Shown here piece after piece: positions 1-64,000 of a DNA stretch of 64,000 nucleotides. This DNA comes from Apostichopus japonicus (Eukaryota; Echinodermata; Holothuroidea; Aspidochirotida; Stichopodidae), in contig NC_092561.1 in the NCBI RefSeq assembly GCF_037975245.1, positions 19,279,508 through 19,343,507 on the forward strand, in the 5' to 3' direction. Under the pieces are notes generated by a model, which saw only the letters and a list, made by a program, of their open reading frames with translations, was not told where the DNA came from and ran no database searches. Every line of letters starts with the position of its first letter. Positions within the stretch are counted from its first letter, which is position 1. The translations under genes and the position numbers were made by a program.

Positions 1-654
1 GCAAGCTAATTGACCTACAAACAATTTCTGTAATTAGTGTCTTCAGTTACAATGAATATATGGATACTTGAAAATATAGTCTTTCTGTTCAATGGACCAG
101 TATTCCTTAAAAATTGTTTGTCATACAGTAATAACAACATTTTGAAGTGTAAAATATATAGTAAAGATCAATTAAGACTTATCTCAATTCTTACAGTATG
201 TCTGTTCCAGCCTTCCAGGTATAGTGTATATCTCTTTTTGCATGGTTTTCAAGCACATGGAAATGCCCTGCCTCAGACATTCTACTTCAGTTATGTGGGT
301 ATCAACAGTAGCTTGAATTGACTGTAACCTACTGACAAACTAGAAACTTTGTAACATTCCTGTTTGGAGCAATTTGCAGTTCTTACTTACAAAACGTAAA
401 TAACAAAATCTGAACAAGTTACCATATAAAAAAATAGGTGATAAAAATTTTTGAAAATTGCTGCTGAATGTGGGGGGGGGGGGGGAACAGCAGTGATTTT
501 CAAAAGTTGAATATTGTTTTGAGAGTATGTAAATTAGGTTGTGTCTTCCAAGACTATTTTTGTTTTCATTGTACTTTCTCTTAAAGGGGGAGATGAGGCT
601 TAATTAAAGCAACTTACTGAGGGTTGTCTAGGGTTTTACAAGGGTTATATCAAA

Positions 655-833
655 CTAAAACAAAACTGTTAGCAAATAATCCACTAAAGAGTCTGTGTAA
701 GAGAATGTGTAAAGGTAAGTGGGCCTGACGTTTCGATCCTAGCAGGATCTTCTCCAGAGGCTAAATGTAGTTTGTCATTCAGCCTCTGAAGATCCTGCCA
801 GGATCAAAACGTCAGGCCCACCTACTTTCACAC
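655..833. mobile_element. Foldback element, family A (copy 1)
   Basis: Long inverted arms: GTGGGCCTGACGTTTCGATC at 718 pairs with GATCAAAACGTCAGGCCCAC near 802-821, and CAGCCTCTGAAGATCCTG pairs with the left arm too. A short central loop; non-autonomous, MITE-like. The same element recurs at 27780, 53757 and, as one arm, 49354. Confidence 0.8.
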
Positions 834-1025
834 ACTAATAAGTGTTTCTCTCTATAAAAGAATGACTTTGATAAGGTCAACACACCCTGGGCACTTTAAA
901 TTCAGGTCTGAGGTGTGCAGTGTTAATTTTGAATGTCTCTTATATGATGTGGCAAGGAATCACTGTATTAATTAAGCCCTTTGTTTTACTGAATTTTTTT
1001 TCTCTTGTGCTTCTTGTTTCTGAAG

Positions 1026-1142
1026 GCGGAGGGCAGAGGTGTAAAAGATCCAGAGGGGGTGAAGAAAAGAAAACTGCAGCAAGAGGAAATGGAGAAGCGA
1101 GCAGAAGCTCTGGAGCAAACAGAGGGTGACAATAAATTAAAG
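1026..1142 (+). CDS. Penultimate coding exon of an unidentified gene (Lys/Glu-rich C-terminal region)
   Basis: A pyrimidine-rich tract ends in an AG acceptor at 1024-1025, and a GTAAC donor follows at 1143. Only the frame starting at 1026 is long, charged and coherent (39 codons, phase 0 at both ends). It contains the stretches VKKRKLQQEEMEKRAEALEQ and TEGDNKLK, typical of a basic then helical, possibly coiled-coil tail. The upstream part of the gene lies outside the window or in exons I cannot recognise, so I do not name a family. The other frames of this interval contain stops. The donor region is tandemly copied in the following intron. Confidence 0.55.
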
Positions 1143-1510
1143 GTAACATTAACATACAGGAGTGTGTCTTGTTAAGACAATAGAAACAAACAATGGGACA
1201 TTGTTATAAGTAGTTAGAAGATAAGAAATTAAAGGTAACTTTAACCTACAGGTGTGTGTCTTGTTCAGACAATAGAAGCAACAATGGGACATTGTTATAA
1301 GTAGCAAGAAGATAAGAATTAAAGGTAACTCTAAACTACAGGTGTGTGTCTTGTTTAAACAAGAGAATCAACAATGGGACATTGTTCTTAGTAGCAAGAA
1401 GATAAGAAATGAAAGGTAACTTTAACCTTCAGGTGTGTGTCTGATTAGACAATGGGATAATCTAATTAATAGAAACAACAATGGAAAATTGTTCAAAGTA
1501 GCAAGAAAAT
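1133..1510 (+). repeat. 92-bp tandem repeat starting at the first gene's exon end
   Basis: Four units, beginning near 1133, 1226, 1318 and 1410, each with TTAAAGGTAAC (or TGAAAGGTAAC), CAGGTGTGTGTCTTG and CAATGGGACATTGTT. The first unit contains the real exon end and donor at 1142/1143; the next three carry copies of the donor. Confidence 0.88.
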
Positions 1511-2137
1511 TAAGAAATAAACGATGATGGCATCATCTAATGAACAGCAATGAATGGAATAATTAAATGAGTAGCAGGGATGTATATTAACAACATTATA
1601 AACTACCTGTATGTATCAAGAAAGAGAAAACGTCAGACTGATCAATAGTAACCAATAATAATATAAAAAACATATATGATAAAACTTTGCCGGCCAAAGC
1701 AAACAGAGAATAGAAGCCTTCATATGTCTGTAGTAAACAATGAAAAAATATAATAAAATATTAAAAATAGAAGCAATGGAACCAATGTGTAAGTTGATGC
1801 TACTGCACAATGTTTTAGGCAGGATTCAACCATTGTGGTTTGATATTTTCATGGTTTGATATTTTCATGGTTTGATATGATCATCTGGTGTATATATCCC
1901 TGTATTAAGAGTGGAACGTTCCAAATCATAAGTCCAGATACCTATGATAAGGCTGCAGTATACAGAACATTATTTTTGTTTAAATTGCTTTTGAATCTGT
2001 TTCTGATGAATTTGTGAACCAATAAGATTGAGGGATTTGTTTCTTCTTGGTCTTGTCCATTTTGAGAGGTATTACAGTGGAAAATAACAAAGCAGCTGCT
2101 TAACACTCTCCTTATATTTTTCTGTTTCAGTGGCAAG

Positions 2138-2179
2138 TTGGATGAAGACAAAACAGACAAAGTGGAGGAGGATGACTAA
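2138..2179 (+). CDS. Last coding exon of the same unidentified gene
   Basis: It encodes LDEDKTDKVEEDD and a TAA stop at 2177-2179. Phase 0 from the previous exon is kept only if the acceptor is the AG at 2136-2137. The stronger-looking cag at 2128-2130 would read four residues and stop. The acidic tail fits the charged exon before it. An unseen small exon between 1142 and 2131 is the main alternative. Confidence 0.45.
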   Translation: MDEDKTDKVEEDD

Positions 2180-2700
2180 TGGATGTAAATAGTTGAAAGG
2201 GAAGGAACTATTTTGCGTGAAGTCCTACTGCATGTGCTAGAAAACAGTATTCTTGGTGTTGAATTAACAGTAAGATTTAATATTTACATAGTGTGCAATA
2301 TATATAAATGTGACTTCAAATGGAATTGTAGATCAAAATGCTGCTGTCATTGGGCAGCAATGCTGATACTCCAAAACCATTCTCTCAGCTTTAGTATAAC
2401 CTGGTAGATGTGTGTGTATGTTTATTTGTTCGTTCGTTTGTTATTATTTTGCTAGGAATGCCAATTGCTCGTACTTGCCGTTATGTATCTTGGTAAGTGG
2501 TCATGTGACTCGATCAAAATTTGGAAAATGAAAAAAATTAATTTAGGAAGTTCAGGAGAAAAGGGTGGAAGGACAAAAACTGGTGAAAGTCGACTTTTCT
2601 TAGTGAGACTTAAACTCATTTTATTTTATTTAATTTATTTGAAAAATATATCATACAGTGAATAACTTTAATAAAAAAGACAATCGTGTCTCGGCAACAG
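2180..2700 (+). other. Probable 3' UTR of the first gene
   Basis: AT-rich non-coding sequence follows the stop codon. An AATAAA at 2670-2675, followed by an A-run, is a plausible polyadenylation signal. There is no transcript evidence. Confidence 0.35.
2670..2675 (+). terminator. Candidate poly(A) signal AATAAA
   Basis: This is a canonical hexamer about 490 bases after the stop at 2179, on the same strand as the gene. The position is plausible, but such hexamers are common in AT-rich DNA. Confidence 0.3.
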
Positions 2701-3102
2701 AAAGAGAAATATAGGATCAATTGTGTTTCTTTTCACATGCTCTATGTGAATTTTTTTTTTTTTTTTAACTGAAGTGTTTATTGTCATGACATTGGTCCTA
2801 TTTTACACTTGATAGCACATTCTGTTGCTAACATAGGAATTGTTGTTAATTTTTTTTTTTTTAAAGTTATTCATGAATGTTTGACAGTACTTTTTAAGTT
2901 CTGGCACCTACTGTACTTATGCCAAAAAAAGGAAAAGGACCTTTTTTTCATTGACAAAAGAGGAGTACTTTTTACTTGTGAAAGAGTACACTTTTCACCA
3001 ATCAAACAGACTTAGACTTTGTAGTATATGATGCAATTAACAAATATTTTAGGCAGAATACTTCAGTGTCTTCTGTAAAAGTCAAAGTGGACTGTAGATC
3101 AC

Positions 3103-3490
3103 CACCCTAGGCATAGGAGGCGGGGGGGGGGGGGGCTGGGGGGATGCAGCCTCCCCAACCAAATATTTTTGTGAAAATTCGGGCAATATGCTGAGAATTT
3201 TTCGGGCACCTACTGAAAGAAAAATAACTGCATGTGTTTTTCAATGGTTAAACTGATATTATTATCATGATCATTGTAACAACTTCCAGAAAAATGATAA
3301 CCAATATGGAAGGGTAATAATACGGCAAATGATTTGAATGTAATTGGCATGCGATGTAATAACCGATGCATGCCTATATGATATATACATTAACAAGTTG
3401 AAAATGTTGGTTTTATTTTTCGGGCAAGTCATTACAGCACCCCCCCCCCTAAATCAAATTTGGCTCCTACGCCTATGATCAACACCCTAG
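3103..3490. mobile_element. Inverted-repeat element (MITE-like)
   Basis: The ends are CCTAGGCATAGGAGG on the left and GGCTCCTACGCCTATG...CCTAGG on the right, roughly complementary. Inside are poly(G) and poly(C) tracts. No ORF. Confidence 0.5.
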
Positions 3491-3779
3491 GTCAGTTTAT
3501 ATGTTGAAGGGCTTAACTATTATTATCATCTTTGTCTAAATTCATTGATTTATATGTATTTATGGAGATATACATACAGTATCTGGAATCTACATTTTTC
3601 ATTTCAATTTGACAGAAATTTCTTGACAAGCACTGGATTGAAAAAAAAAACACAGTGCAATTTAGCCTACAGGTGTACTACAATAGATTGCTGTCAAGGT
3701 GTTATTATTCATTCCTTTGCAGTTTTTTTGCTCACCTTGATTTTGATCTCTAATTAGATTTCTCAGTTATTAAAGAATA

Positions 3780-4230
3780 TATGTCCAATTTAGTTCATAC
3801 ATGGTATGGTCATGTAAGCAAGAATGTCATTCTCATTATTATTCATGAATGGGCGTGGCTAGAGTGTTATCACAGTGAAAAGCTTGTAAACAGGATAACT
3901 CATGACCAACATGTTGAATCAATGTCATACTGTGTAGGTAGATGCCCTATGATATGTAGATGTGCCCTAATGTTTGTGGTTCCCATCTAATGAATATTAA
4001 TGAGTGGGCGGGGCTTAACATATAATTCTTAAACTGTCAATATCTCTTCAACAGTATGTCCGATTTACTTCATACTTGGTATGGTGATGTAACTACATAG
4101 TAAGCAAATGCTCTTTGCAAAAACAACTTTGACCTCATTAATATTCATGAGTTGGTGGTGCTTAATTGGAAATAGTCAAAACCAGCTTGTCAAAACAATA
4201 TCTCGTCAACCAAAAGTTCAATCAATGTCA
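3780..4230 (+). repeat. Degenerate tandem units with TATTAATGAGTGGGCGGGGC-type motif
   Basis: Several diverged units combine ATGTCCGATTT(A)GTTCATAC-TTGGTATGGT with (C)ATGAATATTAATGAG-TGGGCGTGGC and CAATATCTCxTCAAC. No coding frame. Confidence 0.6.
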
Positions 4231-5016
4231 TACTTGGTAGATACTACTAGATAGATGCCCCATCATTGATATTTGGTAGATGTCGACAGATATCAAAGTC
4301 TGAAAACCTTTTTTAAATATGATAGCTCCAAAATTAAAGATGTTATAATATCTGTCAATTCTCCAAGGGTATGATTGTCTTTTGGTGAACATAGTTTGGT
4401 CAAATTCAGTTTTGTCTTTTGTGATGGCACTCAATAAGTCTTTAACAGAATTCAGTTAGGAAGGTTGATATGCAGAATTGCTTTAAGCACACTCAAGAGG
4501 CCCTGGTCCAGTTTTCACCCTCATAGCATCAAGGGGTCAACAGTTTACCTCAAATGGTGGCAATATTGGCTAAGGGGTCAAAGGTTATCATAATTGGCCT
4601 CAGACTGGCAATTTGTGTTTGTGATTTATACCACCAGATAACATAAAGCCTGTCAAAATATTTCAGATCTCACCTAGCACTCTCAGCTTATTAACAAATC
4701 TTAAAGGGATTTGCATAATTAGGAATTAGAAATTCTAAACTCTCAAATCCTTACCCATGAATTAATTGGTTTAAATGCATTTGTCAACATGATGACTAAT
4801 TCCTGGTACCTTCCTTCATAGGTTGTTGCATCAGTCAATAAATAATCCTCTTCATTTTAGCATGCAAAACTTCATGAATATTAATATGTATGGCTAACCA
4901 CACTATGAATATGCATCTTAAATTCTTAACCACTAAACATTCCATTTCTGGTTTGAGTTTTTTTTTTTTTTTTTTCCTTGGTAAACTGAAGCATAATTTT
5001 TCATTTCAGTATTTAT

Positions 5017-5275
5017 CAGAATTGAAATTCTTGAAACACACATGCACTGTATAAAATATGAACACAGTAAATTATTCACTGAAAGATACTATACCAAAAA
5101 GTTATCAGAAACATTTTTAAGTTGCTTTTAGAAGTATGTCACGGTCAGAATTGAAATTCTTGAAACGTTCTTGTGCTCTATAAAATATGAACAGTAAATT
5201 ATTCACTGAAAAGTACTTTAATACCAAAAAGTTATCAGAATCATTTTAAGTTGCTTTTAGAAGAATGTCAAGGCT
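5017..5275 (+). repeat. Direct duplication of about 130 bp
   Basis: Two copies (about 5017-5148 and 5149-5275) share CAGAATTGAAATTCTTGAAA, GTAAATTATTCACTGAAA and AAAAAGTTATCAGAA in the same order. Confidence 0.85.
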
Positions 5276-5931
5276 TTCACATATGATGCCAGTCTGATAG
5301 GATGGGGAATGGGAAAGGAGGCGGGTGGAGGGGGGGGAGGAGATCGTTGGTGAAGTTGCTTCCTCTATATGACAGATGACAATAATAACTTTCATTCAGC
5401 AAATTATAATTTTTTCTTCTTTGGAGTGATATTATCAAACAGATCATTTTCAATAAATATTTCATAAATATCTCATAATATCCTATATTCCTCAGTATGC
5501 AGCAGTGGTGATATCAAAAATCCTTCATTAATATAAAATCTCATTTTTTTTGGTCATATCAAAGTATAATATATGTTATTGTTAGACAAGCATAGCATGG
5601 AATGAATTTGTGCTACAGTTTATATATATTTCTACTGAATATGAATGTTTCACAAAGAGAAAAATGTCTTGTCAAAGTACTACAGAGAACAAATTAAATC
5701 TGAACTGCAAATGTGTACATTATCGAAGAGTAATTTTTAAGATTTTCAATGCGATAATGACTGGCCCAAAAGGGGAAAAAATTAAATCGCATATATACTT
5801 AGTACAAGTTCAAAAAGTTAGATAGTCACCTCATCAAGTTACCACTAACAAAGTTTCACAATCTATGAATGGTATGTGTCATTCGATTCAACAGACAGGC
5901 AGCATTGCAATGATCATAAATTCATTAGTTA

Positions 5932-6167
5932 GTATTTATTTTAGATCCTCCTCCAAGCAGGAACTCGCGAAGAAGCCTTATTGGCTTATCAAAGCCACAA
6001 GCTGACCCAAGTCAGTCTCTTAGATTCATATTTAACGTCCATGATTATGAATTGTCAATTGTCAACAACTCTGTAACCGGGCGACATACATTAATCTTGG
6101 AGTGACTCGAACTTGGGACCTTATGATTGAAAGGCACCGGCGTTAACCACTGAGCTAATACTCCTAG
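5932..6167 (-). mobile_element. tRNA-derived SINE, family S1 (copy 1)
   Basis: On the minus strand the head has a tRNA-like box A (TTAGCTCAGTGGTTAA) and box B (around GGTCCCAAGTTCGAGTC), and the body has GACTGACTTGGGTCAGCTTG and GCAGGAGGATCTAAAAT with an A-rich tail. Full length. Confidence 0.85.
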
Positions 6168-7522
6168 AACTTACTATCTGAGCTAACACTCCATTAAAAT
6201 AATAAAATGCTATACAAGGTGTTAATGTGAAAACTACTTTAGAACAGAAAGATCTGAAGATATTCTTGCTATAAAGAAATCCCTCTCTTGTGTTTCACAC
6301 AAGAAAGGGTCAAATATAAAGAAAACTTTTTTATTCCTATGAATGTAGAGATCAAATGCATTTCATTGGAAATGAAAACTACATAACATCTCATTTAGAA
6401 CCAAGGTGTTATTATTTTCATAATTCATTCAGCAACCAGCTTTCATAATCTCATTCCTACAACGGATGTTAGGTGTGACCAGGGCAGCGTCACACAGATG
6501 GACAACGAAAAGTATGGAATCTAATCGTGTGGCCCCTGGTAGTCTTTAATTCTCCCCACCCCCCAGAACCTCTGGTATGATAGCAATTGATGTGGTGCAA
6601 CAAAAGCAAATTACCGACTCTCCCAGCATATACTACAAGCTGAATGCTGTTTACTAACTTTCAATTGCAAATGAAATCGGGCAATACGGGTGCAGTCTTA
6701 TTCAACGGTCAATTGTGATGAAATCAGTCCAGTATGCTTCAGGTCAATAATCAACCCACCAGGGAGTATATAAATTGAACGATTTGAGGAATTAGACTTT
6801 TATAGTGTAGGCCGCGGCTGGGCTAGGGAAATGAACAAAAATGGGGAAAAAATCCAAGGGAGAACGTTTGGGGATACGGGTGTGTAGAACACTGGCTTGA
6901 AGGGCTTATCATACAGGCATTACCACATCACAAGAGCCAGTGGTGAATAGAAGGTGTACATCTCATTATGGTCAGCCCATTATGGAGGGTACAAGAAGAA
7001 AAATTGATGGACATTCCCTCCTACCCCTCCCCCCCCCCTTCCAATTGCCTGCATTTGCAAATCAGTTCCACCAAAACTTAAATTAATTGCTCAGTTCTTA
7101 GTTATTGAGACTTGGTTACATTGCTTTACCAATTGATGTGACAATTTGTCTTTATTATGGATTATTTCCCTAACCTTGTTCTCGAAACAAAGTATTTGTT
7201 ACAGCTAATATTCTTGAACAACGGTAGAATGTTAGTGACACCAACACGTTCCATAACAAAATCGGCAGGGTTTGAGCTGTATTTTGATAAATTTATCAAT
7301 TATTAATAAAGTATAAATTGCCAGTCAAACATCTCCTCATGGTTCCCTGTCTAAATCAAAAAGCTGTAGTACCTGCAAAATCCGCCAAAGCAAGGCTGAA
7401 TCGATAACATTAGAGGTTATGTTGCCTGTTCAGCATGCATACAATGTGTGACTGCAGTACACAACAGACTACAGCCTACACTGCTACACAGCCCCCTCAG
7501 TGCTGTTTATTTTTGACACTGT

Positions 7523-7752
7523 CTAAACTTTTCCATTCGGCGACGTACGATGATCCTGTGTCCTCTCACTGTCTTCTTGTGCCCCTGCTGATGGGGTGGT
7601 GCCTTCCGCTGGAACCGTTCTCACATAACAGCAAGATGCCATCTCTTGCCACTTCTCTGGCATCAACATAATCAGGAATCCCAGAATGATGCAAGCAGTG
7701 CCACCAATCTTGTAGGGTCCAAACGAGTTGTCTCGGAAGATCAGGTCCACCA
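7523..7752 (-). CDS. SLC35F3/F4: SLC35F3/F4-like exon 7 (residues 336-411, stop)
   Basis: It starts with VVDLIFRDNSFGPYKIGG, continues with the last helix ACIILGFLIMLMPEKW, then a hydrophilic C-terminal tail, and ends with TAG at 7523-7525. An AATAAA on the same strand lies at 7511-7506, unusually close to the stop; another lies near 7155-7150. Confidence 0.88.
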
Positions 7753-10700
7753 CTTGATAGCAAAGATGGATAAGGAAAATTTAAAATTTGAAGAACATGG
7801 CTGGTATATATGGCACTTAACTGCTACAGTTAAGAAACCCATTGGAAGCAAAACTATGTTGAAGTGTGTTTATGTTCAGATGAAACGTTTACAGACCCCT
7901 TAACCCATTGAAAGTGGGTCATATTAACCTGAAGTCCCCCAAGGGTGGGAGAGTGGGGGTGAAGGGTGTCAGATCCAAGATTTCAGAAAGGGTGTGGGTA
8001 CTGTGGTCCTTGAAGCAGATGGCGTCCTAATGTATATTTAGATTAAAAGTAGGTCTTCGTGCAAGATTGTATTTATAGCTATGTTTGACTTTTTTGTGTG
8101 AGGTGGAAAAGGGGATGTAGCCCTGCCCCACACCCCCCCTCCCCTCCCTCTGCAACACACACATACACCCTCCCTGGATCTGCACTTGCAAGCCACACCT
8201 GACATACATAATTCTACATTGCGTTAAATAGACTTAACTGATTTACAATTTAAACAAACACAAAAAAAAAACGACATGACTTAGTAATAACCAACTTACC
8301 AGCATTGAGCGGAATTCCAACCACAGTTCCAAGAGCAATAAAGAGAGGAAAGGTAACAGCTATTCCAAAATTGATCAAGAAGTTGAAGACTGATGATGTG
8401 AAAAACAAATCAAAAATTCCATTTGCTCATTCGTGCTTTGATATGCACTCCATCACGCACATGTCCACACACAAAACCAACATTACCATAAGTTTATCTC
8501 TACCAGTTCTAAGGGGTAATCTTGAATGATAGAGCTACCACCAATTTATTACTTTAAATCACAAATATTGACAGATGACCTTGATCTGTCATTCAATTAT
8601 ACATTCAGTAAAGTAACCTTATACCTACTACAGACATGACCATGACATCACTGCTGCAGAGTTAACCTCAAGGCATATCATCCCATCCCCCCCCCCATCC
8701 ACCCTTACATCCATCTTACCTACAGATATGGCAGCACTGCCAAAGAGGTAATCCCAAGGCATTTCATCCAACCCCCCTGCCCCCCCACCCTTACATCCAT
8801 CTTACCTACTGACATGGCAGCACTGCCACAGAGGTAATCCCAAGGCATGTCATTCCACCCTCTCACCCTTTAATCCTTCATTCCACACCCCCTCCCCTCA
8901 CCCTTACATCCTTTATTCCACCCCCCCCTCACCCTCACAACCCTCCCTTACATCCATCTCACCTACAAACATGCTACAGCACTGCTACAGAGGTAATCCC
9001 AAGGCATGTCATCCCACCCCCCTCACCCTTACATCCTTTATTCCACCCACTCCCCCCCACCCATACACATCCTCCCTTACATCCATCTTACCTACTGACA
9101 TGGCAGCACTGCCACAGAGGTAATCCCATGGCATGTCATTCCAATCCCAGTACTCAAATCCTGTGTAGTAAACAGCCAGAATTGATGGCCACAGCACAAA
9201 TGCATTGAATAATCCAAGAAGGGTCAAGAACAGTGAGACTTGACCGTAGTTGGCGTCACCCACGTAGCGTTTGAAAAGCACCTGGGTGAGAAAAGAAGGG
9301 ATCATATGGTGCCACGATATAATATATATGATATATTCAGGGATTTAGCCACACAGCTGGTTGTTTCCCATCGGTGTGAACAGAAGGGATGATGAAGTGC
9401 CACAATATCATACACAGGGATTTAGCCACCCTGGTTGGACTGTAACAACTACCAAAATTTAACGACCGGCATAATTATACCTTTGTTTTAAACATTTCTG
9501 AGTTGCAGTTGCCGGTCATGGTGATGAGTACAGTTTGTAAAGTCTGGGTGAATATCGCCATACCATCAACATACTTAATCGGTAAGTTAAAAATTGCAAT
9601 TCAAGCTACCCTAGCTCAATCTCTGTTCACATATTTACTAATATTCTAGCGAAGTAAAGTGGTAGAAAAATAGTAAAGTAAAATTACTGGACCATGGATT
9701 ACAGTCTGTCCGGAAACATAACATTTTACATTGCCTGCAAAATAGTCAAAAGTAACCATCACAGCCTCATTCAAAAGTTCAAATTTCATGGCCCTCCCCC
9801 TCCCACCTCCATCTTTGAGCCATTTCCACCATCCTCCCAAACTTCATCTTCTATATACAGCTGTTACTATACTAACCTTGTAGATGGCTGCCCCTATTGC
9901 CGACGCAACCGATAATATAGAACCTTTCAGACTGGGTCCTTCAAACCCTTCCGCATACGAAATTAAGACAATACCAAGAATTGACAACAGTACTGATGTT
10001 CCCTGAAGGAAAATACAATGAATAAAGTGAAGTTAATCAAACTTTGTTTTTCAACTGTAATTTGCATGAGTTCTTTCTAGCATGTTTAACACTTCAAAAA
10101 TTTTCCTAGCATTTGAGAGCAAGGTTTATAACTTGCAAAAAGTTTAGACTAAAACATGTTATACCATTAAAGAACCATTACTTAATTATCCCTTTGGTAA
10201 ACAATGACCACATTAAAAAACTTGTTTATAGACAAGCCAACAGCTTCATGATAGTGATGGTTGTGCATGATAAACAACCCCCCACAAAGCAATAAATGTC
10301 TAACTCACCATAACCCCTCCCATCCTCAATCACCAACAACCCCCCCCCACCAATCTAAGAAATAAAGCCAACTGCACCTGAGACCTAAAATACCTAAAGG
10401 TTGCTTATAACTACAATTTTGTACTACAATTTTGTGTGAATTTGTAGGCTAGGTTATCTGGATTGCATATATTCGACAGAGACAGGTAAGACGAGCAGTT
10501 TAGGAAATAAACTATACCCAATAGGTCTATCTATATCAATGCCAGGTTTCATTTTGCACACATCCACAGGAAATAACTTATCCTGTATCACATTGCAGAA
10601 TGATATGCAAATTAATGGTGTATACCAATCCTTATTACACTGAATCTAATCATAATATTTTATAATCTGAGATAATATTTTGGTCCTTCCAATGTTCACT

Positions 10701-11322
10701 GCTATGTACAACAAACATTTCAACACTAAATTATTTCAACCCTGTTTCCCACACTGTATGTAAATTTATACTCACCTTTGCAGGAAGCAAGGCTAACCTT
10801 TCTTGTAACCAAAGCCAGGAGAAGATATAAATAAAGGCAGTGTTACTAGAGAACAGAGCAGTGACATCAGCAGCAGCTATGAGTCCCAAGGCCCAAACGT
10901 ACATGTAGTTGGTGATGAACCAACATATGGTGAAAGGAATGACGAAAGCGCAAAAGGTCTTAACGTTTAGGCCCGACCTGCCAAATACTTGAGCAGAATT
11001 CCTGGGAAGATCAATAAAATGTATTAATATTAATTAAACAAAAGTTAATATCAATAGTTTACTGTTACCTGAAAAATACTCACTATACCAAAGTGATAAA
11101 GTATTTACATAAACACCTTTTTCTTTCCCTAAAAATTTTACAAAATATCATATTTACTGTTACCGACTTATTACCCAATGATAATAATCATAATATGGAA
11201 ATCAAATCACAATATTTTATAATCTGAGATACACAAACACCTTTCTTTTTCCCAAAACTTTCTGCAAAATATCTTCTTTACTGTTACCTGACATACAGTA
11301 TGCCCAATCATAATAATCATAA

Positions 11323-11359
<37 letters not shown>

Positions 11360-14300
11360 CATAATAATAATCATAATAATAATAATAATAAAATCAAAAA
11401 AACAGAATGGTGTGCTTCACAGTGAGAACCATAAACTTTCTTTCCATATATCTGGTCGAGTTTTCATTTTTCTAAGCAATCCTGAATAACTACAAATTTT
11501 GATAGAAAATTTGGTCTCATTATATTATCTAAAATTATATTATATTGTCTAAAATACACAAATTATACAGTATTGCCATTGAGACCAGATATTTGCTAAT
11601 TTGCATAACTTCTTAACTTTAGTGGGTATTTACATTCCTTTTTTTTGTCTTTTAGGTTCTTTCTATTATTTTTTCCCCTTCTTTTTCATATTCTACAATA
11701 TGATTTTTCTGTCATTAATTTAGTCGTGTTCTAATGTGAGACTCCTGCCTAATATTAATGTCCCCAAACAGTTTGATGGTTATATGAAGGTCTCCTGAGA
11801 ATTGTCCCCGAATATTACTGAAAAGTCTCCCGAGAATTGTCCCTGATTAAGTCTCCCAAGTATTGTCCCCGGATAAAGTGTCCCATGGACTGTCCATCAC
11901 TTTAAAACTGTCCCAAGGATTGTCCCTGGATTAAAAGTGTCACAGGATTATTCAGGATAGGCGCCGGATTGAAAGTCTCTTGAGAATTGTCCCCAAAATT
12001 CATGTCCTCTAAAAATCATTCCTAGTGTCCTGGGAACATTTCTCAAGTTTTAACAAGGCTCTGCATTAATTTGGATATAAACTTCTTGTATCTGAAAATA
12101 TATTACAAAATACTGTATATTTGATCATTACGTGCACCCATCTTAAAGTTATATACCAGCATCAGGCAATGAGATATGCCCTCAAAATTACATGCCTCCA
12201 TTTATATACAGTTAGGCCGTTTATCCTACCCTGATGTTAATATGAGGTCATATCATGTGCCCGGATTTCCTGAATAAATTTGTACACGTGAGTAGTATGT
12301 AGCTGGAGGGGTTCAGTTGATACAGGTTTTTAGAGTAACCCGTCACAGCATGGGTAAAAGCAGTGGCGGAGCGTCCATACAGTCAGAGGGGGCGGATGCC
12401 CCCCCTTGACGGGCTCAAATGGACGGCTGGCGCCCTTTTCAGCTTTTTACCACTTTTTACTAATTCGCGATAATTGACTTTTTATTGCGCTCTCAAATAC
12501 CTATTGACATTTGTCACATTTTGTTGGTGTAATTTTCTGACAAAATGGCGATGACACCTATTTATTCTTCGTTTATCTGGAAATTAGCAAGGGTCGTTTC
12601 CGGCAATCTAGGGAGTATCTTTATACACGAAATTTCTGTACGCTCCGCGCCAACCTGTGGTGGCGCCCCGCTTAGATAGTGTCGAAAGCGCCCCTACAGA
12701 CCATTCTCGCCCCCCCTGACCAGTACCCCTAGCTCCGCCACAGGGTAAAAGTCCATCATACCTGAAGACATCTTTGGTCGTCATGGAAGGCCAAGGACGT
12801 ATTATCCAGACGCCAACTTGAAAGACAGGATAACAAATGATCATCCACGTTGTAGAGAACCAGACGTTGAAAAGTGGAGCGAAGAAAGTCGGTGAATATG
12901 TACTCTGAGAGAATTGAGTTGCACCGACCCACGATACAGCGATCCCGATAACGATGAGAAAACCAAAGAAGAGCTTTCTTGAGTCCATGGAGTTAGTGAC
13001 CTGCCTGTGACCTTCATCTGCCCGTAAAATCTGAGTCCTCTCTGAATCCTCCATTTTAGTATTTTTGGAATCTGTGGGAAGAAAATTCAAACTTGCAAAC
13101 TGTGAAGGAATGTAAATTTGCCATGATCACTCCCATGAAAGGATTGTCCACAACATATGCTTAGGCCTATATGATTTGTATTGGTGTTCTTGGTGCGTCC
13201 ATATGCTATTTTTGGGAGTGATTGGAATAGTATACGTTCATCCAAGTCCATGATAAATATTGTGTCCCCTATCATATGAGATGAACGAAAATAGGACCTG
13301 AACTGAACTGGGACCAGTACGACTTGGCATTGGCCTATACGGCACTTGTTCAGAAAAGTCACCCAGGATGGAAGTTACCTGGGCACGGAACCAATCAACT
13401 TGTCCCAGCTTACATCGCGACTGTAAAAGATTACAAGCCTGTAAGGTACATTGTATGCTAGTATGCCCTTGGCCGACTATACGCTACGGTAAGACCAACA
13501 CTAATCTAAAGTAAGGCCTAAGTTAGGCCAACTTAACCCTGCGCTCCCATCTACCTCTAGGCTAATTATACTAATTCGCGCCGGTTTGCATATTATGCCC
13601 TTGGGCATGAGCCTAAAACGTTACATAATTAAAATAAATTTGAAACCTGAAAGTAACGTGGACGATCAAAAGAAAAATCTCGCAGCAATATGTTTTTTCA
13701 AAGTAAAAGCCCTCCAGATATATAGCTCATGGAATTCATATTTTATACTTCCGTGATGTGACTCGGCTTTGCGACCATCGATCGGAAATATACATTAATG
13801 TACAGGTCGATATGTGCTACTGGTTCTTGCGTGGATTGTATGTGTTAAATGACATTACTACCGGAAAGCACACTATGTACGGTGGCTTGGTAAGGACATA
13901 GGAAAGAAAAGAAATTGAGATAAAAAGTCCAAATTATGAGATAAAAAGTTGAAATCATGAGATAAAAGTCAAAATTTTGAGATTGAAAGTCAAAATTTTG
14001 AGATTTGGGTACACTAACTTTTTTCCTATGTCCCTAGCCACCGTACATTATGCCCAATCAAACGGTAAGTTTTGAGAGTTCACACAAATTGATGGTACGT
14101 TTAGTTCCTACGGGTCTTATAGATTGCTTACGGCGGTAAAATGGCAAGCCGTTTTAAATTTTTACTTCCTAATTCTATTTAAGTGTAATATATCTAACCC
14201 GAATTCATTTCAACTTAAGTGAAAGAGAATTCGACTTGAGTAGAATACAAATGTTCTATTTTTCTAAGTGGAATGCAATTTCACTTAAGTAGAATTGTAT

Positions 14301-15133
14301 TCCACTTAACTAGCTGAATATATTTCACTTAAGCTTCATTAAATTCTACTCAAGTGAAATATGGCATTTTATTTAAATAAACTACATGGCCTATAGTTTA
14401 CTTAAGTGAAATAGACTTCCCGTGAAGTAGAATTGACTTTTACTTAAATAAAATTGAATTCTACTTCAGTGAAATGACATTTAATTCCAGCGAAATTGAA
14501 TTTTACTGAAGCGAATTGGCATTTTACTTAAGTGAAATTGAACTCTACTTAAGTGAAATAGAATTTCATTTAAGCTTCATTGAAGTCTAAGTACTTAAGT
14601 GAAATGGTATTTTCACTCTATAGGTCAAAATATATGGCCTAATTTCCTTAAGTGAAATAGAATTCCACTTAAGTAGAACTACATTCTACTTAAGTGAAAT
14701 AAGTTACTTAAGTTCAATAGAATGCTACTGAAGTGAAATAGAATTCCACTTAAGCAAAATTGAATTCTACTCGAATGACTTTCAGGCTAGGCAAATACGT
14801 AATCAAAACTACAGTATATGAAATGTTTGCCGAAAGTAAATAAGGTTGGTCTTGAATATCTTAGCACAGAACCGTATGTAGACATGTATGTATGTATGTA
14901 TGGGTGTATGTATGTATGTATGTATGTATGTATGTATGTATGTATGTATGTATGTATGTATGTATGTATGTATGTATGTATGTATGTATGTATGTATGTA
15001 TGTATGTATGTATGTATGTATGTATGTATGTATGTATGTATGTATGTATGTATGTATGTATGTATGTATGTATGTATGTATGTATGTATGTATGTATGTA
15101 TGTGTGTATGTATGTATGTATGTATGTATATAT

Positions 15134-15195
<62 letters not shown>

Positions 15196-15400
15196 TATAT
15201 ACGGCTCTGATTTAACATGCATAGACTCCGGATGTGTGACATGATGAATTCGCATATGACATTCTTATATATACGGTGAATGCTCGGTAGATGAAGTGTA
15301 TGTCATATGTGAAACGAAATTTATCATTAAACTTACCTAATTCAATGACTTCTGTTTTTCCGGGGATTTCCCCATTTTTGGATTCCAGTTCTTTCTCCAT
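7523..15400 (-). CDS. SLC35F3/F4: Solute carrier family 35 member F3/F4-like transporter, complete, 7 exons, 411 aa
   Basis: Coding exons in transcript order are 15400-15337, 13071-12762, 11001-10776, 10002-9877, 9281-9092, 8389-8300 and 7752-7523. Their sum is 1236 nt (412 codons with the stop), and every junction has GT/AG and matching phase. The product is a multi-pass membrane protein of the drug/metabolite transporter fold: a hydrophilic N-terminus of about 50 residues, then about ten hydrophobic helices. Recognisable SLC35F3/F4 signatures are SWVGATQF (TM1), WFSTTW (TM2), TNYMYVWAL, DVTALFSSNTAF, the SYAEGFEG loop, SAIGAAIYKVLFK, LGLFNAF and the C-terminal ILGFLIMLMPEKW. In vertebrates SLC35F3 is linked to thiamine transport; substrate here is inferred from family only. 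F3 and F4 cannot be separated from sequence alone. Intron 5 holds copies of the exon-5 end, and a hAT-type MITE sits beside the exon-2 donor. Further 5' UTR exons may exist upstream of 15400. Confidence 0.9.
8300..8389 (-). CDS. SLC35F3/F4: SLC35F3/F4-like exon 6 (residues 306-335)
   Basis: It encodes FNFLINFGIAVTFPLFIALG and TVVGIPLNA. It enters and leaves in phase 1. Acceptor atcatcag, donor GTAAG. Confidence 0.88.
8645..9086 (-). repeat. Tandem copies of the exon-5 3' end and donor inside SLC35F intron 5
   Basis: Three clear copies (8715-8770, 8801-8857, 8958-9016) and one very degenerate copy (about 8648-8690) repeat the coding end of exon 5 plus its splice donor, separated by C-rich CCCACCC/CTTACATCC spacers. 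The 8801 copy still reads NDMPWDYLCGSAAMSVG, with a single synonymous change against the true exon. Confidence 0.85.
9092..9281 (-). CDS. SLC35F3/F4: SLC35F3/F4-like exon 5 (residues 243-305)
   Basis: It encodes VLFKRYVGDANYGQVSLFLT, then GLFNAFVLWPSILAVYYTG and MPWDYLCGSAAMSV. The donor GTAAG at 9091 gives phase 1, which exon 6 needs. The last 50 bases and the donor are copied several times at 8645-9086. Confidence 0.9.
9877..10002 (-). CDS. SLC35F3/F4: SLC35F3/F4-like exon 4 (residues 201-242)
   Basis: It encodes 42 residues: GTSVLLSILGIVLISYAEGF, a short loop, and SILSVASAIGAAIYK. It has phase 0 at both ends and a GTTAG donor. Confidence 0.9.
10776..11001 (-). CDS. SLC35F3/F4: SLC35F3/F4-like exon 3 (residues 125-200, TM3-TM5 region)
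   Basis: It encodes NSAQVFGRSGLNVKTFCAFV, TNYMYVWALGLIAAADVTAL and FIYIFSWLWLQERLALLPAK. The family landmark DVTALFSSNTAF lies at the start of the EamA-like half. Consensus splice sites; enters in phase 2 and leaves in phase 0. Confidence 0.9.
11315..11395 (+). repeat. (AAT)n microsatellite with AATCAT variants
   Basis: About 80 bases of AATAAT trinucleotides in SLC35F intron 2. Confidence 0.95.
11750..12025 (+). repeat. Degenerate 30-40-bp tandem units (GTCTCCCGAGAATTGTCCCC type)
   Basis: About eight units of the form GTCTCCxGAGAATTGTCCC plus a short AT-rich spacer, in SLC35F intron 2. Confidence 0.75.
12361..12743. mobile_element. hAT-type MITE with 8-bp target duplication
   Basis: Terminal repeats CAGTGGCGGAGC and (reversed) CTGTGGCGGAGC are flanked by the direct duplication GGTAAAAG (12353-12360 and 12744-12751). 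The 383-bp interior encodes nothing. It is inserted 18 bases from the SLC35F exon-2 donor. Confidence 0.85.
12762..13071 (-). CDS. SLC35F3/F4: SLC35F3/F4-like exon 2 (residues 22-124, TM1-TM2)
   Basis: Acceptor cacag is at 13072-13076 and the donor GTATGA starts at 12761. The exon encodes a cytosolic segment, TM1 (KLFFGFLIVIGIAVSWVGA) and TM2 (FNVWFSTTWMIICYPVF), and ends in phase 2. An ORF continuing past the donor runs into a MITE and is not coding. Confidence 0.88.
13345..13440 (-). repeat. Partial copy of the U2-headed repeat tail
   Basis: AAAGTCACCCAGGATGGAAG and CCTGGGCACGGAACCAA resemble the tail of the element at 31130-31298 (CACCCAGG ... CCTGGGCACG). The U2-like head is absent. Confidence 0.45.
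13877..14046. mobile_element. MITE with 25-bp terminal inverted repeats and internal GAGATAAAAAGTC repeats
   Basis: Ends GTACGGTGGCTTGGTAAGGA and (reversed) GTACGGTGGCTAGGGACATA; inside are four to five units like TGAGATAAAAAGTCCAAATT. No ORF. Confidence 0.85.
14160..14775. repeat. Array of ACTTAAGT palindromes (about 25-bp irregular period)
   Basis: About 20-25 degenerate units of TTCACTTAAGTGAAAT / TCTACTTAAGTAGAAT. Because the core is palindromic both strands look alike. It lies in SLC35F intron 1, next to the microsatellite. Confidence 0.9.
14884..15128 (+). repeat. (TATG)n microsatellite, about 60 units
   Basis: Nearly perfect TATG tetranucleotide run, with single variants near 14902 and 15103. 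Open frames on both strands here are repeat artefacts. Confidence 0.98.
15129..15196. repeat. (TA)n microsatellite
   Basis: About 33 TA units directly after the TATG run. Confidence 0.98.
15337..15400 (-). CDS. SLC35F3/F4: SLC35F3/F4-like exon 1 (residues 1-21, start codon)
   Basis: The ATG at 15400-15398 starts a hydrophilic N-terminus (MEKELESKNGEIPGK). It ends in phase 1 at a GTAAGT donor. The codon split over the intron becomes Asp and the frame continues correctly into exon 2. Confidence 0.75.
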
Positions 15401-18400
15401 GGTTGATTTTGTTTAATTCCAAATATGATAATAAGTCTTCTTCGTCTCTTCTTTTCAAGTTTATTACTTCTTACGAAATACTTAGACAAAAATTGACCAA
15501 GTCGCTGTCAGGTGTTGGCCAGTATACCTGCTTCAAATGCACCTTACTATTACAGTGTCTTTGGTTCGATGTATATGGCGTCAGATATATAGCCTATACC
15601 TTGTTATAGCTTAGTCATGTATACTATACCGTTATCGTACGTTAGCGTTCACAGTCACAGTGTTTGCACAAGTTACTGGTAGTTATATCGTGATTGTTTA
15701 TCTGGACAGATGAAAAGATAAATTCATTGTTTACTTGTTGTCTCCTTAAAGCTGTGTGGCTAAAGTAAACATCGAAGACAAGGATAATTTAAGAAACAAA
15801 ACGAGGAACATAATACACTATAGAAGTGACAGTTCTAAAATGAGCTATAGAGATAAAGTATTTTTGCATGGGACAACGAGAACCCTACACCTCCTAATCC
15901 GTCCTAAACATTCACCTCCTTGCCCTCTCTTCCCTGACAATCTTCTTCCCTATCACACCCTTACCGTTCGCTCCTTCTTCCCCTCGGTCCCCCTTCCTTC
16001 TCTTCTCCCTCCCTTCCCCTCGATCCCCCGTCCACCCCCACCCGTCCCCTCTTCCTGCACAGTGGCCCAAACACAAAGGTGGGAGTTGCTACTAAGTATG
16101 TATCACCCACTGGTTTAGGTAGAAGCATGAACCTATATGGAAGAGCCAGTGAAGTATATATGCTTTTGTGATGAAGGGATTTGGCCCCGTGGTCGTTGAA
16201 TCCGATTCCTTCGTAAGGCTCGAGGTTTGGGGGTTCTCCCTAGACAAAAAAAAAGTTAAGTCAGGTGCATTCCTGAGGCATATTAAGAGTATAAATTAGG
16301 TCTCAACGGTTAGTTGTGGTAATAACAAATATTAAACATTTGTGTGAGTTCGAACGGGGTGACCCCCTCCCCTTCCAAAAGAGAACTGAACTTAGAAGCA
16401 ATGGATTCGCGCCTCTGGGCGCCCTGGACCCAGGAGAGTGGTGCAATTGTTCCTCGATTGAATGTATTTCAACGAACTATTTCTTGGATTTATTTCCCCA
16501 TGACAATGGAGATGAGAGCCATGTTTACCCCAGCCCCCACCCCCTGCTTCCCCCTCCCCTGCCCACACCCCTTCATTTAGCTCATGGCACTGTTCCTCCA
16601 CTGAATTCCGACGCTGAAATAAATTGATACGATTTCTTTTGATTTGTACCCAGACTTTATTAGGTAATTATGACCTGTGATTGTCGATGATGATATAACG
16701 GACAGTACAGCACTAAAGTTAATCCTTTCATAATATTACGTAACAGCTAATAACTTCAGACGCTGTTCATCAGGATGGAGATGGTAATTTTCCAGGAATT
16801 AATGATGGCATCACTCATAAGATACCGTCATCATAGGCCTACGCTAACCACTGAGTCGGGAAGAGCGTATGTCCGATATACTGAGCGATATGAACCTATT
16901 ACCGGTGAGTGGTCTGTTCTACTATGGAAGACTTGGTCTGTTCTAATGTCAGATATATATTTACTGTTTGAATGCGTATTTTAATGTATTTAATACAGAA
17001 TTGCCGCCGTATATGTTATAGAAATTCAAATAATGGTTTCTAATTTTGAAATTTCAACGAGTATTTGCATGGTTTTGCCTCCGCCAAAGCTCCTTTTCCC
17101 AAAAAGGATATTTCGATACGCTAATAAACATCCCTTCAGTGTGTACATATCAATAACTTGCATGGACAGAGCAGATACTTTAGACAAGGTTTCACAGGCT
17201 AAAGGTCGGACGATGCATACATCGCTGTCCATGCAACCCTCTCCACAGTTACCCGATTCAATGTTGCATGGAAACCATCGAGAACAAAAATGCACCTCAA
17301 GTGGCCCACCCCACTATCCGCAAATAGCAACATTGAAGTGTTCACGCAGCCCCTTGACCGTTGAACTGGAGGCCCTGGACACATGCCTGTTCTGCCTATT
17401 GGACATTCCAGCAGGCCCCAGTTCGAGCCCCCCCCCCCCCCCCGTGTAAACATTTGCGTCCTTCTCCACCGGGGTCAGCCATTGAAAGTGTTACGTAATT
17501 GGCCTTCGATAGCCTTCACTTCCATAAACTTCGTCGTTTTATTTAGACAATTATGCATGGACAGTAAGAATATAGATAGCAATTTCATACCTGATGAGCG
17601 AATTATGGTCGTAAACCCCTCTCTACGTCATACTTTGGTCAGTTAGTAATTCATAGATTGTATGCTTCAGGTAATCATTTTTAACCCTTCCCCCGCTTTA
17701 TTTTCCAACCCAGTGTCATGCACATGATTTCAAAAATTTGTGTGTGTAGGGACGGAGTGGGGGGTTAAAGATCTGAATTTGCCCGGACTGATTTAGGTTA
17801 AAGGATGAACCTTTATGGACGGGCCGACGACGACTAAAGGAATATGTAAAGGGTTAATGTGGCCCTGTGGAAGATGAAAGCCGATTCCTATGTATTATCA
17901 CCGATGACACCGCTTGAGGAAGCATTGTGTTACTTTAAAAACATTATAGCAGCTTGGCCTTGAAAATCAAGAAGTCACTTCATTATATATCATCACGCTA
18001 CTCGCAACAGGTATTAAACAAACATCTCGAAGGTGACTCTCACGGCGTACACATATGGCAACATAGTGTAGGTAGATTTGCGTAAAGCCTGACGGGAAGA
18101 GGTGGTTTGAGGGAGGGGGGTGCTTTGGGGGAGGAAGTTAAATCAATTGCAATGGCGTTTTCATGACATATGGTACACTTCCCCAACCCCTTTTATCACC
18201 TCAACTTCCCCTTCCCCCTCCCCTCCAGAAAAATGCTTACTGAATGACCCATTTTCCTGTTTGTGGCCTCAAATGACGTTTATAATATTACTTATATATA
18301 AGTTTTCATGGACAAATCGTGTTGAATGTCATCCAATGATATTTTATTAATTTATATGAAATTAAATGAGAACACGTTTTGAATTGAGTTATTTAAAATT

Positions 18401-18604
18401 TATAAAACAATGGATTAGCAATTAATATTCAGCCCTGCACTGAGGAGGCGATGTGATCATCAATTTAGCCCAAAGATTTAAGAAAAAAAAAACGTCGAAT
18501 ATCTTGAACACCAGAAAACATTTCTGGCAATTAAAATAATTAAAATTGAAATGATAATTAGACAGTAACATATCAAGGCTAAACTTTTGGCTAAAGTCAA
18601 CACA

Positions 18605-19062
18605 AGGGATGAGCCTGGGGTAAAAAAAAAAGGGGGGAACTTTGCCAAAATTGCGGTATAGGCTCCAGTTTGAGTATGCTACAGTGTGTTAGGGAAAAAA
18701 GATATACAGCGCGATAAACGAACAAAGTAAAACGAAACAGTTGATGAAAGTCATAGTAGTGTATATTCAAACGTTTTCGAAGATTTCCCATCTTCCTCGT
18801 CAGGAAATAGATCTTTGAACATGGATAGTCATCATTAATACAACAACTTTCGTATGCACTATACATAAGTGACTATATTATTGACTATATTATTATCTAT
18901 TTCCTGACGAGGAAGATGGGAAATCTTCGAAAACGTTTGAATATACACTACTATGACTTTCATCAACTGTTTCGTTTTATTTTGTTCGTTTATCTAGTTC
19001 TACAAATGTAAAACTCTTCCTAAACTTTATATACTGCGCGAATTCGCGGAAAAGGCTCATGC
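18605..19062. mobile_element. MITE family B (copy 1), interrupted by another element
   Basis: The left end GGGATGAGCCTGGGGTAAAA and the right end GCGAATTCGCGGAAAAGGCT-CATGC match the intact copy at 20246-20409. A foldback element is inserted between them. Confidence 0.8.
18711..18997. mobile_element. Foldback element nested in MITE family B
   Basis: Two arms of about 100 bases: GATAAACGAACAAAGTAAAA ... GATTTCCCATCTTCCTCGTC at 18713-18802, and its near-perfect complement GACGAGGAAGATGGGAAATC ... TTTTGTTCGTTTATC at 18906-18994, around an 80-base loop. Confidence 0.88.
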
Positions 19063-20245
19063 ATCCAACGATGAAGTCAGACTCTCGATTTGATTACTGA
19101 TTTAAGTCAAAACACTCTTTGCGATAAAAACTGAATAAATCGGGCCATGCAGCCAAAACACACCAGTGATTCGGCTACAATAATAAACACGCAAGTTCAA
19201 AACATCACGTTAGTTTTCGTTCTTTTTTATTACAATAAGAATTTTTTTATACACCAAAAATATTTTAAAGCAAAACAATTTTGATAATAGGACCGAAATA
19301 TTATGAGATGGAACTTGATAACACAGGTTCAATGTGGTATGCATCTTTTCAACAAACACTCAGACGGGGGAAAAGGGTATTTCTTCTGAGCAAACAAAGC
19401 TGAAGTCGTTGTTTACTGTGTTGAGTCCGTGTCTTGAGGGGTTACTCTACTGTGATGGTGAAAAGATCCATCTTATCCATACATACTCTGTTCCACTTTA
19501 TCAAGTACACAGTATGCAACAAATATGCACTAAAAGCCAAATATTGAAGATTAACAAGGGGTCTAAGACACCTATCTGAAGACAAGTAGTTTGAAATGGA
19601 GTAAAGGGATGGATGGATGGAGGAAGGTGGAGGGAGGGGGAGGGGGGAGGTGAGATGAGGGTCATTTAATGGATGTGAAATGCACCTGGTATGTTTTTAA
19701 AAATTCCATAGATAAAGAGCCATATTATTCATATCCTTCCAGTAAACCAAGTAGACAGTATGCACTAATTAAGCCAAATATGAAGATTCCCAATGGGATT
19801 TACGGCACCTCAATAGATCAGCTTTTGACAAGGGGTGAAGGGAGGGATGAATGGAGGAGGGGTATGTGTGTAGAAGACAGTTGATCATTCTAAGGAAGTT
19901 TAATGTACCACGTATGCTATAAAAACAAACATAACAACATCACACTATACTCATTCAATATCAATATGAGTCATAAAATTGGTTATTACAATTCTTATGC
20001 AGCTCTAGTAAAGAAGATGAGTTTTACTACTGAGTTGAAGACTAATACAATACAATATAGTCATGTGGAGATGCAAACAGCAGTAAGGTTTGTCAGTGGT
20101 ACTCAACCAGACTTGTAGTACAATCACAACAGCATGAATACGAGTACAGTGAGTACAAGTAGAATTTCACCTTGGTATGATTCAGAGTAACTAGGGTCTC
20201 AGCACCAACATTATACGAGTATCTTATTCCACTAGTATCTATAAA

Positions 20246-20409
20246 CAGGGATGAGCCTGGGGTAAAAAAGAAATCACGGAACTTTGCAAAAATTGCGGTA
20301 TAGGCTCCAGTTCGCGTATGCTACAGTGTGTTAGGATAATAGTTTTTGTCCGCGAGGTAGAAAAGAAATCACGGATATTCCCCGAATTCGCGGAAAAAGC
20401 TCATGCCTG
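20246..20409 (+). mobile_element. MITE family B (copy 2, intact)
   Basis: Imperfect terminal repeats CAGGGATGAGCCTGGGG and (reversed) CAGGCATGAGCTTTTTCC, 164 bases, no ORF. The sequence GAATTCGCGGAAAAAGC lies near the right end. Confidence 0.85.
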
Positions 20410-21761
20410 TATAAACTAGACTTCTAAACAGCCGTGAGTACAAACGAGTACAAACCAATGAGGGTGAGTACTAAAACAGGCAAATATGCTAGAATAATGA
20501 GTACAGACTCCCTGCAAGTATGGTGTCATGCATGTCACATACACACAGGATCACCAACATTAGTACTAGTATCATCTCTCAGTCAAACACACATATGCCC
20601 AATCTTCAGGCCACAGTCAATTATAATTTGACTTTCAATATTTTGTATAGCAAAAGCACATGTAACAACGTCTATGAGGGCAGTATTCAGAAACGGAAAA
20701 TAGTGTATTCACGAATCAAATAGTCTAACAGTGTACTTGATGAAGTGAGGGTAATAGTTGATTTGAGTTGCCAAGTGGAATAATTTCTCATAAATTTGGG
20801 AAAATCCTTCCAATTTAGGAAGAACTACATTCTTTGGACTGCAAGGTGACTACAGAGTACAGCAGAGTTTTCACATCCGGAAAAGAAAAGAGGCAGCCAT
20901 AAAACTCCGGTTATTAGCATCAAACTTCAATTTGATACAGTTGTTTACTATTGGATGGCTACACACAATAGACGTCATATTCAATTCATTTGAAAAGCAA
21001 ACCAGGTTCCATACTTAAGTTAAAAGCATCTATCATGTTTTCCTGATATCAATACTAGTATCAGATGTCAATTCTGCTGACTACAAGATGACCACAAGCT
21101 GACTACAGCGAAGCTTTTATATTAGAATAGCATAGCTTTCATGTGACCGTGCACTCATCACTAACTTCAATTGGATGATGAATAACTTTGGACGACTACA
21201 GAATATAGATGAGCTTTGGTATTTCAATTTATCAGTGAACAAAACAACTCCATAACATTTCAAAACTGGATAATAGCAGAGTAAAAGAGCAGTATTCATA
21301 ATTCATATTTCATATGAACATTGTCAATCAATTTGATACTGCCGACAACTAGATGACTGCTACACAAAACACAGCCTTGATATTTTCAGATCAATCCACA
21401 GTGCAAGGCAACCTTTTCAGAAGAGCACTGCAGGCTGTTGACATTCTGTTGACTACCGGACGACTACAACACACGGCACAGCCTCGATGCTTGATGTTTT
21501 CAATAATCCAGAGTGTACAGCACAGCTTTTTAAGCGTCCCACAGAAGAGACCATTGGCAAACTGTCGACTACTGGGTGATGACGACACCACCAGCCCGCA
21601 GGTACGGCTCTGCGTGACGGTGAAAACACATAACCTGTCCGTATATATCACCAGTAGCCACAGTTGACTCGGCACTCCGTCCATGGGAGCCCTATGGATT
21701 GTTCGTGTCAGCTTCGCTACACACTGAGGGACGCTGACGATAAGTGAAATAATTCGTTTGA

Positions 21762-28503
<6,742 letters not shown>

Positions 28504-28521
28504 GTTTAATAGCTGATCGTC
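28504..28521 (-). other. PSMD14: PSMD14 5' UTR part of coding exon 1
   Basis: The minus strand shows a tttattcag acceptor at 28522-28530 just before GACGATCAGC and the ATG. The gene therefore has an upstream untranslated exon. Confidence 0.6.
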
Positions 28522-29306
28522 CTGAATAAAGCAAACAAAAATAATAATAACATGATCCGTTGGAATCACTGAGCATGTGTAATACCCACTAGTTACTTAA
28601 AATGGGCCTTAACTGTTTGGCAAAAAAGTTCCAGAATATAGACTTTGGAATATGGGTTAACATTAAGGACTTGACCACAATGCTAGTACTGTACTGTAAG
28701 TAACAGTTGGATGCTGTGCAATTGTATCGAGACTGGGATGGCAAAAATTTGGGACTTTCTGTAAGTTTCTTAAATTGCAAATTTACACTTTGACATTTTG
28801 GACACATTTCTTCCACAGAAAACTCCATGATTATCAATGTAATTTATTCAAAACAGGAGTTAAAGAATTGTTTCCTTAGTTTTGTCAGAATTTGATCAAT
28901 GCCAAAGTTGGATAATTTTTCGCAAACAATCATCTTGACAGTTTCAGATAAATTTGCAAGGTCAGTGCCTAATTGTATTTGCTGAACCCATCCATGCAAG
29001 TAGTACCTTTGTCTAGACATACAAACTCTCTCTTAACATAGTCCCAACGTTACACAGTAACACTGTAGTGTAGGCCTATCGTCTGCCGAGTCTTCTTCAT
29101 AGGCATGATAAAGCAAAAACTGTTCTGCAGCCTAACGTGTTTCATGTGCGGTAGCTTTCTTAGCCTAGTCTGGATTGTCAGTCATGCGAAAGAGTGGACA
29201 ACACTTGGTACCAAAATATAAGAGCAACTTAAAGAACATGAACAATTTATGAACTGATTTTGGTCAAATATTCAAACGTGTACATCATTGATTCTATTTA
29301 ACTTAC

Positions 29307-29400
29307 CGAACTAAAAGAAATACAAATGTACAGGAATTTACGATGAAGATTTAATTTCAGGTCCGAGAATTTGCATTCGCGACGTGCCGAACGAACATAA
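29307..29400 (-). other. Candidate PSMD14 5' untranslated first exon and promoter region
   Basis: On the minus strand a strong donor, TTCG|GTAAGT, lies at 29308-29301. The sequence before it includes a small CpG-containing patch (CGCGACGTGCCGAACG region, about 29378-29394). The distance of about 0.8 kb to the acceptor at 28522 is reasonable. The upstream end is a guess. Confidence 0.3.
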
Positions 29401-30220
29401 AGAAGTGGATATCAGTGGGGCCATTCAATATGCTAGATATATTGGAATTATCGGCTAACTATACCCTGGTAGAAAAGTGTTCTTATATCATCAAAAGTGA
29501 ATACTGCCATCTTTTTGATGAAGTTTGTTTTCTAACCAACAACTTCAGACCTAATGCTGTAACAGAACTACAAAGGGGTTGCAAAAGAGAAAAGGGCGAG
29601 AATGGGGTATGTTGGTAATGGGGGGGGGGGGGGGGGGGGATAGCGGTAGCATTATAAAGGTAAGATAGCCTAAAATGTTCACACCCTAATCAAATTTCCA
29701 ACTTCAGTTTCCAGGAAGTTCCGTTCCACAGAGTAGGCCTATTCAATTATACATGTGTCAGTCAGGAAGCTGATTTATAATAAAAATTTGGAACGATTCA
29801 AAAGTACAGCCATCTACCTAAATCTTCTCTGTTGCGTTCATATAAATTCGTCAGAACAGATTATATCTGAATACGAATGTTATTTTAGCTCGTCGCAAAA
29901 TTTATATATTTCAAAAGATTGTCATAACCGTGTATGAAATGATCATTATGAAATATATATTTGAATATGTGGAAATTTTCACATTTTGTGTCTTGTATGT
30001 GAATATAAGGATAGGATAAGGTGATTGAATGTTATCTAGTAATGTCGACGTCTAAGGTTAATTTTTTCTGTCAAAGTTATGACTTCTTATGACAAATTTT
30101 CAAAAAATGGTGTGTCGAAAATTTGATGTTTTTCAACCTTCGATGCCGAATCTTTCACTTTATATATCAAAATTTCTACTTCTATCGAAATCTCAAGGCG
30201 AAAAGGAAAATCGAAAATTT

Positions 30221-30515
30221 GAAGGATTACACAGTATGTAAAACGGTAGATTGATCGTTTGAATGTATGGCACTCCGTTTGCTATTTCAAGGTATCCGGC
30301 TGAACCAGAATTCACCATATTACCTGAAGTTCAGAAACAAGTGTGTATGCGGAGAGGGTGCTAGAGAAATAAACTGGTGCCCCTAGTGATAAGTGGGAGG
30401 GGTCATGGACGGATCGGTATACCGCTTTTACCGGCTCAGAACTGATGCGCCGTTAGTTCCATAGTCAGATGGTTTTTCAGTGCAATCTACCGTTTTCCCA
30501 TCTGTAATGACTTTC
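30221..30515. mobile_element. Candidate inverted-repeat element
   Basis: GGATTACACAGTATGTAAAA-CGGTAGATTG at the left pairs with CAATCTACCG-TTTTCCCATCTGTAATGA at the right. No ORF. Confidence 0.5.
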
Positions 30516-30614
30516 TAAATTGAAAAGAAAATCCAAATTTGAGTTAAACTGTTGAATTGGAAGCCACCCGACGTGGAAGTTGTAATCCATAAGCCCTTGC
30601 TAGTTTTCTCCTAC

Positions 30615-30975
30615 ATTAAATATCAGACATTTATCAAATTAGAGTAGTTAGGATATAGCAGAAGTTTGATGCCTTTTGCATAGTGGTGCTTCAGCCCAGC
30701 CTCCTTGCATAAAACATACGAGCCAATACAACATTTGTGACATTAATTCAATTATATATCAGACATTTATCAAATTAGAATAAGTTAGGACATGGCAGAA
30801 GTTTATTGCATTTTGCAGGGTGGTGCTGAAGCCCAGCCTCCTTGCGTAGTAAACCATATGAGCCAATACCACATTTGTGATATATTAATTCAATTAAATA
30901 TCAGACATTTAATCAAATTAGAGTAAGTTGGGATTAGCATAGGTTTGATGCCCTTTGCAGGGTGGTGGTGAAGCC
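30615..30975 (+). repeat. Three tandem copies of a 140-bp unit
   Basis: Units from about 30618, 30756 and 30897 share ATATCAGACATTTATCAAAT, GATGCCTTTTGCA, GGTGGTG and CCAGCCTCCTTGCAT. The last unit merges into a U2-headed repeat. Confidence 0.85.
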
Positions 30976-31088
30976 CAATCTCCTTGCATAGAGATTGTGA
31001 TCATATCGGTCAGGTTTGTATTATAGTTGACCTACAAGGAGAATATAATGGTACATATGATCTTAGGTAGAAGCCCGAGAAGTGTTGC
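30975..31088 (-). repeat. U2-headed repeat (diverged copy)
   Basis: On the minus strand from 31088: CACTTCTCGGGCTTCTACCT-AAGATCATATGTACC, then TATGATCACAATCTCTATGC and AAGGAGATTGGG. It aligns along its length with the copy at 31130-31298. Confidence 0.6.
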
Positions 31089-31129
31089 TGTATAGAATCT
31101 CAGCCGAAATGCCATGATAGGTACTTTTT

Positions 31130-31298
31130 AAGAGAAGTCACCCAGGAAAGAACCTGGGCACGAAAACCAAACTACTGAACGACTGATCCGCTCTCTACCC
31201 AGTCCCCTTGCATCGAGACTGTGGCTGTGTGATCATCGTCGGGTGTGTATCACCATCATATACTACACATGATTTTAGCCAAAAGGCCGAGAAGCGAT
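31130..31298 (-). ncRNA. U2 snRNA-like sequence (retro-derived repeat or pseudogene)
   Basis: Reading the minus strand from 31298, ATCGCTTCTCGGCCTTTTGG followed by CTAAAATCATGTGTAGTAT closely matches the conserved 5' end of U2 snRNA, including the GTAGTA branch-point-pairing region. After about 45 bases the similarity ends. The rest has a hairpin CAGTCTCGATGCAAGGGGAC and a tail CCCAGGTTCTTTCCTGGG. No Sm site or U2 3' domains, so it is not a functional U2 gene. Confidence 0.65.
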
Positions 31299-33373
31299 GA
31301 TAGGTAGTTGTTCAGCCAAGAAAGAAGCATTCAGCTATTGTAAGTGAAAGTTCAGTTAGCACAGTTGTCGGAAATGTTGCTATTGGCGTTAAGGCTTATA
31401 TAGAAGCTTATAGAAGAAAACGTGCCGTGTAGAAAGTTGTTTGAGCTTTTGTTAAAGGGTGTGAAGACTCGCGCAAAAAGAAACTTCTAATGCCGGTAAT
31501 CTGACCTAGTTTCGAATGAGGTGTAACAGAAGTGTTAGACACCACCATCAATCCCAGAAAATACACACACAGCTTGCTACCGTCGGTAATTAGACACTAG
31601 TGTACAGTCAGTACATACAGCTGCGGTCAATACCCACAGCACAGTGCATAAACGATGATGGACATCTCAGGTCCAGCTAAAGATAACAAGGTATCACGTT
31701 TCATTGCTGTCTGCATTTTGTAGCGACACGAACAAAACGTCACTTGCAAGCAACAGAAAGTTAAATGTTTCAGATGGCCGCACGCGGTTTGGGGCGAGTC
31801 TTCAGTTAGCACATGCGTTGTTGGAAATGTTTTGCGAGTGAGCCGAGAGGGCGAAGGAGCCGAGATGGCGAGGGAGACGAGAGGGCTGTTACTTCGCCTA
31901 ATATATGGTTAAAGCTAAACAGAAAAGAAGGCCTACCCTATATCGGAGTAGGTTTATAAGAAAAAAGACACGTAGCAATATGTTATTCAGTACCGTATAG
32001 CTATAGCAGCGAGATATTTCAAGGGTTATCGAAGGGTGGCATTTTTCTGCGTTATAGAAGAGTACAAAGGATCAGGGATAAGTCCACCCACCCCTCACCC
32101 TCCCCACCCTCATGGTGGGGAGGGGAGGGGAGCGGCGCGTTAATGACCAGTATTCTCTCCTACTAATTTAACTTACATACTTATACGGAGACGTTTTCTA
32201 AAGAAATGAACCGGTTTCTTTGGGCAAAAAATCACGGCAAGTAACGATGTTTTCTATAAATTGTAACTTGACTTGGCGCGTGTTTCCATGGTGATGTCTA
32301 TGTCATAATGTATACATTTAACTCTTCGAAACAAACATGCATGTGTTATACAGTTTCGTGCAATAATATTGCATGGCTCAGCCTCAGTTTTCACATCAAA
32401 CAACATAATAACTATATATATACAATCAGAGGGGTTGGGAGAGGAGAGGGGAGTGGAGGGGAACGATACTACGCTATGATACATATAGCAGACAATACAT
32501 AGGAAATAGTGTTACTGTCATGAATAATCGGGGTAACAGGGGCGGATCTAGGATTTTAAAAAAAATATTGTGTTTCACACGAGGTCGTTGAAGCCGACTC
32601 TGATGTAAAATTTAAGACGTGAAATGATGTATTCTGAGTCATATATAACTTAACTATGTATTATTTATTCTATAATAGTTTTAAACTTCAAGGTTGCTAT
32701 GAAAATGAAAATTTGTGGGCAAAACAATTTGTAAGGAGGGCAAACTCATTTATTGTGTTGCAATTGCCAGTCATACTTCAGGGGCGGATATGTGTGTTTG
32801 TGTGGTTTGTTTTGTTTGTGGGTTGATACGGGTGTGGGTATACACCCCTCCCCAAGGATCCGTTCCTATGTACAAAGGTGTCCGAATGCCCGCCCCCTGA
32901 TATACAAAAACAAAAACAAAACAAAAATACTGCAACAAACAAACAAGAAAAAGGAAATTCACACAGAAAGTTAGTTTGCAAGAGCATATTTTATATAATT
33001 ACATAGTCGACTCAGTTTCAAAGAAACGATTACCAGTTGTCCTGTTTGAAAGTCAAGTTTGCGCAGTAAAAGTGTTGAATTAACTTTTATCAGTGCAGAA
33101 GGTTTTAAAAACACACTATAAGAAGTAGTTCATCGTGAAATTTCTGATGTAGAATATTGGGTCGAGGAGGCACTCTGTATAGCAAGAAGTTATCATAGGC
33201 ATCTGGTCAACCAACCTGCAAGCTCTTCCGCACATATGCACACTATATAGTATCTAAACCACATGCACTGATTTAACACTTGGCGACAATACGATCCGCC
33301 GGTAACACCTGTCAGCCATTGTCTGTTCTTCTTTATCACCAAGTGGGATAGGATTAACTTTTTAATCTGTCAC

Positions 33374-33381
33374 TATAAAAG
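33374..33381 (+). promoter_or_regulatory. TATA box (TATAAAAG), candidate promoter of the tyrosinase-mosaic gene
   Basis: A perfect TATAAAAG followed by GC-rich GGCGG is placed so that transcription would start near 33405. An exon-like segment then leads to a GTGAGT donor at 33582. The next plus-strand coding unit is the mosaic gene, whose ATG exon begins with an acceptor, so it needs an upstream exon. Confidence 0.5.
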
Positions 33382-33404
33382 GCGGTTCTTTTGAAGAATG
33401 TTCT

Positions 33405-33581
33405 GGACTTAAATGTGACCAGAGAAACTTTGGAGTTTAATATCACTTTTGGAAGAAGTTTCGAATTATCAAAGTTTTCGTCAAAAATGGAGCAGTGAAC
33501 CGGCATAGATTACCGATTAGTTATTGACGAGATATCTCGAGAGGAAAGCATTTATTCTGGGGAAAGAGGAACAGATGAAAA
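33405..33581 (+). other. Candidate 5' untranslated exon of the tyrosinase-mosaic gene
   Basis: It lies between the TATA box and the donor GAAAA|GTGAGT. It contains only a tiny ORF (ATGGAGCAGTGA, 33487-33498) and no long frame. The assignment to the gene starting at 43034 implies a 9.4-kb first intron and is inferred. Confidence 0.4.
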
Positions 33582-34552
33582 GTGAGTTGGTTGGGCGCCG
33601 ACCTTTTGTAAGGATTGCTACTGGCAAGGTGTAGCTTAAGTTTTAAGTTTTATTCATATAATTGTTTTCTAAAATATGATAATTGATAGACTAACTAGGC
33701 TACAATGGTCCTACTTAGCCTGTTGGTGTTACTGTTAGATCTAACTAGAAATAGGCCCTTGATTGAAATACTGTACGCCTAACGTTAGTCCAAGGACTCA
33801 AGGAGTAACTTGAGGGCTATTGTGAAACAATCTAAACTTGGGATCCTACGAAAGAGCTGCCACTTGAAATGACATTGAAGACAGGCTAGTCTAAATATAT
33901 ATACCATGATTGCCAACTCATTTGTAGAGATCATCTTAATTAGAACAGCAAATAAAGAAATTAAGGCAAAGCACAGGCCCAACTTCAAGTTGATCCAAGA
34001 CCTCTAGAGGCAAGCTAAGAAAAGTTAGATTTCCAAATGTAGCCTATGCTAAGTTTGTGTACCATAAACTTAAGCCAAAATACATGGGCGTGGAAGTTAC
34101 CTGCTTAAGACAGGGCTAGGCCCAAACACATTGTTAAATTGCCTTCATATTACAGTACTTTAGGCCTAGAATATTTAAGATTGCTGAAATGGTCAAATTG
34201 TTGGGTTGGGACGTGGTCATCCACATATTATTTACACAAGTGTGCAATTGTGGTCAGGGTTTGTGTGGTCAGTGACCTACAAGTACAACTAGTACTTATA
34301 TACTTTAGCTCAAATAGCAGCTCCATGGTCTGACATTTATCTCTGTGTAGAGACATACTGTATGTCCAATAGTTTAGCCCCATATTCCGAGAGTATGTTT
34401 AGCCCAAATTTGTCCTGTATTTTTTTATCGACAACTTAGTGGTCAATCTTGTAAATATTACAGAAAGATGGTAGAAGCCCGATTTGGTTTTAAGTTTTCC
34501 AATCCTGTTCATATCATCAGTGTATTAACCAAGTAGTTCCAGGGCTGTAAAT

Positions 34553-34702
34553 ACAGTAAATCCTCTTTAAGAATCCTTTCACTGACCAATCTATTGTTGG
34601 TGGGATTGTTGTTTATTATCTTGTGGTTTTCATTCAGCTTTCAGTTAATTCATGGACGCTTGTGGATTATATAAACTGTTCCTTGAAGAGGATTTACAGT
34701 GC
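34553..34702. mobile_element. Short inverted-repeat element
   Basis: ACAGTAAATCCTCTTTAAG at the left and CTTGAAGAGGATTTACAGT at the right are complementary ends about 140 bases apart. Confidence 0.6.
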
Positions 34703-36269
34703 ATCAATTGGAAATGTTTATTTCACTGCTCAAGAGTCTCCAAGCTTCATTGATTTTGTTTTAAGGATTTTGTAAATCTGGATAAATTGTACAACAAATA
34801 GAAAGCTGGGCCTGAGCATGCAGTGGCTTACAAAACAACCCAATTGATGGTGTGTCAATCCAGATACTATAACATACATGTGTAACAGGAGCACAAACTA
34901 TTGCACAGAAAGGTGTTCAGTAAAGTTGTATATATGTGCCATAAACTTTTGCAGATCTTTTTAAAATTGTTGAAAGACCTCCAAAGTACTGTAATTAATT
35001 TCACAGTAGTTCCGATTCTCCAGCAGCTATGCTCAAATTTGGAGAAGTGTGAATTTATAGTGGATTTATAAGCAGTTTGCTAACAGTTTATTTTAAGTGT
35101 GAATTTAATCAGAAAATAAGGTTTGACGCAATACAGTGCTTGTTGAAATTTGACCCTTAGCGATCTATGGTCTTTTCCATAAAACTCATGGTTCTACCTG
35201 AATAAGAGGGGGGGGGGGGGTTGGAGGGAATTAAGAATTTGGCCATCACCCCCCACCTTTGAAATCATGTCCACATAAAGTTGTGTAAATTATGTACATA
35301 AAATAAATTATGTTGAAGCTAGAAAACTTTGCTTTCCTGTTGGAATCTTTTTGTTGACTTAAATCCTTGAAACCTAATACATTTGGAATGGTTGCATCCA
35401 ATGGAATGGTTGGTTGCAGCTGTCAAGATCTTCTGCAGTAATTAGAATTTTATCAAAATGCTCCTTTTCCATAGAAATAGAATACTTTAGAGTTGATTCT
35501 TATAAAGAGGGACAAAAACAGCTCGGAATATGATCATTCACTGTGCAGTTATTTGCCTGATGCTTTCACGAAATACCGAACAAACTTGAAAAATGGATGG
35601 ATGGAATTTCATTAAAAATTGCTCTAAATTTTATTTAGTCACAACACTTGCAGAAAAGAGTTAAAAGTTGAAGAAGGAACAAAAAGAAAAAGAAGAAAAG
35701 ACAATAACAAAATAAAAATTAAGAAGTTGAGACTGTCATCTAATTATTAAAATACAAAGTTTTGTGGGAAAAATATCAAATTTTGAGCAAAAGGTTTTAA
35801 CAAAGGCTCTACAGGTAATGTTCCAATTTTGGATAAAAAGAGTGCATGGCTCTCTGTGTTTTATTTGAGTTTTTTAAAAAGTATAATGTATATATTGAAA
35901 ACAATATTAGTTATTTATTAAATTGTAGTTTGTGAGAATATCAAATAGTATAGAGTGGAATACAGGTAGCTAAGAATGAAGGGGATGGCTTAGAATTATA
36001 AATATTCCTTGCCATTCTTAGAAAATCATTCCATGGCGCTCAATCGACTTTATTTTTTCAAGTTGGTTACGGCTGTGAATCTGGAAAATTTTAGCAGTCT
36101 TTGAGAAAACTTCTTACTCTGTTCAGATTATACATGGTTACATTTAAAAATAATACCACAGCATATCTATATGTAAGTCCTATGAGTGGTAAAATGGATG
36201 CCGGAAAAAGTTTTGACCCTTGTACTGAGAGGAAAATATGGAGCAAAATATCATCAAGATGAGAGAAGA

Positions 36270-36385
36270 TACTTTAGTAATTGTTAAGTGAGCTAGAACC
36301 TTTGTACAGTGTACATGGTAGGTTACTGTAGTAATTGCTAAGTTAGTTAGAACCTTTGTACAATGTGCATGGTAGGTTACTGCCC
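36270..36385 (+). repeat. Direct duplication of about 55 bp
   Basis: TAGTAATTGTTAAGTGAGCT and GAACCTTTGTACAGTGTACA-TGGTAGGTTACTG occur twice in succession. Confidence 0.85.
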
Positions 36386-36794
36386 CATACAAATGTCACC
36401 CAAACTTTTCAAAATTTGATTGTTTTCTTAGGATCCCAGTTTAGTTTCAGGATCAAGATCCCCAAATATGGAGCCTGGATATATAACAGGCTAGATTCCG
36501 TGTCACTTACAGTGTACAGTTTGAGTAAAAGAAATATTAAGCCTAACCTTCCAGAGCTATGCGTTTACCCATCTGTATAACGGACACTTTTGTGAAAACA
36601 TTCCCTCCCCCTAAACAAGAAGGCCTTAGTTCCTGTTTGAGGACACAATGGAAGTCGTCTGTCTCGCACTTGCTAACTTCCTGTGGCAGGATCTCAGCCA
36701 GTTGTTTTGACCTTGTTGAGAGTATGGTGGCGGTCGCATTAAAAGTATTGACTTATCACGTAACAGTTAGAATGATTCATAGCGGAGCTATAGA

Positions 36795-37165
36795 TCAATT
36801 TGACACTAGGAAACCAAATTGTCAAACGATTGATTGTCAGCTCATCAAGTGTCAAGAAGTGGATCCCTTCGATTAATGAAAGGCTCCCTCGGTGCGCAAG
36901 GGTACAGTATCATCTCGTATCCCGCAACCTATATTGTTATCTGCTATGTACAAACGAACCTGTAGGCATGTTCCTGTTAATCTGAGACTATGAAACCAAA
37001 TTGTCAATTGATTGATTGTCAACTCATTAAGTGTCAAGCAGTGGATCCCTTTGATTAATGGAAGGCTCCCTTGGTGCGCAAGGGTACGGTATCATCTTGT
37101 ATCTCCCAACCAATGTTGCTATCTGCTATGTACATACGTACAGTACAGGCATGTTCCCGTTAAGC
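36795..37165 (+). repeat. Direct duplication of about 185 bp
   Basis: Two units (about 36801-36981 and 36986-37164) share GAAACCAAATTGTCAA, GTGGATCCCTT, GATTAATG and CGGTGCGCAAGGGTAC. Open frames here are not conserved between the units. Confidence 0.88.
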
Positions 37166-37505
37166 TACACTGTTCACCCCATCGCCCCATGTATGCCCAT
37201 TTATGATGCATGGGGACAATATTACAAGACGATACAATCATTAAATGGTTTCAATATGACAGTGTTCGTACGACTTGCTATATGATGCTTCAAGATATTG
37301 AAATACCAAGATTTCAAACTGTTTGTGGTGAGGTAAATCATGCCTTTGACTTTTGATGGTTTTGATTGACCAATCAGAATCTTGCTGGGCTATATACTGT
37401 AAAGCCCTATATTGTGCACTATGCATTGAGGGTGTCTGTGTAATCTGCCTTATACTTTATGTGTAGTCATAGCGCTCCTCCCTTCCTACAATTGGACCTG
37501 TAATT

Positions 37506-37751
37506 CACAGCGCATTTGGAGTGTTGGAGTGTTTCAATCATAAGGTCCCCGGTTCGAGTCACTCCCAGATTAATGTATGTCGCCCAGTTTACAGCGTTGT
37601 TGACAATAAACAATTCATAATCATGGGCGTTAAATATGAATGTAAGAGACTGACTTCGGTCAGCTTGCGGCTTTGATGAGCCAATGAGGCTTCTTCGCGA
37701 GTTCCTGCTTGCAGGAGGATCTAAAATACATACATACATACAGTACATACA
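37506..37751 (+). mobile_element. SINE family S1 (copy 2)
   Basis: Box-B region GGTCCCCGGTTCGAGTCACT, the shared body and a (CATA)n tail; box A is damaged. Confidence 0.85.
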
Positions 37752-39055
37752 TTTGAGCGACACAAACTACTGTAGGTCAATTTCTTCCATGGTGACCGGC
37801 CGTTGCCATTACTGTAGGTGATGCCTTGTTGTGTCGAATTGACAAAGTGTACTAGTCCTAGATGTAAGCCTGTATACCAGGACTGTCGGTTGCAAGAGAG
37901 GTAAAACAGCAATCATCTTCCCACGATGCATTTATTTCATAAATTAGATCTATTTTAATCGTGTACTGTAGTGTTGTATCGAGTTGTATCATACAGTCAT
38001 ATTCTACATACAGTAGTGTGTCAATCAACACTTAAGAAATAACAACGTCAATTTCTGCTCAGTATCAACCAAGATAGAAGCTTGATTTGGATGAATATAC
38101 ATGTGTGTTCTGTGAGCTTACTCTAAGCTTGGCCTCGATACAATACACAGAAATGTGTACAGACTTCGAGTACGGCTGTGTTTAAAAAAAAATCTCTCAA
38201 ATAACAAATATCTGAACAACACATATTATGAAGAAAATTAGAAAAACTAGTTAGGGAATTCTGGAATGTTTTAACTCTCCAAAAGATTGCTACCTTGCAA
38301 CTTCACCAGGTAATTTCCATCTATCGCTGTTTTACTTTCAGAAATTTGAACTTTCCTCGCTACATCGTAGCTTGCTAATGATAGCGTCCCTGCAGTCCCC
38401 AAAACAAAGTGCCGCGATGATGTCACAGTCGCTCATTGTTCTCCACTGTTCAAAATACAGTATATTAGATTTAAAAATTGGCGCGAGGTTCAAAATATCA
38501 CTTCTCCTAATATCATTTATGGATGTAAAATCCACAAACTGCTGTAGGACTGTGTAGATGAAAAAATTATGGTTTTTTTTGTCATATACCCAATAGGCTG
38601 CCACTAAAAAGTTCCTTTAAGTTAATTGTTCTTTTGCTATAGCGCTCAGGTATTTTCCTGTACGATCGAGTTAATTATTTTTTTTCTTTTTTCAAAGCCA
38701 TTAACAGTGACTGGTTTTTCTTAGCGGTTAGAACAATTATTCCCACAATAGGAAGGATTCGCCACAAAATAGGAAATTGTTCGAGGGTTGAATGATCTAC
38801 AGATGTTTTGCCATCAACGACCGCTGTAGTAGGTGTGGGAAAATGACTGATCATCCAATTGTATTTTTTTTTTTTTAATTATTTTATGTTTTCATTAGTT
38901 GTAGAATATTGTTTTGGAAATTTCAAGGAAGAAGGGATATAAAGGATATACAGTATGGTCTTATTAAGGATACCAGTTCACTTATGTATTTATGACTAAC
39001 GTTATTCAAAATATTAAGCTTTTTGCAGGCGTAAGATAAGTTTTGCACCGAAACC

Positions 39056-39235
39056 ATGGTAACATTACTGTATGTCGTCCAGTTACAGAGTTGTTGACAA
39101 TTGACAATTCATAATCATGGACGTTAAATATGAATGTAAGAGACTGACTTCGGTCAACTTGCGGCTCTGATAAGCCAATGAGGCTCCTTCGCGAGTTTCT
39201 GCTTGCAGGAGGCTCTAAAATACATACATACATGT
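39056..39235 (+). mobile_element. SINE family S1 (copy 3, 5' truncated)
   Basis: Starts inside the body (GTATGTCGTCCAGTTACAGA) and ends CTCTAAAATACATACATACA. The tRNA-like head is missing. Confidence 0.8.
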
Positions 39236-40403
39236 ACACTGCAGGGGCATAATTTATCCGGTATCACATAGCAAAAATGCTATGCAAAATTGGCAAATTG
39301 CATGTATATTGATAATTGCTAAAGTGTAGCAGGTTTTTTTGTGCACTGGAACCATAGTCCATGTAAGGCTGATGTAAAATTAGATGTAAATTAACAAAAT
39401 TGTTAAATTCCCTAAAATATACAAGTGTGATGGTATATACTGTACGAGGAACCAGAATAAGCATATAAGCTTTTCTAGTCTGGTTCATTCCCCCCCCCCC
39501 TCCACCAAAAAAAAAATGATTTTGAAAGAATTAGTTAAACCTCAGATAAACCTAAATTCATGCCAATTTTGACTACAGTTTACATGTGAGTCAACTTTGA
39601 GAGATGTCTAAACTCATATGGTATGCATATTTTGGACACTAAATGATTCCCTGTTAAATATACATGTATAGTACATGTATACATACTCACACACACATAC
39701 CAAGATACACATTAACACAAAATTTATAAGCCATGTCAGGAGAAGACTACACTATATTCCAAACAAGGTTACTGGAACTTACTGTACAGCAGGTGTTAGA
39801 TAGCTAGGTTATGTAGCTAGTAACCATGGTAACAGCAGGGAGCTGCTAAGGGTAGCAGCTCCCTGGTAACAGTAGTCATACAGTTTGTATGCAGGATCAT
39901 GAAAAGAGACAAATTCTAACAGCAAAATCAAGATTACAGAGAGAAAAAAAATAATGATAAATGCACTTGTAAGGCTCAGTGATATTTCCATTTCCACATT
40001 TCCTGGTTTTAAAATAATCCTCAAGAAATCCCCCACACTTTCCCCTCACCCGCCCCACCCTCTGCACCCCTTTGCGACTTCACTGTTCATCACCAAGAAC
40101 GACAATGGATGCATTCTGTGTAAACTACAGTATAAGTACTGTACTGTACAGTATGTCATCAAGAGTGGAAAGTTCTGTGAATGAATTTAATCATTGCTGT
40201 GAGAATTATTGGTGGAATGTTGGGACATAGTCGTATGCCTCCCCATTCCCACCCCCCTCCCCCACTCCCTGCCCCCTTCTGGTCTTTGGAATCTACACTG
40301 CAATTTCATCAATAATGTTCAGGATCTACAGAATGCAAATCAACTACCCAACCGAGCAAACCTGGACAATGTTTTGTTTTTTTGCAGTTCAAACTGACAG
40401 TTA

Positions 40404-40650
40404 AGGAGTGTTAGCTCAGTGGTTAACACCGGTACCTTTCAATCATAAGGTCCCGAGTTTGAGTCAATCCAAGATTAATATATGTTGTCTAGTTACAGAG
40501 TTGTTGACAACTGACAATTCATAATCATGGACGTTAAATATGAATCTAAGAGACTGACTTCGGTCAGCTTGCGGCTTTGATAAGCCAATGATGGCTTCTT
40601 CGCGAGTTTCTGCTTGCAGGAGGATCTAAAATACATACATCCATACTGTA
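40404..40650 (+). mobile_element. SINE family S1 (copy 4, full length)
   Basis: Head GTTAGCTCAGTGGTTAACAC, box B GAGTTTGAGTC, body with CTTCGGTCAGCTTGCGGC, and a CATACATACATCC tail. Confidence 0.88.
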
Positions 40651-41079
40651 CATACAATTAATGTGTGCCATCTTGACTCCCAGTTTTATAACTACCTGTA
40701 CATTACAGTTCAACTGCATCATGCATTTGCTTTAATTCACTGATTAAATTCCCTGGTTTACTATTTCTACCATTAGACTATATTTGGAATCCCTCCCCCT
40801 GTTTAGTAATAATATATGTTTATTTAAATATAAATTTTTATAATTCCAATCCCTGCAAGGGGAGTCATTTTTAACCATGGGTGGTTGTTGGGTATTGTTC
40901 AGTTATACCCTCCTGTGGTAGCACTTAACACTCACCCATGCTGTGACTGATGGAGCTGCCTGTGGTGAACTGGTGACCTTTTAATAGGAGGTCATTCTAA
41001 TTTTATAGGATAAATGGCACTCTCTCTGCCCCTACTTGTCAAGTGCTAATAATTTCTGTCAGACATGTATATACAGATA

Positions 41080-42225
41080 GATCTTGGAGGGTAAGAGGGG
41101 TGTGAGGACGTTATTTCAATGTGCAAAGATATATCACCCTTACTGTCTCAATATATAGATTGCTCTGGGAGGGCAAGAGTGTTGTGAGGACGTAATTTCA
41201 GTGTGTCAAGATATATATCACCCTTACTGTCCCAATATACAGATAGCTCTTGGAGGGCAAGAGTGTTGTGAGGACGTACTTTCAGTGTTCCAAGATATAT
41301 CACCCTTACTGTCCCAATATACAGATAGCTCTTGGAGGGCAAGAGTGTTGTGAGGACATAATTTCAGTGTGTCAAGATTTATCACCCTTACTGTCCCAAT
41401 ATACAAACTTGCTCTGGGAGGGTAAGAGGGGTGTCAGGATGTAATTTCAGTGTGCCAAGATATATCACACTTACTGTCCCAATGTACAGATAGCTCTCGG
41501 AGGGCAAGAGTGTTGTGAGGACGTAATTTCAGTGTGTCAATATAGACATCACCCTTACTGTCCCAATATATAGATAGCTCTGGGAGGGTAAGATTGTTGT
41601 GAGGACGTAATTTCAGTGTGCCAAGATGTATCACCCTTACTGTCCCAATATGCAGATAGCTCTTGGAGGAAAAGTGTGTTGTGAGGACGTAATTTCAGTG
41701 TGCCAAGATGTATCACCCTTACTGTCCCAATATGCAGATAGCTCTTGGAGGAAAAGTGTGTTGTGAGGACGTTATTTCAGTGTGCCAAGATATATAACCC
41801 TTACTGTCTCAATATATAGATTGCTCTTGGAGGGCAAGAGTGTTGTGAGGACATAATTTCAGTGTGTCAAGATTTATCACCCTTACTGTCCCAATATACA
41901 AACTTGCTCTGGGAGGGTAAGAGGGGTGTCAGGATGTAATTTCAGTGTGCCAAGATATATCACACTTACTGTCCCAATGTACAGATAGCTCTCGGAGGGC
42001 AAGAGTGTTGTGAGGACGTAATTTCAGTGTGTCAATATAGACATCACCCTTACTGTCCCAATATATAGATAGCTCTGGGAGGGTAAGATTGTTGTGAGGA
42101 CGTAATTTCAGTGTGCCAAGATGTATCACCCTTACTGTCCCAATATGCAGATAGCTCTTGGAGGAAAAGTGTGTTGTGAGGACGTAATTTCAGTGTGCCA
42201 AGATGTATCACCCTTACTGTCCCAA
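41080..42225 (+). repeat. 82-bp tandem array, 14 units, with an internal 495-bp segmental duplication
   Basis: Unit landmarks are AGATAGCTCTTGGAGGGCAA, GTGTTGTGAGGACGTAATTT and ATCACCCTTACTGTCCCAAT. CTTACTGTC recurs about every 82 bases from 41140 to 42214. The stretch 41380-41700 is repeated almost unchanged at 41875-42195, showing a recent six-unit duplication. Confidence 0.92.
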
Positions 42226-42701
42226 ATTTTGCTGACCTCCAGAATGTAGAATATGTAGGCCTAAATATAAAGAAATGTTTGAACTAGTTTAAATTCCTGT
42301 CAATCATGTGAGCTGTACATTTCATTTCGGGAAACAACTGGTGTGTATTACTAAGGACAAATTCCAGCATGCAAGAGATCTGACTATCAAACCTAAATTA
42401 TAACTGTATCAGAAATTAAAACTGTTGCAGGTGATTCTGGGAGTAATTTATCCAGGTGTCGCAGTTCGCAAAATGCTACGCAGAAATGGGCCAATCGCTA
42501 CACAGATGCAGATATGTATATCATTTTGCATACAAGGAAGTAGGCCGATTTTCAGTATTTTATGAGCTACAAATAAAATTCATAAATATGCAAAAACTGC
42601 TAGGCCTTCACAAAAATGCTATTGCTTGGGTATATTTTGTTGATGCGGCGATACTTAAAAGATGCACAATTCACGTGTAGAACTCGCTCAATCAACTTTT
42701 T

Positions 42702-42888
42702 GTGTATGTATGTATGTGTATATATTTTAGATCCTCTAAGCAGGAACTGGCGAAGAAGCCATCATTGGCTTATCAAAGTCGCAAGCTGACCAAATTCAGT
42801 CTCTTACATTCATATTTACCGTCCATGATTAGGAATTGTCAATTGTCAACAACTCTTTAACTGGACGACATACATTAATCTTGGATTC
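42702..42888 (-). mobile_element. SINE family S1 (copy 5, truncated)
   Basis: Tail TGTATGTATGTGTATATATT on the plus strand, then the reverse of the body; it stops at AATCTTGGA before the tRNA-like head. Confidence 0.8.
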
Positions 42889-43002
42889 TTACGTCCATTT
42901 TGTCATGGGAGTGGGGTTTATAATTTTATCCTAAAATGTTATGGCACATTGAAAATTTGATCAAATTAATTTTAACATAATTATTGAACTTTTTACTTTC
43001 AG

Positions 43003-43033
43003 GTATATTGCGGCTGATTCTCAGTAGGATGCA
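43003..43033 (+). other. 5' UTR part of the mosaic gene's first coding exon
   Basis: A ttttactttcag acceptor ends at 43002. Of two close ATGs, the one at 43030 hits TGA after two codons, and the one at 43034 opens the signal peptide. Confidence 0.55.
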
Positions 43034-43139
43034 ATGACAACGACCAGGGTTCAATCCAACATGGTGTTAAAGTGGATGGTGCTAATGGTGTTGATGGTGC
43101 ATGGTGTGATTGGGGCACCATCCACTCAAGTTGATGAAG
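43034..43139 (+). CDS. Mosaic gene exon 1: signal peptide (residues 1-35)
   Basis: It reads MTTTRVQSNMVLKWMVLMVL, MVHGVIGAPSTQVDE: a basic n-region, hydrophobic core and a likely cleavage after GVIGA. Donor GTATTA, phase 1. Confidence 0.75.
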
Positions 43140-46100
43140 GTATTAAAATATGATAAATTATTTTTAAAAGAGATAATGTACAGACACGTGTATAGGACAG
43201 ACACACACATATAACAGAGTTACTACTATAGTTCTGTATACATACAGTACAGTACTTGTCAATATTTGGTTTATCTAGGTAAAAGTGAGATCGTGGTGGC
43301 CAATTGGCTAAGGCGTCGGACTTGTGATCCAAGGATTGCTGGTTCAATTCCTGCCTAGTTCATTACGTTGTGTCCTTGGGCAAGATGCTTTATCTCACTT
43401 GCCTCTCTCCACTCAGGGTTATAAATGGGTACCTGTGAGGTAACTTGTCATTGGGTGCAGTATATATGCTGCCGACTGGAGGGATTGTCTCTGGGACAGG
43501 TTATCATTGACCAGGGGTAATATAACGTCTGTAAAGCGCTTTGAGACCTATCGCTGGTATAAAGCGCTATATAAATAGCAAATATTATTATTATAAATGT
43601 GGTTGAATGACTTCAAACGTAATGTACATATGTGGTTAATTTAATGGTTAATGTAGGCCAATAGACATGATGTGGTATAGGATGTTTGTAGATATATTTG
43701 ACAATGACCTCTGACATGGATAGATTTGAGGTAATTGAGGTTAATTGCATTGGTAGGGGAAAATGAAAATAGAGCCAGTTTATCTGTTGAGTTGAAAATG
43801 TTGTTTGGCAGATGTATGTTGAGTTATTTATAAATCATTACATAGATCTTAGTACTAGAGGCAGAGAATGGATCACCATGCCAGGCAAGGTTGATGGGTA
43901 CAGGAAGGAGAAGATTTAGATATGTATTTTAGATCCTCCTGCAAGCAGGAACTCGCGAAGAAGCCATCATTGGCTTATCAAAGCCGCAAGCTGACCGAAG
44001 TCAGTCTCTTAGATTTATATTTAACGTCCATGATTATGATTTGTCAATCATCAACAACTCTGTGTAACTGGACGACATAATGTATCCAACCATCATCTTT
44101 GGTTGATATTCATTCATTTATTTGTTTTATCGCCAATTGTGTACAAAGGGAAAGGAAGTCTCCTAAAAAGTCTTTATGACTAAGATCATTGTAATATGAG
44201 ATGTATGTAATATAAGAGATGATATATGAGATGATATGTAATATAAGATATGACTAAGATCATTGTAAAGAACAGCTATGAAAAAGATGTTGTTCCGTTT
44301 GGGAGATATCCTAAAAATTAAAACAAAAATCCTTAAATTTAAAAGTCACGTCTGGGATCTGTGTAACTACCTGTAGGAGGTTCAATATTTTACAATTCAG
44401 CATAAATTTGCAAAAACCCTTCTCCAGTTATTAACAGAAAATACATATTGTTTATAAAAGAAAAAAATATATCAAGTTGAATCACATGTGGCTCAATGAT
44501 GTCATGCTGTATTTAGACTTGATCAAGTCCTTGGCCGTTGTGTGCGAAGAAACATCGAAATGGAATAAGATGTTTCATTCAATGGCTATGAATTGGGAAA
44601 TTGTGCATGACAGTTAAAAATATCTTTATCAACTACTACTAGATCAGTGGTGCTAAATGAGGCTTGTGTCTCCTTGAAAGGTTGTAACCAAGGCGACCAA
44701 ACCACTGAGTCAGAGGGTTCAAGGTATCCTGAGAGTTCAACTGACTATGAAACAGTTAACTTATTGGTATACATGTTTCCCTGTACTGTATATATATCTT
44801 TAATACCATTTATTTGATAGGGAAGCTCACCTAGCCACCATTATTGATCTCCATGACAACCTCCTCCCCATTCAGCTGGGAAGGATTAATCACCCCAAAA
44901 GATGGCAGGTTAAATGACCAAACAAATTTGCTTTGAATCTTTTGTAGTAGGTCTAGCCCTGCCCATCCCTTATAACAACAATATTAATAAGTTGTTCCAC
45001 ATGTGAGGGCAGTCAGTGTTGATTGATGTCGGCTTTAAGGTGACAGAGGAAGCCTCGCTCAGAACCGTACTGTGGAGAGGATAAATAGGGATTAATTTTT
45101 AGGACACGTCGTTCCTGACTTCAAGCATGATGTCAGCTACTTCCTGTTAAATACATGCATGGAAGTATAGTTCCACGGTTCAATATAAAGTGTACAAGAA
45201 AGGCAATATTTGAGAACACACCTTTCGAGTTGGTTTATATGCTAAATTTCAATTTCAATTTTGAATTTGATAACAGAACTATGCGATACTTGTTTTTCTT
45301 TAGTGTTTGTGGTAATGTGTTTTAACTTTGCATATTGTCGATTGAAATTAAGAAATGATAGGTCCGGAAGTATTGAGTAAGAGAAACTGGGGGGGTAGGG
45401 TAGGAGGGGTTACCATAGCATAGGGAGGATGGGTACTGTAAGTCACAAAGGACTACCTAAAGGGCAAAGGGTCTGAGGAAAGGTACCAGATCAAGGTCAT
45501 AGGAGAAGGAGAAGCAAGGTTGTAAAGACAAGGGAGGGGGAGGGGAGGGGGAAGGGGGAGGGGAAGCGGAAGGGGAAGCGGAAGGGGAGGGGAAGGGGAA
45601 GGGGAGGGGGAAATAATTGGGAAAATTAGGGTCATGAATGATGTATGTAAAAAGTATTGGTCAGTTGCAGCTGAGCCGAAACTGTACTTTTGAAATTGTA
45701 AAGCTTACAAGTGGCAGTTTTAGGAGGTCAAAAATTGCTTGCTTTCCAAATTCAACAAATATATCTTTGGGCTTGATCTTTTTATCTTGTACAGGTTTTA
45801 TTGTTTAATTATGGGTTTTTATTTTCAGTTCATGACCTCATCAGCCGATTTAAGCAGACAGTCAGTTATCAGGGCGTCTTGAGGGAGACAGACCGGGAGA
45901 CGAATGAAACGATATGGCGGGTGCGACCGAAGATGCCGCCGTTAAGCAAAACTATATTATCTCTTGGCAGACTGCGATCACAGACCAGCGATGGATTCTC
46001 GTTGTTCGTCGTCGGAAGACAAGTTCCGACGAGTTCGGGGACGCTGTTGACGTTCTCCTCCGGTCAGACCGTCCTTCTCAGCATGACGTCTCTATCCCAG

Positions 46101-49100
46101 TCGAGACAGCTGAAGGTCAGATATATGGATACTGAGGGCGCCGTGCAGATAGCAATATTTCGTACCCCGTTTGTGAACAATGAGCTGGTCAAAGTACTGT
46201 TGGTGATGGAACCGACCCGAATGTCATTATTCACCGGATGCGACGATGTTCAGGAAGTAACGTTAGAAGAAGAGGCAAACTTTGACCTCCCAGAGAACAC
46301 GATTTTACACGTTTTACAAACGGCAAAAGCCAAAAATAAATTCAACGTAAGTATTTAAACGTCATTCAATTTGATACAGTGATGATGATAAGATTTATAG
46401 TAAATGTTTGAAACAGGGTCATCCATGTCATGTGACATCATGACATCTGAGTTTAATCTGATAATATATTTAAAGGGCTGTGGATGATACTACAGGTACA
46501 TGCAAAAAAGTTATATCTTCATCAACATATATTATAACAGTGAAAAAGGGATCTTCAAACTTATAGTATTGCTCTTATTTTTTAGTGTTGCCAAAAGTGT
46601 TCAATCAGTTGAAGTAACTTGTAAGTTGGAAATCATGAATAATGAGGGATTATTTGTTTTTGTTTTTTTTGTGGCGTATGTGATAAACCCGTAAAAAGAT
46701 TATTTGTAAAATTGGTAATCATAAAAGAAATGGAATGGTGTTTATCAAATTGTGCAGTATTTTAAACTATTAACGGTAATCACAAAGGAATGGAGATTGT
46801 GTTTACATTTTTATCGTTATGATATACAACAAGGAAAAGGGAATCTACAAAGCTATATTGCTGTTATTATAATTTTTTTCTTCTCATATTTTAATTGGCA
46901 ACCAGTTTAAATGAAAGTTTGGCCGGAATTCATTTTTGTAAAGAAGGTATTTTATTCTTCATTTTATAATTTATACTTTCTTGTCTCTTTTGCTTATTGT
47001 TTGGTAGGGTTGGATTCACACATTAGAACTTCATACCTCTGTTCTTCAAGGACCTCCATGGGACTGTGCACCAGCAGGTAAGAGGCATAGCTATACCTTG
47101 GAACAACAACTCTTTTGAGTATGGCCTGATTTTCTTTGTACCTTCACCAGTGTCCCACTCTCCACAAGATCATAACACCCTCCATGTCCGTCTGTACTTA
47201 AACCTCAAAACTCTTATGATGCTGACCGTTTGGGAAATAGCTCACCCACTGAAAAATTCTTAAAAAGTTCCTGATGATGTATACACACACCAGAGGCATC
47301 ACTATATGTTACATTGGATGATACATAATGTTTCTCCATGTTCCTCAACTGCCTCCTAGGGATTGTTCCCAGGATATGTTCCTGAAATAGCTTTATTTAG
47401 GTTTTTATGTTTCCAATAAAGTGAATGTGCCCAGATACCCAATAGTGCTTTTTAATGTGTACTTATGATACCATATGTGCATGTCGCAGACATCTGTAGA
47501 CCAAGATGATTTTATTCGTGTTTGCAAAGTTTAAGAATGTTGCCGTTTTTGGTTCAAGTTACACCCAGATGTTTAAATACCTGGACCTGGCTGTGAGTCT
47601 GCCCCTGTATCCCCACCGGCGCTTCCCCCTGGACCCTCTCAAGGGCCCCACGATGGGCCCATGAACCCCACCCGATGAAGGCTTTGGGCCAAAGCCCTCC
47701 CCGCACAATCCTTCAGTTTTTATCCATGTTCAGTCATTTAATGCCCCTCCCACTTTTCAATCGGGATCGACCCCCCACCCCCCTGCCCCGCCCCCCGCTG
47801 ATATAGTGCCCTCGTTCTCGTTGTACAACCCAGATTTGCAAATAAGAGCTGTTTGGGAATAACTTTTGCTTTTCTATAAATCACTAATAGATCTGGACCA
47901 TCCCGTCGCGGTACTAGAAATCTCATCGTAGATACGCGAAGTCCATAAGCACCCGATTCCACCGAAGTTTATCAAATCTTTTCTGCCGAAAAAAATCAAA
48001 TCGACATGGATTTGTTTACATTGTTTTTTCCCCTTCATTTTTCAGTAGAAGAGCAAGCTGTTAATGCTGAGGGCGGAGATGTACAAAATGACGAGCCTGT
48101 CTCAAGGAATTTTCAACATTCCAGGGGTAAGTCCGATAATTTGGCTTCTCTGTTTAAGCTCTGTGGGTAGCATATACTTGTTTCATTATTAATTGCAATT
48201 GGTAGGGACAAATGTGGAAACATTGCTGAGGTCGGAAGGAGTAGAAGGCAGATAGATGGCAGTCTCTCTGTATTTAATGATTAGATATGTACAAATTTTA
48301 CATAATATGTTCTGTATTTATGCTAAACTTACAAATGGAAAGTGTATGTTGGATCCACAAGGCTGGTAAGAATCAAGGACCGATGCCTTTTAGTGACTGT
48401 GCCCTGTGATGTTAGTCTATAAACTGTTTCCACCTGCTATAAGTGGACACATTGATGAGATCTGAAGGAGTTAAAGGGAGAGGAATGGTTGTCTTTGTTT
48501 CAATGAATAGTTATGCACAGCTTTACATAATATGTTCAAAAATTATGCTAAAATCAGAAACAGAAAGAGTAGGTTTTTTTCCAGTTCTTCTAAACCGTGG
48601 GGACAGGTCTTCCTAAGTTTAGTGACAGTGCCCTGTGATGTCGGTCTAACCGATTCCTCCTTATAAAAGTGGGGTGTATTTAGATGTAAACTGGAATGAG
48701 GTTGGGGGGTGGAGATGGGGGGGAGAGGGAGGGGTATTGTGGAGAGCCACTGCATTAGATTGTCATGTCTCATTTGTATAACTTAATTTCCAGATTAAGG
48801 TCATTTACATTGTTTATATTAATTAGTGAGGTACTTAAACTGAATTAAATGTTACATACTGGTTGTAGCCAGTGCATATACTGCTGATAGGCTGAGGGCA
48901 TAAAACTAAAACAGTATTGATATTCTGTGGCATTGGGTAACTCTTGCAATTTATCTCATTTTCATAATTATTATGGTAGCATCGTCCTCTGGTGGCAGCG
49001 GTGGGAGTGGTGGTGGCAGCAGTGGGAGTTCATCCAGGAGCAGCACGGTCTTCAGTTCATCCCACAGGGTGTCCGGAGGATCAACTCGCGTCTCTTCGTC

Positions 49101-52100
49101 TAGCGCATCTCAAACCTCTGGATCCGTGTGCGAGACAGAGACCTACCTCTTAGAGAATTCTGTGCTAGAGCTAACGAGAATGTTAGATGCTGCCAAAGAA
49201 GAGGTTTGTAATGAGCTAAGATAAATAAGAGAGAGGGATGAAGATTAATAGGAGGTTGGAGGAGGAGGGGGAGGACTTTGTAGGAACTTACATGTCTTTT
49301 TAGGCATTGGTTAGATGCTGCCAGAGAATAGGGTTGGTTAGAGTTAAGATAAATAAGAATGTGTAAAAGTAAGTTGGCCTGGCGTTTCGGTCCTAGCAGG
49401 ATCTTCTTCAAAGGCTAAATGACAAGTAACAGTAACAGAAGCTACAAAAACACGCACAGAATACAGACAGGTTAATGAGCATGGTGAACACAAAGAGATA
49501 GATGTAAGGGGATTAGTAGACAAGGGGATGGAGAGAAGAAAGAAAGAAACCAACAGGGGAAGAGGAGAGGTAGGAGATAAACAGTGGAGGGACAAAGAGA
49601 GGATTAAGGGAAGGGGGTAGGGAATAAACCGGAGAAGGAAAAAGACAGAAAGGTGTGGGGAAAAAAGGGTGGAAGAGAGCTATGAAAAGAGGATAAATAA
49701 GAAAGCCAGGGTGTTTGTAAGATCTATCTCTCCGTCAGAGATATTTAATAGAAATCCATACATCTTTCCTGGCTGTGTTTGAGATGTTTGTTGATTCTAG
49801 CTGTTCTCTCTCTCTCTGAATTCTCATCCTGATTAGCTTTTCTCTCTGTTAGAGATATTATCTAGTTCTTTTAATCATTTTCCTTTCTCTGTGATCTTAT
49901 AATTTTTAATTAAGTATCTCTCACTCTCAGATTCTCTCAGAGATCTTATCTAGACCAGCCTATCTCTCTGTCAGAGATATTATCTAGTTAATCATTTTCC
50001 TTTCTCTGTGATCTTATAATTTTTAATTAAGTATCTCTCACTCTCAGATTCTCTCAGAGATTCTTATCTAGACCACCCTTTCTCTCTGTCAGAGATATTA
50101 TCAAGCAAAGCATTTTCCTTTCTCTGTGATCTTATAATTTTTATGTAAGTCCCTCTCTCACTCAGAGATTCTCATCTAGACATCCTTTCTCTCTATCAAT
50201 GCTTTCATGTAGTGTCATCCTTCTCTCTCCGTAGAACGCCGGTTTGCAGACCCAGCTCGGCCTCCTGGAAACCTGCGAATGTAAGGTGCAGGCCTGTATC
50301 TACAATGGTAAAGTCTACGAGAACAACCAGCAATGGTATGCAGACCCCTGCACTGTCTGTCAATGCCAGGTAATTAAAACATAATTAAAACATATAATTA
50401 TCATACATATTCTCAGTTTCTCAATACTTACGGACATAATTTTGTATACGAGGCCAAGAGACAACAATAATAAGAAATGTAGATTCCAGTTGTTAAGATA
50501 CTCACAGAAATATTAAGAACTATCTTTTAAGAACTTTATTAAGAAAGTTCTCAGTTTTGGTTGACCTGATCTGTTGGGAATGAAATATCTCTCATGATTT
50601 CAGAGTTTCAGTTATTTGGAGTTGCTTTCCTTTTGTACATTTCCTAAAAGGAAAAAGCAGCTAAAAACCTTACCTTAAAAGTAGTCCACGTAATATATCC
50701 TAAAAATTCTCCTCACAGTTGATAAATTTGTCGCTGTTTTCTTTTCGTTTTTAGGAGGGATCTACTTTGTGTTCCATGTTGAACGTTGCAGAGTGCAACG
50801 AACCGTGTGCCTTGTCCCCCTGTTTGAATGGCGGTACCTGCTTGGGTAACCCCGGTTACCAGAACTTCACCTGTCTGTGCCCACCGTCTTGCAGCGGCAG
50901 CCGATGCCAGCACATGATCAACGTCTGCGCGATCGGGTCCGAGTACGGCGAATGCAGCGACCGGCTCCTGCGATATTATTACGATCACTTCCTCCAGAGA
51001 TGCGTGGAGTTTGTTTACTCAGGTATAGTATTTACCAGGTTTGCAAGTGTAAGGGAGGCCGATCACGGTAAAGATAGAGTTCGGAAGGATACAAAAATAT
51101 ACTATGTACAACACTAGGAACCGTGCGTAACATATATTTAATTAAAGTTCCTCCTTGTAACACCTCGTGGCCAACCAAACAAGCCTTCTCCACCAGCGAG
51201 CAAGGGCTCGCCGACAGCTAACATGCATTGGTGAACATAAAAGATTAACTATTGTTACATATATAAAGGGCATCATTCCTATATCGTCTTAGCATTACGG
51301 ATATGCAAATGAGGGATAAAGGTTAAGGGTTTAGAGTTAACTTTACAATTGAATACAGTTGTTTGTTATTTCATTAAACATATAGTGGGCCATCAGTCTT
51401 TTTTGTGAGATGTTACACAAGTTTTAGATGTTCCGTTTTTAAAAAACTGCACATGAACAACAGAATACTTTTAAGTGAAATTGATATCAACAAATTGAAT
51501 AGGATTTGAATCAGTGACCTCAGAATAACAAGTAATCTGCTCTACTAACTTAGTTATCCAGTCCTTAGTGGGTTTAGATCTCTCTATATAGCTCCTTTCT
51601 TTCTTAGGGGTGATACCGTGAAGCCGCAGTCCCATGCGTATGGTGTAACCATCTATCACACACCAAAGTCATGCCATGCAAACCAGAAAGCAGCGGGGAA
51701 AAAATTTCTAAAGAACTTCTGCTTTTATCTTTTCATCGAAGTAACATTTCCTGCCCTTTTCAGATTTAATATTTTCTTTCAGTGAAATTTATATAAACAC
51801 ATTGAATAGGATTTGAATCAGTCACCTCAGAATAACAAGTACTGTGCTGTACCAACTTAGCTATGCAGTCCACAGTGGGTTGAAATCTGTGTATAACCAT
51901 ATACCCTACTGGGGATAACAGTTAAAAGCCACTGCACCATGTGTTTGGTGTAACCACCAAGTACACACCAAATTCATCCCTTACAAACCAATAAGCTGTG
52001 GGGAGAAAAATTCCCAATAAAATCAGCATTTTATGTATTTGCTCTTTTCAGATCTATACAAAAACTGAAGTTTCTATAATTAATATTGAGAATTTTACTT

Positions 52101-55100
52101 ACCTTCATTTAAAGGTATTGTTTTCTGTGGCTCTTCAGTTTTATCACTCCTTGTCTTATGTCAAAGGTAAAGAATGTTGAAACCAAAGATCAACGTACTC
52201 AAAGCTTTGATAGAAGTTTGCAAAAGTATTGTCTTTGCAGTTGAAAGGGCTCCACATATAATTGCTGACATGAATGAGTTGTTGAAATCGAATTTTAAAC
52301 GACCCGGGGAGTGAAAATGCCTGTGAAATTTGTTGCAAAGTTTGAACAAAATGTGACTATTAGGTAACTCTCTATTATAATTGGGGCAATGCAAATGACC
52401 TCTTAATAATTGTTTAAGTGTCCATTTGTGTTTTGTAAGTTGGTCTGCATGGCGGCAATTTTTGTAACAAAACTAAAATACCTGATATTCCATGCTGAGC
52501 TGTTTTCTTCTTTCTTAGCTGTTCATATAGTTCTTTATAAAGTCAAAACTTTCTAAATTTTGATTAATTTCTTTCCAGGATGCGGTGGTAATGGTAACAA
52601 CTTTTTGTCCTATCAGGCCTGCCAAGACCAGTGCCTCGTAGGGTCTTGCTGCTACAGGACATACCAGCGTATTACAGAAGGCGACGACTTCTTGGCCTTT
52701 GCCAGGCTGACCCCTGGCCATAAATGTCAGGTAAACATTTTCATCAGTTTAGATGTAGTTTAAGAGTTTTACATTGGTGAATGGAATCGTTAATTAATAA
52801 CAAATGAGAATGGTCGTTTTGTTGAAAAATGTTAACATATATATCAGGGTTGACAGCAATTGTTATTCTTCTTGACAGGAACTGTCACTAGCTGAGTGCA
52901 GGTTGCAAGGCACGATAAACCCCGCCTCTCAACAGCGTAAGGAAGTCACGGCGTTCCACGCCGGGCTGAGCTGCGAAGAGGTAGAATGCGGCGCGTCGGA
53001 GACATGTACAGTGGACGGTATTGTCCATCAAGAGGGCGACGTACTTCAAAAAGGATGTCAGACGTGTATATGTGTTCGTGGAGGGAGAGTGGAATGCAGG
53101 TAATTATCTCTGATGGTTTAGATCAGGGGTTCCCTAACTGGGGTGCATGAACCCCCAGGGGTTGTGTGAGTCCATCCCAGGGGGTTCGTTTCTGAAAGTC
53201 AAAACTAGAGTCAAAACTAGAGTCCTTTTTGTTGAACTAAAATCTGATATATCATATAATTTAGTAATGTACAAAAGTCGTACCTATCGACAAACTCTTT
53301 TCGCGTTCCATACGCATATGTTGTCATAGTAGTACCGTACTGTGCATGTGATAAATTACTGAATTATGAAACAGACACAGGCTGTTATGAGTATTATAGT
53401 ATAATAATGACTCAGATCGTATCTCGAAAAGTTGGGGGTTCCTGGACAACTCTGACATCCACAGGGGGTTCGTGAAAGGGATAAAGTTAGGGAAACCCTG
53501 GTTAAGATGGTTTCTTAACCCATGGATTATTCATATCAAGAAAGTGGAATCATACCTCAGTTTGGAAGAAGTGGCAGTTTCAGGGTTTGTGTGTATGCCT
53601 GTTCGTTTGTTTAGTCTGACTCATAGAGACTTGGAAGTTGATGGAATGAAAGTTACCAATAAAAAGTTGAATTTAATAACTCTTTCTAAATACTGCAAAA
53701 GTTGACCAAAAGAAAACTATTTCCTAGTCCCGCCCAAATTTAAACGTAAATCAAATAAAACAGAACTGTTAGCAATTAGCTTTATCCACTAAAAAGGCTG
53801 TGTAAGAGAATGTGTAAAGTAATTGTGCCTGACATTTCGATCCTAGCAGGATTTCATGCAGCCTCTGAAGTAGATTCTGCTAGGATCGAAACGTCAGTCC
53901 CATTTACTTTTACAAATAATATAAACGTAAAGGAGATCAGAATTAGGGGAAGGAATGATTGTATCTTCATTTTTATAACATCCTTACAAATTGAAGATTC
54001 ACAAAGAGGTGCCCCTGACATAACTTGTCCAGTCCCGTCCAGACTCTTGACGGCTTTGACCGTAAAATATCATAAGGTCCCCCAATCATAAGGTCCCCGG
54101 TTCGAGTCACTCCAAGATTAATGTATGTTGTCCAGTTACAGAGTTGTTGACAATTGACAATTAATAATCATGGATGTTAAATATGAATGTAAGAGACTGA
54201 CTTCGGTCAGCTTGCGGCTTTGATAAGCCAATGTGGCTTCTTTGCGAGTTCCTGCTTGCAGGAGGATCTAAAAGACATACAAATGTGCAGAGGTTTGGTA
54301 TTTGGTAGCGAAGTACAAACGGCTTGTCAAGAATCCTATTTATAATATATATGCGATCAATATTTGCAGATGCACTAACGTGGCCGTACGAAAGGAGATC
54401 AGAGATATGACCCGGGAGGAACTGGACCGGTTTCAAGAGGCAGTGAGGATACTCAGAGGTACCGGACCGGGAAACAGCTGGGAGTCCCTACGTAATCTCT
54501 ACATTACTCATGTCATGGAGGCCCACAGCAGGCCCTTGTTCCTGCTCTGGCATCGAATCTACCTCACCGAGGTGGAAAAGAAATTGCAGGTAAAAGGGAG
54601 GCTGCCGTTGGTCACCGTGACGAATGGACATTAATAGTAGCTGGTCAAATTTTTCATTTATAGGGATGGTTCACAACTCGAATTTGCATTGCATCATTCA
54701 AAGCTGCTCTGATTTTACAGTTGTATGAAACTATTGCGTCCTTTGCTCTGTGGCAAAGTCTGACCTAGTCTAGCTGACCAGAAAAAGAATGGAAACATCT
54801 GCTAACATTATTAGCCATTCACTGCATGAAACAACAGAATCAGGAGCTATTATAGTTTTTATGTGTTATTCAGGCCATGCGTAGTCTTAACTTACACTGA
54901 AAGATCATCACCTTGGATCATCTTCATAATCCCTTTCTGACTAGTAAGGAAGTAATTTATTTTCATCATAGCTTCCTGATGCTATGAAGCTATAAGGTGG
55001 GGGAAGTCATATGTTTTTGTCATAGCTTCATGATGCTATGAAGTTATAAGGTGGGGGAAGTAATATGTTTTCATCATAGCTTCATGATGCTATGAAACTA

Positions 55101-58100
55101 TAAGGTGGGGTAAGTAATTTGTTTTCATAATAGCTTCATGATGCTATGAAGCTATGATGAGATGGGGGAAGTAATATGTTTTCATTATTGCTTCATGGTG
55201 CTATGAAGCTTTGATGAGGTGGGGGAAGTAATATGTTTTCATCATAGCTTCATGATGCTATGAAGCTATAAGGTGGGGGAAGTCATATGGTTGCATCATA
55301 GCTTCATGATGCTATTTAGCTATGATGAGGTGGGAGAAGTAATATCTTTTTGTCATAGCTTCATGATGCTATGAAGCTATGATGAGGTGGGGGGAAGTAA
55401 TACGTTTTCATCATAGCTTCATGAAGCTATGATGAGGTGGGAGAAGTAATATAGTTTCATCATAGCTTCATGATGCTATGAAGCTATGATGAGGTGGGGG
55501 AATAATATGTATTCCTTGTGGTATTTTTTTAACTTTTACAGGAGATTGATTGTTTGGTGACCATACCCTACTTTGATTTCACTCTTGATACATTTCTCCA
55601 TAGATTTAGACATTGAGAGATTAATCATCATAGCTTCATGATGCTATGAACCTATAATGAGGTAGGGGGAATTAATATGTATTTATTGTGGTATTTTTTC
55701 TTTCTTACAGGAGATTGATTGTCTGGTTACCATACCTTACTTTGATTTCACTCTGGATACCTACGACCTCAGCCGGTCTGTCGTCTGGCAACCCAACTAC
55801 TTCGGCGGTAACGGCGACGTGGATGCGGACGGTTGCGTCCCGGATCACCCCTTCAGGAACGACACGGCTTGGAAACCGTGTCTGGTTCGGTCCTTCCAAC
55901 TGAATCATAGGCTGCCGTCAAAGTTAGACATCGCCCTCGCCGTGGCGAGCGAGAGCTATTCCTCATTCTCCGAATGCTTACAGATGATTCTAGGTCAGGT
56001 TTATAGCTACATCGGCGGCCACATAGCAACATCTGCTGCCCCCTACGACCCTCTCTTCCTACCCATCCAAGCGTACGCTGACATGCTCTTCTGGCAGTGG
56101 CAGAAGATATCGGGCAACCAGAACAGCTTTCCTTCGTTCCTTCTCGACGTGCCGATGGTACCTTTCAATGTGGAACCGCGGGACGTGTTGCAGCTGGAAC
56201 ACAGCGTTTGCGTGACGTATCTGCTGCCCTCGTTGGGGGCGCCGTGCAACTACACAGCTGAAGAGTTTAATAACTTCGGATTTGACGTTGAAGGCTACGA
56301 CAGGAATGGATTTAATCGCCAAGGATTCGATAGGTGAGATCTGTCGTTATTCTTCGCGGCCGGTTCCGATAATTATGTCTCAAAGATGCAAAGGAACTTT
56401 AACCTTAAAATTTTTACAATTACCTCAGCGATTTAATTTTTGTCCTGTTTATCTTTCTTGGAAAATTTTAGTTCTCATTTTGTCTTTTAAAATTGTTAAA
56501 ATGTTTGGAAACAAGTTTTCACAATGTTTTCTGAAATGTCTTGAACTTTTTTTTTTTAAGTTTGATGACAATACCACAATTTGCAATATTGTTTTCTTTG
56601 AAACCTAAATCTAGTGTTTTGAATATGTTTTATCAGTTTCAAGTTCAAATTACTCCATCTTTCTTTGAAGGTTTGGTTACAATGCTATGGGATTCAACAG
56701 ATACGGCCAGCGGGATACGCGTGACATTTATATCTATAACACCTACTCTTTCCAAGGCTATAACAGATCCGGATATGACCGGAGGGGATACAACAGATAT
56801 GGATACAGTGTAGACGGTATGGAATGGTTTAAACATATAACTCATGAGGCCATATCTCTTTTACCTTTTGAAGGATAGCTGTAAAGGGATATGGGTAAAT
56901 AGAGTATAGTAGATATGGCTGTAGTGTGAACTAATGCTTTATAGCTCTCAACTCATAAGTTATGGCTGTAGTGTTCATGCTATATGGCTCTCATGACTAA
57001 ATGACTTTCCTGAAACAACAAAAAACTGTCCTATATCATTTCTGTGAGGCTGCCAAGTTTATCCTAAAAGAATTTATCCTAATAACGTGTGACACCTCTC
57101 CACTCTCTTTAACTATTTTCTTGGCATTACAGACAAACTTTAAAGAAAGGCCTCGTTGTCTGCCAATGAAAAAAAAAAAGACCAGTTCAGAAATGTACAT
57201 TTTATATAAAAATAATATCAAACTAAAAAAGTAAAAGTTTTAAAATTTTGAAGTGGCTGTTGGAGAAAGATTTTAACTGTTTTCTGGTGAAACCAGAATT
57301 AAGTAGATAACATTCAAAATAAATGACACTTAGAACAAGACGTAATAAAGAAGATGAAGTTAAGTTATTCGCCTGTGGAATATTATTAATATGTTACAAA
57401 TTAAACTTACAAATATGAAAACTTACAAAATGAACAAGTCAACCTTAAAAATAAAAATAATTTTTCCCAACCAGGTTACAACCGAGATGGCTACGACGTT
57501 AACGGATATGACCGCCTCGGTCTCAACCGGTACGGCTTAAACAGAGACGGTTTCGATGCCAGAGGTTACAGCATCCGGGGATATAACCAGGATAACCGGT
57601 ACGACCAGTCGGATTATTACGATTCGTCCGGTTTCGACTCCCAGTGTCTGGATCGGCAGCAGTTAGACATATCGAGATTCGATCGTTTCGGGTTTAACCT
57701 CCAGGGAAGTCGAGTCGATTACTGCACTTACGGTTTCAACGGTCCTCACGAGCTCCGGATTTCACTTCAGGTAGATGCGGTCCTCTTCGGTCAGTCCAAG
57801 GACTTCTTGATGGCGTACTTCAGGACCTGCTCGGCCCCGTCCAGAGAACCGATCCGTTGGTACGAACAGACTTGGACGGACAGAACCAAGCCGTTCTTTA
57901 GACTCCAAGTCGCGTCCACGCAGTTTCCGCACTCTGTGTATTCTCAAAGGTAAAAAAAAAATTCATTCTGTTTTTGAGGATTTTTTGGCTGTTCTTGTCA
58001 TTGATGGTAGTGACGATGAAGTTTATAGAAATGATTTTTAAATAGGGTTTTCAGAGAATCTTGTCTCAAAGAGAGATTCTGGTTGCCGAAGGTGAATGCT

Positions 58101-61100
58101 TATTCAAACTTCGTCGGTTAATTGTTTTATTAGTCATGCAAAAAATAACAGAAGGTTACATGCAATTAATTGTGTTATGAGTCAAGATTAAGATGAGATA
58201 GGGCTTCCAGCTAACAGTGGCATTTTGAGAAGAAGATTACACATGAGTGACAATTTATGTGACTTTCTAGCATATTTGGTTGTTGGTCTGATGACCTTTG
58301 ACATTGAGGCAACAAACGATTAATAAACAGTTTTCATAAGTGTGCCAGGAAATGTTGCCAAAAAAAAAAAAAAAATAATAATAATGATAAAAAAAAAATA
58401 ATAATAATAATAAAAAAAAATGAAATAAAATGAATGACATGACATGACTTGACATGACATGACATGAAATACAATGCAATACAATACAATAGAATAGAAT
58501 ACAATACAATGAAATACAATAAAATAAAATACAATACAATACATACAATACAATAAAATACATTACAATAAAATAGAATACAATGCAATACAATACAATA
58601 CAATATAATTCAATACAATAAATTACAATACTATACATTTCAATGCAATGCAATACAATACAATATCCTGCCATCTTTGATAGGTTTTGCCTTGACATCG
58701 AGCCACTGCTGACCCGCTGCCCGTGCCAGGGGGAACCAGCCGTTTGTACCAGGAATCCCTGCAAGAGGACCTGCGGGAGCTATCCGGATGCTGTCTGCTT
58801 TGTGAACTTCTGTGACGGTTGTTACGCCCAGTGGTATCTGAACGGAGAGCAAGTCAACTGTGATGCTAGTGTTAGAGGTGTGTGGTCTTTTCTACCTGCA
58901 GAATGGAAAAATGGGGTGGGGAAGCTGGGGGGGGGGTTGGATGGGATGTTGGTTGACGTACAAGCCTGGTAATATCTTAGATGAAAACGATAAAAAAATT
59001 TGTAGCATATAATATAGTAACACAAAGAATCCGGAATGGAGAAACAGGCAACTGTAATGCTAGTATTAGAGATCTGAGGTCATTTCTTCCTACTGGGGTG
59101 TAGAAATTGAATTTGGGGGCAGGAACAAAGTGGCAGGGGTGGGAAACAGGCTCACATTCTTGCACCAATAGGGTATGCAGGCTGTTAGACGTGGGCAATT
59201 CATTGAAGTCCATGCACTGTCTGCTCAGATTGAGATACTCAAATGTTTGGTTTCTTGGAAACAAGTAACAAATCTAGAACAGTGATGATGTTGTAAGAGT
59301 GTTGTAGTCAAGTGGTTAAGGCAGTGGACTTGTGATCCAAGGTTTGCAGGTTCGAGTCCTGGCCAGATCGTTACTTTATGTCCTTAGGCAAGGCACTTTA
59401 TACCTCTTTGCACCCAGGGTATAACTGGGGACTTGTAATTTAACTTGTAAATATAGTTGCGAGCGCCGGTTTGAGACTGCACCCTATGGGAAGTCCCCTA
59501 GGGGACACGTAGATGTGGTGCACCGTGGTGCCCCAGGAGGGATTGTTTGAATTGTGCACAGTTTGGGGTGTGGGTGAGTGTGACAAGTTACCAATGGCCA
59601 GGGGTTAAGTTGTAAAGTCGTGTGAGGGGTCCTTGGCCTCAAACAAGACTGTAAACCTTCAACTTAGACTTCGAATAAGCAAACAAGAAATCTGGTGTTG
59701 GAATATGAAGGCAAGAAAATATTATATTTATTATTCATATTGTAAATGAATAACCTTTGTGTTTGTTGCTCTCCCAGAGTGTTCCGATGGATTCAACCGT
59801 TATCGAGAAGACGCTGTCTGGAGACCAGACCCTTGTACTACTTGTCGGTGTTCGGTGAGTCCGCAAGTTTTCCCTTCATCAAACTTTGTTAAGCTATTTA
59901 CAAGAACATACCGATCTTAGGTGTCTCTTAAATCTTTTAAGCAAAGACTGTACACACACAAGGTAATTTTGTTATGTAGCTGTTTGCATATGTATATCCA
60001 AATAGTTGCCCTCTTAAACTTTCATTTTGATATGTTACGAATGATCGTTGTAGTTTTAATACATCCAGGCAGTTGCTATTCCAAATTTTATTTGGATATG
60101 TTATGAATGATTGGGTAGGTTTTATACCTCCAGGCAGTTGCCTCTTAAAATTTTTATTTTGATATGTTCAGAACGATCGGGGAAGGTTTTAGACATCCAG
60201 GCAGTTGCTATTCAAAATTTTATGTTTGATATATTACAAATGATCGGGTAGGTCGTTTACATCCAGTTGCCCTCTTAAACTTATATTTTGATATGTTCCG
60301 AACGATCGGGAAGGTTTTATACATCCAGGCAGTTTCCTCTTCAACTAATATTTTGAGATGTTCCGAATGATCGGGGTAGGTTTTATACATCCAGGCAGTT
60401 GCTTCTTAAAACTTTCCATTTTGATAAGTTACAAATGATCGAATGACTTTTTTACCTGCAAGTTCTCTGCCTCTTAAATCTTGCTGGATTGACCTTAATT
60501 TGAACTTTTCCATCTCTCCGTCGTCCAGGATGGCAGTGTTGACTGTGAGGTGGTTCGTTGTCCGAGATCGGCTTGCTCTCATCCTGCTCTGGCAGCTGGT
60601 GACTGCTGCGCTACTTGCGATGGTCAGTCACTAGATATCTTACCTCTGTGAAAATAGGCTTGACGTAAAAGGTTGCATATCCCCAGTGTTTATATGTGTG
60701 GGCATCATTATGCTGGTTGTAATGGTGGAGATAATTTAGGACTGGATTTCTGCTAGAAATATTGTAAATTGTTTGAAGATGGTAACATCATTCACGTCTT
60801 TTGATAATTTACAATAATTTAAAAAAAAATTTAATGTAATGAAAAAAAAAACAATCCCATTTGGAAGACACTCAGTGTATCGTGAATTTGTCTAAGGTGA
60901 GAAAGGATATCGATTCTATGCAAATGTTGGTCACCATCTTAGCAACGTTCTTTACAGACGATGGTTGGTTTCAATAAGAACAGTGAGGGGATTACACCCC
61001 CCCCCCCACGCCAAATAAACTCTCTGATTAGTTTTTTTCTCTCTCTTCCTTAGGATGTCAGTATGGTACGTATACATATGCCAACGGTCAGACCTTCAAT

Positions 61101-63749
61101 GCGGCTAACGAGCCTTGTTCCGAATGTACCTGCATTGTAAGTATTCCATATGCCTGGTCTACTCGGTTAGATGGATTCATATTTTTAAGCTGAAAATATT
61201 ACTCCAAAAATAGCAATCAGAAATAAATATTACACATATAAAATTGATCAATTTAAGAAAAAGTCCTAGAAATCTTGTAGTCAACTCCTTCAAATCCTTT
61301 CTTTTTATAGACTTAATTTTTTTTTCAAATGCATTTCTAGTGTTGGCACCAGCCTTAGGCAATCCGGGGGGGGGGACTAGCAAGCAAGGAATTTTTATAT
61401 GAGGGAAGATAAATATAACCTTGGTACAGGGGTGGGGTCTAAGGAGAAGGGGGTTCCCCCATTTTCTGCAAGTAAAATGACTTAGGCGCAATATGGTGCT
61501 ATTATTTGACAGTTTGTTTGCATTTAATGCATCTCATTGGAAGCTGCTTCCGATACAAACGATTAGCCTAGCTCCATATATTTTGGATAGGTACCAGATT
61601 TGGTTGTGGGGGGGGGGGACTGAGGGGACAAGGGAAAAGTCTTGGAGGGGAAAGGTCCCTCATGTTTGTAATTTTCTCATTCATTTTGCGTTTGTTCATT
61701 TACTTCATATAAACTATGCAAATAAAATTATCTACCAGTATGGTAGTGAGTTTTATTGAGCATTTTGTCATAAAAACTGTAATTAGAAGTATTCTCTATT
61801 ATTAAAGCTAAAGAATATATGACTTTCTGGGTTGACTGTTCATTTTGATGTTACAGAATCATAACCTTAGTTAAAACAATTTAGTCACCACTGTCCAAGA
61901 AATTATACTGAGAAAAAGAGTACAGATTTTTGTTGTTGTTGAGCTGCGACTGTTTTCCGATGCGGTAATCAATTTGGTCTCAACTCAAGAATTAAACTGA
62001 GATATCCTGTTCCAATTAGGTCTTGATCTCCATTTTAATATATCTTTCCTATCATGGTACCAACTGTGTCAAAATCGTCCTCTATTTTAACATTTTCTTT
62101 GACTTGAAAACAAAGGGATGGCATGTCACACCCCTTTCCTATGAAATGTGGAGACCTATATAGTAGTCAGGCATGAGCTTTTTCCGCGAATTCGCGGAAT
62201 ATCCGTGATCTCTTTTCTACCTCGGGGACAAAAAACTATTATCCTAACACACTGTAGCATATGCAAACTGGAGCCTATACCGCAATTTTTGCAAAGTTCC
62301 ATGATTTTTTTTGTACCTCAGGCTCATCCATGCATAGTTAACAATTCTCTTGTAAATGAACTAAAAACGAAAGACAAACTTCCAACCACATCTGTCTCAT
62401 GTTTCTCTTTTTGTTCTCTCGTGGACAGAATGGAAACGTGGAGTGTAGGACAGTGACCTGCCCTCCAGTTACCTGCGACTATCCCTGGACCTACGGAGAT
62501 AGATGCTGTCCTAGTTGTGATGGTATTCCGCCTTCTAAAGATTTTATCCCTTAACTCAAGTTTTAGTTTAGTTTATAGCTGGCTTGAGTCTGATAAAGGA
62601 TTAGGGAGGTACATCTCTCATTTGGAGTTGTGTATTAAACTGTTCATGTAAACTGCTGACAAACAGAGTGGTGTTTCTGGTCTGGTCATGTGTATTCTGT
62701 TTGTTTGTTCGATTTGGCCCGAGATCTTCATCAGAACTGGAACAGACAACCCTCTAAAGCTATTCAGATACCTGAAATGAAAAGTTTTTGTCTTTTTGGA
62801 AAAGTACTGATGTTTGCATGATAAGCTGTAGCAACATATAGGTTTGGAGAGCACTCAAACGATAACTTAAATGCAATGCAATACAATGCAATGCATTACA
62901 TTACAATACTTGCATTGTAATGCAATGCAGTGCAATGCAATGCAATACAATGGAATGCAATACAATGCACTGCATTACATTACAATACTTGCATTGTAAT
63001 GCAATGCAGTGCAATGCAATGGAATGCAATACAATGTAATGCATGCAATGCATTACATTACAATACTTGCTTTGTAATGTAATGCAGTGCAATGCAATAC
63101 AATACAATGCAGTGCATTGCATTACAATACTTGCATTGTAATGCAATGCAGTGCAATGCAATGCAATGCATTACATTACAATACTTGCATTGTAATGCAA
63201 TGCAGTGCAATGTAATACAATGCAATACAGTATGTCTGAAATGGAAAGAACAAAAAACATTGACCCCCTCAGTAAGTGAGCTCTCTGATGTATGAAATAT
63301 TGAATTTCTTTTTTCTTGGGGGGGGGGGAGAATGGGGAGGGGGGTGGGGCTGGTAGTACATTGGATATTCTGCAATTCATTTACAACCAACTCCTGCAAA
63401 TATTTTGGTTTTTTACATTTATATGTTAAGCTTATTAATTAATCGAAACGCCTATGTAGTCACTAAAACCTGGTTTCCCATTTTTCAAACAGGATGTGTG
63501 TACGACGGTCGCGTTCTACGGAACGGACAGGCCTTCAGCTACGACACCTGCACCATGTGTCGCTGTGAGGATGGAGACGTGAGCTGCGACCAGATAGAAT
63601 GCGGCCGCCTCTCCTGCGACAATCAGATCAATCCCGAGGGATCATGCTGCCCTCGCTGTCGTGACGGCTGCGAATACGAGGGAATGTCTTTCAACAATGG
63701 GATGTTCTTCACGCCGATGTCCAATCCTTGTCTTCAGTGTTCTTGTCGG
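43034..63749 (+). CDS. Secreted mosaic protein: TSPN/LamG-coiled coil-VWC-EGF-Kunitz-VWC-like-tyrosinase-pentapeptide array-Cys module-VWC repeats (3' partial, 19 coding exons, 1346 aa so far)
   Basis: Nineteen exons join in a single frame (4038 nt). The domain order by residue is: signal peptide about 1-28; thrombospondin-N/laminin-G-like 36-231; Ser/Gly linker 259-310; coiled coil about 312-346; VWC about 347-392; EGF 392-429; Kunitz 436-486; a Cys-rich region ending in a VWC-like half (487-593); tyrosinase domain 593 to about 840; Gly-Tyr/Phe-Asp/Asn-Arg pentapeptides 855-961; a beta-rich segment to about 1079; a Cys module 1081-1144; VWC domains 1145-1201, 1202-1260, 1261-1319 and the start of another at the edge. 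The N-terminal half (TSPN, coiled coil, VWC) has the order found in NELL proteins, and the C-terminal VWC run resembles kielin/chordin-like proteins. It should act outside the cell, as matrix or ligand-binding protein; the function is not known. The tyrosinase part keeps CuA histidines but lacks CuB histidines, so oxidase activity is unlikely. The gene continues beyond the window. Confidence 0.88.
43285..43600 (+). mobile_element. tRNA-derived SINE, family S2 (copy 1), in mosaic intron 1
   Basis: tRNA-like head with GGCTAAGGCGTCGGACTTGT and GGTTCAATTCC, body GTGTCCTTGGGCAAGATGCT, tail GTAAAGCGCTTTGAGACC ... AAGCGCTATATAAATAGC and an ATT repeat. This tail type is widespread in animal SINEs. 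Confidence 0.88.
43918..44085 (-). mobile_element. SINE family S1 (copy 6, truncated), in mosaic intron 1
   Basis: The plus strand reads TTTTAGATCCTCCTGCAAGC, CAAGCTGACCGAAGTCAGTC and ACTGGACGACATA. The head is missing. Confidence 0.82.
45525..45612 (+). repeat. Purine-rich GGGGAAGG low-complexity tract
   Basis: Runs of GGGGAGGGGAAGCGGAAGGG type, in mosaic intron 1. Confidence 0.95.
45829..46346 (+). CDS. Mosaic gene exon 2: TSPN/laminin-G-like domain (residues 36-208)
   Basis: The exon reads VHDLISRFKQTVSYQGVL and on to MEPTRMSLFTGCDDVQEV and LPENTILHVLQTAKAKNKFN. Alternating beta strands and the xSLFxxCxxVxEV motif fit the thrombospondin N-terminal fold. Donor GTAAGT, phase 0. Confidence 0.85.
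46347..47007 (+). other. Mosaic intron 2
   Basis: AT-rich, with two diverged copies of a roughly 220-bp stretch (near 46540 and 46830: AAAAGGGATCTTCAAA / AAAAGGGAATCTACAAA, then GCTATATTGCTGTTATTAT-like sequence). No other feature seen. Confidence 0.4.
47008..47077 (+). CDS. Mosaic gene exon 3: end of the TSPN-like domain (residues 209-231)
   Basis: It reads GWIHTLELHTSVLQGPPWDC. The N-K-F-N/G-W-I junction and the final Cys are the expected last strand and disulfide partner of a TSPN domain. Phase 0 in, phase 1 out. Confidence 0.8.
47078..48045 (+). other. Mosaic intron 3
   Basis: I see no repeat or exon. It has a C-rich stretch near 47605-47790. Confidence 0.4.
48046..48126 (+). CDS. Mosaic gene exon 4: acidic linker (residues 232-258)
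   Basis: It reads VEEQAVNAEGGDVQNDEP and on to NFQHSR. It is small, phase 1 at both ends, with a ttttcag acceptor and a GTAAGT donor. No domain. Confidence 0.65.
48980..49203 (+). CDS. Mosaic gene exon 5: Ser/Gly-rich linker and coiled-coil start (residues 259-333)
   Basis: The Ser/Gly linker (SSSGGSGGSGGGSSGSSS) is followed by CETETYLLENSVLELTRML and DAAKEE, with heptad hydrophobics. The donor is the weaker GTTTGT. Exon 6 continues the helix in frame. Confidence 0.75.
49309..49356 (+). repeat. Diverged copy of the exon-5 3' end in the following intron
   Basis: The 3' end of exon 5 with its donor flank (49184-49232) recurs here: TTAGATGCTGCCARAGAA and AAGATAAATAAGA are shared in order. A foldback element follows directly. 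Confidence 0.7.
49354..49440. mobile_element. Single arm of foldback family A, in mosaic intron 5
   Basis: GTGTAAAAGTAAGTTGGCCT and GCGTTTCGGTCCTAGCAGGA with TTCAAAGGCTAAATGACAAG; the second arm is missing. Confidence 0.7.
49720..50225 (+). repeat. Tandem units of about 125 bp, pyrimidine-rich, in mosaic intron 5
   Basis: Three to four units share CTCTCTGTCAGAGATATTAT, CATTTTCCTTTCTCTGTGAT and TTATAATTTTTAATTAAGTA. The array runs up to the exon-6 acceptor. Confidence 0.85.
50235..50369 (+). CDS. Mosaic gene exon 6: coiled-coil end and first VWC half (residues 334-378)
   Basis: It reads NAGLQTQLGLLETCECKVQA, CIYNGKVYENNQQW and DPCTVCQCQ. The placement of a CxC after the helix followed by VWC is as in NELL proteins. 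Phase 0 at both ends. Confidence 0.85.
50755..51022 (+). CDS. Mosaic gene exon 7: VWC end, EGF domain, first half of Kunitz (residues 379-467)
   Basis: The EGF-like module has CNEPCALSPCLNGGTC, then CLCPPSCSGSRC. The Kunitz part begins at Cys436 and reads CAIGSEYGECSDRLLRYYYD and RCVEFVYSG. The exon is GC-richer than its introns. Donor GTATAG, phase 1, splitting Kunitz just before its fourth Cys. Confidence 0.9.
51474..52015 (-). repeat. Two direct copies of a tRNA-like SINE-type unit in mosaic intron 7
   Basis: Units at about 51474-51712 and 51778-52015 share TTGAATAGGATTTGAATCAG, CCTCAGAATAACAAGTA and CATGCGTATGGTGTAACCA-like sequence. Reversed, the start reads like a tRNA (TAAGTTAGTAGAGCAGA; GATTCAAATCC), so this is probably a minus-strand SINE family present twice. 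Confidence 0.7.
52579..52730 (+). CDS. Mosaic gene exon 8: second half of Kunitz and Cys-rich region (residues 468-518)
   Basis: It reads CGGNGNNFLSYQACQDQC and then CCYRTYQRITEGDDF. Across exons 7-8 the Cys spacing is C-x8-C-x15-C-x7-C-x12-C-x3-C, exactly the Kunitz pattern. The next residues, to about 518, match no family I know. Confidence 0.9.
52879..53099 (+). CDS. Mosaic gene exon 9: Cys-rich region with VWC-like motif (residues 519-591)
   Basis: It includes CEEVECGASETCTVDG, GDVLQKGCQTCICVRGGRV and ECR; the CxxCxC ... VxC pattern is VWC-like. Phase 0 in, phase 2 out; the split codon gives Arg592. Confidence 0.85.
53757..53922. mobile_element. Foldback element, family A (copy 3), in mosaic intron 9
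   Basis: Leader CAGAACTGTTAGCAATTAGC and both arms (GATCCTAGCAGG / CTGCTAGGATCGAAACGTCA) are present; the loop is shorter than in copies 1 and 2. Confidence 0.75.
54075..54275 (+). mobile_element. SINE family S1 (copy 7), in mosaic intron 9
   Basis: Box-B region GGTCCCCGGTTCGAGTCACT, the body, and a tail ending GGATCTAAAAGACATAC. The exon-10 acceptor is about 90 bases downstream. Confidence 0.85.
54370..54589 (+). CDS. Mosaic gene exon 10: tyrosinase domain, CuA half (residues 592-665)
   Basis: It reads VRKEIRDMTREELDRFQEAV and NLYITHVMEAHSRPLFLLWH, then RIYLTEVEKKLQ. His639, His644 and His653 fit the CuA site with the usual 8 residues between the second and third His. Donor GTAAAA, phase 0. 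Confidence 0.92.
54955..55690 (+). repeat. Tandem array of about 60-bp units in intron 10
   Basis: About a dozen units share ATAGCTTCATGATGCTATGA, then AGCTATGATGAGGTGGGGGA and AGTAATATGTTTTCATC. Each unit holds a short inverted repeat (TAGCTTCAT / ATGAAGCTA) that could form a hairpin. The array surrounds a copy of the exon-11 start. Confidence 0.9.
55542..55592 (+). pseudogene. Ghost copy of the exon-11 5' end with its acceptor, inside intron 10
   Basis: After an acceptor-like cttttacag (to 55541), 17 codons read EIDCLVTIPYFDFTLDT, the same as the true exon 11 start at 55711. The five base differences are all synonymous. Downstream the frame reads FLHRFRH and then a TGA. No donor lies before the stop, so use of this copy would truncate the tyrosinase domain after CuA. 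Confidence 0.8.
55711..56333 (+). CDS. Mosaic gene exon 11: tyrosinase domain, degenerate CuB half, start of pentapeptide array (residues 666-872)
   Basis: It begins EIDCLVTIPYFDFTLD (the usual IPYWDW-type strand), and has SYIGGHIATSAAPYDPLFLP and IQAYADMLFWQWQK. The tyrosinase CuB region is clear by fold, but the expected His positions hold Leu759, Tyr763 and Ile784/Gln785. The end (GFDVEGYDRNGFNRQGFDR) starts the repeats. Phase 0 in, phase 2 out. Confidence 0.93.
56671..56816 (+). CDS. Mosaic gene exon 12: pentapeptide repeats (residues 873-921)
   Basis: It reads FGYNAMGFNRYG, a spacer with IYIYNTYSFQ, then GYNRSGYDRRGYNRYGYSVD. Phase 2 in, phase 1 out, continuing the repeats seamlessly into exon 13. 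Confidence 0.88.
57475..57949 (+). CDS. Mosaic gene exon 13: pentapeptide repeats and C-terminal beta-rich segment (residues 922-1079)
   Basis: It starts GYNRDGYDVNGYDRLGLNRY, GLNRDGFDARGYSIRGYNQD; later SGFDSQCLDRQQLDISRFDR and a non-repetitive part (ELRISLQVDAVLFGQSKDFL, MAYFRTCSAPSREPIRWYEQ) that may be the beta-sandwich that often follows a tyrosinase/hemocyanin core. Phase 1 in, phase 2 out. Confidence 0.88.
58366..58672. repeat. Low-complexity A-rich tract and (ACAAT)n microsatellite in intron 13
   Basis: Poly(A)/AAT sequence (58358-58425) then imperfect ACAAT/GACATGA pentamers and heptamers up to the exon-14 acceptor. The long minus-strand ORFs here are repeat artefacts. Confidence 0.9.
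58684..58877 (+). CDS. Mosaic gene exon 14: Cys-rich module (residues 1080-1144)
   Basis: It reads RCPCQGEPAVCTRNPCKRTC, GSYPDAVCFVNFCDGCYAQW and YLNGEQVNC. The pattern CxxYPxAxCxxxxCxxCxAxWYxxG is one I have seen in several secreted invertebrate proteins, but I have no family name. Phase 2 in, phase 1 out. Confidence 0.85.
59030..59100 (+). repeat. Diverged copy of the exon-14 3' end in the next intron
   Basis: GGAATGGAGAAACAGGCAAC, TGTAATGCTAGTATTAGAGA and TCATTTCTTCCTACTG parallel the end of exon 14 and its donor flank at 58840-58905 in the same order and spacing. Confidence 0.75.
59293..59660 (+). mobile_element. tRNA-derived SINE, family S2-like (copy 2), in mosaic intron 14
   Basis: Head AGTCAAGTGGTTAAGGCAGT, box B GCAGGTTCGAGTCCTGG, and the body GTCCTTAGGCAAGGCACTTT shared with copy 1. 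The tail is diverged. It is not a functional tRNA gene because the acceptor stem does not pair and the body continues. Confidence 0.8.
59778..59854 (+). CDS. Mosaic gene exon 15: VWC first half (residues 1145-1170)
   Basis: It reads ECSDGFNRYREDAVW and RPDPCTTCRCS. Phase 1 in, phase 0 out, donor GTGAGT. Confidence 0.88.
59985..60470 (+). repeat. About 60-bp tandem repeat in mosaic intron 15
   Basis: Eight diverged units share TTGATATGTTACGAATGATC, GGTTTTATACATCCAGGCAG and TTGCCTCTTAAA. The array ends about 60 bases before exon 16. Confidence 0.85.
60529..60622 (+). CDS. Mosaic gene exon 16: VWC second half (residues 1171-1201)
   Basis: It reads DGSVDCEVVRCPRSACSH and GDCCATCD, the CxxxxCPxxxC ... 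CCxxC end of a VWC. Phase 0 in, phase 1 out. Confidence 0.88.
61054..61136 (+). CDS. Mosaic gene exon 17: VWC first half (residues 1202-1229)
   Basis: It reads GCQYGTYTYANGQTF and NEPCSECTCI. Phase 1 in, phase 0 out, donor GTAAGT. Confidence 0.88.
62168..62333 (-). mobile_element. MITE family B (copy 3), in mosaic intron 17
   Basis: Reverse orientation: CAGGCATGAGCTTTTTCCGC, then CACACTGTAGCATATGCAAA and CTCAGGCTCATCCATGC. Confidence 0.85.
62429..62522 (+). CDS. Mosaic gene exon 18: VWC second half (residues 1230-1260)
   Basis: It reads NGNVECRTVTCPPVTCDY and GDRCCPSCD. It has the same length (94 bases) and phases as exon 16, as expected for a duplicated module. Confidence 0.88.
62868..63235. 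repeat. Palindrome-rich (CAATG)n array in mosaic intron 18
   Basis: Five units with the palindrome GCATTACATTACAATACTTG / CATTGTAATGCAATGC, embedded in AATGCAATAC pentamers. The frames on both strands are artefacts. Confidence 0.9.
63493..63749 (+). CDS. Mosaic gene exon 19: one whole VWC and the first half of another (residues 1261-1346)
   Basis: It reads GCVYDGRVLRNGQAFSYDTC, CRCEDGDVSCDQIECGRLSC, GSCCPRCRDG, then CEYEGMSFNNGMFF and CLQCSCR. The intron that splits the earlier VWC units is absent in the first VWC of this exon. Donor GTGAGT, phase 0; the gene goes on. Confidence 0.88.
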
Positions 63750-64000
63750 GTGAGTCGTCGGATCAAGAAGTTTGTCTTCGTCACGTGCGATATTTGTACA
63801 GGAATGAGCCTACCATGATGGCATGCATTAATACTAACAGCATAATATATGTACAGTGACCTAGTTTCTGAACTCTGTTGGGTATTTTAAAAACTTTTTT
63901 CATATGTATTTCAGCAGGAAGACTGCATGCCAACCATTAAAAATAAGAGGAAAGAGAAGTTGGCCCACAATCTTGAACTAATAGGGTTATCATACGCACC
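63750..64000 (+). other. Intron sequence at the right edge
   Basis: No VWC-like exon is visible after the exon-19 donor. An open frame after cagcag at about 63915 does not look like a VWC, so the next exon is probably outside the window. Confidence 0.5.

Follow-up and report, generated by a model that had tools for sequence, protein, structure and literature searches.

A front domain followed by heptads and a VWC domain is an arrangement common to the NELL proteins, thrombospondin-1/2 and kielin. Xenopus kielin begins with an N-terminal TSP-N module. The NELL proteins carry EGF repeats and VWC at the end, and they are not known to have a VWD domain or a long VWC array. In the kielin/chordin-like protein KCP, 18 CR motifs are described together with a vWF D domain at the C-terminus, and the protein is reported to bind BMP-7, activin A and TGF-b1 (PMC7073173).

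The tyrosinase family has been reported in three papers to be missing from echinoderms. Esposito et al. reported that a tyrosinase-family sequence was absent from the echinoderm genomes then available, and noted evidence that echinoderms use phenoloxidases (PMC3334994). The sea urchin draft genome was described by Aguilera et al. as having no type-3 copper protein (PMC3658974), and a 2024 paper again stated that no tyrosinase-family member was known in echinoderms (PMC10951248). Here, we describe a locus of Apostichopus japonicus in which a tyrosinase-like domain is embedded in a large VWC-rich gene.

Gene Model in the Window and Beyond

The window, meaning the whole 64,000-nucleotide stretch of DNA analysed, corresponds to C1:19279508–19343507 of an assembly of 671.6 Mb in 35 contigs. 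The mitochondrial contig of this assembly, C35 (16,099 bases), starts with COX1. Five mitochondrial code tables were compared on this gene: tables 9 and 14 both give the familiar STNHKDIGTLY, with AAA read as Asn, and table 9 closes the frame after 517 residues, whereas table 14 reads through. Table 9 is used by echinoderms and flatworms. The gene order, as we read the frames, is COX1, ND4L, COX2, a short frame at the expected place of ATP8, ATP6, COX3, ND3, ND4, ND5, ND6 (on the opposite strand) and CYTB, which is the order of echinoderms. A sequence-only reading had joined nineteen exons of the window into one frame of 1346 codons with consistent phases and had proposed that they encode a secreted mosaic of TSPN/LamG, coiled-coil, VWC, EGF, Kunitz, tyrosinase, Tyr-rich, Cys-module and further VWC parts. 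The model was rebuilt from the raw sequence. Exons 1–19 (43034–63749, forward strand) were found to comprise 4038 nt, which gives the same number of codons, 1346, with no stops. The claimed order of domains within the window holds in the rebuilt model, and so does the secreted, extracellular setting. The exons and the parts of the protein encoded by them are listed in Table 1.

Table 1. Exons of the gene in the window and the protein parts assigned to them
Feature	Position	Strand	Basis
Exon 1: signal peptide	43034..43139	+	ATG and hydrophobic stretch by eye; absent from the free model
Exon 2: TSPN/LamG-like N-terminal domain, aa 36-208	45829..46346	+	open throughout, AG/GT; weak co-linear NELL2 match
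Exon 3: end of the N-terminal domain	47008..47077	+	exon join
Exon 4: linker	48046..48126	+	donor set at GTAAGT to hold phase; absent from the free model
Exon 5: Ser/Gly linker and heptad (coiled-coil-like) stretch	48980..49203	+	exon join, sequence
Exon 6: end of the heptads, first VWC	50235..50369	+	VWC 2e-8
Exon 7: end of VWC, EGF, first half of Kunitz	50755..51022	+	EGF 3.1e-4, Kunitz 8.4e-15; free-model donor differs
Exon 8: second half of Kunitz, Cys-rich link	52579..52730	+	Pfam
Exon 9: VWC-like Cys block	52879..53099	+	exon join; no Pfam match
Exon 10: tyrosinase-like domain, CuA half (R633, H644, H653 at ligand places)	54370..54589	+	Pfam, alignment
Exon 11: tyrosinase-like CuB half (L759, Y763, Q785 at ligand places), first Tyr-rich repeats	55711..56333	+	Pfam, alignment
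Exon 12: Tyr-rich 5-residue repeats	56671..56816	+	repeat analysis
Exon 13: Tyr-rich repeats, then region without significant Pfam/PDB match	57475..57949	+	repeat analysis, searches
Exon 14: Cys module, recurs elsewhere in the genome	58684..58877	+	exon join, tblastn
Exon 15: first half of VWC	59778..59854	+	Pfam
Exon 16: second half of VWC	60529..60622	+	Pfam
Exon 17: first half of VWC	61054..61136	+	Pfam
Exon 18: second half of VWC	62429..62522	+	Pfam
Exon 19: VWC; gene runs on past the window	63493..63749	+	Pfam

The consistency of the phases was examined by choosing the best-scoring acceptor and donor near each exon edge while ignoring phase, so that one third of the junctions would be expected to agree by chance. 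Agreement was obtained at 15 of the 18 window junctions (binomial 1.9e-5), which bears out the phases proposed earlier, and at 73 of the 78 junctions of the full 79-exon model (binomial 4e-29). The misses were junctions 1, 4, 7, 31 and 77. A free dynamic-programming model scored 1442 on the real strand, whereas three local shuffles scored 224–251 and the reverse complement 0.5. The window exons had served to train the codon scores of this model, which makes the control not independent and partly circular. The free model contained 83 exons and recovered 71 of the 79 curated ones, including 16 of the 19 in the window (exons 1, 4 and 7 were missed). Exon 1, which encodes the signal peptide, is the least certain exon.

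The sequence-only reading had also called for a check beyond the window edge. Exon 19 was found to be followed by 60 further exons, so that the right edge of the feature is the edge of the window only. The full model comprises 79 exons encoding 3903 residues, its only stop being the terminal one. It ends at window-frame position 130363 (C1:19409870), approximately 66 kb past the window, and the window holds about the front third of the protein. AG/GT borders are present in 77 of the 79 exons; the exceptions are the first, which carries the start, and the last, which carries the stop. Since several edges downstream were placed manually, individual exons there may be wrong. Namely, new edges were given to the exons at 81622, 111793, 122760, 124049 and 125046, one exon was inserted at 85845, and the automatic-model exons starting at 89573, 93112, 111608 and 116856 were dropped, as they lacked VWC cysteines or were set in repeats. 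In the same downstream part, beyond the window, one VWC exon has its end duplicated within the intron after it (window-frame 92600–93300).

We considered whether two or three adjacent genes, one with the TSPN, EGF and Kunitz parts, one tyrosinase-like and one kielin-like, had been read as one. The single-gene model is built from genomic sequence alone, and it is at window junctions 1, 4 and 7 that the phase-blind test failed and exons 1, 4 and 7 that the free model missed. However, all of junctions 8–18 passed this test, including those between the VWC-like block and the tyrosinase-like domain (9–10) and between the Cys module and the VWC domains (14–15), and the joined frame has no internal stop. 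We therefore regard a split into separate genes as improbable.

Several other features were seen in and around the window. The pieces of a JAB/MPN protease gene lie at 25558–27698 on the reverse strand (JAB 1.4e-28 on the hand-joined pieces); we take this gene to be PSMD14/Rpn11-like. The pieces of a putative EamA/SLC35-type transporter lie at 9012–13126, also on the reverse strand, with an EamA match below the Pfam cut-off and another piece unmatched. Dispersed elements that look related by eye and have a tRNA-like head, perhaps SINEs, are present at 43290–43580 and 59290–59700. Downstream of the gene and outside the window, exons of a rhodopsin-family GPCR were found at window-frame 138676–139745 (7tm_1 1e-20). 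Elsewhere in the assembly, extra COX1-like pieces occur at C29:14745–31219 besides the mitochondrial contig C35, and are either nuclear copies or stray mitochondrial sequence.

Domain Architecture and Family

The joined window protein was searched against Pfam at E ≤ 1. The search gave VWC (4.2e-28, five stretches), Tyrosinase (1.1e-19) and Kunitz (8.4e-15). CFC was also matched, at a score under its cut-off, and EGF was not matched. When the protein was searched in cut pieces, one piece matched VWC (2e-8) and EGF (3.1e-4, 0.1 bit under the cut-off), and no Pfam match was obtained for the N-terminal piece, the exon 8–9 piece or the Tyr-rich piece. The TSPN/LamG-like domain showed a co-linear but non-significant match to NELL2 (E 0.83, third of eight matches), and a search of its own genome at E ≤ 10 returned only its own exons, that is, no paralogue of the front domain. 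The leucines of the heptads lie, by eye, between two cysteines and form a coiled-coil-like stretch.

The reactive site of the Kunitz domain reads Ser-Asp at P1-P1'. Thr-Ala, Arg-Val, Lys-Gly, Lys-Ala and Ala-Gly stand there in the five displayed relatives; thus, P1 varies and is non-basic in some of them, and none has Asp at P1'. Judging from these residues, the Kunitz module may not inhibit proteases.

The part of the protein beyond the insert consists mainly of VWC domains. Pfam recognised 18 + 20 VWC stretches in the tail, which together with the one near the front gives 39; some of the tail domains are degenerate (exon 38 of the model). The C-terminal end consists of VWD (3.6e-37), C8 (1.6e-22) and TIL (1.5e-7) followed by the stop, and the VWD domain retains the CGLC motif (residue 3692). 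VWD/C8 matches also lie densely clustered at C15:15.81–15.95M, where they may mark a mucin- or Sfp1-like array.

Placed by its domain architecture, the frame of this protein is of the kielin/chordin-like (KCP) type. The front end had been read as NELL-like, and this was not borne out: a VWC array followed by a VWD-C8-TIL end is the kielin/chordin-like plan, and membership in the NELL family was dropped once this end was found. It had also been stated that no named family has this order of domains, which may be true of the insert, whereas the frame follows the plan of KCP. For the N-terminal TSP-N domain of KCP, no Pfam match was obtained here, and the NELL2 match mentioned above is not significant. 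The features of thrombospondin-1/2, namely TSR repeats and C-terminal thrombospondin domains after VWC, are not among the Pfam matches listed. Judging by titles, no paper in the literature searched deals with a protein combining the kielin type with tyrosinase. Public proteomes may already contain proteins of this architecture, annotated as kielin/chordin-like.

The Tyrosinase-like Domain

The match to PF00264 reached 72.2 bits against a cut-off of 22.6 (residues 638–797, E 1.1e-19), indicating that the common central domain is present. The motifs WHR, PYFDF in place of PYWDW, GG and DPLF were recognised in it. Among the alignments shown in the PDB search, the best single stretch was the tyrosinase chain 7ciy_A with 79 bits, and the best hemocyanin unit had 33.5 bits. 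The hemocyanins lead the ranking by whole chain because their scores add over many units; a TYRP1 chain was far lower (27 bits).

To compare the metal sites, we used the HMMER alignment with 7ciy_A, from which the residue numbers of that chain were worked out. We take 7ciy to be a Streptomyces tyrosinase and its six aligned histidines to be the copper ligands. At CuA, H38, H54 and H63 face R633, H644 and H653, so two of three histidines are kept. At CuB, H190, H194 and H216 face L759, Y763 and Q785, and none is kept. His639 lies near the place of the first CuA ligand and not at it. Sixteen hemocyanin units were aligned as well. The CuB places are covered in full by 15 of them, and the remaining unit covers only the last place; by our reading, the displayed units have His wherever the present domain has Leu, Tyr or Ile-Gln.

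On the basis of these alignments, the tyrosinase-like domain is probably catalytically dead. The frame of exons 10–14 is intact, which means that the loss hits the metal site and not the gene. The earlier proposal of a tyrosinase fold thus stands as far as the sequence match goes and falls short of an active enzyme. An active tyrosinase was among the candidates that we dropped, since in the alignment every CuB ligand is replaced, as is one of those at CuA.

The combined reading, a NELL-like gene whose active tyrosinase cross-links the matrix, draws on the shared order of the front end with its weak co-linear NELL2 match, on the clear tyrosinase match and on an adjoining Tyr-rich tract that could serve as substrate. 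We consider it very unlikely, given the VWC array with its VWD-C8-TIL end, the CuB and CuA counts of none and two of three histidines, and the position of His639 off the first CuA place.

The first part of exon 11, including its acceptor, has an incomplete duplicate in the preceding intron (window 55518–55595). By eye, it has four differences over 50 aligned coding bases, all of them synonymous, which is odd for a dead copy.

The Tyr-Rich Tract and the Cys Module

The tyrosinase-like domain is followed by a tract of 155 residues with a 5-residue period, Gly-Tyr/Phe-Asp/Asn-Arg-x, in which 20 strict units were counted. The self-match of the tract was 0.35 at a shift of 5 versus 0.02–0.10 at shifts that are not multiples of 5 (shifts 2–14). 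When pairs of units were compared at the same residue (400 comparisons), codon positions 1, 2 and 3 agreed at 0.92, 1.00 and 0.39, respectively. This pattern indicates an old repeat held at the protein level rather than a young DNA repeat. The motif of the repeat, in six forms, was not found in the literature searched. The region after the repeat gave no Pfam match and five PDB matches, the best with E 0.85, which we took as chance.

The Cys module encoded by exon 14 recurs elsewhere in the genome, and one copy, at C3:4761076, adjoins a stretch that is Kazal-like by eye. A cluster of exons resembling this module was also noticed at C8:31.29–31.39M.

An assembly chimera, with foreign tyrosinase exons set into a kielin gene, might be suspected because PMC3334994, PMC3658974 and PMC10951248 report no such domain from echinoderms. 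We consider this highly improbable, as exons 10–14 lie within one 21.65 Mb contig with junctions that pass the phase-blind test, the intronic partial copy of exon 11 sits alongside, and the Tyr repeat bears, in its codon positions, the mark of old constraint at the protein level.

Tyrosinase Relatives in the Genome

The whole 671.6 Mb assembly was searched with PF00264 exon by exon, so that the counts are lower bounds and a tyrosinase with short exons could be missed; below E 1, the only matches were exons 10 and 11 of the present gene. A relaxed search gave three candidates, two of which were these exons, while the third (E 6.44) lay in a microsatellite-rich record. Fourteen control genomes gave no PF00264 match, and the sole positive control for the sensitivity of this search is the present gene itself. 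For the arthropod-type hemocyanin/phenoloxidase domain PF00372, three matches were obtained in the assembly, none over the cut-off (best E 0.5).

The 545-residue insert was also used as a tblastn query, which gave at least 34 matches (80 of the 131 candidates were scored). A second tyrosinase elsewhere was rejected among these scored candidates, since query residues 1–205 matched only the gene's own exons and the intronic fragment. None of the remaining matches starts before query residue 210; they fall in the Tyr-rich part or the Cys module, and one in the Tyr-rich group is a simple tandem repeat. No tyrosinase-family locus other than the present one was detected in this echinoderm genome.

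Discussion

We consider it likely that the exons described here belong to one gene for a secreted KCP-type extracellular scaffold of approximately 3900 residues, in which the enzyme-like insert is a non-catalytic module. The order of the modules is a front domain, heptads and VWC; the insert of EGF, Kunitz, tyrosinase-like domain, Tyr-rich tract and Cys module; the VWC array; and VWD-C8-TIL. Such a protein could form oligomers by way of its heptads, which are flanked by cysteines, and of its VWD end. By analogy, its VWC array would bind BMP/TGF-beta ligands and matrix partners. The insert could act as an interaction or docking module without catalysis, and the Tyr-rich repeat may be a cross-linking site for another oxidase. 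As a whole, the protein might form an extracellular or skeletal-matrix scaffold holding growth factors.

Proteins of this kind have been reported in starfish. In the starfish-adhesive paper, as far as its text is available, the multimerisation of von Willebrand factor is invoked for VWD-C8-TIL proteins, and the VWC repeats of the footprint protein Sfp6 are likened to kielin/chordin-like protein. Five gene models of the Patiria miniata skeletal proteome are annotated as kielin/chordin-like, all matching one urchin record (PMC5460417). One kielin/chordin-like protein was identified in the spines of the crown-of-thorns starfish, its expression being highest in the mouth and tentacles and low in the spines (PMC10448888). 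The word tyrosinase does not occur in the available text of any of these three papers. The starfish data fit an extracellular setting; the low expression of the crown-of-thorns protein in spines means that a skeletal role is weakly supported.

A dead copy within a multi-exon kielin-like gene could escape surveys of tyrosinases. Loss of the enzyme would then be distinct from loss of the fold, and a type of protein present in the skeletal and spine proteomes of starfish would include a secreted pseudo-tyrosinase. We put forward, as a tentative proposal that may well not hold, that echinoderms did not lose the tyrosinase family altogether and that at least one lineage keeps a single dead domain in a giant kielin-type matrix protein, where it would have a docking or binding role beside a Tyr-rich tract. 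If true, this would be a secreted pseudoenzyme linking a growth-factor scaffold to matrix hardening, perhaps beside tyrosines cross-linked by another oxidase.

The protein shares with NELL1/NELL2 the order of a putative TSPN-like domain, a coiled-coil-like stretch and VWC at the front, and differs from them in its VWD-C8-TIL end, its long VWC array and its single EGF match. Like KCP, as the latter is described in PMC7073173, it is secreted and has many VWC (CR) repeats and a C-terminal VWD domain; in contrast to the 18 CR motifs of KCP, it has 39 Pfam VWC stretches, and the EGF, Kunitz, tyrosinase-like, Tyr-rich and Cys modules are inserted near its front. The sequence of the common central domain is shared with the type-3 copper proteins, that is, tyrosinase and molluscan hemocyanin, whereas here all CuB ligands and one CuA ligand are lost and the domain is embedded in a VWC scaffold. 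The ascidian Tuphoxin (EGF, TSP1, tyrosinase) is likewise an extracellular deuterostome protein that joins tyrosinase with EGF and matrix modules, but its copper-binding histidines are reported to be present, and the available part of its description mentions no VWC array (PMC9395347).
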